Source of the DNA: Syncephalis fuscata
Lineage: Eukaryota; Zoopagomycota; Zoopagomycetes; Zoopagales; Piptocephalidaceae
Assembly (NCBI GenBank): GCA_025786725.1
Contig: JAHLTZ010000046.1
Span: 1 to 64,000 of the forward strand
DNA: 64,000 bases
Direction of reading: 5' to 3'
The position numbers and the translations under genes are program-made. The notes below the pieces were generated by a model. The model was not told the origin of the DNA, searched no databases, and saw only the letters and a list, made by a program, of their open reading frames with translations. Shown piece after piece: positions 1 through 64,000 of the stretch; the first letter of the stretch is position 1, and each line of letters begins with the position of its first letter.

Positions 1-172
1 TGGTGGTGGCAGAACGCTAAATGGTGGTGGCAGAACGGTGGACTGATGGTGGCAGAACGGTGAAATGATGATGGCAGAACGGTGAAATGGTGGTGGCAGA
101 ACGCTAAAATGGTGGTGGCAGAACGGTGGACTGATGGTGGCAGAACGGTGAAATGGTGGTGGCAGAACAGCG
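1..172 (+). repeat. Minisatellite array 1 (~22 bp unit, truncated by window edge)
   Basis: At least seven tandem units of about 22 bp, G-rich strand on plus, built on the core TGGTGGTGGCAGAACG. The variable end of each unit reads GTGAAA, GTGGAC or CTAAAA. The array is cut by the window start, so its full length is unknown. It abuts the outer end of the left arm of unit A. The same unit occurs in inverted orientation at the other end of A and at both ends of unit B. Confidence 0.95.
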
Positions 173-3100
173 GTATTCCACCATCTCACCGTTTTGCCAG
201 TTCACCGTCCTGCCACTACCATTCTGCCATTCCGCCATTCTGCCTTGACAGTCTCTGACTATCGACTATCAGTCTACATTTAAAGCATTTGCCGTTTCTT
301 TGAAGCTACAGGTAAGCATTGTTATGTTTTATTAAATATGTATTATTGTGCGGACAAAGACGGTGTAGCACAAATAGCCATGTACGCTTTTATAATCGGC
401 TGTTTACTATGGTAAGACAACTGGCGCTGCTATGTAATAAATACTTGCTTATTTTTACTTCAAACTACTTACCATTTAATCAACTGTTATTTTTACATAG
501 ATATTTAGGTATGCAGTGTTAGTGTTGCTGTTTGCATTCATGCACTGTGTTTTGTTTTCAAATAATACTAGCTTTTAACAAGATCACAAGCCTTCTTCCT
601 TGCCGTGTTATAATATGGAATAATATAGATTCAAATGAATGGTCAAATAAAGTGTAAAATAATGGCAATAAAGGTATAGTATGCGTATTGCACAAGCAAT
701 CAAGTAAAATATACAAACAATACGGCGAGTAACAAATAAACGAGTTTTATCAATAAGACATGATGAGTATAGTTTAGAATAGAATCAATGGATAAAATAA
801 TAGTGAAGATATACATAGACGATTAAGTAAGTACAATAAATTGAACCTATAGCAATAAAGCTAGCGGCAATAAAATACCTGCTGTAAATGGGTTGTGCTT
901 ATTATATGATCGATCGATATATGACTTAATAAATACAGAATAGTAATGATATGGGTGGATAGAAGGCATATGCATACTAAATACTAAATCTATAATGACG
1001 AGTATTTTAATGGCTAATGCCATCCACCACACAGTTTCATGCCCAATAGATTGGATGTTGTTAAATTTAGCCATTTATCTTTCAAATCATACTAGATCAT
1101 CAGCAAATTGTTTAATATTATTATACTAGGCTTAACACAATCAAACCAATCAAACGAACCACTATTGCTATTATTAAAATGACCAGTGTGGGTGTAGCTT
1201 TATAGAATGTAACTATTTTTAGTATACTAGCAGTATAGTACAATTCAAATAATTGAATGGCATAACAAAGCTACTAGACACTATACTAATGTTGATTTAT
1301 AGCATATTTATTTAGTTAAAGGATGCTAAATGTTAAAGCGTTTATAAAAAAGTAGCTGTATTTGCTACTACCTATAATCAGGTTAGGCATGGCATTACAA
1401 TGGGAATCAGCACTATGATATAAGCATCATGTCAAATAGTTGACCTCCATATACACACACATTCAACGATACAAGAAGGCAACAGCAATGGCAATGTCTA
1501 TTAGCGAGTATAAGTACGACAACCACCGCTCGTTATAGTTGCAATGTTGGTGGTAATATTCAACTGACATCAGCGGCGATCAATGTCAATACACGCCAGC
1601 AAGCTGCACATATTAGCTACTGTATTAATAAGCAGTATAGTTAAGCAACATACAGCAACATACAGCAGCATACAGCAACATACAGCTGTTGAAACGCATG
1701 TTAGTACGCATGCAACACCAGCGATTGATTCTATGCTATAATTACAAAATAAATAGTAGCGTCATTATGGTTGATTGTAATCAAAATACGTGCCGACGGC
1801 CAATATATATTAAATATTGTTAATATTTAATGCTAATATTGCCATTTCTATTTGTGGTGCCTTTTCACGATTTTTCCAACATATGTCAGTTATATGCGCC
1901 AATGCGTCAACGCCATGCGGTTATAGTAGATGCTATTACGTATTTCTAGCTGTATGATTGATAGAATCAAGAATTGGTAAAGTTAATTAATAAAGGCTAT
2001 AATAGTCCTTTTTTTGTTATTTTGACAATAAAAGCCCACACAAATACTAATTAAAAAATGTATCGATTGCTTAATAGATAGCCAATTGCAACTTGACAGT
2101 ATCAATCCCTGTAGCCATAATTGACCGTTAACAATTGCCGTCGATTTGCTAGTTATGTCGGCCAACCAACAGCGTCGGTGACATGATATAATTAATAAAT
2201 ATATTAATGATTGGTATTGCATATAGCTACAGTATGTGTGTAATAGCACAATAGCACGCAATGGTACACCGTCAGCCACACGTGCTGTGAACGGTATGCT
2301 AATCATGTACATTGGTTGTTTTATTAGCATTGGTGGTGGCGTGTATCAAGTATAACCGGCATCATTGGTAGATCATGTTATGCGGCATTGCCACTGGCAA
2401 CTATACAGATGCTATCAGTCATCCGTAATAGTACTGACAATGTTAATGGCTGTGAATGTGTTATACAGACAATGGCGATTTTGGCTACATACCGTATACA
2501 ATTATGTAGTGGAGTGTATAACAATAACAGCCATTGGTATAGTATTGTCCATTGGTGCGCACACCATACTGTTGCTGGTATACAAAAGCAAATCTTATGC
2601 ATAGTCATCAGTTAGTAACAGTGCATATTATGCTGCCACTTGCTAAACGAGCAGACGTTAACTGTCCATGTTATTTGTAGATATGTTTCAAATTGGCAAG
2701 TACCAACACTAGGTTTACTACTTGTGTCGCCAATTACCCAGTAACAACTGGCATGACAATTCTCAATAGCCAGCATTAGTATACATGTTTATATTGACGA
2801 TCGGTAATCTTCAACAGTAATTTCAATTGTGGCATTTATTAAACACAGCTCACTACTGTCGTTGGCAATACAAATAGCAACTATTTTGCCAATTCCTAGT
2901 TGTTGCACTGCAATACATAGCATTGGTTTACAATGGTAGTAAGCTGTATAAATAGCGCTCACTAACTGTTAGTATCGGTAGCTATATCATGCCAATGATG
3001 CACGCAGTATATTCAACACTAACTGTCGACCAGTAACCAGCAATACACAATAACAGATAGCACTAATGTAGCCATATGATTAACTGATACCCATGTTACA

Positions 3101-5995
3101 TGTCTATTAACCTATAGCCGGCTATGGAAATAATCAAATATCCATACTTTATCGGTGTTGACGCGCGATTACTAGCATATTGCTTAACAGAATATTGCTA
3201 TACTATTATATTGGCTATTGTTAATCAGTTGATACAGCTAATCAGCAGGTATCCGTAAATACTATGCAACCAGCTAGTCGGTAAACAACATGGATTAATA
3301 GCGTTTGGCCAGCTATATATATATATTGAAAACATGCATGGTGCTTAGTTGTCCATTTGCTAATAGCGTTTGCTATTAATTTCTACTATTTAGATAGATA
3401 TTAACAATACGATCTTGTCAATAGAATAATGCTAATTTCTATAGTAATCATGAGCAATATTACAATGTTGCCATTGCCAGCTAACTAATACAGCTGGCTA
3501 TACGTTGATGGCAACAGTAATTTAATGTTTTCATGTTCACTACTGACCATTGACGGCTGCTTGATTGTTTATTAATGCTTATATATATATTATACAATTA
3601 TCCATGTTAGTAATGTAGCTGTTTATATGTTATAATTGATACATATTCATTATATAGCGCTCTGTAATAACGTTCATTGGCACTATTCCAGCGTCAAAAC
3701 TATTAACTTTGTCATAACATCGTTGGAAACTTTAAATAGCTGTATTAGCTCAATATCGATCTGTACCAAAATAGTTGCCATGTACATGCACAATAGTCTT
3801 TTTGTAATGCTCTATAGTCTGCAATACATTAATCGAATGATCTATGTCAAAGTATCACTATCATATCTATATGCTAAATATACTCATACATGTTTTGGTT
3901 ATTGCCAAGGTATGGCCAATTTCACTGTCGACTCGTTTATTGCACCGTTTAATCAATTTACCCATCACATCGGCTTTAATACTAAGAAGCCGTCCCAATC
4001 TTGTTGCCTTCTTTTGAATATGCTTAATTCAACGGAACATTTTACTTTGTTCTGTTTACTTACAAATCAACAACAGCTCATCAATACTACCAATTCCCAG
4101 TTGTAGACTGCCAATAAGCAGTGCAAATCCATCAGATATATCGTCGAAATTACATAATCGATTACGCCAGGTAGAACAACAACATAAGCGATCAGCTACT
4201 GAATACAACGTAATATGCTGTGTGCATGTGACGCTAATCGATGATGAAATAAAATGATACCTTTACGCATCAATGCCACAAATACTGACATTGGTTCTAA
4301 ATAATTAGCACTCTGTGTATTAGTATAGAATGAACGGAAACAGAATAGATCATAGCTACAAGGTAGCTAGCATTTCTTACGTGTATCCTCGAGCTTAATA
4401 GCATCAGTCGTCAATGGATGTATACGGAATATCTAGTATTCAATGTACTTTAATTCTGATTAATTGTCTATTCTATATCATTCATTAACAAATGCACGTA
4501 TTTCTGAATCAGTGGATGTTACTGCATCCACTTGGAACAAAGCTTTGCGCAATAGATTGGCTGTCTAGTGTATATCCATTAATATTATGGCTTCATTTTT
4601 CGCAGAAGCAATGCAGCTTTTCAATAATGCTGTCGCCGCATATTTGAACTAATATCAACCGACATTGCTGAAGCAAAGCTGTTACACCGGTCAGCTGTAC
4701 TTAATAGCGCTAATCAAATTCAACATCCTCCAGTCATAAATCCAATTTTCAGCGCTTGTATACAAATTTAATTGAGCAGTGCCGCGTATTGTATAGAAGT
4801 GGTCGCTGATCTAGCCGTTATTGGCATATTACGCCATAAATAAGCTGACAGTCTAAATTAACCACCAACAAAAGCTGTCGATTGAATAATCCTTGTAACT
4901 TCAAAATAAACAAAACACGGATTTACCAGAATATACATATACAATACAGTTTAATGATTTGTAGCGGCGTGTAGCAATAGCTGACGGCGTAATAAAAATC
5001 TCGACCCAATTAACAAGCGTGCTTATATACCACAAAAGGCTATGTAGCCGCTGCAACAACTGTAGCTTGCTATTTACAAATATTCAACAGCATAGAAGAA
5101 GCCATGCTGAATAGACTGAATGAAAGTAGACATGAACGACAAGCGGCAGATCTTACAACAAATAAAGCTACTAACAAGTGAACCACTGTAACAAACTGCG
5201 CACGTTTATTAGAAAACAAAGCACTACGCAATAAGACGAGTAGACACGCTAAAGTGTATAGACAGGAAAGTAACTGCTGCAGTGTATATGGACCAATGAG
5301 AGATAAAAAGGAATGAGCTGAGCTTTACAACCAATAGACCTAGCGCCAAATAAACAGCAGTTTTGAGTAGCGCATGGCTATCATATGACAGAACGATACA
5401 GAATGAAACGAATATATAAAGTAAAAAGTATGAATAGCAGTGGTATAGCTACTAAGCATATATGCATGAGTGAATGAGCGACATTAGTCGACATTTATAA
5501 ATAATAAAGCTAGAACAGAAATAAACATATTTTTTGGATAGAGCAAGGCTATACGAGTATAGAGTGATGTATAGAATGATAAATGTACGGTAAGAAAGCA
5601 TGTAAAACGACATCAAAGCTATAGTGTATATAGCGCAATGAATGGAGAGAGAAAAGTGTATTGGGACAAACAGATGATAGAATGTACCTAGTATGTTATA
5701 AAATGGTATATAGAGGTGTGGGATATAAAAGAATGGTATACGTGAATAGAGGATATATGCATACTGGATAATGAATCTATAATGATGAGTATTTTGATGA
5801 TAGACGTCACTCACCGCCCATCATCATGTTCAATAGACTGGATGTTATTAAAAATAGTCATTTGACCACCAAGCAAACAACAAATGCGATGATGTGATAT
5901 TAAACAAAACCACCATTGTCCCATGTTCATAGAATAGATGTCTAGTTCAGTTACGCGATTATTATTAAAAAGTCATTTAACACAAATTATAATAA
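173..5995 (+). repeat. Unit A left inverted arm
   Basis: The reverse complement of 8420-14240. Short open frames found at 319-522, 847-1074, 1983-2330, 3636-4106 and 5452-5814 reappear at mirrored positions in the other arm with almost unchanged sequence. They are AT-rich, hydrophobic-biased and resemble no family, so I read the arm as non-coding. Only scattered differences separate the arms, for example around 2570/11840. The match fades at about 5990, where the centre begins. Nothing gene-like was found in this stretch. Confidence 0.92.
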
Positions 5996-6260
5996 AGCTA
6001 TAGCGCACTGAGTGGACTGAGTGAAGCTGATTGAAATGCATAATAAATATAAAGTGTTCAACCTGTCATTGACTAATAGTAGGATGTAAAGATACAATTT
6101 AATGATATTATTAGATTAAAAATATATGCATACTAAATAATAAATCTATGATGGCGGTATTTTGGACCCTGACGTCAGGTACTTTTAATTTCATGTTCAC
6201 TAGAACGTGTGTGTAGGTCAGTTGCGCGAATACTATTAAATGTAGTCATCTAACACTAAA
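5996..6260 (-). repeat. Copy of unit-B end sequence inside the centre of unit A
   Basis: This stretch closely follows the outer part of unit B's right arm (about 22720-22945) in the same orientation. Shared text includes the cgcactgag/ggactgagtgaagctg segment, the tatgcatact...aataaatctatgatg box and the ggtactttaattttatgttcact segment. It shows that A and B share sequence and that A's centre contains a B-type terminus. It is diverged from B and is not matched by the other side of A's centre. Confidence 0.75.
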
Positions 6261-6463
6261 TTGCAATTATCATTTAATTAAAAAACATTTTTTTTATAAA
6301 CATTCAAATTATTCTGCCCACTTAACCGGCTTAGAAGTCAAAGAACACCAACTGTAAATATGCTGTACCCTTTATTATGTTTTGAGGTTTTAAAGCTGTC
6401 TTTATCTTCAATTAATCTCTAAAAATTTAAAGTAATTATGGTTTTATAAGCTTAATATTTGCT

Positions 6464-6490
6464 AATTCGACGCATTTATAAAGTCGAATT
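6464..6490 (+). promoter_or_regulatory. Small inverted repeat enclosing a TATA-like box upstream of the zinc-finger gene
   Basis: AATTCGAC and GTCGAATT form a perfect 8 bp inverted repeat around the loop gcatttataaa. It lies about 105-130 bp before the zinc-finger start codon. The position and the TATAAA in the loop suggest a core-promoter or operator-like site. Function is inference from location only. Confidence 0.3.
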
Positions 6491-6595
6491 TTAAACAAAA
6501 GCAATGCCATTTGCTAGTGCATAAACTATATTTTTGGAATAAAACTAGTATTTTTGTGAATAAAGAACTAATCAAACAGTTATTCTCTAAACATC

Positions 6596-7797
6596 ATGAC
6601 CGCGAATAAATCACGTTGTCCAACGTGTGGAAAGGGTTTTCCGTCGTTAGCCAGCCGTAGGAAGCACGACTTTGAAGAACACAAGGCACAAATAAACGTA
6701 TGGAAAGGTGAAGGTAAGTAATGTAGCTACGACTGAATAAATCAATCCACTTAACGATCTTCTACGACAGAACTACTTTTTGTTTGTACTAAACAGATGG
6801 GCGTTTTGGATGTCCGTTTAAAAATTGCACTGGCAGTTGCGCTACAACGGAAGGATTCAAAAAGCATCTAAAAAAGCACGAAGCTTATATTACTTATTTC
6901 GAGATGGAAAACAAGGAAGCTCAAGTCGGAGCAAAACGACTTTATCAAGATGATAAAAAAGCGACAAGCTTTAAAAACAGTGATGACGACGTATCACTGT
7001 TCACCAAAAAAAAGCAGAAGATTGGAAAGGAGCTATATTCTACTCCTACTCCTACTCATAGCACACCACTGGCGGATGCATCGCTTTCCTACGATGATGC
7101 AATTCTTAGTGCATTCAACGCGCTTCAAGCGTCGCCAAAATGCCAACAGAAGGCAAAACTAGTTGCAAAATCTAGCAAGTTACATCCTCTGTCGCTCACA
7201 ACTGGAGATGGGCGTTCAACGTTTCACGTGCTGGCTGTCTCTGAAGCAATCTCACGGATTCTCTTTGCTCAGCCAAAAGGGGAAATTATTGCACCACTGA
7301 TTACACCCTCAGCAGCAGACAATGCCTGCCTTAATAGTAGCAAGACAGCTGACAACCGTTTACGTCATTGCTTGCAACATGGGCTGTTTGGTGAAAAACT
7401 GAAACAATGTGACATCATTGAAATGAACGATGAAATCGCCGAGCTATTACAAAGAGACTGGCATATTTGGCCACAAATGCGCTACGTATCAGCGCAATTA
7501 TTCAGCAATGCTATACTTGTTGAAGATAAGCAAATTCTACTGATCAACTGCGTGGAGGCGTACGGCCGCAGATGTACCATCGATGTACATCATGAGACAG
7601 CGTGGCGTTCACCATCTGTGCCAGATGATGACGACCTTCGCTATAATGGAATTAAAGTTGTGGTGGACACATACAACAACTCAAAAAGACTGTTAATAGG
7701 AACGCATTCTTCAAATCTTCTTGTGACGTCGAGTGTCCTATTAAGAAATAATCAACAGATTATCCAGCTCGGCCCAGTACAAAGGACATTAGTCTAA
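6596..7797 (+). CDS. Two-finger C2H2 protein encoded in the centre of unit A (372 aa, one intron)
   Basis: Exon 1 is 6596-6713 and exon 2 is 6797-7797, with a GTAAGT...ACAG intron of 83 nt. The spliced frame runs 372 codons. Residues 8-29 form a C-x2-C-x12-H-x4-H finger (CPTCGKGF start). A second finger straddles the splice junction: C-x4-C-x12-H-x3-H at about residues 44-66, beginning CPFKNC. A basic, Lys-rich segment with KKKQK follows and could be a nuclear signal. The remaining ~280 residues match nothing I recognise. The gene is the only convincing one in the first 25 kb and sits exactly between the palindromic arms, so it is probably the element's own gene. A DNA-binding or regulatory role is inferred from the fingers. 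I see no transposase catalytic motif. Confidence 0.7.
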
Positions 7798-8340
7798 AAG
7801 ATCCACGGGTTTATTTGGACTCTAAAAGCATTGAAAAATCAATATGCCTTTTCAATAAGGGCAATAAATGTTGTCACATTGATTATCTTGATTCATGTCA
7901 CAGTTACGCCAGGTTCGGTCGAAGTTCCATTGTCCTTCGACATACACACTTTGCCGCTCAAGCTCAGCGGCAACCAATTCTGTCACTCGCCGCCCTTTTA
8001 CCATTTGGACATTGGCGGACTATGAAATTTCTCGATTAACACAAGCAAAAATCGGATCGCAGTTGTTCCAAACAATTGCAACTGCTGTAATCAATAATGG
8101 CGAAAGGCCAAGCTTCAAATGTCAGATGTGCAAAACATTGCAAACCAATGCAAAGAAGATAAAGTCTTGGTGTTCATAAAGCTTATTCTTAAACAGTTCG
8201 ACGGCCAAGATCATATTCTAATTATCGGCAACAAGATATTGGACACACATCTGCAAGGCTTAGCAAACATTGTTACAGGAAGTTTAAGCGATGCAAACAA
8301 GGCGGTAAAGAAAGAACTGTCTAAAATATTTCAAAAATAA
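7798..8340 (+). pseudogene. Coding-like continuation of the zinc-finger gene, split over several frames
   Basis: After the stop at 7797 the sequence keeps protein-like composition but switches frame repeatedly: SLKDPRVYLDSK at about 7791-7826, then VPLSFDIHTLPLKL near 7925, then TQAKIGSQLFQTIATAV near 8045. It ends with an uninterrupted stretch to the stop at 8340, including DHILIIGNKILDTHLQ. The simplest reading is that the protein was once about 550 residues and that its 3' half has lost frame through small deletions, real or from sequencing. The alternative is several unrecognised introns, but splice sites do not connect these pieces convincingly. Confidence 0.45.
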
Positions 8341-8419
8341 TTAATGCAATGCTATCTTATTCAGCTGTCTTGTTTGTATTAAAGCTATCGCATTAACATT
8401 AAACGACTTATTGACCATT

Positions 8420-11400
8420 TATTATAATTTGTGTTAAATGATTTTTTAATAATATTGCGTAATTGGACTACACATCTATTCTACTAAAGATAGGGACAAA
8501 TGGTGAGTTTTATTTAATATCACATCATCGCATTTGTTGTTTGCTTGGTGGTCAAATGACTATTTTTAATAACATCCAGTCTATTGAACATGATGATGGG
8601 CGGTGAGTGACGTCTATCATCAAAATACTCATCATTATAGATTCATTATCCAGTATGCATATATCCTCTATTCACGTATACCATTCTTTTATATCCCACA
8701 CCTCTATATACCATTTTATAACATACTAGGTACATTCTATCATCTGTTTGTCCCAATACACTTTTCTCTCTCCATTCATTGCGCTATATACACTATAGCT
8801 TTGATGTCGTTTTACATGCTTTCTTACCGTACATTTATCATTCTATACATCACTCTATACTCGTATAGCCTTGCTCTATCCAAAATATGTTTATTTCTGT
8901 TCTAGCTTTATTATTTATAAATGTCGACTAATGTCGCTCATTCACTCATGCATATATGCTTAGTAGCTATACCACTGCTATTCATACTTTATATATTCGT
9001 TTCATTCTGTATCGTTCTGTCATATGATAGCCATGCGCTACTCAAAACTGCTGTTTATTTGGCGCTAGGTCTATTGGTTGTAAAGCTCAGCTCATTCCTT
9101 TCTTATCTCTCATTGGTCCATATACACTGCAGCAGTTACTTTCCTGTCTATACACTTTAGCGTGTCTACTCGTCTTATTGCGTAGTGCTTTGTTTTCTAA
9201 TAAACGTGCGCAGTTTGTTACAGTGGTTCACTTGTTAGTAGCTTTATTTGTTGTAAGATCTGCCGCTTGTCGTTCATGTCTACTTTCATTCAGTCTATTC
9301 AGCATGGCCTTCTTCTATGCTGTTGAATATTTGTAAATAGCAAGCTACAGTTGTTGCAGCGGCTACATAGCCTTTTGTGGTATATAAGCACGCTTGTTAA
9401 TTGGGTCGAGATTTTTATTACGCCGTCAGCTATTGCTACACGCCGCTACAAATCATTAAACTGTATTGTATATGTATATTCTGGTAAATCCGTGTTTTGT
9501 TTATTTTGAAGTTACAAGGATTATTCAATCGACAGCTTTTGTTGGTGGTTAATTTAGACTGTCAGCTTATTTATGGCGTAATATGCCAATAACGGCTAGA
9601 TCAGCGACCACTTCTATACAATACGCGGCACTGCTCAATTAAATTTGTATACAAGCGCTGAAAATTGGATTTATGACTGGAGGATGTTGAATTTGATTTA
9701 GCGCTATTAAGTACAGCTGACCGGTGTAACAGCTTTGCTTCAGCAATGTCGGTTGATATTAGTTCAAATATGCGGCGACAGCATTATTGAAAAGCTGCAT
9801 TGCTTCTGCGAAAAATGAAGCCATAATATTAATGGATATACACTAGACAGCCAATCTATTGCGCAAAGCTTTGTTCCAAGTGGATGCATAACATCCACTG
9901 ATTCAGAAATACGTGCATTTGTTAATGAATGATATAGAATAGACAATTAATCAGAATTAAAGTACATTGAATACTAGATATTCCGTATACATCCATTGAC
10001 GACTGATGCTATTAAGCTCGAGGATACACGTAAGAAATGCTAGCTACCTTGTAGCTATGATCTATTCTGTTTCCGTTCATTCTATACTAATACACAGAGT
10101 GCTAATTATTTAGAACCAATGTCAGTATTTGTGGCATTGATGCGTAAAGGTATCATTTTATTTCATCATCGATTAGCGTCACATGCACACAGCATATTAC
10201 GTTGTATTCAGTAGCTGATCGCTTATGTTGTTGTTCTACCTGGCGTAATCGATTATGTAATTTCGACAATATATCTGATGGATTTGCACTGCTTATTGGC
10301 AGTCTACAACTGGGAATTGGTAGTATTGATGAGCTGTTGTTGATTTGTAAGTAAACAGAACAAAGTAAAATGTTCCGTTGAATTAAGCATATTCAAAAGA
10401 AGGCAACAAGATTGGGACGGCTTCTTAGTATTAAAGCCGATGTGATGGGTAAATTGATTAAACGGTGCAATAAACGAGTCGACAGTGAAATTGGCCATAC
10501 CTTGGCAATAACCAAAACATGTATGAGTATATTTAGCATATAGATATGATAGTGATACTTTGACATAGATCATTCGATTAATGTATTGCAGACTATAGAG
10601 CATTACAAAAAGACTATTGTGCATGTACATGGCAACTATTTTGGTACAGATCGATATTGAGCTAATACAGCTATTTAAAGTTTCCAACGATGTTATGACA
10701 AAGTTAATAGTTTTGACGCTGGAATAGTGCCAATGAACGTTATTACAGAGCGCTATATAATGAATATGTGTCGATTATAATATATAAACAGCTACATTAC
10801 TAACACGGATAATTGTATAATATATATATAAGCATTAATAAACAATCAAGCAGCCGTCAATGGTCAGTAGTGAACATGAAAACATTAAATTACTGTTGCC
10901 ATCAACGTATAGCCAGCTGTATTAGTTAGCTGGCAATGGCAACATTGTAATATTGCTCATGATTACTATAGAAATTAGCATTATTCTATTGACAAGATCG
11001 TATTGTTAATATCTATCTAAATAGTAGAAATTAATAGCAAACGCTATTAGCAAATGGACAACTAAGCACCATGCATGTTTTCAATATATATATATAGCTG
11101 GCCAAACGCTATTAATCCATGTTGTTTACCGACTAGCTGGTTGCATAGTATTTACGGATACCTGCTGATTAGCTGTATCAACTGATTAACAATAGCCAAT
11201 ATAATAGTATAGCAATATTCTGTTAAGCAATATGCTAGTAATCGCGCGTCAACACCGATAAAGTATGGATATTTGATTATTTCCATAGCCGGCTATAGGT
11301 TAATAGACATGTAACATGGGTATCAGTTAATCATATGGCTACATTAGTGCTATCTGTTATTGTGTATTGCTGGTTACTGGTCGACAGTTAGTGTTGAATA

Positions 11401-14240
11401 TACTGCGTGCATCATTGGCATGATATAGCTACCGATACTAACAGTTAGTGAGCGCTATTTATACAGCTTACTACCATTGTAAACCAATGCTATGTATTGC
11501 AGTGCAACAACTAGGAATTGGCAAAATAGTTGCTATTTGTATTGCCAACGACAGTAGTGAGCTGTGTTTAATAAATGCCACAATTGAAATTACTGTTGAA
11601 GATTACCGATCGTCAATATAAACATGTATACTAATGCTGGCTATTGAGAATTGTCATGCCAGTTGTTACTGGGTAATTGGCGACACAAGTAGTAAACCTA
11701 GTGTTGGTACTTGCCAATTTGAAACATATCTACAAATAACATGGACAGTTAACGTCTGCTCGTTTAGCAAGTGGCAGCATAATATGCACTGTTACTAACT
11801 GATGACTATGCATAAGATTTGCTTTTGTATACCGGCAACAGTATGGAGTGCGCACCAATGGACAATACTATACCAATGGCTGTTATTGTTATACACTCCA
11901 CTACATAATTGTATACGGTATGTAGCCAAAATCGCCATTGTCTGTATAACACATTCACAGCCATTAACATTGTCAGTACTATTACGGATGACTGATAGCA
12001 TCTGTATAGTTGCCAGTGGCAATGCCACATAACATGATCTACCAATGATGCCGGTTATACTTGATACACGCCACCACCAATGCTAATAAAACAACCAATG
12101 TACATGATTAGCATACCGTTCACAGCACGTGTGGCTGACGGTGTACCATTGCGTGCTATTGTGCTATTACACACATACTGTAGCTATATGCAATACCAAT
12201 CATTAATATATTTATTAATTATATCATGTCACCGACGCTGTTGGTTGGCCGACATAACTAGCAAATCGACGGCAATTGTTAACGGTCAATTATGGCTACA
12301 GGGATTGATACTGTCAAGTTGCAATTGGCTATCTATTAAGCAATCGATACATTTTTTAATTAGTATTTGTGTGGGCTTTTATTGTCAAAATAACAAAAAA
12401 AGGACTATTATAGCCTTTATTAATTAACTTTACCAATTCTTGATTCTATCAATCATACAGCTAGAAATACGTAATAGCATCTACTATAACCGCATGGCGT
12501 TGACGCATTGGCGCATATAACTGACATATGTTGGAAAAATCGTGAAAAGGCACCACAAATAGAAATGGCAATATTAGCATTAAATATTAACAATATTTAA
12601 TATATATTGGCCGTCGGCACGTATTTTGATTACAATCAACCATAATGACGCTACTATTTATTTTGTAATTATAGCATAGAATCAATCGCTGGTGTTGCAT
12701 GCGTACTAACATGCGTTTCAACAGCTGTATGTTGCTGTATGCTGCTGTATGTTGCTGTATGTTGCTTAACTATACTGCTTATTAATACAGTAGCTAATAT
12801 GTGCAGCTTGCTGGCGTGTATTGACATTGATCGCCGCTGATGTCAGTTGAATATTACCACCAACATTGCAACTATAACGAGCGGTGGTTGTCGTACTTAT
12901 ACTCGCTGATAGACATTGCCATTGCTGTTGCCTTCTTGTATCGTTGAATGTGTGTGTATATGGAGGTCAACTATTTGACATGATGCTTATATCATAGTGC
13001 TGATTCCCATTGTAATGCCATGCCTAACCTGATTATAGGTAGTAGCAAATACAGCTACTTTTTTATAAACGCTTTAACATTTAGCATCCTTTAACTAAAT
13101 AAATATGCTATAAATCAACATTAGTATAGTGTCTAGTAGCTTTGTTATGCCATTCAATTATTTGAATTGTACTATACTGCTAGTATACTAAAAATAGTTA
13201 CATTCTATAAAGCTACACCCACACTGGTCATTTTAATAATAGCAATAGTGGTTCGTTTGATTGGTTTGATTGTGTTAAGCCTAGTATAATAATATTAAAC
13301 AATTTGCTGATGATCTAGTATGATTTGAAAGATAAATGGCTAAATTTAACAACATCCAATCTATTGGGCATGAAACTGTGTGGTGGATGGCATTAGCCAT
13401 TAAAATACTCGTCATTATAGATTTAGTATTTAGTATGCATATGCCTTCTATCCACCCATATCATTACTATTCTGTATTTATTAAGTCATATATCGATCGA
13501 TCATATAATAAGCACAACCCATTTACAGCAGGTATTTTATTGCCGCTAGCTTTATTGCTATAGGTTCAATTTATTGTACTTACCTAATCGTCTATGTATA
13601 TCTTCACTATTATTTTATCCATTGATTCTATTCTAAACTATACTCATCATGTCTTATTGATAAAACTCGTTTATTTGTTACTCGCCGTATTGTTTGTATA
13701 TTTTACTTGATTGCTTGTGCAATACGCATACTATACCTTTATTGCCATTATTTTACACTTTATTTGACCATTCATTTGAATCTATATTATTCCATATTAT
13801 AACACGGCAAGGAAGAAGGCTTGTGATCTTGTTAAAAGCTAGTATTATTTGAAAACAAAACACAGTGCATGAATGCAAACAGCAACACTAACACTGCATA
13901 CCTAAATATCTATGTAAAAATAACAGTTGATTAAATGGTAAGTAGTTTGAAGTAAAAATAAGCAAGTATTTATTACATAGCAGCGCCAGTTGTCTTACCA
14001 TAGTAAACAGCCGATTATAAAAGCGTACATGGCTATTTGTGCTACACCGTCTTTGTCCGCACAATAATACATATTTAATAAAACATAACAATGCTTACCT
14101 GTAGCTTCAAAGAAACGGCAAATGCTTTAAATGTAGACTGATAGTCGATAGTCAGAGACTGTCAAGGCAGAATGGCGGAATGGCAGAATGGTAGTGGCAG
14201 GACGGTGGACTGGCAAAACGGTGAGATGGTGGAATACCGC
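8420..14240 (-). repeat. Unit A right inverted arm
   Basis: Reverse complement of 173-5995 with very high identity along the whole 5.8 kb. It starts just after the zinc-finger region and ends where the C-rich minisatellite array begins. The inner 0.9 kb (8440-9340) is a diverged relative of unit B's left arm at about 15540-16620. No gene was recognised. The open frames at 8603-8905, 10304-10687 and 12080-12427 mirror equally unconvincing ones in the left arm. Confidence 0.92.
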
Positions 14241-15225
14241 TGTTCTGCCACCACCATTTCACCGTTCTGCCACCACCATTTCACCGTTCTGCCACCACCA
14301 TTTTACGTTCTGCCACCACCATTTTAGCGTTCTGCCACCACCATTTTAGCGTTCTGCCACCACCAGTCCACCGTTCTGCCACCACCATTTCACCGTTCTG
14401 CCACCATCAGTCCACCGTTCTGCCACCACCATTTCACCGTTCTGCCACCACCATTTTAGCGTTCTGCCACCACCATTTCACCGTTCTGCCACCACCATTT
14501 TAGCGTTCTGCCACCACCATTTTAGCGTTCTGCCACCACCAGTCCACCGTTCTGCCACCACCAGTCCACCGTTCTGCCACCACCAGTCCACCGTTCTGCC
14601 ACCATCAGTCCACCGTTCTGCCACCACCAGTCCACCGTTCTGCCACCATCAGTCCACCGTTCTGCCACCACCAGTCCACCGTTCTGCCACCATCAGTCCA
14701 CCGTTCTGCCACCATCAGTCCACCGTTCTGCCACCACCATTTTAGCGTTCTGCCACCACCATTTCACCGTTCTGCCACCACCATTTCACCGTTCTGCCAC
14801 CACCATTTCACCGTTCTGCCACCACCAGTCCACCGTTCTGCCACCACCATTTTAGCGTTCTGCCACCACCATTTCACCGTTCTGCCATCACCACTTCACC
14901 GTTCTACCACCACCATTTCACCGTTCTGCCACCACCATTTCACCGTTCTGCCACCACCATTTCACCGTTCTGCCACCACCATTTCACCGTTCTGCCACCA
15001 CCATTTTAGCGTTCTGCCACCACCATTTCACCGTTCTGCCACCACCATTTCACCGTTCTGCCACCACCATTTCACCGTTCTGCCACCATCAGTCCACCGT
15101 TCTGCCACCACCAGTCCACCGTTCTGCCACCACCATTTCACCGTTCTGCCACCACCATTTCACCGTTCTGCCACCACCATTTCACCATTTTGCCACCACC
15201 ATTTTACCGTTGAACAATTGAACGG
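14241..15225 (-). repeat. Minisatellite array 2 between units A and B (~45 units)
   Basis: About 45 tandem units of ~22 bp, C-rich strand on plus, core CGTTCTGCCACCACCA. Three interspersed unit types differ in the bases after this core: TTTCAC, GTCCAC and TTTTAG. The variant CCACCATCA is found almost only with GTCCAC. The last unit (from about 15190) degenerates into the outer end of unit B. Because 22 is not a multiple of three the array has no coding logic. Confidence 0.97.
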
Positions 15226-18200
15226 TTGAACCGTCGGACTCACTTCCACCACTTTTGACTCCACTCTCTTTTCATTCCTTTTAGTGAACATAAAATTAAA
15301 GTACCTGACATCTGGGTCCAAAATACCATCATCATAGATTTATTATCCAGTATGCATATATTTTTAATCCAACAATATCATTAAGATGTATCTTTACATC
15401 CTACTCTTAGTCAATGACAGGTTGAACACTTATATTTATTATGCATTTCAATCAGCTTCACTCAGTCCGCTCAGTGCGTTATAGCTTTATTATAGTTATT
15501 TTTATTATTAATAACTGTTTATTACAATTATTAACCATTTAATGTGATTTGTGTCAAATGGCTACTTTTGATATTCGCGCAACTGGCCTGCACATTTGTT
15601 CTATTGAACATGGGGACGGGTGGTGAGTTTTATTAACGATCAAATCATCACATTTGGTGTGATTTGGTGGTTAAATGGCTATTTTGATTATTTACGCGTT
15701 TGAACTAAACATTCAACCTATTGAACATGGAGCTGGGTGGTGAGCGACATCAAAGTTTAAAACACTTGTCATTATAGATTTATTATCCAGTATGCATATA
15801 TCTCTATCTACCTACACCACTCCCTTTTATTCCGCACTTCTATGTATCATTCTACGACATACTGGACACATTCTGTTCATTAAGCACACCAGCAACTCTA
15901 CTCATTCCCTCCTTGCGTTATATGCACTATAGTTTGACATCGTTTTATATGTCATTTTACACTCGCCCATCTATGCTCAATCCAAAACTGGTTTTATTTT
16001 TGTTCTAGCGTTATTATTAACAACTGTCGACTAATGTCGCTCATTGATCATGCATATATGCTCAGTAACTATACCACTGCTGTCCATACTTTTTACTTTG
16101 TATATTCGTTTTATTATCCAGTAAATACGCGCTAGCTATTACCGTTGTCTGTTTGGTTCTAGCACCACTATTAGAAAAGTTCACGCAAGTTGCTTATCTG
16201 CTCATGCATATATGCTCGATAGCTTTAACAAAGCTAGTTGTCTTTTAACTAGCATAGCTGATAGCTGTTATGCTATTTTACCGTACAGTTACTATGCGCC
16301 ATCAATAACTACTGTCAGCTTGACGCCAGCTTTAATATTGACAAGTTTGACTCGTTCCGCTTAGTCATTCCTTTCCAAGGCGCACTATAGCTTTAATGCT
16401 GCTACTCACACAATTACTTTTGGTATTTTATTTGCTCCATATTATTGTATGCTTAATGGCTATGCTTTATTTGCAGAAGCTATACGTTCCTTGTTAGCTG
16501 TTTGTTGCAAAGTTTAGCTCTGAGCACTTCTTTTACTCTTTGCACACAAACGCGCAAGTAGAATAGCCTTCTTACACTGCTAGTGCTCTTTTTGCTGTTT
16601 TCCAGTGCTGATATGTTGCAATGGTATCGAACGGGCCAGCGATGAACTGGTATAAGCTATTATACCAAATAAAGCTTGTTATTACAAAATAGATATTCGC
16701 TATGGGTGTTATGTATACGGCTTTAAAAGTGTCGTATAGCTTATTGCAGGTAATCATGTATTGCGCTATAGCTACTTGAGCACAAGGACAAAGTGTACGT
16801 ATATTTACCATGTGGCCGTAGACAGTGCTGGCTACTCTATTCGACACAGTTAAAAGCAATAATAAACTTGGCCAAAAACAATTTGCTTTAAAGATTTTAT
16901 TAGATGGATTGCATTAGTATTCAACATATAAGCCATTGGTATTTACTGTAGCTACAAGCTTGAAACTGGTCCCATTTAGCTGCTTTGCGTGCCGCCTAAA
17001 TGATCGGCATTGTTTGAAATAAAGCCATAGCTGATATTGCCAAATAGACAGATTTACTTGCTATGCTACATGTAAAGTTTAGCATAGATCATTTTTACGC
17101 TTAGTCGGTTAAGCCGTGTAATCTAGATTTAATCCATCAGCTTATCGCGTTGTAAAGAGCTTGCCAATATTAATGTTCAGACAATATAATGACAGCAATA
17201 AAGACTGTTTTGCAATAAGTGTACAAGAAAACACACGGTTTACTACATATTACACTAATAGTTACATGTACTGAAGATTCTACTGGAATGGTTGTAGCTG
17301 CTTATACGGAAGACTAAGAGCAATTGCGTAGTACATTGGTCATAGACGGTTTTAGACGACTCATGTTTTATTACGACATTTTCCACAACTATCACAATAC
17401 ATAAGCTGGCTTTACCGCTCCTCCGAACCAACATTGCACCTTTATCTTCTCTTTCTACTCTTTACCACTCGATATACGCTACACTCATTCGCCCTTACTG
17501 CCATTTGTTGTCCAATATGCTTTGCACTTGCTAGCCGTCTAATGATTACAAGATCACTGCTGGTTGCTGCTATATGTACTAAGGTCGGTAAACGGGCGTG
17601 GGAGGTGCGATGCAGTTGTGCCTTTTGGCTATGAAGCACTGGATATGCAGTGTTCTAGAAGCTATATATCACGCAGTGTGTACCCCAGCATGCTGTAGAA
17701 GGCGCTTGTCTGCACATAGTTGATTGGTCTTTTGTATAGTAACATTGGTACGCTTACCGTGTGTTTGTTTGCGAGGTTGCCTTGCTGAGTATCTGGCTGT
17801 TGAGGCGACATAAGGTTTGCGCTTGAAGATATCTGATATCTGATGGTGCAGAGCAAATGTTGTTTGGACAACCACTACTTATTGCGGTGTAGTCAAGCAG
17901 CAAACATCATTGGCACATGTGGCTCATCTCGTTTACTGACCCTCTTCAATAGATATAGATTTAAGCGATATTTAGATTTGGCAAGAACAGGGCCACAATA
18001 TGCTGTACAGTCATCCGGTTTGTACTAGTCTATCATTATTTATGTATTTCTTTGTTTAAATAAATAAATGTAGCATTTCTTATTTATTAACATACTACTA
18101 TTAGTTGCGTTCATATAAATACAGACATCTTCCCATTTAATAATAGTACTAGTTGTTTCTGCTATTGTTATTACACTGATAATAAACAACCTATTAAGCC

Positions 18201-18470
18201 ATTGAATGTGCTTTGAAGGCAAACGATTAAATTTGATGCATCCATGCAGTTGAGCTAGACAATTGCTCTGTTGAACATAATACGAGTGGTGAGTGAATCA
18301 AAGTTTAAAATATTTATTGGCATAGATGTATTATCCAGTACGCTTATATCCAACATTTACTTGTATCATTCGTCTATTATCGCATACTATTATGTATTAT
18401 TCTACAATACACTAGCCGCATTCTGGTTATTTATGCGGCAACACACCTCACTCATCTCAACTATTACGCT
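15226..18470 (+). repeat. Unit B left inverted arm
   Basis: Reverse complement of 19760-22990, with a few small indels and substitutions (for example tgcaataagc changes near 16740/21470). It contains repeated modules at about 15290-15480, 15590-15700, 15718-15930 and 18268-18470, each with the box ATTATCCAGTATGCATATAT or a close variant. No gene was recognised. The open frames at 17434-17634 and 17843-18028 are mirrored in the other arm and look random. Confidence 0.9.
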
Positions 18471-19759
18471 GTACATTCACTAAATTGTATGCTGTTTATT
18501 GTATAACGCATAAGAGCTATGCAACGCCATTGTTGTTTTGATTCCAGATCTATTATTAAATAAGTGCTCTTTTATGTTTTAGCGCTTTTGGCATCGGAAA
18601 GGCGCTGTAGCATTAACACCATTTGTGCGGGCGCTTGAATGGCCATATTGGTACACTGTAGCTTTAGTACTGTAGATTTGACATAGATATTATATACTTT
18701 ATATTTATAGAGTGTTGTTATATATTGTTATACAGTATATTGGCCACACTACATCGATTGGCGTTGTCCATTTTACCCTAGCTTTATCTTTAAAGTTGGC
18801 CACTTATTACACTCATTTTGCTAATGCCCATGTTACACGGTTACAATTAGACATACTAGAAAATTAACAGTAAATTAACTAAAAATATACTGCAGTCCAA
18901 TTGATTCTGCCTACTCAAACGACAATTATGGCCATACTAAGCCAATAAAATGAGATGTGCAAATACTTAGTATTTTATCCAGAATTGTACATGCATATCA
19001 GAGTAATATTGGTTAAATATTGGTATAAATAATAAGTATACAGATAAATTTGTTTATTTACTGATGTAGTTTGTTTATTATGATAGTGCATTGATCAGTG
19101 TATGGTATATTGGCTATTAGCTATCAATTCAGCCTATTCTAGTGCAGCCACTGTAGCCACTGTAGCCATTTCAGCTAAGGGCCGCTTAGTATGGTCCTCG
19201 CAGGTCATTACTTGTATTTCAGCTACTGTATTTTGTTTATTTTACGTAGTTTTACGTAGTTTACGCATCACTTGCTTCCCTGCGTTGCTTCTACGTATTT
19301 GTCTATGTAATAGTGCACTGCACACCATACTTGCTCCATTTCACTTATGTTGGCCTCAGTCCACACTGTATATCGCTCAGTACCTTCCCAACAGTCCCAC
19401 TTTTTGATATGAATATATAACAGCATCAAAAGCTAAGTTGAGATAAACCCAAGGTTTAAAGCTGTGAGCCAACCATTGCACCATTTCCGGTTGGCCTTGC
19501 CATTGCTGTGAATACGCATTGTTCCGTTGATCAGCACCAAAGCCATTGCTAATTGACAACAGCTGGTTTGTCTACCAGAAGGTTAAACAGCGTGGATGTG
19601 CATGAGCAAAATAGTTTAATTTTATTAATGATAAAGCTAGTGCAAAAATAAATATGGTTGGATAGATGAAGGATGGACGATAATAAAATGATATGTAGAA
19701 TAGCAAATGTACGGTAAAAAACATAAAAGCAGTGTCAAACAGTGTATATAGCGTAATGA
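18471..19759. other. Unit B centre, no supportable gene
   Basis: Non-palindromic sequence of about 1.3 kb between the B arms, in the position that holds the zinc-finger gene in A. The longest open frame (19102-19407, 101 codons) has an Ala/Ser-rich then Cys/Leu-rich composition, no recognisable motif, and no clear splice context. I cannot support a gene. It may be the remains of a lost cargo region. Confidence 0.6.
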
Positions 19760-22700
19760 GCAAAGTATATTGCCGCATGTAATAACCAGAATGCGGCTAG
19801 TGTATTGTAGAATAATACATAATAGTATGCGATAATAACGAATGATACAAGTAAATGTTGGATATAAGCGTACTGGATAATACATCTATGCCAATAAATA
19901 TTTTAAACTTTGATTCACTCACCACTCGTTATTATGTTCAACAGAGCAATTGTCTAGCTCAACTGCATGGATGCATCAAATTTAATCGTTTGCCTTCAAA
20001 GCACATTCAATGGCTTAATAGGTTGTTTATTATCAGTGTAATAACAATAGCAGAAACAACTAGTACTATTATTAAATGGGAAGATGTCTGTATTTATATG
20101 AACGCAACTAATAGTAGTATGTTAATAAATAAGAAATGCTACATTTATTTATTTAAACAAAGAAATACATAAATAATGATAGACTAGTACAAACCGGATG
20201 ACTGTACAGCATATTGTGGCCCTGTTCTTGCCAAATCTAAATATCGCTTAAATCTATATCTATTGAAGAGGGTCAGTAAACGAGATGAGCCACATGTGCC
20301 AATGATGTTTGCTGCTTGACTACACCGCAATAAGTAGTGGTTGTCCAAACAACATTTGCTCTGCACCATCAGATATCAGATATCTTCAAGCGCAAACCTT
20401 ATGTCGCCTCAACAGCCAGATACTCAGCAAGGCAACCTCGCAAACAAACACACGGTAAGCGTACCAATGTTACTATACAAAAGACCAATCAACTATGTGC
20501 AGACAAGCGCCTTCTACAGCATGCTGGGGTACACACTGCGTGATATATAGCTTCTAGAACACTGCATATCCAGTGCTTCATAGCCAAAAGGCACAACTGC
20601 ATCGCACCTCCCACGCCCGTTTACCGACCTTAGTACATATAGCAGCAACCAGCAGTGATCTTGTAATCATTAGACGGCTAGCAAGTGCAAAGCATATTGG
20701 ACAACAAATGGCAGTAAGGGCGAATGAGTGTAGTGTATATCGAGTGGTAAAGAGTAGAAAGAGAAGATAAAGGTGCAGTGTTGGTTCGGAGGAGCGGTAA
20801 AGCCAGCTTATGTATTGTGATAGTTGTGGAAAATGTCGTAATAAAACATGAGTCGTCTAAAACCGTCTATGACCAATGTACTACGCAATTGCTCTTAGTC
20901 TTCCGTATAAGCAGCTACAACCATTCCAGTAGAATCTTCAGTACATGTAACTATTAGTGTAATATGTAGTAAACCGTGTGTTTTCTTGTACACTTATTGC
21001 AAAAGAGTCTTTATTGCTGTCATTATATTGTCTGAACATTAATATTGGCAAGCTCTTTACAACGCGATAAGCTGATGGATTAAATCTAGATTACACGGCT
21101 TAACCGACTAAGCGTAAAAATGATCTATGCTAAACTTTACATGTAACATAGCAAGTAAATCTGTCTATTTGGCAATATCAGCTATGGCTTTATTTCAAAC
21201 AATGCCGATCATTTAGGCGGCACGCAAAGCAGCTAAATGGGACCAGTTTCAAGCTTGTAGCTACAGTAAATACCAATGGCTTATATGTTGAATACTAATG
21301 CAATCCATCTAATAAAATCTTTAAAGCAAATTGTTTTTGGCCAAGTTTATTATTGCTTTTAACTGTGTCGAATAGAGTAGCCAGCACTGTCTACGGCCAC
21401 ATGGTAAATATACGTACACTTTGTCCTTATGCTCAAGTAGCTATAGCGCAATACATGATTACTCTGCAATAAGCTATACGACACTTTTAAAGCACGTATA
21501 CATAACACCCATAGCGAATATCTATTTTGTAATAACAAGCTTTATTTGGTATAATAGCTTATACCAGTTCATCGCTGGCCCGTTCGATACCATTGCAACA
21601 TATCAGCACTGGAAAACAGCAAAAAGAGCACTAGCAGTGTAAGAAGGCTATTCTACTTGCGCGTTTGTGTGCAAAGAGTAAAAGAAGTGCTCAGAGCTAA
21701 ACTTTGCAACAAACAGCTAACAAGGAACGTATAGCTTCTGCAAATAAAGCATAGCCATTAAGCATACAATAATATGGAGCAAATAAAATACCAAAAGTAA
21801 TTGTGTGAGTAGCAGCATTAAAGCTATAGTGCGCCTTGGAAAGGAATGACTAAGCGGAACGAGTCAAACTTGTCAATATTAAAGCTGGCGTCAAGCTGAC
21901 AGTAGTTATTGATGGCGCATAGTAACTGTACGGTAAAATAGCATAACAGCTATCAGCTATGCTAGTTAAAAGACAACTAGCTTTGTTAAAGCTATCGAGC
22001 ATATATGCATGAGCAGATAAGCAACTTGCGTGAACTTTTCTAATAATGGTGCTAGAACCAAACAGACAACGGTAATAGCTAGCGCGTATTTACTGGATAA
22101 TAAAACGAATATACAAAGTAAAAAGTATGGACAGCAGTGGTATAGCTACTGAGCATATATGCATGATCAATGAGCGACATTAGTCGACAGTTGTTAATAA
22201 TAACGCTAGAACAAAAATAAAACCAGTTTTGGATTGAGCATAGATGGGCGAGTGTAAAATGACATATAAAACAATGTCAAACTATAGTGCATATAACGCA
22301 AGGAGGGAATGAGTAGAGTGTGCTGGTGTGCTTAATGAACAGAATGTGTCCAGTATGTCGTAGAATGATACATAGAAGTGCGGAATAAAAGGGAGTGGTG
22401 TAGGTAGATAGAGATATATGCATACTGGATAATAAATCTATAATGACAAGTGTTTTAAACTTTGATGTCGCTCACCACCCAGCTCCATGTTCAATAGGTT
22501 GAATGTTTAGTTCAAACGCGTAAATAATCAAAATAGCCATTTAACCACCAAATCACACCAAATGTGATGATTTGATCGTTAATAAAACTCACCACCCGTC
22601 CCCATGTTCAATAGAACAAATGTGCAGGCCAGTTGCGCGAATATCAAAAGTAGCCATTTGACACAAATCACATTAAATGGTTAATAATTGTAATAAACAG

Positions 22701-22990
22701 TTATTAATAATAAAAATAACTATAATAAAGCTATAACGCACTGAGCGGACTGAGTGAAGCTGATTGAAATGCATAATAAATATAAGTGTTCAACCTGTCA
22801 TTGACTAAGAGTAGGATGTAAAGATACATCTTAATGATATTGTTGGATTAAAAATATATGCATACTGGATAATAAATCTATGATGATGGTATTTTGGACC
22901 CAGATGTCAGGTACTTTAATTTTATGTTCACTAAAAGGAATGAAAAGAGAGTGGAGTCAAAAGTGGTGGAAGTGAGTCCGACGGTTCAAC
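19760..22990 (-). repeat. Unit B right inverted arm
   Basis: Mirror of 15226-18470. Its outer part (22720-22945) has a related copy inside unit A's centre (5996-6260). It ends with the same gttcaaccgttcaattgttc motif that borders array 2, then runs into array 3. No gene was recognised. Confidence 0.9.
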
Positions 22991-24195
22991 CGTTCAATTG
23001 TTCAACGGTAAAATGGTGGTGGCAAAATGGTGAAATGGTGGTGGCAGAACGGTGAAATGGTGGTGGCAGAACGGTGGACTGATGGTGGCAGAACGGTGGA
23101 CTGATGGTGGCAGAACGGTGGACTGATGGTGGCAGAACGGTGAAATGGTGGTGGCAGAACGGTGAAATGGTGGTGGCAGAACGGTGAAATGGTGGTGGCA
23201 GAACGGTGAAATGGTGGTGGCAGAACGGTGAAATGGTGGTGGCAGAACGGTGGACTGATGGTGGCAGAACGGTGGACTGGTGGTGGCAGAACGGTGGACT
23301 GGTGGTGGCAGAACGCTAAAATGGTGGTGGCAGAACGCTAAAATGGTGGTGGCAGAACGGTGAAATGGTGGTGGCAGAACGGTGAAATGGTGGTGGCAGA
23401 ACGGTGAAATGGTGGTGGCAGAACGGTGAAATGGTGGTGGCAGAACGGTGAAATGGTGGTGGCAGAACGGTGGACTGGTGGTGGCAGAACGGTGAAATGG
23501 TGGTGGCAGAACGGTGGACTGGTGGTGGCAGAACGGTGGACTGGTGGTGGCAGAACGGTGGACTGGTGGTGGCAGAACGCTAAAATGGTGGTGGCAGAAC
23601 GCTAAAATGGTGGTGGCAGAACGCTAAAATGGTGGTGGCAGAACGGTGAAATGGTGGTGGCAGAACGGTGAAATGGTGGTGGCAGAACGGTGAAATGGTG
23701 GTGGCAGAACGGTGGACTGATGGTGGCAGAACGCTAAAATGGTGGTGGCAGAACGGTGAAATGGTGGTGGCAGAACGGTGAAATGGTGGTGGCAGAACGG
23801 TGGACTGATGGTGGCAGAACGGTGGACTGGTGGTGGCAGAACGGTGAAATGGTGGTGGCAGAACGGTGGACTGGTGGTGGCAGAACGGTGAATGGTGGTG
23901 GCAGAACGGTGGACTGATGGTGGCAGAACGGTGAATGGTGGTGGCAGAACGGTGGACTGGTGGTGGCAGAACGGTGAAATGGTGGTGGCAGAACGGTGGA
24001 CTGATGGTGGCAGAACGGTGAAATGGTGGTGGCAGAACGGTGGACTGGTGGTGGCAGAACGCTAAAATGGTGGTGGCAGAACGGTGAAATGGTGGTGGCA
24101 GAACGCTAAAATGGTGGTGGCAGAACGGTGAAATGGTGGTGGCAGAACGCTAAAATGGTGGTGGCAGAACGGTGGACTGGTGATGGCAGAACAGT
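22991..24195 (+). repeat. Minisatellite array 3 (~54 units)
   Basis: About 54 units of the same ~22 bp repeat with the G-rich strand on plus, made from the same three unit types (GTGAAA, GTGGAC, CTAAAA). A few units are one base short (gtgaatgg near 23890 and 23930). It joins unit B's right end to a new copy of unit A's outer end. Confidence 0.97.
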
Positions 24196-25134
24196 GGTAT
24201 TCCACCATCTCACCGTTTTGCCAGTCCACCGTCCTGCCACTACCATTCTGCCATTCCGCCATTCTGCCTTGACAGTCTCTGACTATCGACTATCAGTCTA
24301 CATTTAAAGCATTTGCCGTTTCTTTGAAGCTACAGGTAAGCATTGTTATGTTTTATTAAATATGTATTATTGTGCGGACAAAGACGGTGTAGCACAAATA
24401 GCCATGTACGCTTTTATAATCGGCTGTTTACTATGGTAAGACAACTGGCGCTGCTATGTAATAAATACTTGCTTATTTTTACTTCAAACTACTTACCATT
24501 TAATCAACTGTTATTTTTACATAGATATTTAGGTATGAAGTGTTAGTGTTGCTGTTTGCATTCATGCACTGTGTTTTGTTTTCAAATAATACTAGCTTTT
24601 AAAAAGATCACAAGCCTTCTTCCTTGCCGTGTTATAATATGGAATAATATAGATTCAAATGAATGGTCAAATAAAGTGTAAAATAATGGCAATAAAGGTA
24701 TAGTATGCGTATTGCACAAGCAATCAAGTAAAATATACAAACAATACGGCGAGTAACAAATAAACGAGTTTTATCAATAAGACATGATGAGTATAGTTTA
24801 GAATAGAATCAATGGATAAAATAATAGTGAAGATATACATAGACGATTAAGTAAGTACAATAAATTGAACCTATAGCAATAAAGCTAGCGGCAATAAAAT
24901 ACCTGCTGTAAATGGGTTGTGCTTATTATATGATCGATCGATATATGACTTAATAAATACAGAATAGTAATGATATGGGTGGATAGAAGGCATATGCATA
25001 CTAAATACTAAATCTATAATGACGAGTATTTTAATGGCTAATGCCATCCACCACACAGTTTCATGCCCAATAGATTGGATGTTGTTAAATTTAGCCATTT
25101 ATCTTTCAAATCATACTAGATCATCAGCAAATTG
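24196..25134 (+). repeat. Truncated third copy of the unit A end
   Basis: Nearly identical to 172-1110, at a constant offset of about 24024 bases. It has only isolated differences, for example tatgcagtg/tatgaagtg near 24536 and taacaagatc/taaaaagatc near 24600. Identity stops abruptly after gatcatcagcaaattgt (about 25134), where unrelated AT-rich sequence begins. This is therefore the junction of the composite with gene space or with a deletion. Confidence 0.93.
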
Positions 25135-25376
25135 TATAACAATGCTAAACGGAAATACAGCACAGCACACATATTAGTGCAATAACATTAATAGAAATAA
25201 ACTACAAACAAGTTAAGTAATTAGATGTCATATTTATCATTAATATAAAGTATAAAAATAATTAATAGAAACTATAGATTATTATTAATTAATTACAATA
25301 AAGAATATTAAGTTAAATCATTATTAATTAATAAAACAATCCATTTATTTAATATATAAAGGTTACAAACACTTTG
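25135..25376. other. AT-rich spacer after the repeat composite
   Basis: About 240 bp of very AT-rich sequence containing runs such as attattaattaattac. It is probably the 3' flank of the minus-strand GRDP gene. No gene, repeat match or clear terminator was seen. Confidence 0.5.
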
Positions 25377-28020
25377 TTAGCTATTGCCTCCGCCACCACA
25401 GCCTCCTCCGCCACCGCAGCCACCATTACCTCCACCGCAAGCAGAAACAGAAGTGCCACAAGCACTGGCATAGTTATCATGGCAATGATGGCGATTATCT
25501 ACAGTGCCACCTATATAGCCATCACCATACGAGTGATCCCGATGACTTTCAAATGTTGTATAAACACTAGAACTCCAGCCATCACTAAACGAATTAGTCA
25601 TATTACTTTCACCAGAAAACTGAACTGATCCATCGGTGCGATCAAGCATACTTGGAGCAAAACTAGGACCAGAAGCACAAGCAATCATCATTGTACCACA
25701 AGCCGTACTATATCAATATACATAGTATTAGTATGTATCTCTTCATTAAGAATATACATTTTACTTACCGATCTCGTTCTGCTTGATAAGCATGACTTTG
25801 TTGATTAGATCTACTGCTAGACTGGTGATTATTACTATGGTTATTACCATTACTATTACCATTGCTATTACTGCTGTTGTTGTTATTGTTGTTATGCTGA
25901 TTATTGCTATTTTGACAAGTAGAATCATGATGATGATGATTACAGTTAAAATCATGACTTGTTTGAATATTGCCATCATTAGGCGTATTGTCATCAAAGT
26001 CAATGTCATTACCATCATCACCACCGCCACCATCACCATCAACCTTATTTTTATCCTTATTTTTCTTCTTGTTTTGATTCCAACCATTAGCACCAACGCC
26101 ATAATGAACAAGACAGGCACCAATCATACTATTGGCCTGAGTCTTTTGTAGTTGTTTTCTTTTGTACAAGTAATATGGCAGTCCAATAGGACCTGTATAC
26201 AACACTTTAGATAGATTGGAGCGTTTTACTGCACTTTCAGATGAATACGGTTCTATCAATTCAAGCACTAACATTAGCTTTACTGTTGTCCAACTATAAT
26301 ATATTCTAATTACCATGAAATTGTTTATACCAATAATCGGCCGTATTTGAATAAGATGTATCAAGCTTTTTTTCTGATATCGTATCATCATGATTCACTA
26401 CTCTCCCTACTAATGTAGACGTGTAATTCTACATTTAAATGTCAATTCATTACATATAATAATAATAATAATAACAATAATACTAGTAAATAGCTTACAT
26501 GATATTTTTTAGGATGCAATTGATGTGTGTGCCAGGCCAGATCAATATCTACATAAAATAGCATATTAGTAATACATGTTACACATTATCATTTATAGTA
26601 CTTGCCTAGCGTCGGCACTAAGAATGCTTTTTTTTCAGCAGCCATCAAGGCAATAAACTTGCCATAACGATCAACGCCTTTGGCTAGTACCTGAGGCTGC
26701 TGCCAATGCAAACAATTTACAATACGACGTGTAAAACGTCGTGAACGCCGTACTGCATTAATCAAATCCAGCGAACACGGTGTACAGCTATGACATAACA
26801 CCGTTAGCCAACTAGTCCAGCTACCCTATATCATGTCATCCATCCATCCGTTCGCTTACCTATTACGATATGCTGATGGAATAAGACGCAGTGTAGGCTG
26901 TCTAATCCTTACTAAATGAGTACGTTCTTTTGTTTGACGGGCCTGATTAATACGTTCATCAATCATCTTCCACGTTAATGGTTCGCTCTTTTTTGTTTCA
27001 CACAATTTAGGCACGGCCGATCTAAGATACTGTATATCTAATTTGGCCGCTTTAATATCCGGTAGACCCGTGGTATGATCCAACCATGTGCCTCTAATAA
27101 ACATATTAATATTGATGACTGTATATACTCAATTTAATCAATTTACCGAAGCAGTAGCGACTGATTCCGTCCGAATGCATTAAATGCATCTTCAAATAAC
27201 TTGGCCGATAGCGTATCCGGTGACAGTGGCACATTACATAGTGGACAGTCAAATGGTGTGGCGTGAATACGCATACTATGATATGTTTCTAGTTGCGTTT
27301 AACCAATTGCTCAATACTGATCTATACCAATTCAACTTACCACATTTAACGGCAATAATAGATGAACAGAATGGACAAGTCATTGAAAATGGCGATTTAC
27401 TGGTAAGATTAGGCGTGTATGACAGTCCCGTCAACTGCTCCCATTCTAATTGAGATCGTGAATCCACATGGAATTTGCCATCAGCATCTTTCTCCGTCTA
27501 TGTCATGTCAGCTGCCTATTCTATGCCGCACTATTACTTTCTACAACACTTACCAACTGTTTTAATGGAATATTATAGGCAAGCATATGATCTCCAAATA
27601 AACGTATCATGTCCTCCATATATCGAAGCGGCGATAGCATATGTGTACACCATAACATGGCGACATCTAATAAATGACAGTGTAAGTAGTCGTCTATCTT
27701 CGATGAGTATGAATATTTGTTTAATTTACCAATAGGCGGGACTGGTATAGCATCGGGACGGCGTTTCTGTAAATAGGCTAGCCAGTGAAGATATCGCTGT
27801 TCTGCTCGCAGCAATACAATATTGTCATCGGCATCATTCTCTAACTCCAATTCGTTGAAGCGCTGCAGTAGAATAATATGGGCATTTACTAATAGTTGAA
27901 CCACTCTGTGTGTCAATAGGGTGGCTTCATGGCATTCTTCTACTTACAAGTTTCCACATTCACTATAGTGTCGACCGATGTTGTTAGAGCCACTTTAGAC
28001 TCGGTTGCTACTTGACTCAT
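25377..28020 (-). CDS. Glycine-rich-domain (DUF1399/GRDP-like) protein, 11 exons, ~695 aa
   Basis: Exons read on minus: 28020-27948, 27903-27730, 27666-27554, 27497-27341, 27288-27147, 27093-26860, 26820-26606, 26548-26499, 26428-26314, 26252-25769, 25707-25377. All joins keep one open frame. Family marks are DVAMLWCTHMLSPLRYMED near the N-terminus, a C-x2-C...C-x2-C pair (CPFCSS, then FDCPLC) in the middle, VPTLDIDLAWHTHQLHP, VNHDD, and a C-terminal Cys/Gly-rich tail (GGGGGCGGGG). This order is typical of fungal and plant GRDP proteins. Their biochemical role in fungi is not established. An Asn/His/Ser-rich insert lies before the tail. Intron 26605-26549 has a GC donor. The 27729-27667 intron is 63 nt and in frame, but removing it restores the PPIDVAMLW family motif. 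The first exon is short and its start is the least certain point. Confidence 0.85.
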
Positions 28021-29705
28021 AATAGGCAATAGTACAAGGTTTGCGGAATCGATTAAAGATGCGAATTAGTGAGTTAATAAATGAGCGATTAAATAGGAAA
28101 AAGTCGGCAAATGCCATGCGAATGGGTGAGGCATGTGCTATTGTTAGCATGGCAGTGTGTAGCAACACCAGCGACAGTATCTGCTCCTTAATAGGATCGC
28201 CGTTGTTGTTGTTATATGATCATCGCTACCCTTTTGTTAGTATTTGTAGATTATATAAGTGATTTTCTATAAACATTTTACATCTTAACGTTAAGTAATA
28301 ATTACCAAAGAGATTTGTTATGTTATGATAGGATCATCACTTATGATATGGCCCAATATGGATATGATTAGATATTTTATAATTTATATTTATGCTTTAC
28401 ACTTATCAATACTGGTTAAAACAAAAAATAGCTTATTAATACTCAAAATATAATAATAAGCTAGAATTACAAAACTTGTTCTTTTAATTCGCATCCATAT
28501 CTGTGTTAATATACACGAGGTAAATTGACCATACGATATGGCTATTAGGGACAGCGTATATGATCACGCTGCTATTCTCTCCTTAGAACAGGTCAGCCTT
28601 GGTATTATTGGTATCAGCATTAGGAGTGCGTACTTCCAATAGTCAATTGTGTAACACGGCATTATAATGCAGTGGTAACTGAGCATCTATTAACTATTGT
28701 ACCTATCTATGAATATCATGCTGACTTGTAAGTATGCATGACAACGATGTACACCACTATAAATAAACTATGCATGAAAATACCTTTTTATAGCAACAAA
28801 ATGGCAGTGATGTGCACAACAAATCTACCAGTAAACATTCGTAATAATTTGATCTCCAATTGATACAGATTAAACAATTTAATAGCAATGCGTTATGCAT
28901 TTGAATGAAACAATGTTTAAAATGGCACAACAGTAGAGTTAATATTATCATCTCATAGCGACAAGCTATTGCATATTGATTAGTGAACATTTGAATAAAA
29001 ATAATAAACTTTGCCAAGATTTTTTACTTGTTTAAAGGGCCCCGTTAACTAGAAATAATGGATCGATACAGCCACTGGACAATTACTACGGAATACGGGT
29101 AATTTAACCAATATAGAAATAGAGGCACGTGGCGCTAATCTATTCGGACTGGGTGTTATGTTCGGCTTAATTTAGCAATTATACGGTATTAAGAATATTC
29201 TCGTGATCTATCCGACTATTACACCGAATAGGGAGCCGACTGGGAGCACCCAATGAGATTATTAGTGTTTTAAAAGTTTTGTTATGTACGTCACCATGCG
29301 TGCAATTTAGTGCTAGCGAAACAACAGCTGATCGGAGCTGTTACAAGTGCATGCGACAGTAAAATTGGATGTTTGAAATTAACATTACTACTTTTGGCCA
29401 TATCCACTATCCATGGCGTCGGTATTTCAAATGGCTTATTTAAATATTTGGTCCTGTTTTTACAAGGTTTTTTATTGATCGTATTTCTCATTTTTACAAT
29501 TTTGCTCTGCCTTTTTACCTTACGACTTTTTATTTAGTATCAATCTGGTATATACTTATGCTAGGTGTAAGTATACTACTTTTCATTGATCCCTTTTTAT
29601 TTCCAATTTATTCACGTAAATCAAACTCTACGATAGCTTACTCGCTTACAAAGCATGCTATATCTTATGTATAGCCAAGGCAATAATACCACTTTGTTTA
29701 AGGGG
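28021..29705. other. Intergenic stretch with two coding-like scraps
   Basis: No intact gene in 1.7 kb. Two short stretches on plus look like protein remnants. At about 28527-28638 the frame gives MAIRDSVYDHAAILSLEQV. At about 29059-29260 the frame gives NLTNIEIEARGANLFGLGVM, one stop, then YGIKNILVIYPTITP. I do not recognise a family. The rest is AT-rich. Part of this stretch must hold the promoters of the flanking divergent genes. Confidence 0.4.
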
Positions 29706-30970
29706 ATGCTGGTCCATTTATTTTTGTTGATTGCTTTGTTGCTCTGCGCTGGTCGCGACATTTTCACGTTTATAGATGCCCTTCCAGTGCCGCAAGCTGT
29801 TGCTACTGCCAATAATCCGCTATTATCTCCACAAGCAGCAGTTATTAACAACAACAACACGCAAATCATTGGATCCGCTGAACCGGTTGTGAACCAACCA
29901 CAAGTTATTGCTACTAGTAATAATAATCTACCACAACAAGCAGCCGTTATTAACGACAACAGCGTACAACCCATTGTGTCCGCAGAACAGGCAGTAAACC
30001 AGCCACAAGCTTCTTCTACGCCAAGCTCAACGGCGCTCGTTACCGATACGCCATCAACTGTGGCATTGCCGCCTACCGATGCATCTGATGTCACCGTCGC
30101 TCCTAATCTACTTGATGCCAGTGCCAAGACCGGTCCCACTACTATATTCTCCATTCCTAATAATGTGCAATTAGACAAGACGACGGTGGTGAAAGCACTC
30201 GTGCCTGAACAGCTACAGTCCATTGTTGATCCACAACTCGAAACTGATCCGGCCGCCACTAATATGACCAGAACAGAGACCCGGAAACACGCCATTTTTA
30301 CCAAGGGTATTCCGTTTGCCATAGCAGCTGGTGCAGGTTTGGCTTCCTCCATTGCTGCTGAAACAGCAATCGTGGGCTCTACAGTAGGCCTGGCGGCTGT
30401 TCCAGGCGTATTTGCAGCCGGTATGGTCGGTTCTACTGTCTTTAATACCACCTATACCTTTACCAATCGTATTGCTCGTAAAATTGCCAGCCAGAGTAGC
30501 GATAGCGACGTCGATACTATTCTCGATGGACCAAGCAGTAATCACTACAACAAAACCTTGGAGAGCGAACGAGTTAATGCCGAAATCGAGGCCGAAAAGA
30601 ACCGCCCCTTCTCTGAAAAGGTCAAGGATATGCTTCCGTTGGTTATTGCTGGTGGTATTGGTAATGTGGCCGGTACCGCTGTCTCAAGTGCTCTTGCTCC
30701 ATCCATCAAGAATGCTGTATCGCATCCATTCGGTGCAGAGGCATCTAAGCGTGCCACTGGTATGACCACAAGTGTTGGTACCACTGCATTGGTGAATCAA
30801 GGCATAAGGACAGCCGGAGATGCTATGAACCGGATGGCAATAATAGTACTGATATTCCTGTGGGCAACAATGCCGCCACGACTAAATCGGCCAACTCTAC
30901 TCCAGTAACGACCAATGCCGACAACAGCTCGCCTAATAGTGTTCCATTGAATACTTCAATTTTAACGTAA
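29706..30970 (+). CDS. Secreted low-complexity protein of unknown function, with a frameshift near its C-terminus
   Basis: I chose the ATG at 29706 because it begins a good signal peptide (MLVHLFLLIALLLCAG). The ATG at 29655 would add 17 polar residues before it. Mature sequence: Asn/Gln/Pro/Thr/Ser-rich half with two PQVIATSNNN/PQAVATANN-like repeats. Then comes a region with two Gly/Ala-rich hydrophobic segments (AIAAGAGLASSIAA at about residue 206 and VIAGGIGNVAGTAVSSALAP at about residue 316), possibly membrane-associated. The frame opened at 29706 stops at 30908 in atypical sequence. One base out, from about 30827 to the stop at 30970, the reading is Asn/Thr/Ser-rich (GNNAATTKSANSTPVTTN) and matches the protein's style. 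A single missing base near 30810-30830 would explain this. I found no homologous family. Confidence 0.6.
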
Positions 30971-31867
30971 ATCGCACTATTTTATAAATAAATCATTATG
31001 ATCCAAATGATTGAAGGCTTTATTAAGCATAGGATTATAATGTAATAGTTTTTTTACAAATAGCTTAAATAAATCATAATGAAATGCAATAGTTTATCAT
31101 GTTGGATGTTAGCTATTGTTATTAATATTGCTTGTTTGTTAATTATACTGATTAGATAAGATAACAGTGTTGATAAAAAATAAGAGCCATAATAGATTTG
31201 TTTAATTGAATCAGTTTTAAAAATAAAGTGCAATATTCATTGAAATTATATTAATATTATAATAGCGATTTCATTACTATTGTTTACACATTTCTATTCT
31301 TAATCGTTTGTCACAGATATTGCAATATGTATCGTAACTTGTATTTTTTAATCACTTCTCAAAGCGATACAGAACTTGGTCCGCAATTGAGTAGCAACAC
31401 TATCAAATACAAGTGTAAAATCTAGTTTACATTAATAGTCACACGGAAGCACATTGAATCTAGTCATCTTTAAAAACACCAAATAAAAACTTGTACTCGT
31501 TTCATATAAATAGACATTGTAAGGTGTGTATCATGGAATGTAATACTTTTGTTAATATTACTGGCAAATAGATCACGGTCTAATTATTAATCTCTTATAA
31601 CTAAACCAAATATGACATTAATATAAATTGTTTGCATTTGCAACTCTTTAATGCAAACAAAAAGTTACTACGACGTGGTGTATACCAATACGATAATGAG
31701 CATGACTATCATGATCCATAAAGCCTCATTTAAATTTATAGTTGCTGCATAGATAGAAAAAAACCACACCAAAAACACATGTTATTATTACTGCCGTTAT
31801 CTGGATTGTAAACGTACACGCGTCAGCACGATGAAACGCGTACGCATGCGGTGTCAGCCCGCTTTAT
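30971..31867. other. AT-rich intergenic region between convergent genes
   Basis: About 900 bp between the stop codons of the plus-strand secreted protein gene and the minus-strand eL34 gene. The sequence is AT-rich with several aataaa-type signals (near 30988, 31065, 31220). It should hold both 3' ends. No gene or repeat was seen. Confidence 0.5.
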
Positions 31868-32407
31868 TTAGGCCTGTTGAGCGCGGATCATCTTCTTGAC
31901 AATCTTTTGCTCTTCAATCAAGAAAGCGCGAACAATACTAAACAAGAAAAAACATAACAAATTAGTATATTGTATCAGTAATAATTTTATAATAACTAGC
32001 GAGTATTTCTCTATATATTATCATTATTATTACTTACCGGTTGCGGACGCACTTGGCGCAACGGCTACCGCCATAAGCGCGGTTGACGGTCTTCTGGCGC
32101 TTGGAGATGCGAGAGAGGTCAATTGGGCGCAAAGCTGGGAGCTAAATATACATAAACACACATACAAACAGCATCAATCACCACCAATCCATTTGTTAGT
32201 ATCATTAAACTATATATTTCTTATATTCTATTCTACTCTATGGTACTTACACCGAGCAATTTGGTGCCGCAGTCACCGCACTTTGGGACGGAACCGGCCT
32301 TTTGATGTGTGGTACACCAAGCGGCCACCGGGGGTCTTGACGATCTTAACCCGGTTGGACTTTGTGTTATAGCCGTTGTGGCGACGGTATACGAGACGCT
32401 GGACCAT
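31868..32407 (-). CDS. RPL34: 60S ribosomal protein eL34, frame broken by a short indel
   Basis: Large-subunit ribosomal protein. Exons on minus: 32407-32251, 32141-32038, 31937-31868. The start [15 protein letters not shown] and the segments [31 protein letters not shown] and [11 protein letters not shown] are diagnostic of eL34. Near 32300-32303 the frame slips inside an A run (minus strand tcaaaaggcc): upstream reads ...VYHTSK, downstream reads [16 protein letters not shown] one frame over. Two missing A bases (restoring the conserved KK) or one extra base would repair it. Because the protein is essential and otherwise perfect, a sequencing or assembly error is more likely than a pseudogene. 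A second, intact copy elsewhere cannot be excluded. Confidence 0.85.
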
Positions 32408-33773
32408 TGTGACAAATTACCTATACGCAAACAACGTCAGTCAAAACGTTCAATAGCATTCGCATAATACGTGTAAGAGTAACTAGTAGCAGTAGCAGTA
32501 GCAAGCAAACACAAGTGGAATTCACCATTGGATTCCATAGCTGGTGTTTAACAATTCCCTTTAGTATATTTATCCATCAATCAACCAATCCATCCATCTA
32601 TAGATTGATTACTGTTGCCTAACGACATGGATCTATGTAACGTCCTCATTATGACAGGCCGCGATATTACTAATCCATTGATAATAATGTGTATCTATCT
32701 ATAGCATACACAGCCACTTGGTCTAGCCATCAGCCTGTGACCAACCACGCTATTGATATCTATTGACCTACAGCATCCATCAATCTGCTCAATCATAGAT
32801 GGATGGATGGATGGATGAATGACCAAACGAATATCCATCTGGCGTCTTTTACTATTACTCTTACACGCGTATGCTGTAGTCTATGATGCTCACCGTCCGG
32901 TAAACAATGGATGGGCTTTGAGAAGGGAGAGGCCGAACACGGTAGGTGGCGTGTGGGCGGGTGATTGACTAGGCGACAGCCATACTACACGAAACCAGTT
33001 TGAGTGAGTCTGTATTTGAATTGCTCAAATATGGTCACAACAAACGATGCTTGCTAAGCCATATACTTATAAATCCTCGATTATCATTACGTACTATATC
33101 CTCTTTACACTCTATTTTTGTTAACCACTCAGTAATATTACTTTTATTAAATACACTCTATTGGTCATTCTACTTGTTTATTTAATAAATTAGTGAAACT
33201 GTAAAGCTCTCCACTACTGTCGTTTGTATCATTGCCATAACTTTGTGGCCACTATCTCTATAGTGGACGCTATGCCTATTTAATCCGTCGCGATGTCACA
33301 TCTACAGCTAAAGCAAAAGCTGATGCGCTTAAGCTTCTTAATAACACTAGAAAGTCTCGTAAAAAGTTCTGTGCTGCTTATAATTTAGAAAATATCAAAG
33401 AGTTTGTAAAAGCTCTTGAGGATGCTATTCGACATCCGGGCAAGAAATAACCAATGCTTTTAAGCTATTAATAACATTGACAGTGTAATTGGACCGCTGC
33501 TTTAATATGCTTTATTAGTATCTGAAAATATCAAGGTCATTTGACAATGTCACTGTTCAGTCCATTTACACAAGCTATAGCCAATGTTTCAATTTAATCA
33601 ACTTTTAATCAATGAATCTATACTATTATTATTAACAATTTTGCATTACCGGTGTTTATTTAGAAATGTATATTTATAGTAAAAATACTTTATTTTATTT
33701 CCGTTAATAGATAATCTAATATTTGTAAATAATACACTTTTCATAAAATGTTTATTATAATATTAGTTTATAT
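32408..33773. other. Intergenic region with inverted GGAT/ATCC tracts and an orphan coding fragment
   Basis: Upstream of eL34 lie short atcc-rich (32575-32602) and gatg/ggat-rich (32797-32822) tracts in opposite orientation, about 200 bp apart. They could pair, and they lie in the likely eL34 promoter region. A separate 69-codon open stretch is listed at 33241-33450. Otherwise nothing was recognised. Confidence 0.4.
33241..33450 (+). pseudogene. Orphan coding-like fragment (69 codons, no start)
   Basis: Open from just after a stop at 33238 to TAA at 33448, with charged, protein-like content: GRYAYLIRRDVTSTAKAKAD, then RKSRKKFCAAYNLENIKEF, then ALEDAIRHPGKK. There is no ATG in a useful position. 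A possible 3' splice site (ctatag at 33257-33262) precedes the GRYAYL segment. It may be the last exon of a gene whose upstream part is lost, or a fragment moved by recombination. I do not recognise the family. Confidence 0.3.
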
Positions 33774-36700
33774 TTACTTTTTGTTGTTGTTCATTAAATT
33801 GGGATCGGTTTCTGTATCATTGTCAATCTTATCATTGTTATTGGTAGACTTTTTGACTATAGCGTCTACTGCACTTTCTTCTTCCTCTTCTTCTTCTTCC
33901 TCCTCTTTTGTCGTTCGTTTCTCTGCTTCAGCCAGTTCTTGTGACCACCACATATCACGGTAGACACCTTGGCCTACAACACCACTAAGCAGTGTTTCGT
34001 GGCGGCCCTGTTCAACTACCTCGCCTTCCCTAAGTACAACAATCATATCGGCATCGTTGATGGTACGTAAGCGGTGAGCAATAAATACACTAGTACACCG
34101 CTTCTCATTTAGTATACTATCAATATTGGCTAGAATAGACTGCTCTGTATGAGTATCAAGAGCCGATGTAGCCTCATCAAAGAATAAAATGGGTGGATTC
34201 TTTAGAATAGTACGCGCTAGAGCAACTCTTTGTTTCTCCCCTCCTATCATTTATCAATTACCATCGCCATTAATATTACCAATAGAATAATAGAGCGTAG
34301 TTATTTACCGGAAATCATTAGACCACGCTCACCCACTCGTGTCTGATATGATTCAGGCAATCTTTCAATGACATGATGGATTTGTGCCCGTCGAGCTGCC
34401 TCTTCTACTTGTTCTTTTGTTGCATTCGTGTTGCCATATGCAATATTATGATAAATAGTATCGTTGAACAAAGCCGTATCCTATAACCATAGCCATAGCC
34501 ATATTTCGATTCTATTAGTATAACTAACTGGCATTTATATCTAGCTTACTTGGGGTACTACACCAATAAAACGACGTAGACTGGCCAGTTGTATGTGGTG
34601 AATATCCTGTCCATCGACTAGAATACGGCCAGATTGTGGCTCGTAGAAACGGAACATTAACCGCAATACTGTAGACTTTCTATTTAACCAGTTATTAATT
34701 GCTTTTCTACATAACAACAACTAAAGCTGAATACTTGCCCACAGCCACTAGGTCCAACAATAGCCACTTTCTTTCCACGGGGAATGGTAAATGTGGCATT
34801 ACGTAAGATGGGTCGGTCTGGATGATAGCCAAATGTGACATTCTCGAATTTAATTTCACCTCCATTAAACACTAATGGTTTGGCATCGGGTGCATCCTAT
34901 ACCTCTATTATTAGCTGTGTATAGTGGCTATAAATGGGGTATTTACGGTAATGCGTTGATCAATAGCTTGGAGATTAAATAGTGTGTCCATATCGGTAAG
35001 TGCTTGTCGTAGATCTCGGTAAACCGAACCAAGAAAGTTGAGTGGCATAGATAGCTGAAACACTAGCTGATTAATAAGTACTAGATCGCCGACTGTCAAA
35101 TTGCCTATTTATTACAATAAATGATTAATAAGCGGCTATTATTTGCTATTTAGCCTATCCTGTTACCTTGAATGACACCATGGGCTGCCATAGCCATCAT
35201 ACTGGCCAGTGATGCACTAAAAATGGCATTCTGCCCTGCATTCAAAAAGGCCAAGCTACCGGCTATTTTAAGCGAGGCATGTTCATATTTGACCATGGCA
35301 CTATTGTAGCGTGTCAATTCATACTTTTCATTGCCAAAATACTATAGATAACTTGTATTATTATTCATAATAGCTATTAAAATGATGGTTTACTTTAACT
35401 GCTTCATAATTAATTAATGAATCAATAATACGTGTGGCGGCTTCGTTGTCAGCTGCATTGGCTTGACGACGAAACTTTGTTCTACAGTGTCATAACCACA
35501 ATAATGAGTATACTAAATAGCTTTATTTTAAAAACATACCGCCATGATGTAATGCCAACCGTAAATCCTGTATAAGCTGCCATTGTGCCCAGTGTGACCA
35601 GAGCATACGGTGTACCAAATTTATAAGACTAGTATGGTTGTAGTATAAATTTAATATTTATTAAATAGCCACTAGTCTATTAATACTAACCAGAATACCG
35701 CACACCATCGATATCTCTAATATAGTCGGGGCCAAATGTAATACAGTCGATGTAAGTACAAAACTTATACCTCTATCATATAAATCATCAATTAACACTA
35801 CCGTCCTAATGATAACAAAAAACAAAAACACTTACTTGGTACCACGATCAATGGCTCGAGATAGACCACCGGTTTGACGTGATAAATGAAATGATAAATC
35901 CAACGATAATAAATGGGCAAATATATTGTCAGCTACTCGTCTAATTGCACCTTGTGCTACTTTGGCAAATACAGCATTGCGTAACTCTTGAAAGGCAAAT
36001 GCACCCACTCTAGATAAACCATCTATAATACACTGATATCAATCATAATATAGCAATTTAATTAAGTTACTTACAGCCAATGAGTACAGCACCGGCCACC
36101 GTCATTACTGTACCATCTTCAGGTATAGGCATATTAAGTGAATCAATTACTTGCTTAAAGTAGAACGGCACTTGGACATTCAATAGCTGTATAAATACCT
36201 ATTATTAAAATACACTTTCCATCTAGTATTTCTACATACTTTACCGCTTGCTAATAACGCTAGAGCTAATATAACACGCCCTTTAATGGCATAATCGCCT
36301 TTTGGCCACACGTATCGCATCATACGTTTAATAATATCAATATCTGATGTGGATTTGCCAGATTCCAAATCTACTGCATTGGTTTTTTTGTTCTTTGTTG
36401 CATCTGTATTACTATTAGTTGTAGTGTTATTAATGCTACTCGATGCCAGTGAAAATGGTGATTTTGTTGTTGTTGTTGTTGTTGTGGTGGTGGTGGTGGT
36501 ACTTTTATGTCGACACTGCTGTTGCTGCTTTCTTTGTTGTTGTTGTTGTTCAAGTACAAGTTGACTATTAATGGCTGGCTATTCATTACGCTACATTAGA
36601 CGAAACTACGACTGTCTTACTTGCTACTTGCCAATAACGCATCACATGGCCAACTTAAATAGGGCAACACTTTTGTACCTGAAAGTACACTTAGTTGTCG

Positions 36701-36937
36701 TCTATATTTAATTGGCGAGTCTGGTACGGAATATAACTAAAAGTGGCAAGTTAGCTATGTGCATTCCTAAAGGCCAGTAACAATTGCAGTTGTTTAAGGA
36801 CTTACAGTGGATAGGCAGCGGTATGACGCGACCCATGTTGTTGCTGCTGCAATGACGCCATGTCTGCCTCTATTCAACTGTAGAATAGGCTGGTTTGCAG
36901 CTACCGTGACCTGTCTAGAGACAAACACACTAAGCAT
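33774..36937 (-). CDS. ATM1: Mitochondrial ABC exporter, ATM1/ABCB7 type (14 exons, ~797 aa)
   Basis: Half-transporter of the inner mitochondrial membrane that exports a sulfur/glutathione compound for cytosolic Fe-S protein maturation (family knowledge). Exons: 36937-36806, 36736-36621, 36564-36240, 36186-36075, 36022-35836, 35772-35691, 35628-35540, 35481-35394, 35341-35167, 35104-34947, 34896-34739, 34679-34550, 34480-34309, 34243-33774. The sum is an exact multiple of three. The N-terminus is Arg-rich without acids (mitochondrial presequence), then Gln- and Thr-tracts. The transmembrane half includes [47 protein letters not shown] and [17 protein letters not shown], all ATM1-like. NBD: Walker A GPSGCGKST at about 535, SGGEKQR at about 641, Walker [13 protein letters not shown] near 660, H-loop FIAHR. 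An acidic poly-Glu tail follows. The intron at 34738-34680 has a GC donor and splits Walker A. Confidence 0.95.
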
Positions 36938-37300
36938 GACAAATGATAACAATGAAAGGAGTAGTAAAAGCAACTAGAACGGTTGAATATTCATGAATAC
37001 AGTTTTATAATTAAGACGTTGTTATGAGCATCATTTTAAATATAAATTGCGTTATTTTTGCCATCTTCAATTTATTACGTGTGGAGTTTTAAATCAATAA
37101 ATATCACGGTGCGGTATTATTGCCGTGACAAATCAGTGTCAATGTCGTCATATCGTGTATTTCTCGACGATATATCATCAAATATAAGTATTAATAAATA
37201 ATAGATAGATAGATAGATTTAATATGAATAATGTACAGTAAAGATCTGTTGGCTTTAGTTGTTTAGTAGTCCACAGCCATAAGCACATCTAATTCACATT
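36938..37300. other. Spacer between ATM1 and AP-2 sigma
   Basis: About 360 bp, AT-rich, with a GATA tract (tagatagatagataga at about 37201-37216) close to the AP-2 sigma 3' end. It serves as ATM1 promoter and AP-2 sigma terminator region. No gene was seen. Confidence 0.5.
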
Positions 37301-37898
37301 CTATTCGAGTTTATCCAGATGATCTAAGCGCATTAATACAACATTCTTGCTCGTCTCTTGGATCTCTCCAGCTAGAAATATTTCATCTAAAATCGCGTAT
37401 ACCTGCTTTTGGTGTCAGTATTGTGCGTGTATTTGTACTAATATCGCCATCACTAATACCTTGTAGAAATTAAATACTAAATCAAGTTCGCAGACATTGC
37501 CAAAAAACGCATCGAGTACCTCGACAAAGAAATGGATCGCTTCTAATAGGCCAGCTCATTGTCGTTGGCATCGACGCAAAAGCAGAAGAATAGACCAGCA
37601 TATCGACGGTATACCACTTTGTAGCTACGAAACTATATGGCGTGTCGATATAGGTCATCACGGAAAAGATGATCAAGCATCCACGTTCTTACCTCAACAA
37701 AGTTTGATTGGTGTTTTGGTCTCGTGGTGCTACTAGTCGGTGCACCTCGCCCTTTAGCTTAAGCTTTTCTTCATCGTCAAAAGGCATATACCATTTGGCC
37801 AAACGCGTCTTGCCTTGACGATTCTGAACAAGAATAAAACGAATCTACTTTCTCCAGTTAATCTTGTGCATAGAACAACTAGATCAACAACCTACCAT
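37301..37898 (-). CDS. APS2: AP-2 adaptor complex sigma subunit, with two single-base losses
   Basis: Small subunit of the clathrin adaptor AP-2, acting in endocytosis at the plasma membrane. Exons on minus: 37898-37896 (just the ATG), 37844-37693, 37632-37460, 37402-37301. Reads [75 protein letters not shown] and a C-terminus [15 protein letters not shown], near the family consensus throughout. Frame is lost once after APRD (about 37713-37721, one base missing before KHQSNF) and once after NELAY (about 37541-37547, a T missing from the T run, which creates an in-frame stop). Because conservation resumes immediately each time, I judge these sequence errors rather than decay. AP-1 sigma is the alternative, but the KHQSNF and DKLE ends fit AP-2 better. 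Confidence 0.85.
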
Positions 37899-38328
37899 AT
37901 TGTATTAGTAACAATAAAGAATAACTGAAAATGTAAGAAAGATGAATAAGTAAATATGTGGAGAGCAAGTGTGCGTATGTGTGTGTGCGTGTGATACTTT
38001 CATCTTGAGTTACAAATGAACTACTAAATTTAGAAATGGTCTAATTTATTTGTCTGTTTCATTATTGTAGTTAAATGTATATTCAACCATCTATTTAACA
38101 GAAATTATGATAAATATAATTGTTGTAATAAATAGTGCAATTTAAAAAATATAAAGCATTAGTTTAATTAGCATAGCAATATTAAATATTTAAATGCTGC
38201 TACAAGTACATTTATTATAGCTATAATGTTTTATATTTTAACAAATTGTCTAGTTTATTTTTACGTAATTTTACTGTAATAAATGCTATGCTAATAGTAG
38301 GAAGAAAAAGGAATACACAATATAAAAT
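37899..38328. other. AT-rich spacer
   Basis: About 430 bp between the AP-2 sigma start and the glucanase stop, both on minus. It contains a gtgtgcgtatgtgtgtgtgc tract at about 37968 and AT-rich DNA. It is the likely AP-2 sigma promoter and glucanase 3' region. No gene was seen. Confidence 0.5.
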
Positions 38329-39677
38329 TTAGCAATGATGCTCGCGTTCTGAAGGATGTCGTGGAATCCAGCCTTCCTCTACACCTAGAAGATAGTCCCA
38401 CTCGGGTGACTGTTCGGTTTTAAAGTTCCAGAAGAACCAGCCGCGGCCCACTTCGTACGCATCCATTTGTAGTTCGGCAAATTGACGCAACCAGGTGCGA
38501 TATTCCTGCGTGAATGAAGAGATATCATTGTGATTGTCACAAGTTGCTTTGTCATGAATAGGCTTGCCGTTACGGGCCGGGAAGGTGCCATCCCATCGGG
38601 CGCCGACATTGAATCCATTTAACCATTTGGCGCAATCATTAGTGGCAAGCGACCTAATAAACATTAGCTTAACGAGTGCATAGCTGCTTATTGTCATGCT
38701 ATGACTTACCATTCACCGACAATAACCGGGTATTTCTGGGCAGCTGCTTCTAATTCCTTACGTTTATTGCACACCAGGTTGGCATGACCTTGCTTATCCA
38801 TTGAGAGTAAATCGTCCATAAACATTTGGTAGTGATGTGTATCAAGAATCAGATTGTCGTTTGAGTGCTTGGCCATAAAGTCGTTCCACTGGTGTATTGG
38901 TAGGAATGCATCGGCTACGACAATTGATTGGTCGCCCATCGTGTCGCGCATATGATCAATACTATCCTCGTAGAATTTACGTACAACATTCATATCGAGG
39001 CTCCAATTGGCCGGCTCGTTAACCAGTTCAATACCAACTACATTTCCGTATTCCTGGCCTGAAAACTCTTTGGCCAATCGACGCAGCACTTTGCCTGATC
39101 GCTGTACATTATCTACACTGGTTGTCCAAGTGGCTGTACCTTTTTTACCACTATTATCAAATCCGTTTTGCGAACCAGGTACACCGTGCAAATCAATAAT
39201 AACACGAATACCATACTGGTCGGCCCAGTTAATGCCTTGTGTTAGATAGTCAAGCTGGCCTTGCACCCAAGGTTCGTTTCGCCGTTTATCAATGGCCCAA
39301 TAGCCGATAGGAATACGAACGTGATTGATGCCAGCATCAGCCAATCGACGAAAGTCCTCCTCGGTCACCCAGCTGTCCCAGTGGCGTCGTAGTTGACGCT
39401 CCGCCTCTCTTCGGCCGAGTCGTGCGGAAAATGACCACTCGTCCTCGGTCTGGCTTTTAAGCGAGCCTGATTCAAATTGCTCAAATAGGCTAGGTGTAAT
39501 CCCTAATAGATATACTCGTTAGTTGTCAATAGATAGTCCGGCTAGTCTGATTGACTTACACGGTTCAATCACCAACCATCCACCTAGATTTACGCCGCGA
39601 ATAGGCTCTTGAGACTTGGCCAAAGCGGCCGTAGCACACAATGCTACACTTAGGCTATATAAAGATAACTTTAACAT
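38329..39677 (-). CDS. Secreted GH5 exo-beta-1,3-glucanase, copy 1 (411 aa, 3 exons)
   Basis: Hydrolyses beta-1,3-glucan, acting on the cell wall. Exons: 39677-39560, 39502-38710, 38653-38329. The start MLKLSLYSLSVALCATAALA is a signal peptide. It is followed by the GH5_9 opening [23 protein letters not shown]. Other marks: VRIPIGYWA, VIIDLHGVPGSQNGFDNSG, the acid/base Glu in ELVNEPAN (about residue 202) and the nucleophile Glu in VIVGEWS (about residue 303), then GARWDG and GWFFWNFKTE. Length and motif order match yeast EXG1 and other fungal exo-glucanases. Intron positions are identical to those of the paralogue at 47857-49275. No C-terminal GPI-like segment is visible, so secretion is expected. 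Confidence 0.95.
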
Positions 39678-40654
39678 ATCAGCAGTCGTTGATTTGCTAT
39701 ACTTTAAGCGACAACAGTATTTTGCTACTACTAATGTATAGTATGGTACAAGAATGGTTGACAGGGTGAAATGACAGCTTATTTTTGCATCAATTGGAAC
39801 ATTTGCAAGTTAAGCAATGACAATAAGTGATTATGTCCCTTGTTTTCTTTGTCTAATCGGCGCGTTTTATAAGCGCCGAAATGTACAACTTGCATACTTT
39901 GCTGGTTGTCCAGTCAGCAACTCCTCAGCAGCATTGGTTGAATTGTCAACCAATGAGTAGACAACGTGCAATTAATCAACTAATAGTTTATTTCTACCCT
40001 GGCCCCTTAATTAAAAAACAAGGTTCGTTTATTAATTAATCTTATCTTGATGATGTCATCATATCTGTTCTTTTTGTAGCACTTGACGACATTGTTACCC
40101 CCACTAAAATCATGTTATGTTTTTATAATTATTCTTGAAACTTGATATTAAAGAGTAAGAATTGCCGTTTATCAGTTCCTAATAACACTTTTAGTGCTAT
40201 ATAAAAGACTGAGCCACAAATAATAATACATTTAAATCTATGTAACAATTCATGCTATCCCAAAGTTTGTAAAGACGACTTTGGAATTATCTCGACTACC
40301 TAACAACAATATGTTGTCAGGCTATTTAAACGTTAATGACAATGACGATGACGATAGATATTAATAAATTACGTACTTTGATATATAAATAGTAATAGTA
40401 ATATAATTTAGTGATTGTATTAATTAGCAGACCAATGTACTTACCGTGATGGATAGCATCTTTGCTATAAGGAACTATAAATTATATAAATTTCCACACT
40501 GAATTATGTAATTGTATGCATTTAATCACATTTAAACGCCATTTTTATTTATAAAGAAAAGAAATATGTAACTGAATAATCTCATTATTAATTAGAAAAT
40601 AAACTATTTTATTATTGTGCACGTTTTGTATGTTCCAAGTGTCTACTTTATTTA
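39678..40654. other. Intergenic region upstream of the glucanase
   Basis: About 980 bp, AT-rich. It contains a small hairpin (cctaacaacaatatgttgtcagg, about 40299-40321) and a TATAAA-like stretch at 40199-40205. No gene was recognised. Confidence 0.45.
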
Positions 40655-41236
40655 TTTGTAGCATTGTAATTCACTACAATTAGATTAGTTGCTTGAAGAT
40701 ATGTTTTACTTCCATCTCTGGAAGTGGACCATGTTGAGATTTTGATCGCAGTACAGACCAACGTACTACGGCCAAATCCTAAATAAACTTTGCCGAGCGC
40801 ACCTCTATTGCAAATAATCGATTAGTTAGTTAGTTAGTTTAGTTTAATTACTTACTCTCCAATAGACTTATCGGTAATCATAAACCACGCGTTGATTTTC
40901 TACAGTATTAATAACAATGGTATATTAATAATACTTAAAGATATCTATAGACTTACCTCTTCGTATTCCTCGCTATCTTCTACTTTTATAGACTTATAAT
41001 GTTAGTTTATTGCTTCATATATTAGTTTATATACTTGCAATTTTTTACCGGTTCCAAAAATATAGTTCTCTCCTTTAGTGATTTGTGCTCTAAATAAATA
41101 TCTTTTAGTCAATTATATGCTTAATGTTGGTTTAACTTGCTTTTATATGCTGATTCATATATTTCAACCCGTCCAAAAATCGTAATGCAATATTCGGCGG
41201 AAAAGGTGTGCCAGTTTTCTGGAACAGTGGAAAAAG
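40655..41236 (-). pseudogene. Relic of an FHA-domain protein kinase gene (Chk2/Rad53-like)
   Basis: On minus, exon-like pieces separated by splice signals read: NWHTFSAEYCITIFGRVEIY (about 41227-41150), RAQITKGENYIFGT (about 41090-41050), VEDSEEYEE (about 40985), KINAWFMITDKSIGE (about 40902-40858), and GALGKVYLGFGRS...CTAIKIS (about 40806-40730). The order (an FHA-like segment, then a GEGALGKV glycine loop and an AIK lysine motif) is that of FHA-kinases. Just after the AIK lysine the frame jumps to PLPEMEVKHIFKQLI, which resembles the helix before the catalytic loop. The middle of the N-lobe is therefore deleted, and the HRD/DFG half is absent altogether. I call it a decayed, truncated gene. 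The FHA assignment is weaker than the kinase assignment. Confidence 0.55.
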
Positions 41237-41305
41237 GAGTGGAAGTCCTTATTATAAAGATATTGAGTTAAATGTACAAATGGATAATTATTACTTAGTC
41301 AAGTA

Positions 41306-41383
41306 GACACTTAAAACATAAACAGCACGTTGCTTATTTTATCGTAAGCAATTAAGCAATGTGCTGTTTATGTTTTAAGTGTC
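41306..41383. repeat. 31 bp near-perfect hairpin
   Basis: Arms 41306-41336 (starting gacacttaaaacataaacag) and 41353-41383 are complementary over 31 bp with a single mismatch, around a 16-base loop. It lies alone in AT-rich intergenic DNA between the kinase relic and the acyltransferase duplication. It could be a tiny MITE-like element, a small-RNA precursor or a cruciform site. Nothing in the sequence decides between them. Confidence 0.85.
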
Positions 41384-42777
41384 CAAAAGTTGTATTAATT
41401 TTTAAAAAGTAAGCATTAAAAGCGGAATAATAACGTTGTATGTAAAAGAGTAATTATTTTATTAAATGTAAATTGAATGGTAAGCATTTATAGAAAATGG
41501 GTGCATTCTCTAGTTGAATTTTACTGTATGCGTGGTAGCACAATGAAAACCGAAACAATTACACGTTATGTTGTAAACGCATTAGGCAATTTAAAGGAAA
41601 TGAACAATGTGCAATGAAAAAAGGCGGACAAAATAGAATGTATGGAGGGATGTGACGCAATTTGCTGATAAAATAGTAAATACAATGGATACCACTGCTT
41701 GCATTGAAATATATATTATCTATACGATAACAAATTTATCTATTAGTTGCTAATAATGAAATGAAATAAAGAAATATTATGTTTTTATTACTCTAATAAT
41801 AGTATAGCGCTTGAATATTGCCATTGAAATATTCCAGCTTGTACAGGAATATCAAATGAATGAATATAATAATAGGCATTTTTGTATCGTTCAAAAAATT
41901 TTACCGATGTAGAACATGAAACTAAAACAAGTAGCTTATTGCAACATCAATTGACAACAAAGACAATAAAGCAATGATAATGTTTTATTTCACAACTAAT
42001 TCGACGTAAAATTGGCTATAGCATAGTCCGTTTATTAGTATAACAGTTATTTTTCATAAATTTCAAACTGCACTATCATGGGTATTGACACTTTGAGTTA
42101 CTATGTGGCCTTTACACATGCTCTATATTATTGTAGACCTCATATTAAATCTTGGCAATAAATCATGTTTTATTTATAAATACTGTAATATTTTGATACT
42201 AGTTTGGTTGCATTGAAGATTATTTAGTATGAGTTTTTAGTTTTAGAAATTGCAACTTGGATAATCAAGCAACACTTATTCTGGTGCTGTCCTATAACGT
42301 TAATTTATGGTGCATATTAACGCTTACCTTAATGCATATAATACAATGTGTTGTTTGGTTATATTGATGTAATGATAAACTTATTCCGTATTGCTATTAA
42401 TTATCATAGCCAACTTATAATAAACTGAATAACTTGTATGACGCTAAATAAGAAATAATATTGGACTAGAAACTTCGTTATTTTTTTATTGATATGAATA
42501 AAGCCATCATTGTATAGTAAACATAACTAAAATAAACTGAATGTTTTGTAATATGTCATTATTAACGCAGCATGCTAGTTCATGTAATTGCTCATATACT
42601 CACAACTAACAAGTAGCTACTCGTCATATTGTCGCAATAGACGTTTTTTTATTAGTAATCGGTACTGATATTTGATAGGTATATTATTTTTATGACATAT
42701 ACAAATTTAACAAATCACCCAATTACATATTATATCTCTTAGTCGCGCTTTTACAAGATCTGTCTAAAATAGCAAAG
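41384..42777. other. AT-rich intergenic region
   Basis: About 1.4 kb of AT-rich DNA without an open frame of note on either strand and without matches to the repeat composite. Nothing is supportable here. Confidence 0.5.
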
Positions 42778-44680
42778 CAGCAACAACGTGACTGTTTTAC
42801 TATTGAGTCATTCGGTCGACAACTTAATTTATCGGTGAGTCATCACAACTACTAATAGAATATTTAGGAGTAAATTCGCTATTTTAATTTTACCTTTACT
42901 TGAGTCATATTTTGCTTTCTACAATGTGACTAATTAGCGGTTCTCAAAGGCCTAAGTGTCAACACAGCAAGTAATAAGCGTATGCCTATTGCGATGTTCA
43001 ATATTTTGCTTAAAAAGCGGATTGCTTTTACAAAAACCAAGAAAAATTAACACGGTAAATAGTACTACTTTATCGCATTGTTTTATTAAGCTTATTTTTA
43101 TTGTTTATTACATTGTTTAAATATGGCTTTAACCACTATTATTAACACTTTGGTCAATTTACCAAATGGCCATACACAATCCAAATACGAATTAAGCGAC
43201 ACTGATTGCATTCTTGTTCCAATACATACACAGCGTGTTTTCTTTTATAAAAACCATGAAAATACACAGATTTCATGCCTACAGAAAGGCTGATTAGTGC
43301 GCTGCAAAAAACAATCGAGCAATATCCTATTGTTGCCGGCCGATTGGTATCCATTGGAAACGATCAATATGAGGTGCAATCACTTGATGAAGGTGTGCCA
43401 TACCGGGAATCATATTGTGAAAATGATATTTCAGCATATAATCAGAACTGGCCAGATAGCAGTATTTCACCTGAATGGCAGGCTGTCTTTGCAAATGAAG
43501 CAGAAGCCATACCGACAGTTATCCATGTCACGCGATTTGCAAATAACTCGGGATTAATGATTTGTCATGCTGGGAACCATTACATTGCTGATGGTATTGG
43601 TTGGTCAATGTTTTTAAAAACATGGGCGGCATTCGCACGAGGAGAGACACCGTCTCCACCAAATAATAATCGACAACTACTGCAACTTGAACCTGAATTA
43701 AGGCATGTACTGAGGAAGCCGAGGTCAAATCAGTCTCCAAAAGTACACAAAAATACACCAAGTGTTTTAGTCAGTCAATACTGCTTCGGTTCAGTCCAGA
43801 AAGCCTTGCACAGTTGAAGCGGGCAGCCATTGATTCACTTAGTGAAAAAGAACGTAACTCCGGATGGTTTTCTACAATAGATGCTGTCTTGAGCTTATTA
43901 TGGAAAACACATGTTAAAGTTCGGCGGATTCCAGCAGAAAAATTACTGCTTGAAGGTGCCGCTTTTAACATGCGGCCTTGTCTGGATAATATTCCCGACA
44001 ACTATTTGGCAATGTGGTTGATTCAACAATGCTAGAGATAACAGCAGGTGATTTATTAAATAGATCACTTGGTAGTATAGCTTTAGCACATCGTAAACCA
44101 CTTATTATTGAAAAAGAAGTAGTGCCAAAGAATGGATTTGTGGGCAAATGTTGAAAATGCAAAATCGACAGTTAATAGGTCATTTTTTAAAGAAGAAGGT
44201 TTGATTTTATTAGTTCGGATTGGTCTAAGTTTGATTACTATGCTAAAATGGACTTTGGCAACGGTGGTCCTGCGTGCTGTAGGCGATATGCACATATTAA
44301 TGCACTTGTTAACACTATTTGTGAAGCACCGCCTTGTCCGAAAACAGGAAAAAGTGGTCTTGATATAACCTTTATGGTTGAAACCGAATTCTACAGGATT
44401 TTATCAAGGACAGCGAGCTATTTACCTATGCTCATTACTTGAATAAATATTTATAGCAAGTTTTGCCAACAAATATAAATTAACTAAAATCGTTGTAGCC
44501 TAATGGATATCAATAATATTTTATACTCAATTGCTTATACGATACTGGCTTGATTAAGTATTACCTGCTTTTTATTGAGCAGTTGTTTAATAAATGTGCA
44601 CTCAGCTTGCACAATATACTTGATTTAATAAGTATTTATAATAAAAACTTTTTATTGGCAGCGATTACTACAGTTCTTGT
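42778..44680 (+). repeat. Tandem duplication, first copy
   Basis: Matches 45190-47150 from gtgactgttttactattgag through the acyltransferase gene and about 240 bp of its 3' flank. The offset is about 2415 bases. Upstream and coding parts are closely similar with small indels. The 3' flank is more diverged. The unmatched spacer 44681-45189 separates the copies. Confidence 0.85.
43123..44442 (+). pseudogene. HxxxD acyltransferase, broken copy
   Basis: Counterpart of the intact gene at 45538-46866, starting at the equivalent ATG (43123, MALTTIINTLVNLPNG). Frame is lost at about 43262 (acacag against acagcag in the intact copy), again near 43770 (after NTPSVL), and at further points after 43960 and 44030. 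The HYIADG motif remains, but the preceding residues changed (CHAGN against CQSGH). The end after about 44380 is out of frame. Some losses could be sequence errors of the kind seen in eL34 and AP-2 sigma. The number of breaks, and the amino-acid changes that go with them, argue for real decay. Confidence 0.75.
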
Positions 44681-45189
44681 CGACTTGTATGGTTTACGAT
44701 GATTTATGTGATAAATAAATAAATTATGTGGTGTGTTTGCGATATTTGCTTATTTTGTGGTGATACAATCTAATTAGTATAATTATTATTGCATTTACAA
44801 TAACATGTTGAAAGTAAAAACTCGCTACTTTCAACTGACTTATACTTGATTACTAAACAGTAAGCTTATTTGGCTCAATAAATTTAATACAACTAATACA
44901 CTTATTTTGATTTTACGCAAACACGTATAAAAACAGCAAAAAATTGCGATTGTATCGTGTTAAAAGGTTGTCATAGCAATAAAGCCAAACGCACCAGTCA
45001 GTAACTATAGCTGCTTAATATCAAAAGTCTAACTATGTAAAATATTTAGCTTATAGGTCATGCAATTCTGCACACAATTTACACAAAATATAATAATGAA
45101 TAAAATGTATGCACTGTGTATGAAGTAGCCAGCAGCGTCAGTTGCGTAGACAATTTCGGTATTGAGTAAAATCCAAGGCCTTAACAGTA
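44681..45189. other. Spacer between the two acyltransferase copies
   Basis: About 500 bp not shared between the copies, AT-rich, no open frame or recognised signal. It lies between the 3' flank of copy 1 and the duplicated 5' flank of copy 2. Confidence 0.5.
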
Positions 45190-47150
45190 ACACAAAACAA
45201 CGTGACTGTTTTACTATTGAGTCATTCGGTCGACAACTTAATTTATCGGTGAGTCATCACAACTACTAGATAGAATACTTTAAGAGTAAATTCGCTATTT
45301 TAATTTTACTTTACTTGAGTCATATTTTGCTTTCTACAATGTGACTAATTAGCGCGTTCTCAAAGGCCTAAGTGTCAACACAGCAATAATAAGTGTATGC
45401 CTATTGCGATGTTCAATATTTTACTTAAAAAGCGGATTGCTTTTACAAAAACCAAGAAAAATTAACACGGTAAATAGTACTACTTTATCGCATTGTTTTA
45501 TTAAGCTTATTTTTATTGTTTATTACATTGTTTAGATATGGCTTTAACCACTGTTATTGACACTTTGGTCAATTTACCAAATGGTCATACACAATCCAAA
45601 TACGAATTAAGTGACACTGATTACAGTCCTATTCCAATACATACACAGCGTGTTTTCTTTTATAAAAACCATGAAAATACAGCAGATTTCATGCCTACTG
45701 AAAGGCTGATTAGTGCGCTGCAAAAAACAATCGAGCAATATCCTATTGTTGCCGGCCGATTGGTATCCATTGGAAACGACCAATACGAGGTGCAATCACT
45801 TGATGAAGGTGTGCCATACCGGGAATCATATTGTGAAAATGATATTTCAGCATATAATCAGAACTGGCCAGACAGCAGTATTTCACCTGAATGGCAGGCT
45901 GTCTTTGCAAATGAAGCAGAAGCCATACCGACAGTTATCCATGTCACGCGATTTGCAAATAACTCGGGATTAATGATTTGTCAGTCGGGACATCATTACA
46001 TTGCTGATGGTATTGGTTGGTCAATGTTTTTAAAAACATGGGCGGCATTCGCACGAGGAGAGACACCGTCTCCACCAAATAATAATCGACAACTACTGCA
46101 ACTTGAACCTGAATTAAGGCATGTACTGAGGAAGCCGAGGTCAAATCAGTCTCCAAAAGTACACAAAAATACACCAAGTGTTTCTAGACAGCCGACACTA
46201 CTTCGGTTCAGTCCAGAAAGCCTTGCACAGTTGAAGCGGGCAGCCATTGATTCACTTAGTGAAAAAGAACGTAACTCCGGATGGTTTTCTACAATAGATG
46301 CTGTCTTGAGCTTATTATGGAAAACACATGTTAAAGTTCGGCGGATTCCAGCAGAAAAATTGCTGATTGGATGTGATGCTTTTAACATGCAGCCTTATCT
46401 GGATAATATTCCTGATAACTATTTTGGCAATGTGGTTGACGTGACAATGCTAGAGATAACAGCAGGTGATTTATTAAATAGATCACTTGGTAGTATAGCT
46501 TTAGCACATCGCCAATTACTTACCCTTACAAAAAAAAGTAGTGCCAAAGAATGGATCTTGTGGACAAAAGTTGAAAATGCAAAATCAATAGCTAATAAGT
46601 CATTTTTTGAAAAAGGTTTTGATTTTATTAGTTCAGATTGGTCTAAGTTTGGTTACTATGCTAAAATGGACTTTGGTAGCGGTAATCCTGTGTGCTGTAG
46701 ACGATATACCCCCTCCAATACACTTATTCACACTATTTACGAAGCGCCACCTTGTCCGAAAACGGGAAAAAGTGGTCTTGATATAACCTTTACGGTTGAA
46801 ACCGAATTCTACGAGGATTTTATCAAGGACAGCGAACTATTTACCTATGCTCAATTACTTGAATAAATAGTTTATAGCAAGTTTTACCAACAAATATAAA
46901 CTAGCCAAAAGTTATTGTAACATTAATGGATATCAATAATATTTTCAATTCTAAAAATATTAAATGTAATGAGCAAATCCTAATATGTTGTAGCAGATTG
47001 CTTATACGATGTTGATTTGATTAAGTATTATCTACTTTCTTATTGAAAAGTTATTAATAAATATGCACCCAGCTTGACACAATATACTTTGTTTGGTAAG
47101 TATTTACAATAAACTCTCATTGTTAGCTAACAATTACTAATGCTTTTGAA
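45190..47150 (+). repeat. Tandem duplication, second copy
   Basis: Second member of the 42778-44680 duplication. It keeps the whole upstream segment (including the ggtgagtcatcacaactact stretch) and the intact coding region, with a diverged but recognisable 3' flank to about 47150. Confidence 0.85.
45538..46866 (+). CDS. HxxxD acyltransferase (BAHD/trichothecene-acetyltransferase-like), intact, 442 aa
   Basis: Transfers an acyl group from a CoA thioester to an acceptor alcohol or amine. The substrate cannot be told from the sequence. Intronless, ATG at 45538. The N-terminal segment PTERLISALQKTIEQYPIVAG is the usual first region of the transferase family (PF02458). The catalytic HxxxD is HYIADG (His153, Asp157), followed by GIGWSMFLKTWA. 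The second motif is DFGSG at about residue 379, a variant of the plant DFGWG. Length fits the family. No signal peptide is present, so it is probably cytosolic. It lies downstream of its broken tandem copy, with GH5 glucanase genes on both sides of the pair. Co-function with the glucanases is only a positional guess. Confidence 0.85.
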   Translation: MALTTVIDTLVNLPNGHTQSKYELSDTDYSPIPIHTQRVFFYKNHENTADFMPTERLISALQKTIEQYPIVAGRLVSIGNDQYEVQSLDEGVPYRESYCENDISAYNQNWPDSSISPEWQAVFANEAEAIPTVIHVTRFANNSGLMICQSGHHYIADGIGWSMFLKTWAAFARGETPSPPNNNRQLLQLEPELRHVLRKPRSNQSPKVHKNTPSVSRQPTLLRFSPESLAQLKRAAIDSLSEKERNSGWFSTIDAVLSLLWKTHVKVRRIPAEKLLIGCDAFNMQPYLDNIPDNYFGNVVDVTMLEITAGDLLNRSLGSIALAHRQLLTLTKKSSAKEWILWTKVENAKSIANKSFFEKGFDFISSDWSKFGYYAKMDFGSGNPVCCRRYTPSNTLIHTIYEAPPCPKTGKSGLDITFTVETEFYEDFIKDSELFTYAQLLE

Positions 47151-47856
47151 CAATAAACTAAACAATATTTGTAACTAAGACAAGAAAAACAAACTGAAAT
47201 AGATAAATATTATTTATTGAATAATAAAATATATCAATAGTTATATCAAAGTGTCATTTAAATATCATATAATTATTAATGATAAAGTTGAACACCATTA
47301 TATTTTTGCTTTATGTGATACTTTCAGCTCATGTGATAAACTATTTGTTGATAGCAGTCAATATTGAAATGAAATATGACTACAATAATTCTACTGCTGT
47401 TTTATACTAAGATGGATTACACTTGTAATGAAAACGCCACAGTTATATTTAATGACTGAATCGTATGCTTTACGATAGTTCATGTAATGAATGAGTTAGC
47501 TGCGTAATACAACGAATTGCTATTACTGCTTTGTAATAAGTTACCATTAGCCATATTTGCATTCATTATAAAAAATACTACAGTTTATAAATAAGTGTGT
47601 AATGAATAATTAAATATATTTAATATTAAAATAATAACCAATAATAGCTGATATATAAAGAAAAACAGTTATAAAGGCAGTGAATCGATGCAGTTGTTGT
47701 GATTTTATAATACAGTTAACCACTGTGATTGGACTGAAACAATAAATTCACATTTCGTAAGAGTATTTTAAACAAAGAATTATTTTAATAATTAAATTAG
47801 CCGTATGTAATAAGCTTCAAATAATGATATTCATGATTTGAATGGTCACCGTAAAT
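47151..47856. other. AT-rich intergenic region between convergent genes
   Basis: About 700 bp between the acyltransferase 3' flank and the stop of glucanase copy 2. It is AT-rich with several aataaa-type motifs. No gene was recognised. Confidence 0.5.
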
Positions 47857-49275
47857 CTACCAACGTTTCTCACAGCTGTAGGTACGTTTAGATGGATCCT
47901 TTGGAATCCAGCCTTGCTTGACTCCTTCCAAGTAGCTCCATTGTGGCTCACGTTCAGTCTTGAAGTTCCAGAAGAACCAGCCTGAACCAGCTTCAAATGC
48001 ATCCATCTGGATTTCAGCATATCGCTTAAGCCATTGACGGTATTCTTTAGTGAAATAGCGTATGTCGCTATCGTTTTTACAAGTGGCACCTGGATGGACA
48101 GGTCCACGAAGATAGGTGCCATCCCAACGAGCTCCGACCAAAAATCCGTTAAGCCATTTGGCACAGTCAGTACGAGCTAGCGACCTTTTGTACAAATAAA
48201 AATTAGCAAATGCATTTACAGACTGTTGTATTTACATAAAATAATACTTACCATTCACCAGTAAATGTATCGACGAATGTTTGAGAACGTGCAACTTCTT
48301 TCTTAAGTTTACAAATGTCGTCCAGATGCTGTTCGTCTGACATTTCAATATGCTCATCATTAAATACTTGGTAACTGTGAAAATCCATAATTAATTTTGT
48401 ATTCTTGTATGGCGTTAGAAACTCCTCCCACTCTCCTAATGTCCTGAATGCATCTTGAATTACTGCATATCGATTTGGATTATTTTGCTGAACAACAGGC
48501 ACGCCCTTACGGTAAAAGTCTTCAATCTTGCCCATATCTAACTTCCATCGGAGCGGTTCATTGACAAGTTCCACCGCAATTACATTAGGGTATTTCTGTT
48601 CATTATACATATTGGTGAGCGTCCCGAGGACATGGAGTGTACGATCAATATTGCTTTGCTTCGATTGCCATCCAATGTCACCTCGCTTTCCGCTATTGTC
48701 AAAGCCATTTTGAGAACCAGGTGCACCGTGCAGATCAATGATAACTTTCATTTTGTATTTGGCGGCCCAGCCAATAGCTTTGGTCATGTACGGAAGATGG
48801 CCTTGGACCCATGGCTCGTCCTGAGCCACATCTACCGCCCAGTAGCCAATGGGAATACGAACTGAGTTGATGCCGGCGGCAGCCAAATCGCGAAAGTCTT
48901 TCTCTGTCACCCAGTTGTCCCAATGGGCGTGCAGTTGACGTTCGGCTTCCTGACGGCCAAGTTTTTCGCAAAATGTCCATTCGTCCGCAGCCTGTTGCTC
49001 CTTTGGACGTGAAACAAATTGCTCAAACAAGCTAGGTGTAATCCCTAAATAGCCCAAGGTAGCATAGTGATATTAGTTAATGCTGTCTATCATAATTAGA
49101 ACTGTAACTTACATGGTTCAAGCACCAACCAGCCACCAAGGTTTACACCGCGTAACTTATCATTTCCAAACTGAGATTTTGAAACACCAAAGTTAGCGGC
49201 AGAATTTACAGCATCTGCGGTCACGGCACCGATCAACAATGCGACGGCAGACAAGACTTTAAAGTGGTGTAGCAT
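47857..49275 (-). CDS. Secreted GH5 exo-beta-1,3-glucanase, copy 2 (427 aa, 3 exons)
   Basis: Paralogue of the gene at 38329-39677. Exons: 49275-49113, 49044-48252, 48184-47857. Both introns sit at the same codons, and the middle exon is exactly 793 nt in both genes. The signal peptide (MLHHFKVLSAVALLIGAVTA) is followed by a longer linker (NSAANFGVSKSQFGNDK) before LRGVNLGGWLVLEPW. Catalytic marks: ELVNEPLRW (acid/base Glu) and TFTGEWS (nucleophile Glu). Other hallmarks are VRIPIGYWAVD, HGAPGSQNGFDNSGK and GWFFWNFKTE. The C-terminus is slightly longer and basic (KRW). All reading frames are intact, in contrast to the neighbouring broken acyltransferase copy. Confidence 0.95.
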
Positions 49276-51439
49276 TGTGTAATAATTTATAATACGTATA
49301 ATAGAGTGTCAGATAATATAATCAAAATACTAGTAAAATTTAGATAAATTAACTGGCAAATTTAGAAAAGATACTACCCAATAACGCTAGTGATGCAAAA
49401 TGGTGTAGAGCGGATAAGGTGATTAGTTTAAATTAAACATGAAATCCATGGTTTTTTATATCAGATTCTAGCATGACGGCTTGTAGAATTGTATAGCATT
49501 GCGTGCTGAATTTTTAACCAGAATTGTGCCAAACCAGTTAGGTTCCTCGGGCTGTGCAACAACACAGGCCTAGAACCAATGCTCAGCAGCATGAATTTCT
49601 ATTGTGCTTGTTTTCCTCAATAGTTTTGGTGTTTCATAAACCGGAATAATGATACCTTTCTGTTAGTCTAATAAGATTAATGATGATATGTCGACGCTGA
49701 AATCACGTGTAAAGTAGTTGATATTTGCTCTATAGTCAAGTAGTATAATAATTGGATTTGTTACAATGCTTCCATAAAGATAGAGCCGACAAATATAGTA
49801 ATGTTTTAACAATAAAATAATATCAAGTGATTGCCATTAATGCAATTGATTTTATTAGATAATAATTTAACTTTACATGCAAATAAAAGCCGAACAACCA
49901 AGTCCAGTAGTTTCTGTAGATATTTGTTGAAACCAGGATTATTGAATACTAGTGTAGTACATATGTAAAACAGCTCGTGTGCGGCTATGGATTAATAGTA
50001 TTAAAAGTCCAATAACCAAATACTATGAGGATTTTTGGCGGATAAGGCGAATACCAGAACAGGAGCTAAGGCGGGGAGTGTACAATTTCTAAGTTGGATG
50101 TCAGGTTGCAGCGTAAGGGCAGCCTGTTGATTCGCACACTTACCGGTTATTACAAAAACGAAAATAATCATTAGTGCTACCGAGAAACTAAAAAGCAGCA
50201 ATGCAAGCAAAATAAAAATTGTTTTTCTTGATAAGTGTGCTAAACGTTATACAATTTATGCTAACTTGAGCAACAATAAACATATGTGGTCAGTGCCGTA
50301 TGACAAATAAATATAATAATAGGTCGTGTAAATAACACGAGGTGTATCATACAAATCCGAACTGTTGTTGCCTTAACTTAACGGAGCTGTAGTATCAGCT
50401 AAAAAACTAAACTAGTGTAGGCTATTGGTAGTATTTGATAGCTGAAGTATATCCAATGTTGTTCGTAAGAGTATAGTATAGAATTATTGCTGTTATAACT
50501 AATAAGCATAGCATGAGCATTAGGTTCAACTGTAGTAATTTTGTTTATTATTCATTACTGAACAACAATGTGCTTATCCGTAGTGCGTATGCATTTTCAC
50601 GCACGACTATCGTTGTCCGGTATTAAACAAGGCTTTGCGCGAAAATGTCTTATTGGTGAGTGGTGAAACATGTGATAGCAGCATATGTACAAATATGCGA
50701 CTGCCTTGTGTCTTTACCAGCAGTATCGAAATAATGTATAATTGTTTTTTCTATTATTTATTTAGAATTTGTAGCGTGATTTGCTTCCTCATTCGGTATT
50801 TGCATTGTTCGATAGCAAGGCAAAACCATTTTGTTGTTATCTTTTGATAAATATCAACACGATGGTGTAATTATGAATGTTTCCACGTGAATAACCAGAA
50901 AATATGATATAAGCTACTTATAGATTAACTAACTGAATACAGCTAGATAGCAATTGTCATTCGACTGCTATAAAACGCACGTTATTCCTTAAATAGTTTA
51001 GATTCAATAATTTTTCGGTGAAAATGGAATAGCTGTTATAGATAAGAAAACAGGATTAATAAACAAGTTAAATTTTTTAGCCATTAGTTTATCATGCATC
51101 CTATTGCCACTTGATATTGTTATGAGCAAATAGGCAATAAAAGTGCCATTTCAAACAATGTAAAATATACCATATGCATACGAAGATATACAATTAGTAT
51201 AACATGCAAATATCCAAATCCGCTTTTGAACTTGAAATAGCAAAAGCGGAAGGTGCAAAATGCGGCCTCTAACTATTTTAAACCACAAAGAGAGCTACTA
51301 AATATGATTATAATGCATTTAAAATACATTTTAATTATTTCTATAGATTGCAAATATTTTTTGCCAATTTTGTTTGTTTTTTCGCTGTTAGGACCATAAT
51401 TTATTTATTGGATATCAACTCCAGCAGCAATTCTATACA
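49276..51439. other. Long intergenic region with a possible small membrane-protein remnant
   Basis: About 2.2 kb without a convincing gene. On minus at about 50230-50160 a hydrophobic stretch (SRKTIFILLALLLFSFSVA, then LMIIFVFVIT) ends at a good GTAAGT donor. It could be the membrane exon of a lost or unrecognised gene, but no partner exon was found. A 70-codon plus-strand frame at 50635-50847 looks random. The rest is AT-rich. Confidence 0.4.
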
Positions 51440-53400
51440 ATGCGTAATCATATAAGTTTCGTATTAGCCGTAGTACTTTTAACGCCATGTACCCATGGCC
51501 AAGAAAGTAATAATCTTTTAAAATTTATTCCACATGATCCACGAGGCAGCGCACTTGATTTTAAACTTGTTGCGGCCACTAACCAGCCACACTACTACTC
51601 AAGCGGTACTCATAGAATAGTTAAACCACCCAATAATTATGAAGTGACTGGTATTGACTTACTGCATTCGGAATACAACTTAGCTGGAAAAGATGTAAAA
51701 ATTGGTATCATTGATAGTGGCATTAGCTACAGCCATGATGCATTTAAAAAACACTTTCCAAGCACATCTAAAACGGCTTATTCTTTTGACTTTGTTGGAG
51801 ATTATTATGATGGTACAAACGTCCCACCTTCAAGTGGCTATTCTGTCATGGATTGTAAGGGAAGCGGTACCAATATTGCCGGAATCATTGGTGGGTTAAC
51901 AAAAACATTTTCTGGCATTGCGCCACAAGCCACCTTGGGCATTTATCGTGTATTTGGATGCAAAGGAACGACCGAAGCTAAATACGTTTTGAAGGCACTG
52001 AACAAGGCAGTAGAGCATGGTATGAATATTATTGTTTTACCTACCATCGTGGACACGAATGATTCCATCAAAGAGTTAAAAAGAGCTATCGACAAGGCAG
52101 CTAAGAATAATGTTATTATTATTGCACCTACGTTAAGCAGTAGCCATAATGTTCAGAATCAACATGCTATATCCCTAGCTGGTTCATCGGTTATTTCTGT
52201 TGGTGGAGTAGAAATACCCAACTACATTGCCCATTGGTTTTGGCTTAATGGATCATCTAGAACTCGTATTTTGTATCAACATTATTGCAACTATATGAAA
52301 GTAGATACAGGCAAAGCAAAAGTAGAACTGGTTAACGTTGTACTATTTCAAGGCAAATGCATTATACAGGGCGACATAAGCGGCAATGTGCTTTTAGTAA
52401 TGAATTTGCAATGCTCAGATAAATTTTTAGCAATGTTTGCCAAAACGCACAATGCCAAAGGTATTGTTATGCCCATTATGGACAGTCACCAATTCGCATG
52501 TTTAGAAAAAAACATGTATGCGAAGTGCCTATATTTAGCATTACCATGGAAGATGCACTGCTTATTAAACAACATATTCAAGGAAATGCGAATACTCAAC
52601 TCGAGTTTTTAGAAGAAACTGGTCAAGTAAATGAAGCAGACAAAGTACGCATCAATACACAATACAAGCAACAGATTAGAGAAAGCATTTTTTTGAGTCC
52701 AGAGTTTATGGCACCTGGCATCAATTTATTTACAACCTTTCCATATAGCAGTCAAAGCTACGGATATGATAGTAGTCCATCTGCTCCTGTTGCCTATACC
52801 GCTGGTGTAGTCGCCTTAATACTCGATATGTATCGTGATATGAAACTAGATGTTTGGGTCATTAATTCATTGCTGCAAAATACAGCTCGCCCCATCAGTT
52901 CAACCTTAGATGGTGTTCTAGAATCGGTGCTTTATCAAGGGGCTGGTATGATTAATGCCTATAGCGCAACTCATGCTACATTTACGGTAAAACCATCGGT
53001 GATAAGGCTATCGGAAAAATTGGAGTTGATAAACGGGCTATATCACCATTTAGTACAACCAATTACTATTCATAATACTAAATATGAGAGTCAGAAATAC
53101 CGGATATTTCATCGTGCGGCAGCTACAATTTGCAACAGCGACACTACATGCAGTAATTTCGACCCAAGCCAGTATAAATCCTATGCTGCTATTGTCGGAT
53201 TTAGTCAAGAGATTGTCGAAGTACCTGCCAAACAAAAAGTTATTGTATATGTCAATGTCATCCAACCGCTTTCCTTACCAAGTACTCAAAACTGGCTATA
53301 TTCCGGCTACATAGTAGTTGATCCATATCTAATAGAATCGAAAACACCTTCAAACTATGCCATGCATATTCCCTACGTGGGCTTAAAACCATCCCATTAA
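51440..53400 (+). CDS. Secreted subtilase-like protein with PA domain, catalytic His missing, one frameshift
   Basis: ATG at 51440 starts a signal peptide (MRNHISFVLAVVLLTPCTHG). The S8 fold is clear: KIGIIDSGISYSHDAF carries the catalytic Asp (Asp92). GSGTNIAGIIGG stands where GHGTHVAGIIGG is expected, so the catalytic His is Ser142. The oxyanion Asn region reads IIIAPTLSSS instead of an AGN motif. A protease-associated insert follows (LVNVVLFQGKCIIQGDI to VPIFSITMEDALLI). The Ser region SSPSAPVAYTAGVVALILD keeps the Ser in an unusual context. A long C-terminal Fn3-like part ends at 53400. Frame changes in the seven-A run at 52506-52512, where one more A would join both halves (~653 aa). The fold is certain and proteolytic activity is doubtful. 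The frameshift may be a sequence error, but the active-site changes cannot be. Confidence 0.8.
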
Positions 53401-53747
53401 AAACAATGCTATTAGTAATTATTTACGATTGAATTTTACTAATATCGAAATAGCTTATCATCTAGTTCTTTTCACTATTACGCATTTTACAAAAAAGTAT
53501 AATAATTAAATTCATTTATATAATCATTGCTATTTTTCACTTTTACGTAATATAAATAAATAACTGAATAATTACTACTAAATAATTGATAAACATTCTC
53601 AAAATGCTCTTAATAAACAATATATATGTATATATGTATATAATATTAAGTAATAAATGGTACTTTAATTCACCATAAATAATCAAGTAGTACAGAATAA
53701 ATCAAGTTACGCTTTGCAAGATCATCAAATTTGAAACTACAATCCAT
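53401..53747. other. 3' spacer between convergent genes
   Basis: About 350 bp of very AT-rich DNA between the subtilase stop and the primase stop, with a (tatatg)n-like stretch at about 53621-53642. Both polyadenylation sites must lie here. No gene was seen. Confidence 0.5.
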
Positions 53748-55717
53748 TTAAAACTCCATATCATCTAATAACAATTATAATTAAATCTGTTTTAATCATA
53801 TCTTACTACTTACCTTGGTTCTGTTTTACTTCATCTTTAACCACTTGATTAACAAAGCTTTTAAACGACTGTATATATGGCTTTAACGAAGTCTTTTCCA
53901 TATCTAATTACCGATAACTGTAAGCAATAGTAGCTACATCCATCTATTTATTACTACTTGCCTAATACTTTTCTTCGAGTAGAGCCGTTATTATCGTTCA
54001 CTTGCTGATCTTTGGCTACTTGTGCATCATATGCATTAATCTCGTTAATTAAATCATCAACAGTTGGCACTGTTAATGGATTAAATTGCTCGCATATTTC
54101 TGGATTAATCGGTACACATACGCGTCCTAAATAATCACTTATTAACAAACCATCCATAAATTTCCATTAAAACACTTACCAGTTTTAGGATGAACACAAA
54201 ATGGACTTTTAAGCAAGTGATTTAACTGAGCTGTAACTTTATCATCAAGTCGTGGATACATATATTGGAACATAATATCCCGTGCTAAATTACTTGGATA
54301 TAAACGTTTACCACGCTAATTAATGTTAGATTAATGTTATAATAACCATAACAACTAAAATAAACTACTTACCATATTAGGTGGATTATCCAGTAATTTA
54401 CGTAACGATTGCCATCTTTCTACAGAGTCTTGTGTGCTATTATCGGTCCATTGCTTATTTAATGTTTGCCGAATACCTATATTCCTATTAGATCAATCTG
54501 ATAGTTATTGTTTCTACAGCCATTACCGTCATCACTGATAATATCCAATACTTTTCGCCATTGGCTTGGCTCGCCTAATATATCTTGCTTCTCAAGAACA
54601 CAACTTTCAAAGTTATTCTCTAATACAGCCATCGCTTGTTGAAGTGATGGAGGAAGTACAGCGGGTAAATGGACCTTGCGTGTCTTTTGCATACCACCCT
54701 AGGAATAACAACCACTAGACTTAAACACACTCTAATAAATATAAACATCGACACTTACCTTTACCACTTCAATCCATCCTATAATCGCTTTTCTACCCTC
54801 ATTGTTTAATCGACGTGCCCGTGCATCACACACCCAACAATGGACACCACGTCGACCACTATACACCCACAATAAATGTTTAAATCCAAAATCATCTACT
54901 CAATAATAAGTATCTAAATAAACAACTATTATAATTGCTCTTATTACCTCTTAATGCTCTATCAATTATTTTAATAGCAATAGTCATAAAATCCCAACAT
55001 TTAAGACAAATATTGCCACCACTATTATAAATAATAAATATATATATATATATCTTCGTTGTACTATAGATTATTTACCTGCAACATGTACGTATATCGT
55101 CATAATCTGTCATATCAATATCGAATACCAATTCTTTTTCCAATGGTTGAAATGCACCTTGTCGTAATGTTTTCTTATCTTTAGGCTATTACATTATATT
55201 ATATTATATTATATTAGTGTTACTGTTATTTATAACTTTTAATAAATACCTTCGCGTTGTAGATGGCACCAATATCAATCTTGACCGGACACATACGTAA
55301 CAGTTCGGTGCGTAGGTCGTCCACGTCTTTAAATGACTGGTAGCGGACATAGACGTCGTTTTGAAGTGTAAAACTGAATTCACGGTTTTGAAACGTGGGT
55401 CCAGAGACTATATACACATATAAATATGTAAATATACATACTTATAAATACACAACGTATTTGTCCATATTACTTACTTGGACCGTAATTAAGCCATTGA
55501 AAATACTGTTTATAAGGAAATAGACGTTGATAGTAGGCGCGTAATAATAGTACTAGACTATCTTGCTGTAGTTCTTTTCGTTCACTAGTGGTCTGTGTCA
55601 ACACTCGCTAATAACTATACATTGAAGCAATACTTACGCCATCTCAAAGGCTGCCGCTGCCGCTTCAATCTCTCGCTGGCTTACACCGTCCAGTTGCATT
55701 TCAGTATCGGGTATCAT
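53748..55717 (-). CDS. PRI1: DNA primase small (catalytic) subunit, 12 exons, ~449 aa
   Basis: Makes RNA primers in the DNA polymerase alpha-primase complex in the nucleus. Exons: 55717-55638, 55584-55478, 55407-55250, 55185-55079, 55021-54948, 54898-54759, 54698-54527, 54476-54373, 54315-54180, 54126-53962, 53903-53814, 53764-53748. Together they give 450 codons in one frame. Family marks: [58 protein letters not shown] (the two catalytic Asp), ICLKCW (zinc site), [28 protein letters not shown] and VCVPINPE. The second exon's acceptor is the least certain. Intron 53961-53904 has a GC donor, supported because its removal leads into [13 protein letters not shown]. The gene diverges from mS23, with 130 bp between start codons. 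Confidence 0.93.
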
Positions 55718-55847
55718 ACTGGCTAGTAGTATGTTAATGTCGACGCGGTTGAAATGGAAAAAAAGAAGCAAGGAAAAATAACACCACTCGTGTCTTTTTC
55801 TCTCCGCCACCACCACCATATTCATACTACATATATCTATTGGATCA
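55718..55847. promoter_or_regulatory. Shared divergent promoter of PRI1 and mS23
   Basis: Only 130 bp separate the two start codons, so both promoters and 5' leaders must overlap here. It contains ggaaaaaaagaagcaaggaa-type purine-rich sequence and a ccaccaccacc tract. No defined binding site can be named. Confidence 0.55.
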
Positions 55848-56705
55848 ATGACACACAAAGCAGCGCCTTCAAAGGTAGCGCATACGGTGTCGCGTTTATT
55901 ACAAGCGCGTATTCTGAAAAAGAACCTGTATGGCTACGTGCTGTACAGCGTCACCCGCCCGGTCCATCGCTTATTCGTGCTTCTCAGGCTGACACGCGTG
56001 GTGCACAGCCATTCGAAGAGGCAGCGGAGGAGAGTGGCCGTGGCGATCCAGCATTGATCAGTAGACAGCGCCTTGACTCGGCACTTAGTCGTCAACGAAA
56101 AACAAAGAAATATACACCGGTACGGCCACCGGTGATTGTTTATCCAGAGGATGCATTGCGACGACGATTCTACAAAGAACACCCTTATGAACTAAGTAGA
56201 CCACGCCTACTACTTGAATGGGATGGCCATAATCGACGCGATTGGACCCACCTCTGCCAAGAGGGAGAAAGTCCCACCGGTGAACAGTAAGTAGCTGTGT
56301 GGTGTGTGTGTGTGTGTGTGTATGCATATATTTAACTATCATGTTAATTATGGTTGGTTAATTGATTATAGTGTGGTGCAATATCAATTGTATCTTATGT
56401 CAACGGGTCTGCCAGAACAACAAGCTTATGCCGAGGCCACATCGGAATTCTATGCTATTCGGGCCCGTGAAGATACGGAACGACGATTGGCACAACTTGA
56501 AGCGCAACACTTTGGTGCCGTGCCTATTAAGAGTGCACTGGCCATCGGTATTGAAAAGGAAGAGGCAGCACTGGCCAACAGCCGTGAAGTATTAAGAGTT
56601 CGACAAGAAATGTAAGTAGTAACAGTAGTAACAGTATTTACTTATTAATATTATTTATTCTGTAGGCGAATAATGCAAAATGCCGCGGCAGAACAACCCA
56701 TATAA
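55848..56705 (+). CDS. RSM25: Mitochondrial small ribosomal subunit protein mS23 (Rsm25 type), one base missing in exon 1
   Basis: Component of the mitochondrial ribosome small subunit. Exons: 55848-56286, 56372-56611, 56666-56705. The start region APSKVAHTVSRLLQARILK and the core YPEDALRRRFYKEHPYELSR followed by PRLLLEWDG are diagnostic for mS23/Rsm25. After ARILK the frame slips in the five-A run at 55917-55921. One more A gives LKKEPVWLRAV and the conserved continuation. A sequence error is the likeliest cause. The C-terminal part is rich in Ala/Glu/Arg and probably helical, ending AAAEQPI. The stop is 123 bp from the convergent TM9SF stop. The start at 55848 is chosen from homology. An upstream ATG at 55754 lies in another frame. 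Confidence 0.85.
56299..56321 (+). repeat. (GT)n microsatellite inside an mS23 intron
   Basis: About eleven GT dinucleotides with one interruption, inside the 85 nt first intron of mS23, right after the donor. A similar (AC)n run lies at about 59602-59619 between TM9SF and ATP14. Confidence 0.9.
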
Positions 56706-56828
56706 ACAGCTTAATGATTCATTATTAATATAAATATATATTATATATTATATATATTATTTATGGCTATCATGTTAAATTATGACCAATATTAATGTTC
56801 CAACCACTACCACTATTCTTGTCATCTA

Positions 56829-59367
56829 CTAATCCATTTTAACATTACGGTAGATACGATAAACGAACCAACTTGACAATAAATAGCCAAGTGAACCTTG
56901 AGATGGTTGGTTAAAATATGTTATACATATATTTCTATAAAAAAGATCTACTTACCTAGTGCAACAAATAAAGCACCACAACCAATGGTCATATTGGCAA
57001 AATACAGGCTAGTTTGAAATAGACCGGTCATTCTATAAGCCAAAACCATTAATCTATCTATCTATGTCACACATTTATACATACTTTGTATTAGCAAAGA
57101 AAAAGTAGATAATATACAAATAGATGTAAAAGGCCACCGAGCCACCAGCCAAAAACGATCTCCAATGCCTAATTATTCGTGTGAGTAAACATATATACCA
57201 TTCAATAGATATAATCTACATACCATCGATGTTCTTCAGCATTTAACAGATGATAGGTAGATAGAACGGCAATACTGGAGGTTAAACAAGCCAGTAAACA
57301 TAAAGCCATTAAAGTAAATCCATAGATGTAAAATGTACTAAATGACCAGAATGATACTAGAATGTAGTACATGCCTGTAAAGATAGAACAGAATGGCAAG
57401 AATCCTGTCAATATAACCATAAACACTGGTTCCAAATATCTAATTCATCCATTCATCCATTCATTCATCAATTAATATAGATATAGATAGATGTACGCAT
57501 TACTATTGTTATGTAGTTACTTTGGTGGTTCTGGTACCATACGCGCTACTGGATGCACTCGACAAGGTGGTTCCCAACGACTAGCGTGATTACGTCCAAA
57601 TACCGCACCAAATAGCGATAATGGACAAATAAGAAAAAGCCAAATAGCTACCAACGATAACTAGAACCAATACCATTAATATCTATCGTATATCTGTATA
57701 ATAGCCATTAATGTGTCTATATAACCTACAATAGTGGTAAATGGAATGGCCCGTGTACTAGAGTAGACACTAGCAATTATATTGACCGGTAGAGTAGCAG
57801 ATACAGCAATTGTAGGCCACAAACCCGCTGTTACCATTGTGCACCGAATCCACCTTCGACCTTATACCATATTATATTAATATGACATGACAGGATAGCA
57901 TACTATCCAACCTACCTCCATACATGCGATAATACCGACCACTAATATAACTAGCTATAAAAGATGTCACTGCATAAAGCAGAAGAATGGCTGTAGTCAT
58001 TTCACCAGGTCTATATCATGTATAGGGGTTAAATTCATTACATAATAGAGCCTATTTAAATACGCACGCTTGAAACAAGTGTCCAAATAAATGTAATCCA
58101 ACGACAAGTAATAAAGTGGCAAATAAATGATATCCAGTGCCTAATAATGCGGCAAATAAACACAAATGACGCGGTGGACGGAAAGTGTCACCGTATAATT
58201 GTTTCCATCCATATTCATCACCTAAATCACAATCCTATCATTGTAAATACTTATTAATGGTTTACATTTTATGTTAACTGTGCTGGCCATTACCAAATCA
58301 CCTAGACCCACTTCACGGTCATATCGTATATAATCTTTACGTAGGGCCCGTAGTATGGTTATCGTTGTTAATCCAGTTATAAAAGCAGTAATCAAAATGA
58401 ACACAGAATAGAATACCAATAAATCTATATAAAATAGTCAATGATCAATGTATCATTATTATTATTATAATAATAATAATATGTAGTTACCTGAGGTGAA
58501 AAGAATTCATGGGTGGCATATCGTTCATAACGTATGTAAATGTCTTCTTAGTCGGTATCCATTGAACTGAATACGTAAAATGAATAGATAATGGTGTGGT
58601 CGATGATTGATTTGGTAATTGGATAGGATTACTTGGTTCAAGATACACTTCAATAATTTGATCATTATTATAATAGAAAGTGAAATTTTGATGTGTATAT
58701 ACTAATAGTGATTTATCCATAATTCCATTCTGTTTACCTACAAATGCCCATACTGGTAGTTCATCTATTCAATTATATTAATATTAATGTTGAATATAAT
58801 CTATTAGTCTATACTTACCCACTATTAATTCATACCAATAATTGTGCTCTATAGCAAAACGGAATTTGGCTATTTGGTGATGATCAAGTGTATATTCTTT
58901 ACACAGCGTCTTATTTAATTGATCCTCTAATTAATATATAGATATAGATATAGATATAGATATTAGATATGATTAACCGCTATTACTATTAGATGATTGT
59001 ATTTACGTAGAAATAAAAGACCCATATTGGCATCGACTAGTTCCATGCCTTGTAAGACTTCACCGAGTGATTCATGTTGATACATGACTGATGAAGTTGG
59101 ACGGCAATAAGGTAGCTGATCAAATGCATAGGTTTCTTGTCGATTATCAAAAGGTCCTATCGTATTACGCCAAACAACGACTTGTTCTCCCGGTGAATAC
59201 TGTATATTGTTCGTTACATTATATTGTTAATAAAAAGTACTAGGCTGACCACTAACTCATTACAGGTTACTTACTCGATGACTATGTTCATTTGCCGTAA
59301 CCAGGCTTCCCATAGCCACGATAGCTATCCAAACAGATAGTAATAATAGTAATAGTCGAGTCAACAT
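56829..59367 (-). CDS. TM9SF/nonaspanin (EMP70 family) membrane protein
   Basis: Nine-transmembrane Golgi/endosomal protein of the TMN family. Start at 59367: signal peptide MLTRLLLLLLSVWIAIVAMG. Exon 1 is 59367-59275. Later exons begin at 59199, 58926 and 58764, with further exons down to 56829. Lumenal marks: VWRNTIGPFDNRQETYAFDQ, LPYCRP, SLGEVLQGMEL, FTYSVQWIPT. Membrane half: LRALRKDYIRYD, YGWKQLYGDTFRPPRHLCLF and PVFMVILTGFLPFCSIFTGM. It ends YRIYRNVKMD. The C-terminal Lys-Met-Asp fits the KxD/E motif that retains TM9SF proteins in the Golgi through COPI (family knowledge). The join between the exon ending at about 58491 and the next (from about 58412) does not resolve to one frame in my reading. 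Either a small indel or another splice site is involved. Confidence 0.88.
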
Positions 59368-59705
59368 TATTGTAACGCTAGAGCCATACTGCATAGCAAA
59401 TTTAAAGAAGAACAGTGATAGTGATACTGTTACTATAAGCCATTAGAGCTATCGATACTGGTAGTTATTTGATAGTTTCTAGTCCAAGAATAGAACTGCC
59501 AATCGGAACTCAGTTCAGTTATAAATGTGTGTTTGTAGTAATTAATATAATTATAATTATAGATATTGATAGTGATGGCGGTAATAGACACTTGTAACTA
59601 CACACACACACACACACTTCCGACTAACAGACTTCTTTCTCTCTTATTTGTTGTTGCAAGTTATTGTTGAATCCACTAGCGTCTACGCTACTTATTACAA
59701 CTACT
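59368..59705. promoter_or_regulatory. Divergent intergenic region between TM9SF and ATP14
   Basis: 338 bp between the start codons of two divergently transcribed genes. It contains an (AC)n run at about 59602-59619 and a short pyrimidine-rich stretch (ttctttctctctta) about 70 bp before the ATP14 ATG. No TATA box is obvious. Confidence 0.45.
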
Positions 59706-60424
59706 ATGCAGTTCCGTATTCTTTCATCGTCGATTGTACGCGCTGTGCGTCAGCCATCTTATCAGGTAAGTAGTTAATGGACATTTGTATGACTAAAGAT
59801 GTCATGATCGAAGGAATCAAAACTATAAATCGCGTGTTTTTTACTATATATTACCTATCTATATGTCTGTATATACTTACTAATAGTATTGAATCTATTA
59901 GGCGGTCCGTACATTTGTTGCGCCATCCACACCATTGGCCAAGGGTAAGCGCTCAATCTATACTAATTTATATTATCAACCACAAACTACTAACTATTAA
60001 CTGGTGTAATACTATAGATATAGTGCAAGATTTGTTTGTTAAAGAACTGCGTGGCTATAAGCCAAGTGCTACTGTAAGTTAAATGGACTGGATCGTTTAA
60101 GTAAGTATTAATGGGTAATTTAATAATGAATAGTCTAAATCGGCTGATCTTGATCAAGTAAAGACATTCCGTGCACCAGCTCAACCCACCGTAAGTATCT
60201 ACTATCCATAGTTATAGTAATTAGTATTGATGGATTGGTAAATGAATGACTAATTGTTGTGACGATGATAGGCACCTGTTGTTGACGAAAATATTGAGAC
60301 TGCCGTGGCTGATTATGCCCGTGCTGATGTAGTAGCCACTGCCCAGTCTACCGGTGCCGAAGAAGCCATTCCAGTTGAATATCTCTTCCCTAAAGAGTCT
60401 GAGGTCGTAGAAGAGGCTCACTAA
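59706..60424 (+). CDS. ATP14: Mitochondrial F1Fo ATP synthase subunit h
   Basis: Peripheral-stalk subunit of ATP synthase in the inner mitochondrial membrane. Five small exons starting at 59706 (MQFRILSSSIVRAVRQPSYQ, an Arg/Ser-rich presequence), then AVRTFVAPSTPLAK, DIVQDLFVKELRGYKPSAT, SKSADLDQVKTFRAPAQPT and a last acidic exon ending PKESEVVEEAH. The segment DLFVKELRGYKPS is the family hallmark (DLxxKELxxYKPS), and the acidic C-terminal half is also typical. Introns begin GTAAG and are about 60-150 nt. One join (after PLAK, before DIVQ) is inferred from homology because the acceptor is weak. Confidence 0.85.
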
Positions 60425-60933
60425 GCACTCCCTGGTATGCACGTAGGCACTGCCACCACCTCTACCAATCATATACAGACATGCGTATGACTATTATTGC
60501 TCCACCATTACCAGAATGATATGCTTTATTGTCTTTAATAAAGCGTTGATTTGCATGATGAGTCATTATTTCTTGACAACCGTTTACCAATAGCCATGTG
60601 TTTAAATTGAAACTATTTAACAATATGTAGTGTAGATATTTGTGTGTAGGTGTGTGCCTTGTCATTCACTCCTTTTCCCTTTCTTTTACCTTCCATTCTT
60701 CTTTTCTCTCCACTCACTTACCACTCTACTCTACTCACTCTTTCACTTGCCCCTGGCTTTTATTCTATTCTATTCTATTTGAATATCTACGGAGACTATC
60801 TACTGCTGTCTACTACTGTACTTCTTGGAACCTTTCCTCCTTTTTGCACTTTATGTCTACAAGTGTGTAGACCAACAACGATTTATTCTTTGTGTAGTGT
60901 GTAAATACACCTTCAGGAAGGTTGCCCGTAAAT
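60425..60933. promoter_or_regulatory. ATP14 3' flank and pyrimidine-rich NBR1-type gene promoter
   Basis: About 510 bp. The part 60660-60790 is strongly pyrimidine-rich on plus (cattcttcttttctctcc, ttctattctattctattt), a common feature of fungal promoters upstream of start sites. No open frame here resembles a protein. Confidence 0.5.
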
Positions 60934-63900
60934 ATGTCAGTCACAACACCATTATACAGCTTGCACATTCGTTTATCACATTATGGTCGAGTACGTCGAC
61001 TCTTCTATCCTTGTCCTAACGAGGTGACCGTCACTAAAATAAAACAAGATGTAAGTAGTGGTGGTGGTGGTTGAGTGTATATAGGTGCTATGGTGTTGAT
61101 AGTTTGTTTCCACGGCGATGACTAATAACAACAATACGCTGTTTTAAATAGACGGCCCGGCTATTCTCTCTTACGGACAACAACGACGCTAACGACGATC
61201 GCCAGTTTCGACTCTTCTTCCGTGCTCCGTTTGGCACAGCCGACGATATTGTTGTCAATGACGACGAGAATCTGCAAAAGGTTATTGAGATTTGTAATCC
61301 AGATCAAGGAGACTTGGCCAAGCAAACTTGTTGCTATCTAAACTTGATTGTTGAGCAACTATCCACTTCCAATAGCCATTTAGGCTATAACGGCAGTACT
61401 AATGTGTCACAAACAACATTGACTACTGGTAAGTACTATGGCTGTTGTCGTTTTGGCTGATAGCTATCTAACACTATCTGCACTGGCTATTTTTATTACA
61501 GATGTGCCAACAAAAGGGGATTTAGCCGCAGTAGAGGATCAGCTGTCTATGATCTATAAGAAGATCAATGAGCTTGGTGAATCTATAGCATCTAATGCTT
61601 ATAGTCGGTCAAGTGACTCTACGGCTACGGCTACTACTACTACCACTGCCATGCCACAACTGGACACTTCTGTCATGATTGATGAATTGGGTGGTGTGCC
61701 CAATAGCCAGCTATTCTTACTGGAGCAACAAGCATTGGAACTGGCCGCTGAGATTCGTGAGAAGAGCCAGCGTATTGTTAATGGTGCCACAGATATTGCC
61801 TCGGTGATTGCTTCTGCTTCGGCCGTTGCTGCAGTGACTGCTGCCGAAAGAGCTGCTTCTAGTGAACCGGCACCTACGGTAGACAATAACGACCGCGAAG
61901 AACAGCTTAGTGTGATGTGCGATGGATGTGGCGAGCTAGTCGATGGCCATTGGTATCACTGTATGCACTGTAGCGACTTTGATTTCTGCCAAAGCTGTTA
62001 CAGTTCACTGACAGTACGCCAACACCACCCCATGCATCATGGATTTAAGCGAACCGAACAGGCAAGAACAACAGCACCAGTGCCATGTCCAACACCATCC
62101 GCACCACCAGGTAATTAGCTATTTTGATTATTAGTATATGCATGCCTTTATAGACTATAGCTAACTAACTACTTACTTATCTAACTGTAGCTGTAGCTCC
62201 TGTCTATCATCAAGCGTGGTGTGACTTTTGTGATACGATGATTGCTGGTCATCGCTACAAGTGCCAGCAATGTGCCGATTTCGATCTATGCTCCAAGTGT
62301 ATTGGCCGAGCCGTGTCTCATAGCACTCGACATACATACACAGTGATTGAGAAGCCAGATACCGATGACCGTAGCCATATTAACAGCAATCCCTATATTC
62401 AGTCGACGACAAAAACGACACCTACCACTGCGAGATGTCAAACTAGAACATCAAGCTCTACTTGTCGTAGCCGTTCGTCAAGAAATAACAATTGGACCCA
62501 AGCATATACCGACACTGTACGCCATCTTAACGTAGTGTGCGATCACTGCAACTGCCGTATTGTCGGTACTCGTTACAAGGTAATTAAATTGACTATTTAT
62601 TAATTAATTAATTAATTAATACTAATTGTTTACGTTATTAGTGTGGCAACTGTCTTGATTTTGATCTGTGCAGCAGCTGTGAAGCATCAAGTACACATCA
62701 ACATGACGCTGAACACGTCTTTTTAAAGATCAAACGACCATTGCCATCACCACTAGCCACTAAAACTGCTTTACTGCCATCACTATATGTACGTAAGCCT
62801 ATTTCATTATCGTCGTTCATAAATCGTTCTGTGGTCAGGTGTAAGTATTATTATATTTAATATATTATTTAATGATTTATTCATGTTTAATAGACTATCT
62901 GGCAATGAGGATCGTTCTGGTACACCAACACCAAGTACTAAGCCAAATCCTTCGGTCATAAATAACAACAACAACAACAACATGCCCACTACTCAGTCTG
63001 AATCAACTGGTGAAAAGACTGAAGAGATTATTTGTGACAGGGATGTATCAGAACGCCAGTCTATGTCTCAGCTACCAGGTAGCTTTGCTTCTTTAAGGTA
63101 TGTATCGTACTATTGCAACAGAATCAATTGACTCATTTTATTACCAGTCGATCGATAGCATCAAGTTTTACCACCATTGGCAGCTCCATTCGCAGCACTG
63201 CATCTTATCATGGCACTTTTATCAACGATGCTAGCACAGAAGATGGCACGGTCATTATGGCTGGAGAGAAATTTATCAAGTCATGGACTGTAGCCAACCA
63301 AGGTGATTCTAGCTGGCCTGAAAATACCCGATTGATCTGTGTAGGCGGTGAATCAATGGGCAGTGTTACTGCTACCACTGTACCATCACTGGCTGCAGGA
63401 CAACAAGCGGTATTAAGTGTTGATTTAGTGGCACCACAACAAATTGGACTGAAGACATCTTACTGGCGACTTGTAGCACCTAATGGTTCACGTTTTGGTG
63501 ACCATTTGTGGTGTGAGATTAGTGTCACCAAGCCCATTGTTACAGAAGAAGCTGAAGCCAGCAAAGAAGAATCAGCTACAACGGAAGAAGTAGCCAAGGA
63601 TGCTACACCGACTGTAGATAGAGTAGAGCCAATTACTCAAGAAAACCATTTATCACACTCAGCTCTACTGGTTATTCCAACATTGTCATTCTCCAATATG
63701 AACACTGATGATGAAGATGCCATGTCTACCACAACGACCTGTTCATCTGATTTGACCAATCGATCTGCCTATGCATCTGAGACAAGCAGTGTGCCATCAG
63801 GTGCCTCTTCTTTACACATGGAGCCAGAGCCATTTAACACCTCGTCGATTACCATCCAAACAGCTCAATGGTCGAATTCGGATATCGAAAGTGATAACTA

Positions 63901-64000
63901 CTATCAAGAAGAACAAGACCTGCATCCTATTGTATGGGAATCGGATGACAATCACTCAGAAACAGCTTCAATTGCTAACCAAGAAGAAGAAGTAACTGCT
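60934..64000 (+). CDS. NBR1-type selective autophagy receptor (PB1, three ZZ fingers, FW domain), 3' end beyond window
   Basis: Cargo receptor linking substrates to the autophagy machinery. Exons: 60934-61050, 61152-61428, 61502-62110, 62191-62579, 62642-62838, 62894-63097, 63148->64000. The N-terminus (SLHIRLSHYGRVRRLFYP) suits a PB1 domain over residues 1-125. ZZ1 at about 270-315 (CDGCGELVDGHWYHCMHC). ZZ2 at about 345-390 (CDFCDTMIAGHRYKCQQC). ZZ3 at about 450-495, split by an intron (CDHCNCRIVGTRYK then CGNCLDFDLC). A Ser/Asn-rich linker follows, then the four-tryptophan FW domain at about 620-730 (KFIKSWTVANQGDSSWPENT, SYWRLVAPNG, FGDHLWCEI). An acidic Ser/Thr-rich tail runs off the window. 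It includes LHPIVWESDD, where a LIR-like site is possible but unproven. Domain order matches filamentous-fungal NBR1 homologues. Confidence 0.9.

What the first reader, a model, noticed from the sequence alone, without database searches (positions are those of the whole stretch)
1..25134. Alternating giant palindromes A-array-B-array-A: a candidate new class of fold-back element
The first 25 kb consist of two long palindromic units (5.8 kb and 3.2 kb arms), each bounded on both sides by the same 22 bp minisatellite, plus a truncated third unit start. The arrays are shared between neighbours and always point G-rich strand outward. No transposase, integrase or reverse transcriptase is visible. 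Long inverted ends with tandem subrepeats recall Drosophila Foldback/Galileo elements, but scale, alternation and zinc-finger cargo differ from anything I can name.
Basis: partly seen in the sequence, partly recalled or inferred. Interest (0 to 1): 0.88.

Follow-up and report, generated by a model that had tools for sequence, protein, structure and literature searches.

The report
Mirror-image repeat array in a fungus
The start of this fungal contig is part of a repeat in which one roughly 10-kb DNA block is copied in alternating direction, probably through copying errors at inverted repeats; it is a real and unusual repeat, but the evidence does not show a new kind of jumping element.

Summary
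The structure is in the assembly as described. The window is the left end of contig C241 (150,201 bp) of Syncephalis fuscata, a mycoparasitic fungus. A (arms 5.8 kb, spacer 2.4 kb with a zinc-finger gene) and B (arms 3.2 kb, spacer 1.3 kb) alternate, separated by 22-bp minisatellites; 13 other contigs that I mapped carry parts of the system. The simplest description is one ~10-kb block S (A half, minisatellite, B half) repeated in alternating orientation around two different centres. Core arms are at least 99% alike. Beyond the innermost 60-110 bp they keep almost no memory of which spacer side they adjoin, so arms recombine and spacers flip. The innermost 60-110 bp differ by 7-10%, as expected of old inverted repeats that seeded the palindromes. 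No intact unit in unique DNA and no transposase domain were found, and four dispersed part-copies show no convincing target-site duplication; yet a shared A-arm end at 12 dispersed places keeps a transposon origin of the parts open. Best reading: inverted-repeat-seeded palindromic amplification that became a ~24-kb, mirror-symmetric repeat array. A still-replicating inverted-dimer circle is not excluded. Everything rests on one assembly; no reads were available.

The parts
1..168 (-). 22-bp minisatellite, left array, cut by the contig end (7.7 copies visible; contig C220 shows the same array with 17 units)
169..5997 (+). A arm, left copy (A half of block S)
5998..8417 (+). A spacer, asymmetric centre of palindrome A; its first 208 bp are 92% like the outer part of the B arm, inverted
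6596..8340 (+). C2H2-like zinc-finger protein gene (annotated protein BDF19DRAFT_486166, 372 aa); in copies C99 and C217 the frame runs on to the position of 8340; each of the four assembled copies has at least one single-base gap or insertion in the gene, at different places
   Evidence: start at 6596 and intron read by eye
8418..14241 (-). A arm, right copy, inverted
14242..15211 (+). 22-bp minisatellite between A and B, 44 units
15212..18455 (+). B arm, left copy (B half of block S); outer end carries a relic of a 16-bp minisatellite that is a full array in C159 and C248
   Evidence: relic read by eye
18456..19756 (+). B spacer, asymmetric centre of palindrome B, no recognised gene
19757..23003 (-). 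B arm, right copy, inverted (matches the left arm from 19770)
23004..24196 (-). 22-bp minisatellite between B and the next A, 54 units
24197..25139 (+). truncated third A arm (arm positions 1-947), 99.5% identical to the first: the edge of the array
25140..33000 (.). flank beyond the array, no other match longer than 77 bases

Best explanation
A mirror-symmetric (dihedral) macrosatellite. A block S of about 10 kb (A arm, minisatellite, B arm) is repeated in alternating orientation and turns around at two different asymmetric centres: a 2.4-kb spacer with a zinc-finger gene and a 1.3-kb spacer. Inferred origin: inverted copies of dispersed repeats flanked each spacer; template switching or strand annealing between them turned replication around and made an inverted duplication at each end of S, giving a ~24-kb inverted dimer. 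Inferred spread: unequal exchange, or excision and re-integration of the dimer. Supported within this assembly: arms behave as one recombining pool, spacers occur in both relative orientations, and minisatellites change length fast.
For: (1) 10 two-sided 22-bp arrays join A to B, one array pair in C89 joins B to B. (2) Five B units differ by 0.15-0.46% and each pair differs in at least one flanking array. (3) A solitary, non-palindromic S lies inside an 819,655-bp contig (C278:468,368-476,496); its right half and flank recur on C82. (4) Within 110 bp (A) or 60 bp (B) of the spacer, arms of different units on the same spacer side differ by 2.0 or 0.6 bases on average, on opposite sides by 8.3 or 5.75. 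Further out the classes are nearly equal: A 2.33 v 2.67, 2.67 v 2.67, 6.17 v 6.00, 8.50 v 9.17; B 1.95 v 2.10, 5.30 v 5.10, 3.20 v 4.05. (5) Four-gamete violations: 283 of 990 site pairs in 8 A arms, 687 of 1431 in 14 B arms; 8 partial A rows and 2 partial B rows had been left out. (6) C241 has A(+)B(+), C26 has A(+)B(-); C220 joined to C241 reads B(-)A(+)B(+). (7) The inner ~600 bp of the A arm matches about 30 other places, many of the matches ending at the arm/spacer boundary, so inverted pairs were available as seeds (capped list).
Against: One assembly with residual errors: flips and mosaic arms could partly be assembly switches between near-identical arms. Excess divergence beside the spacer is also expected if conversion fails at arm ends. 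C82 shows that the culture may carry two haplotypes, so some units may be alleles. The 'old edges' expected of a satellite are seen only in part: A arms in C248 and C89 are 84-95% identical, but the edge A arm in C241 is 99.5%, the first kb of the one in C232 98.4%, and B pieces in C232 and C248 98%. The spacers are long for fork-turnaround models that need close inverted repeats (recalled). No contig holds more than A-B-A. Within-unit arms are closer than between-unit arms for A (3 units) but not for B (5 units), so arm-to-arm conversion inside a unit is not clear.
Confidence: 0.55

Rival explanations
1. The same inverted dimer exists mainly as an extrachromosomal circle or linear molecule of about 24 kb (two inverted copies of S separated by two unique segments); copies in C241, C232, C248 and C278 are integrations.
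For: The topology is that of an inverted-dimer circle. In C278 the solitary S is flanked by 1.4-kb direct repeats (466,885-468,277 and 475,860-477,257, 98.8%), as single-crossover integration would leave. Six of the seven contigs with core units (C99, C217, C26, C206, C216, C220; not C241) consist of this repeat alone.
Against: No closure was seen in the block maps, though C26 could not be judged. At least nine array variants exist, more than the two of one circle. Diverged A arms in C248 and C89 show that some copies have been chromosomal for long.
Confidence: 0.17
2. A non-autonomous fold-back DNA transposon family (Foldback, Galileo or Tetris-like) with giant terminal inverted repeats, clustered by nested or tandem insertion, or an array built from such elements.
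For: Long inverted ends, variable middle, tandem repeats at the arm ends. A-arm copies at 12 places on 11 contigs start at the same arm position 77, and B-arm copies share starts at 317 or 1523. Tetris shows that fold-back elements can give rise to satellites (PMC4079207, abstract and passages).
Against: No intact unit in unique DNA in the contigs mapped; no transposase domain; four dispersed B-arm copies show no shared flanking word above 5 bases, two of them share their flanks. Tandem repeats lie between units, not inside the inverted repeats. Arms are about 2-5 times longer than the TIRs quoted for Tetris (1.7 kb) and Galileo (1.2 kb).
Confidence: 0.15
3. A chromosome-end or centromere structure built of palindromes.
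For: Three contigs of 110-187 kb (C241, C232, C248) begin in the repeat. No TTAGG-type telomere array was found. Inverted repeats around a core recall fission-yeast centromeres (recalled).
Against: A telomerase domain is encoded, so ordinary telomeres are expected. The arrays are variable, and none of 14 contig ends read for 400 bp carries them. One copy lies 468 kb from the nearer-numbered end of an 820-kb contig and 343 kb from the other.
Confidence: 0.07
4. An assembly or amplification artefact (fold-back chimeras).
For: Palindromes at a contig end are a usual artefact; contigs are short and some ends are poor (C26 right end).
Against: Arms differ by substitutions, the same junctions recur on several contigs with different arrays, and S sits beside the same flank on two contigs.
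Confidence: 0.06

Closest known systems
Inverted-duplication amplicons of Leishmania formed at inverted repeats (PMC4028189, PMC4256157, passages seen; H circles of L. tarentolae recalled)
   Same: A segment in both orientations around joints seeded at inverted repeats; linear and circular forms are known.
   Different: Those are drug-selected and extrachromosomal (linear ones of 125-565 kb in the passages seen). Here at least some copies are chromosomal and diverged, with hypervariable minisatellites and no known selection.
Ampliconic palindromes of sex chromosomes (PMC8981503, PMC7023750, search listing only)
   Same: Arms above 99% identical, asymmetric spacer, sequence exchange between arms.
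   Different: Here arms of many units form one pool, units alternate in an array, and nothing links them to sex.
Macrosatellites and satellite arrays (general knowledge)
   Same: Long repeated unit in constant order, high identity among units.
   Different: The repeat has mirror symmetry: head-to-head and tail-to-tail instead of head-to-tail; decay towards the edges is only partly seen.
Tetris, Galileo and other fold-back transposons (PMC4079207 abstract and passages; PMC3573991 passages)
   Same: Long inverted repeats associated with tandem repeats, heterogeneous middle, rearranged forms.
   Different: Tetris TIRs reach 1,735 bp with 8-10 bp target-site duplications; Galileo TIRs about 0.3-1.2 kb. 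Here arms are 3.2 and 5.8 kb, no duplication is shown, arrays lie between units.

Membership tests
Fold-back transposon (Foldback/Galileo/Tetris type) | Long terminal inverted repeats around a variable middle | tested here: met
   Arms of 5.8 and 3.2 kb around spacers of 2.4 and 1.3 kb
Fold-back transposon (Foldback/Galileo/Tetris type) | Tandem subrepeats inside the inverted repeats | tested here: not met
   22-bp arrays lie between units and are shared by neighbours; the two arrays around the C241 B unit differ
Fold-back transposon (Foldback/Galileo/Tetris type) | Target-site duplications at intact insertions | tested here: inconclusive
   No intact insertion found among mapped contigs; four partial B-arm copies with both flanks share no word above 5 bases (5-base words in two of four); the common A-arm end at position 77 was not tested
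Fold-back transposon (Foldback/Galileo/Tetris type) | Transposase, or shared ends with an autonomous element | tested here: inconclusive
   No transposase domain in 12 ORFs and the annotated protein; an autonomous partner elsewhere was not searched for
Fold-back transposon (Foldback/Galileo/Tetris type) | Dispersed as a discrete unit | tested here: inconclusive
   In the 14 mapped contigs no complete A or B unit stands alone, but parts of arms are dispersed with common ends, and many listed places were not fetched
Macrosatellite | Several units in constant order | tested here: met
   A-array-B-array-A on C241 and C26; same junctions on C99, C206, C216, C220, C82, C278
Macrosatellite | Homogeneous core, diverged edges | tested here: inconclusive
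   A arms 84-95% in C248 and C89; but 99.5% at the C241 edge, 98.4% in the first kb at the C232 edge, and 98% for B pieces in C232 and C248
Macrosatellite | One long chromosomal array | not testable with these tools
   Needs long reads; contigs end inside the repeat
Inverted-repeat-seeded palindromic amplicon | Segment in alternating orientation with two different joints | tested here: met
Inverted-repeat-seeded palindromic amplicon | Older inverted repeats at the joints | tested here: inconclusive
   Innermost 60-110 bp diverged 7-10% while the stretch 100-1000 bp from the spacer has 0 to 6 substitutions in ten units; failure of conversion at arm ends would look alike
Inverted-repeat-seeded palindromic amplicon | Extrachromosomal form or copy-number gain under selection | not testable with these tools
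   No reads, no strains
Sex-chromosome-type palindrome | Arm-to-arm gene conversion within one palindrome | tested here: inconclusive
   Within-unit arms closer than between-unit arms for A (3 units) but not for B (5 units)
Telomere repeat | Uniform telomerase-made repeat at chromosome ends | tested here: not met
   Arrays are variable (23 unit types seen at least twice, some of them perhaps read errors) and internal; absent from the 400 bp read at each of 14 contig ends

The most novel reading that the evidence does not exclude
The palindromes are the chromosomal footprint of a self-maintaining inverted-dimer replicon in a zoopagalean fungus: a ~24-kb circle with two inverted copies of S, whose spacers flip by recombination, whose zinc-finger protein helps to keep or spread it, and which re-enters chromosomes at homologous dispersed repeats.
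Probability: 0.1. Interest if true: 0.85.

Novelty: new variant of a known kind. Interest (0 to 1): 0.5.

Why it matters
Palindromic amplification is mostly known from drug selection, cancer and sex chromosomes (partly recalled). Here it appears as a standing, mirror-symmetric repeat in an early-diverging fungus, with a solitary copy of the starting block S, some diverged copies and hypervariable arrays beside it. That gives natural material to ask how palindromes start, multiply and are kept alike, and whether spacers flip at high rate. It also shows how such arrays can be mistaken for transposons or for assembly artefacts.

Tried and rejected
Telomere idea: TTAGG-type patterns gave no array; four short matches against 11 for the reversed control pattern; a telomerase domain is present; 14 contig ends of 400 bp hold no telomere-like array and no 22-bp motif. 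Dropped as the main reading.

Transposon idea: ends shared by dispersed copies (A-arm position 77 at 12 places; B-arm 317 and 1523) look like element ends. Flanks of four B-arm copies gave no convincing duplication, two of them (C182, C247) share flanks on both sides and so are segmental copies; of a fifth (C46) only one side was read. No A-arm end was tested. Kept as a rival. The two smaller rivals went up by 0.01 each, to keep the sum at one.

Flip seen by C217 against C26: the arrays at the C217 right end and the C26 left end match over 176 bases without substitution although the A spacer lies on opposite sides. But the other C26 array scores almost as high (142 v 144) and both matching arrays are at contig ends, so I do not count it as proof.

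C26 as a closed circle: its right end differs from the other copies compared by 1.1-3.2% (0.55% from C123), and its right array is unreadable, so closure can neither be shown nor excluded.

Zinc-finger family: AlphaFold2 of the Mucor mucedo relative with 11 aligned sequences gave mean pLDDT 50.5, pTM 0.32, too poor for a fold search, so none was run. PDB sequence searches gave nothing; NCBIfam nothing. Rfam and tRNA scans of the window gave nothing. One search was a script that failed on a file name and was repeated; only waited.

Papers: (Syncephalis; Zoopagomycota with palindromes; alternating orientation; fungal inverted tandem repeats) listed nothing whose title or abstract start describes this structure; the library holds open-licence papers only. 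Searches looked for comparison systems.
Full report
WHAT AND WHERE. The window is bases 1-64,000 of contig C241 (150,201 bp) of a 28.95-Mb, 299-contig genome. A protein in the A spacer is 100% identical to BDF19DRAFT_486166 of Syncephalis fuscata on a contig of 150,201 bp, so the organism is most likely that zoopagalean fungus (lineage).

OBSERVATION. Self-comparison gives: array 1-168; A arm 169-5997; A spacer 5998-8417; inverted A arm 8418-14241; array 14242-15211; B arm 15212-18455; B spacer 18456-19756; inverted B arm 19757-23003; array 23004-24196; truncated A arm 24197-25139; then DNA without long matches elsewhere. The G-rich strand of the two complete arrays carries motifs of four GG runs over 84 and 86% of its length, against 0-2.5% in the A arm, A spacer, B arm, B spacer and the stretch 25,151-64,000.

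OTHER COPIES. Searches of the genome with parts of A and B gave many places (capped lists). Ten 22-bp arrays with both sides visible join the outer end of A to the outer end of B: C241 two, C26 two, C99, C206, C216, C220, C82 and C278 one each. In C89 two arrays meet head to head between two B ends. Seven arrays run into a contig end. In C232 a B joins an A with no array. In C159 and C248 the B unit is bounded by a 16-bp minisatellite (about 30 and 128 units) and leads through about 0.9 kb of other DNA to the inner end of an A arm. In C123, 4.4 kb with a 409-aa ORF separate B and A pieces; that ORF has no Pfam match above cut-off.

A SIMPLER DESCRIPTION. Because A and B share an array, the true block is S = A arm, array, B arm (about 10 kb), repeated in alternating orientation, with the A spacer at one kind of joint and the B spacer at the other. 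S also occurs alone: C278:468,368-476,496, 468 kb from one end and 343 kb from the other end of the contig, flanked by 1.4-kb direct repeats. Contig C82 shows the right half of the same place and its flank (compared to C82 position 8,750 and from 10,001 to 19,758). Beyond the repeat the two differ by 11 substitutions (0.40%) and one gap over 2,743 bp, so C82 is best read as a second haplotype; a segmental copy is not excluded. The array there has 61 units in C82 and 8 in C278.

UNITS ARE DISTINCT. Coding the 22-bp variants gives at least nine different arrays; the completely visible and readable ones have 8 to 84 units. The same array occurs at the right of B in C220, at the left of A in C241 and between A and B in C99 (C220 and C241: 166 aligned bases, no substitution, three gaps), so C220 most likely overlaps the left end of C241. 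Five B units (C241, C26, C206, C216, C220) differ pairwise by 0.15-0.46% substitutions. C206 and C216 share their left array class but not the right one. C99 and C241 carry nearly the same A unit (0.11%). Some of these may be alleles.

SPACER FLIPS. C241 holds A(+)B(+), C26 holds A(+)B(-); with the C220 overlap one chain reads B(-)A(+)B(+). If the assembly is right, at least one spacer has been inverted.

ONE POOL OF ARMS. Over whole arms, left and right arms of one unit are about as different as arms of different units; by distance classes, within-unit A arms are somewhat closer (for example 1.0 v 2.3-2.7 substitutions at 110-1000 bp, 3 units), B arms are not (5 units). Sites are mosaic: 283 of 990 pairs of informative sites in eight A arms and 687 of 1431 in fourteen B arms show all four combinations (eight incomplete A rows, and the two solitary B rows C82 and C278, left out; alignment faults near gaps may add some). 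In the innermost 110 bp of A and 60 bp of B, arms on the same spacer side of different units differ by 2.0 and 0.6 bases on average, arms on opposite sides by 8.3 and 5.75. Further out the two classes are nearly equal; the largest gap is 3.20 v 4.05 in the outermost B zone (C159 left out, C217 not entered). Crossovers or conversion inside the arms, not a site-specific switch at the spacer edge, explain this. Within one unit, left-right substitutions cluster at the centre: 8 of 19, 12 of 17, 5 of 24 and 5 of 14 lie within 100 bp of the A spacer (C241, C99, C26, C217 part), and 6 of 14, 7 of 11, 5 of 16, 5 of 24, 5 of 17 and 7 of 40 within 50 bp of the B spacer (C241, C26, C206, C216, C220, C159). 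These innermost segments look like the older inverted repeats that seeded each palindrome; failure of conversion at the arm end is the alternative.

SPACERS. Among four A-spacer copies 21 alignment columns vary: 13 are single-base gaps, 8 are substitutions, 4 of these an adjacent run private to the window copy. The five core B spacers differ at three substitution sites and one gap; C159 and C232 account for the other 12 of 16 variable columns. Spacers thus vary less than arms; arms have relatives outside the array, which may feed variation in (inference).

AGE STRUCTURE IS MIXED. Core arms are 98.9-100% identical to the window copy, apart from short or poor contig ends (C26 right end 97.4%, a 284-bp piece in C216 96.8%). 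A arms in C248 and C89 are 84-95%. But the A arm at the C241 edge is 99.5%, the first kilobase at the C232 edge 98.4% (94.2% over the longer match), and B pieces in C232 and C248 are 98%. So decay towards the edges, the mark of a satellite array, is shown only in part.

ARMS ARE MOSAICS OF DISPERSED REPEATS. Twelve places on eleven contigs match the A arm from the same point, arm position 77, and B-arm copies start at 317 or 1523; the inner 600 bp of the A arm is found at about 30 places at about 80%. Four B-arm copies with both flanks read share no flanking word above 5 bases. No Pfam transposase was found in the arm and spacer ORFs tested. Common end points without shown duplications leave a transposon origin of the parts open.

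THE GENE. The A-spacer protein has weak C2H2 matches below cut-off and belongs to a small family: relatives from Mucor mucedo, Rhizopus, Rhizomucor pusillus and unnamed sources have 31-52% identity over 27-94% of the query, with 19 invariant columns in nine sequences. In its own genome a diverged relative with a 513-aa frame (C35) and one with seven stops (C232) exist. Mucorales as hosts of Syncephalis is recalled; the distance does not suggest recent transfer. Its function is unknown; the fold prediction was too poor.

MECHANISM. Seen within the assembly: alternation, distinct units, pooled arms, both relative spacer orientations, array length change. Inferred: inverted repeats at both ends of S caused inverted duplication, as described for Leishmania at inverted repeats (PMC4028189 and PMC4256157, passages seen); the inverted dimer then multiplied by unequal exchange or through an extrachromosomal form. 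Not shown: chromosomal position, copy number, any function.

CONCLUSION. It is best filed as a mirror-symmetric macrosatellite made by palindromic amplification, not, on present evidence, as a new class of fold-back transposon.

Noticed in passing
window 42972-46866: A 2.4-kb direct tandem duplication around a PF02458 transferase gene; one copy keeps a 453-aa frame (45505-46866), the other shows a 185-aa frame.
   Followed up: no
window 38706-39518 and 48248-49072, minus strand: Two similar-looking cellulase-type genes about 9 kb apart; the first matches PF00150, the second was seen as an ORF only.
   Followed up: no
G000 C278:472406-491000 and C82: Two versions of one place, 0.40% apart in the flank, with minisatellites of 8 and 61 units.
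   Followed up: partly
G000, whole assembly: No TTAGG-type telomere array found although a telomerase RNA-binding domain is encoded at C256:679971-680530; the telomere sequence of this fungus is not evident.
   Followed up: partly
L016:445-911 and 8659-9134 (C159); L018:1650-3693 (C248): A different, 16-bp minisatellite takes the place of the 22-bp one at the outer end of B; a short relic of it remains at the B end in the window.
   Followed up: partly
window 169-245: The outer end of the A arm holds degenerate 22-bp units in the opposite direction to the adjoining array, perhaps an old head-to-head array junction (read by eye).
   Followed up: no
L035 (C278 end), L039 (C1 start), L037 (C232 end): C278 end and C1 start share a sequence, and it and the C232 end look like diverged pieces of the same dispersed repeats, so the assembly may break at them (read by eye); a review says Zoopagomycotina have very few transposable elements (PMC10386755, passage).
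   Followed up: no
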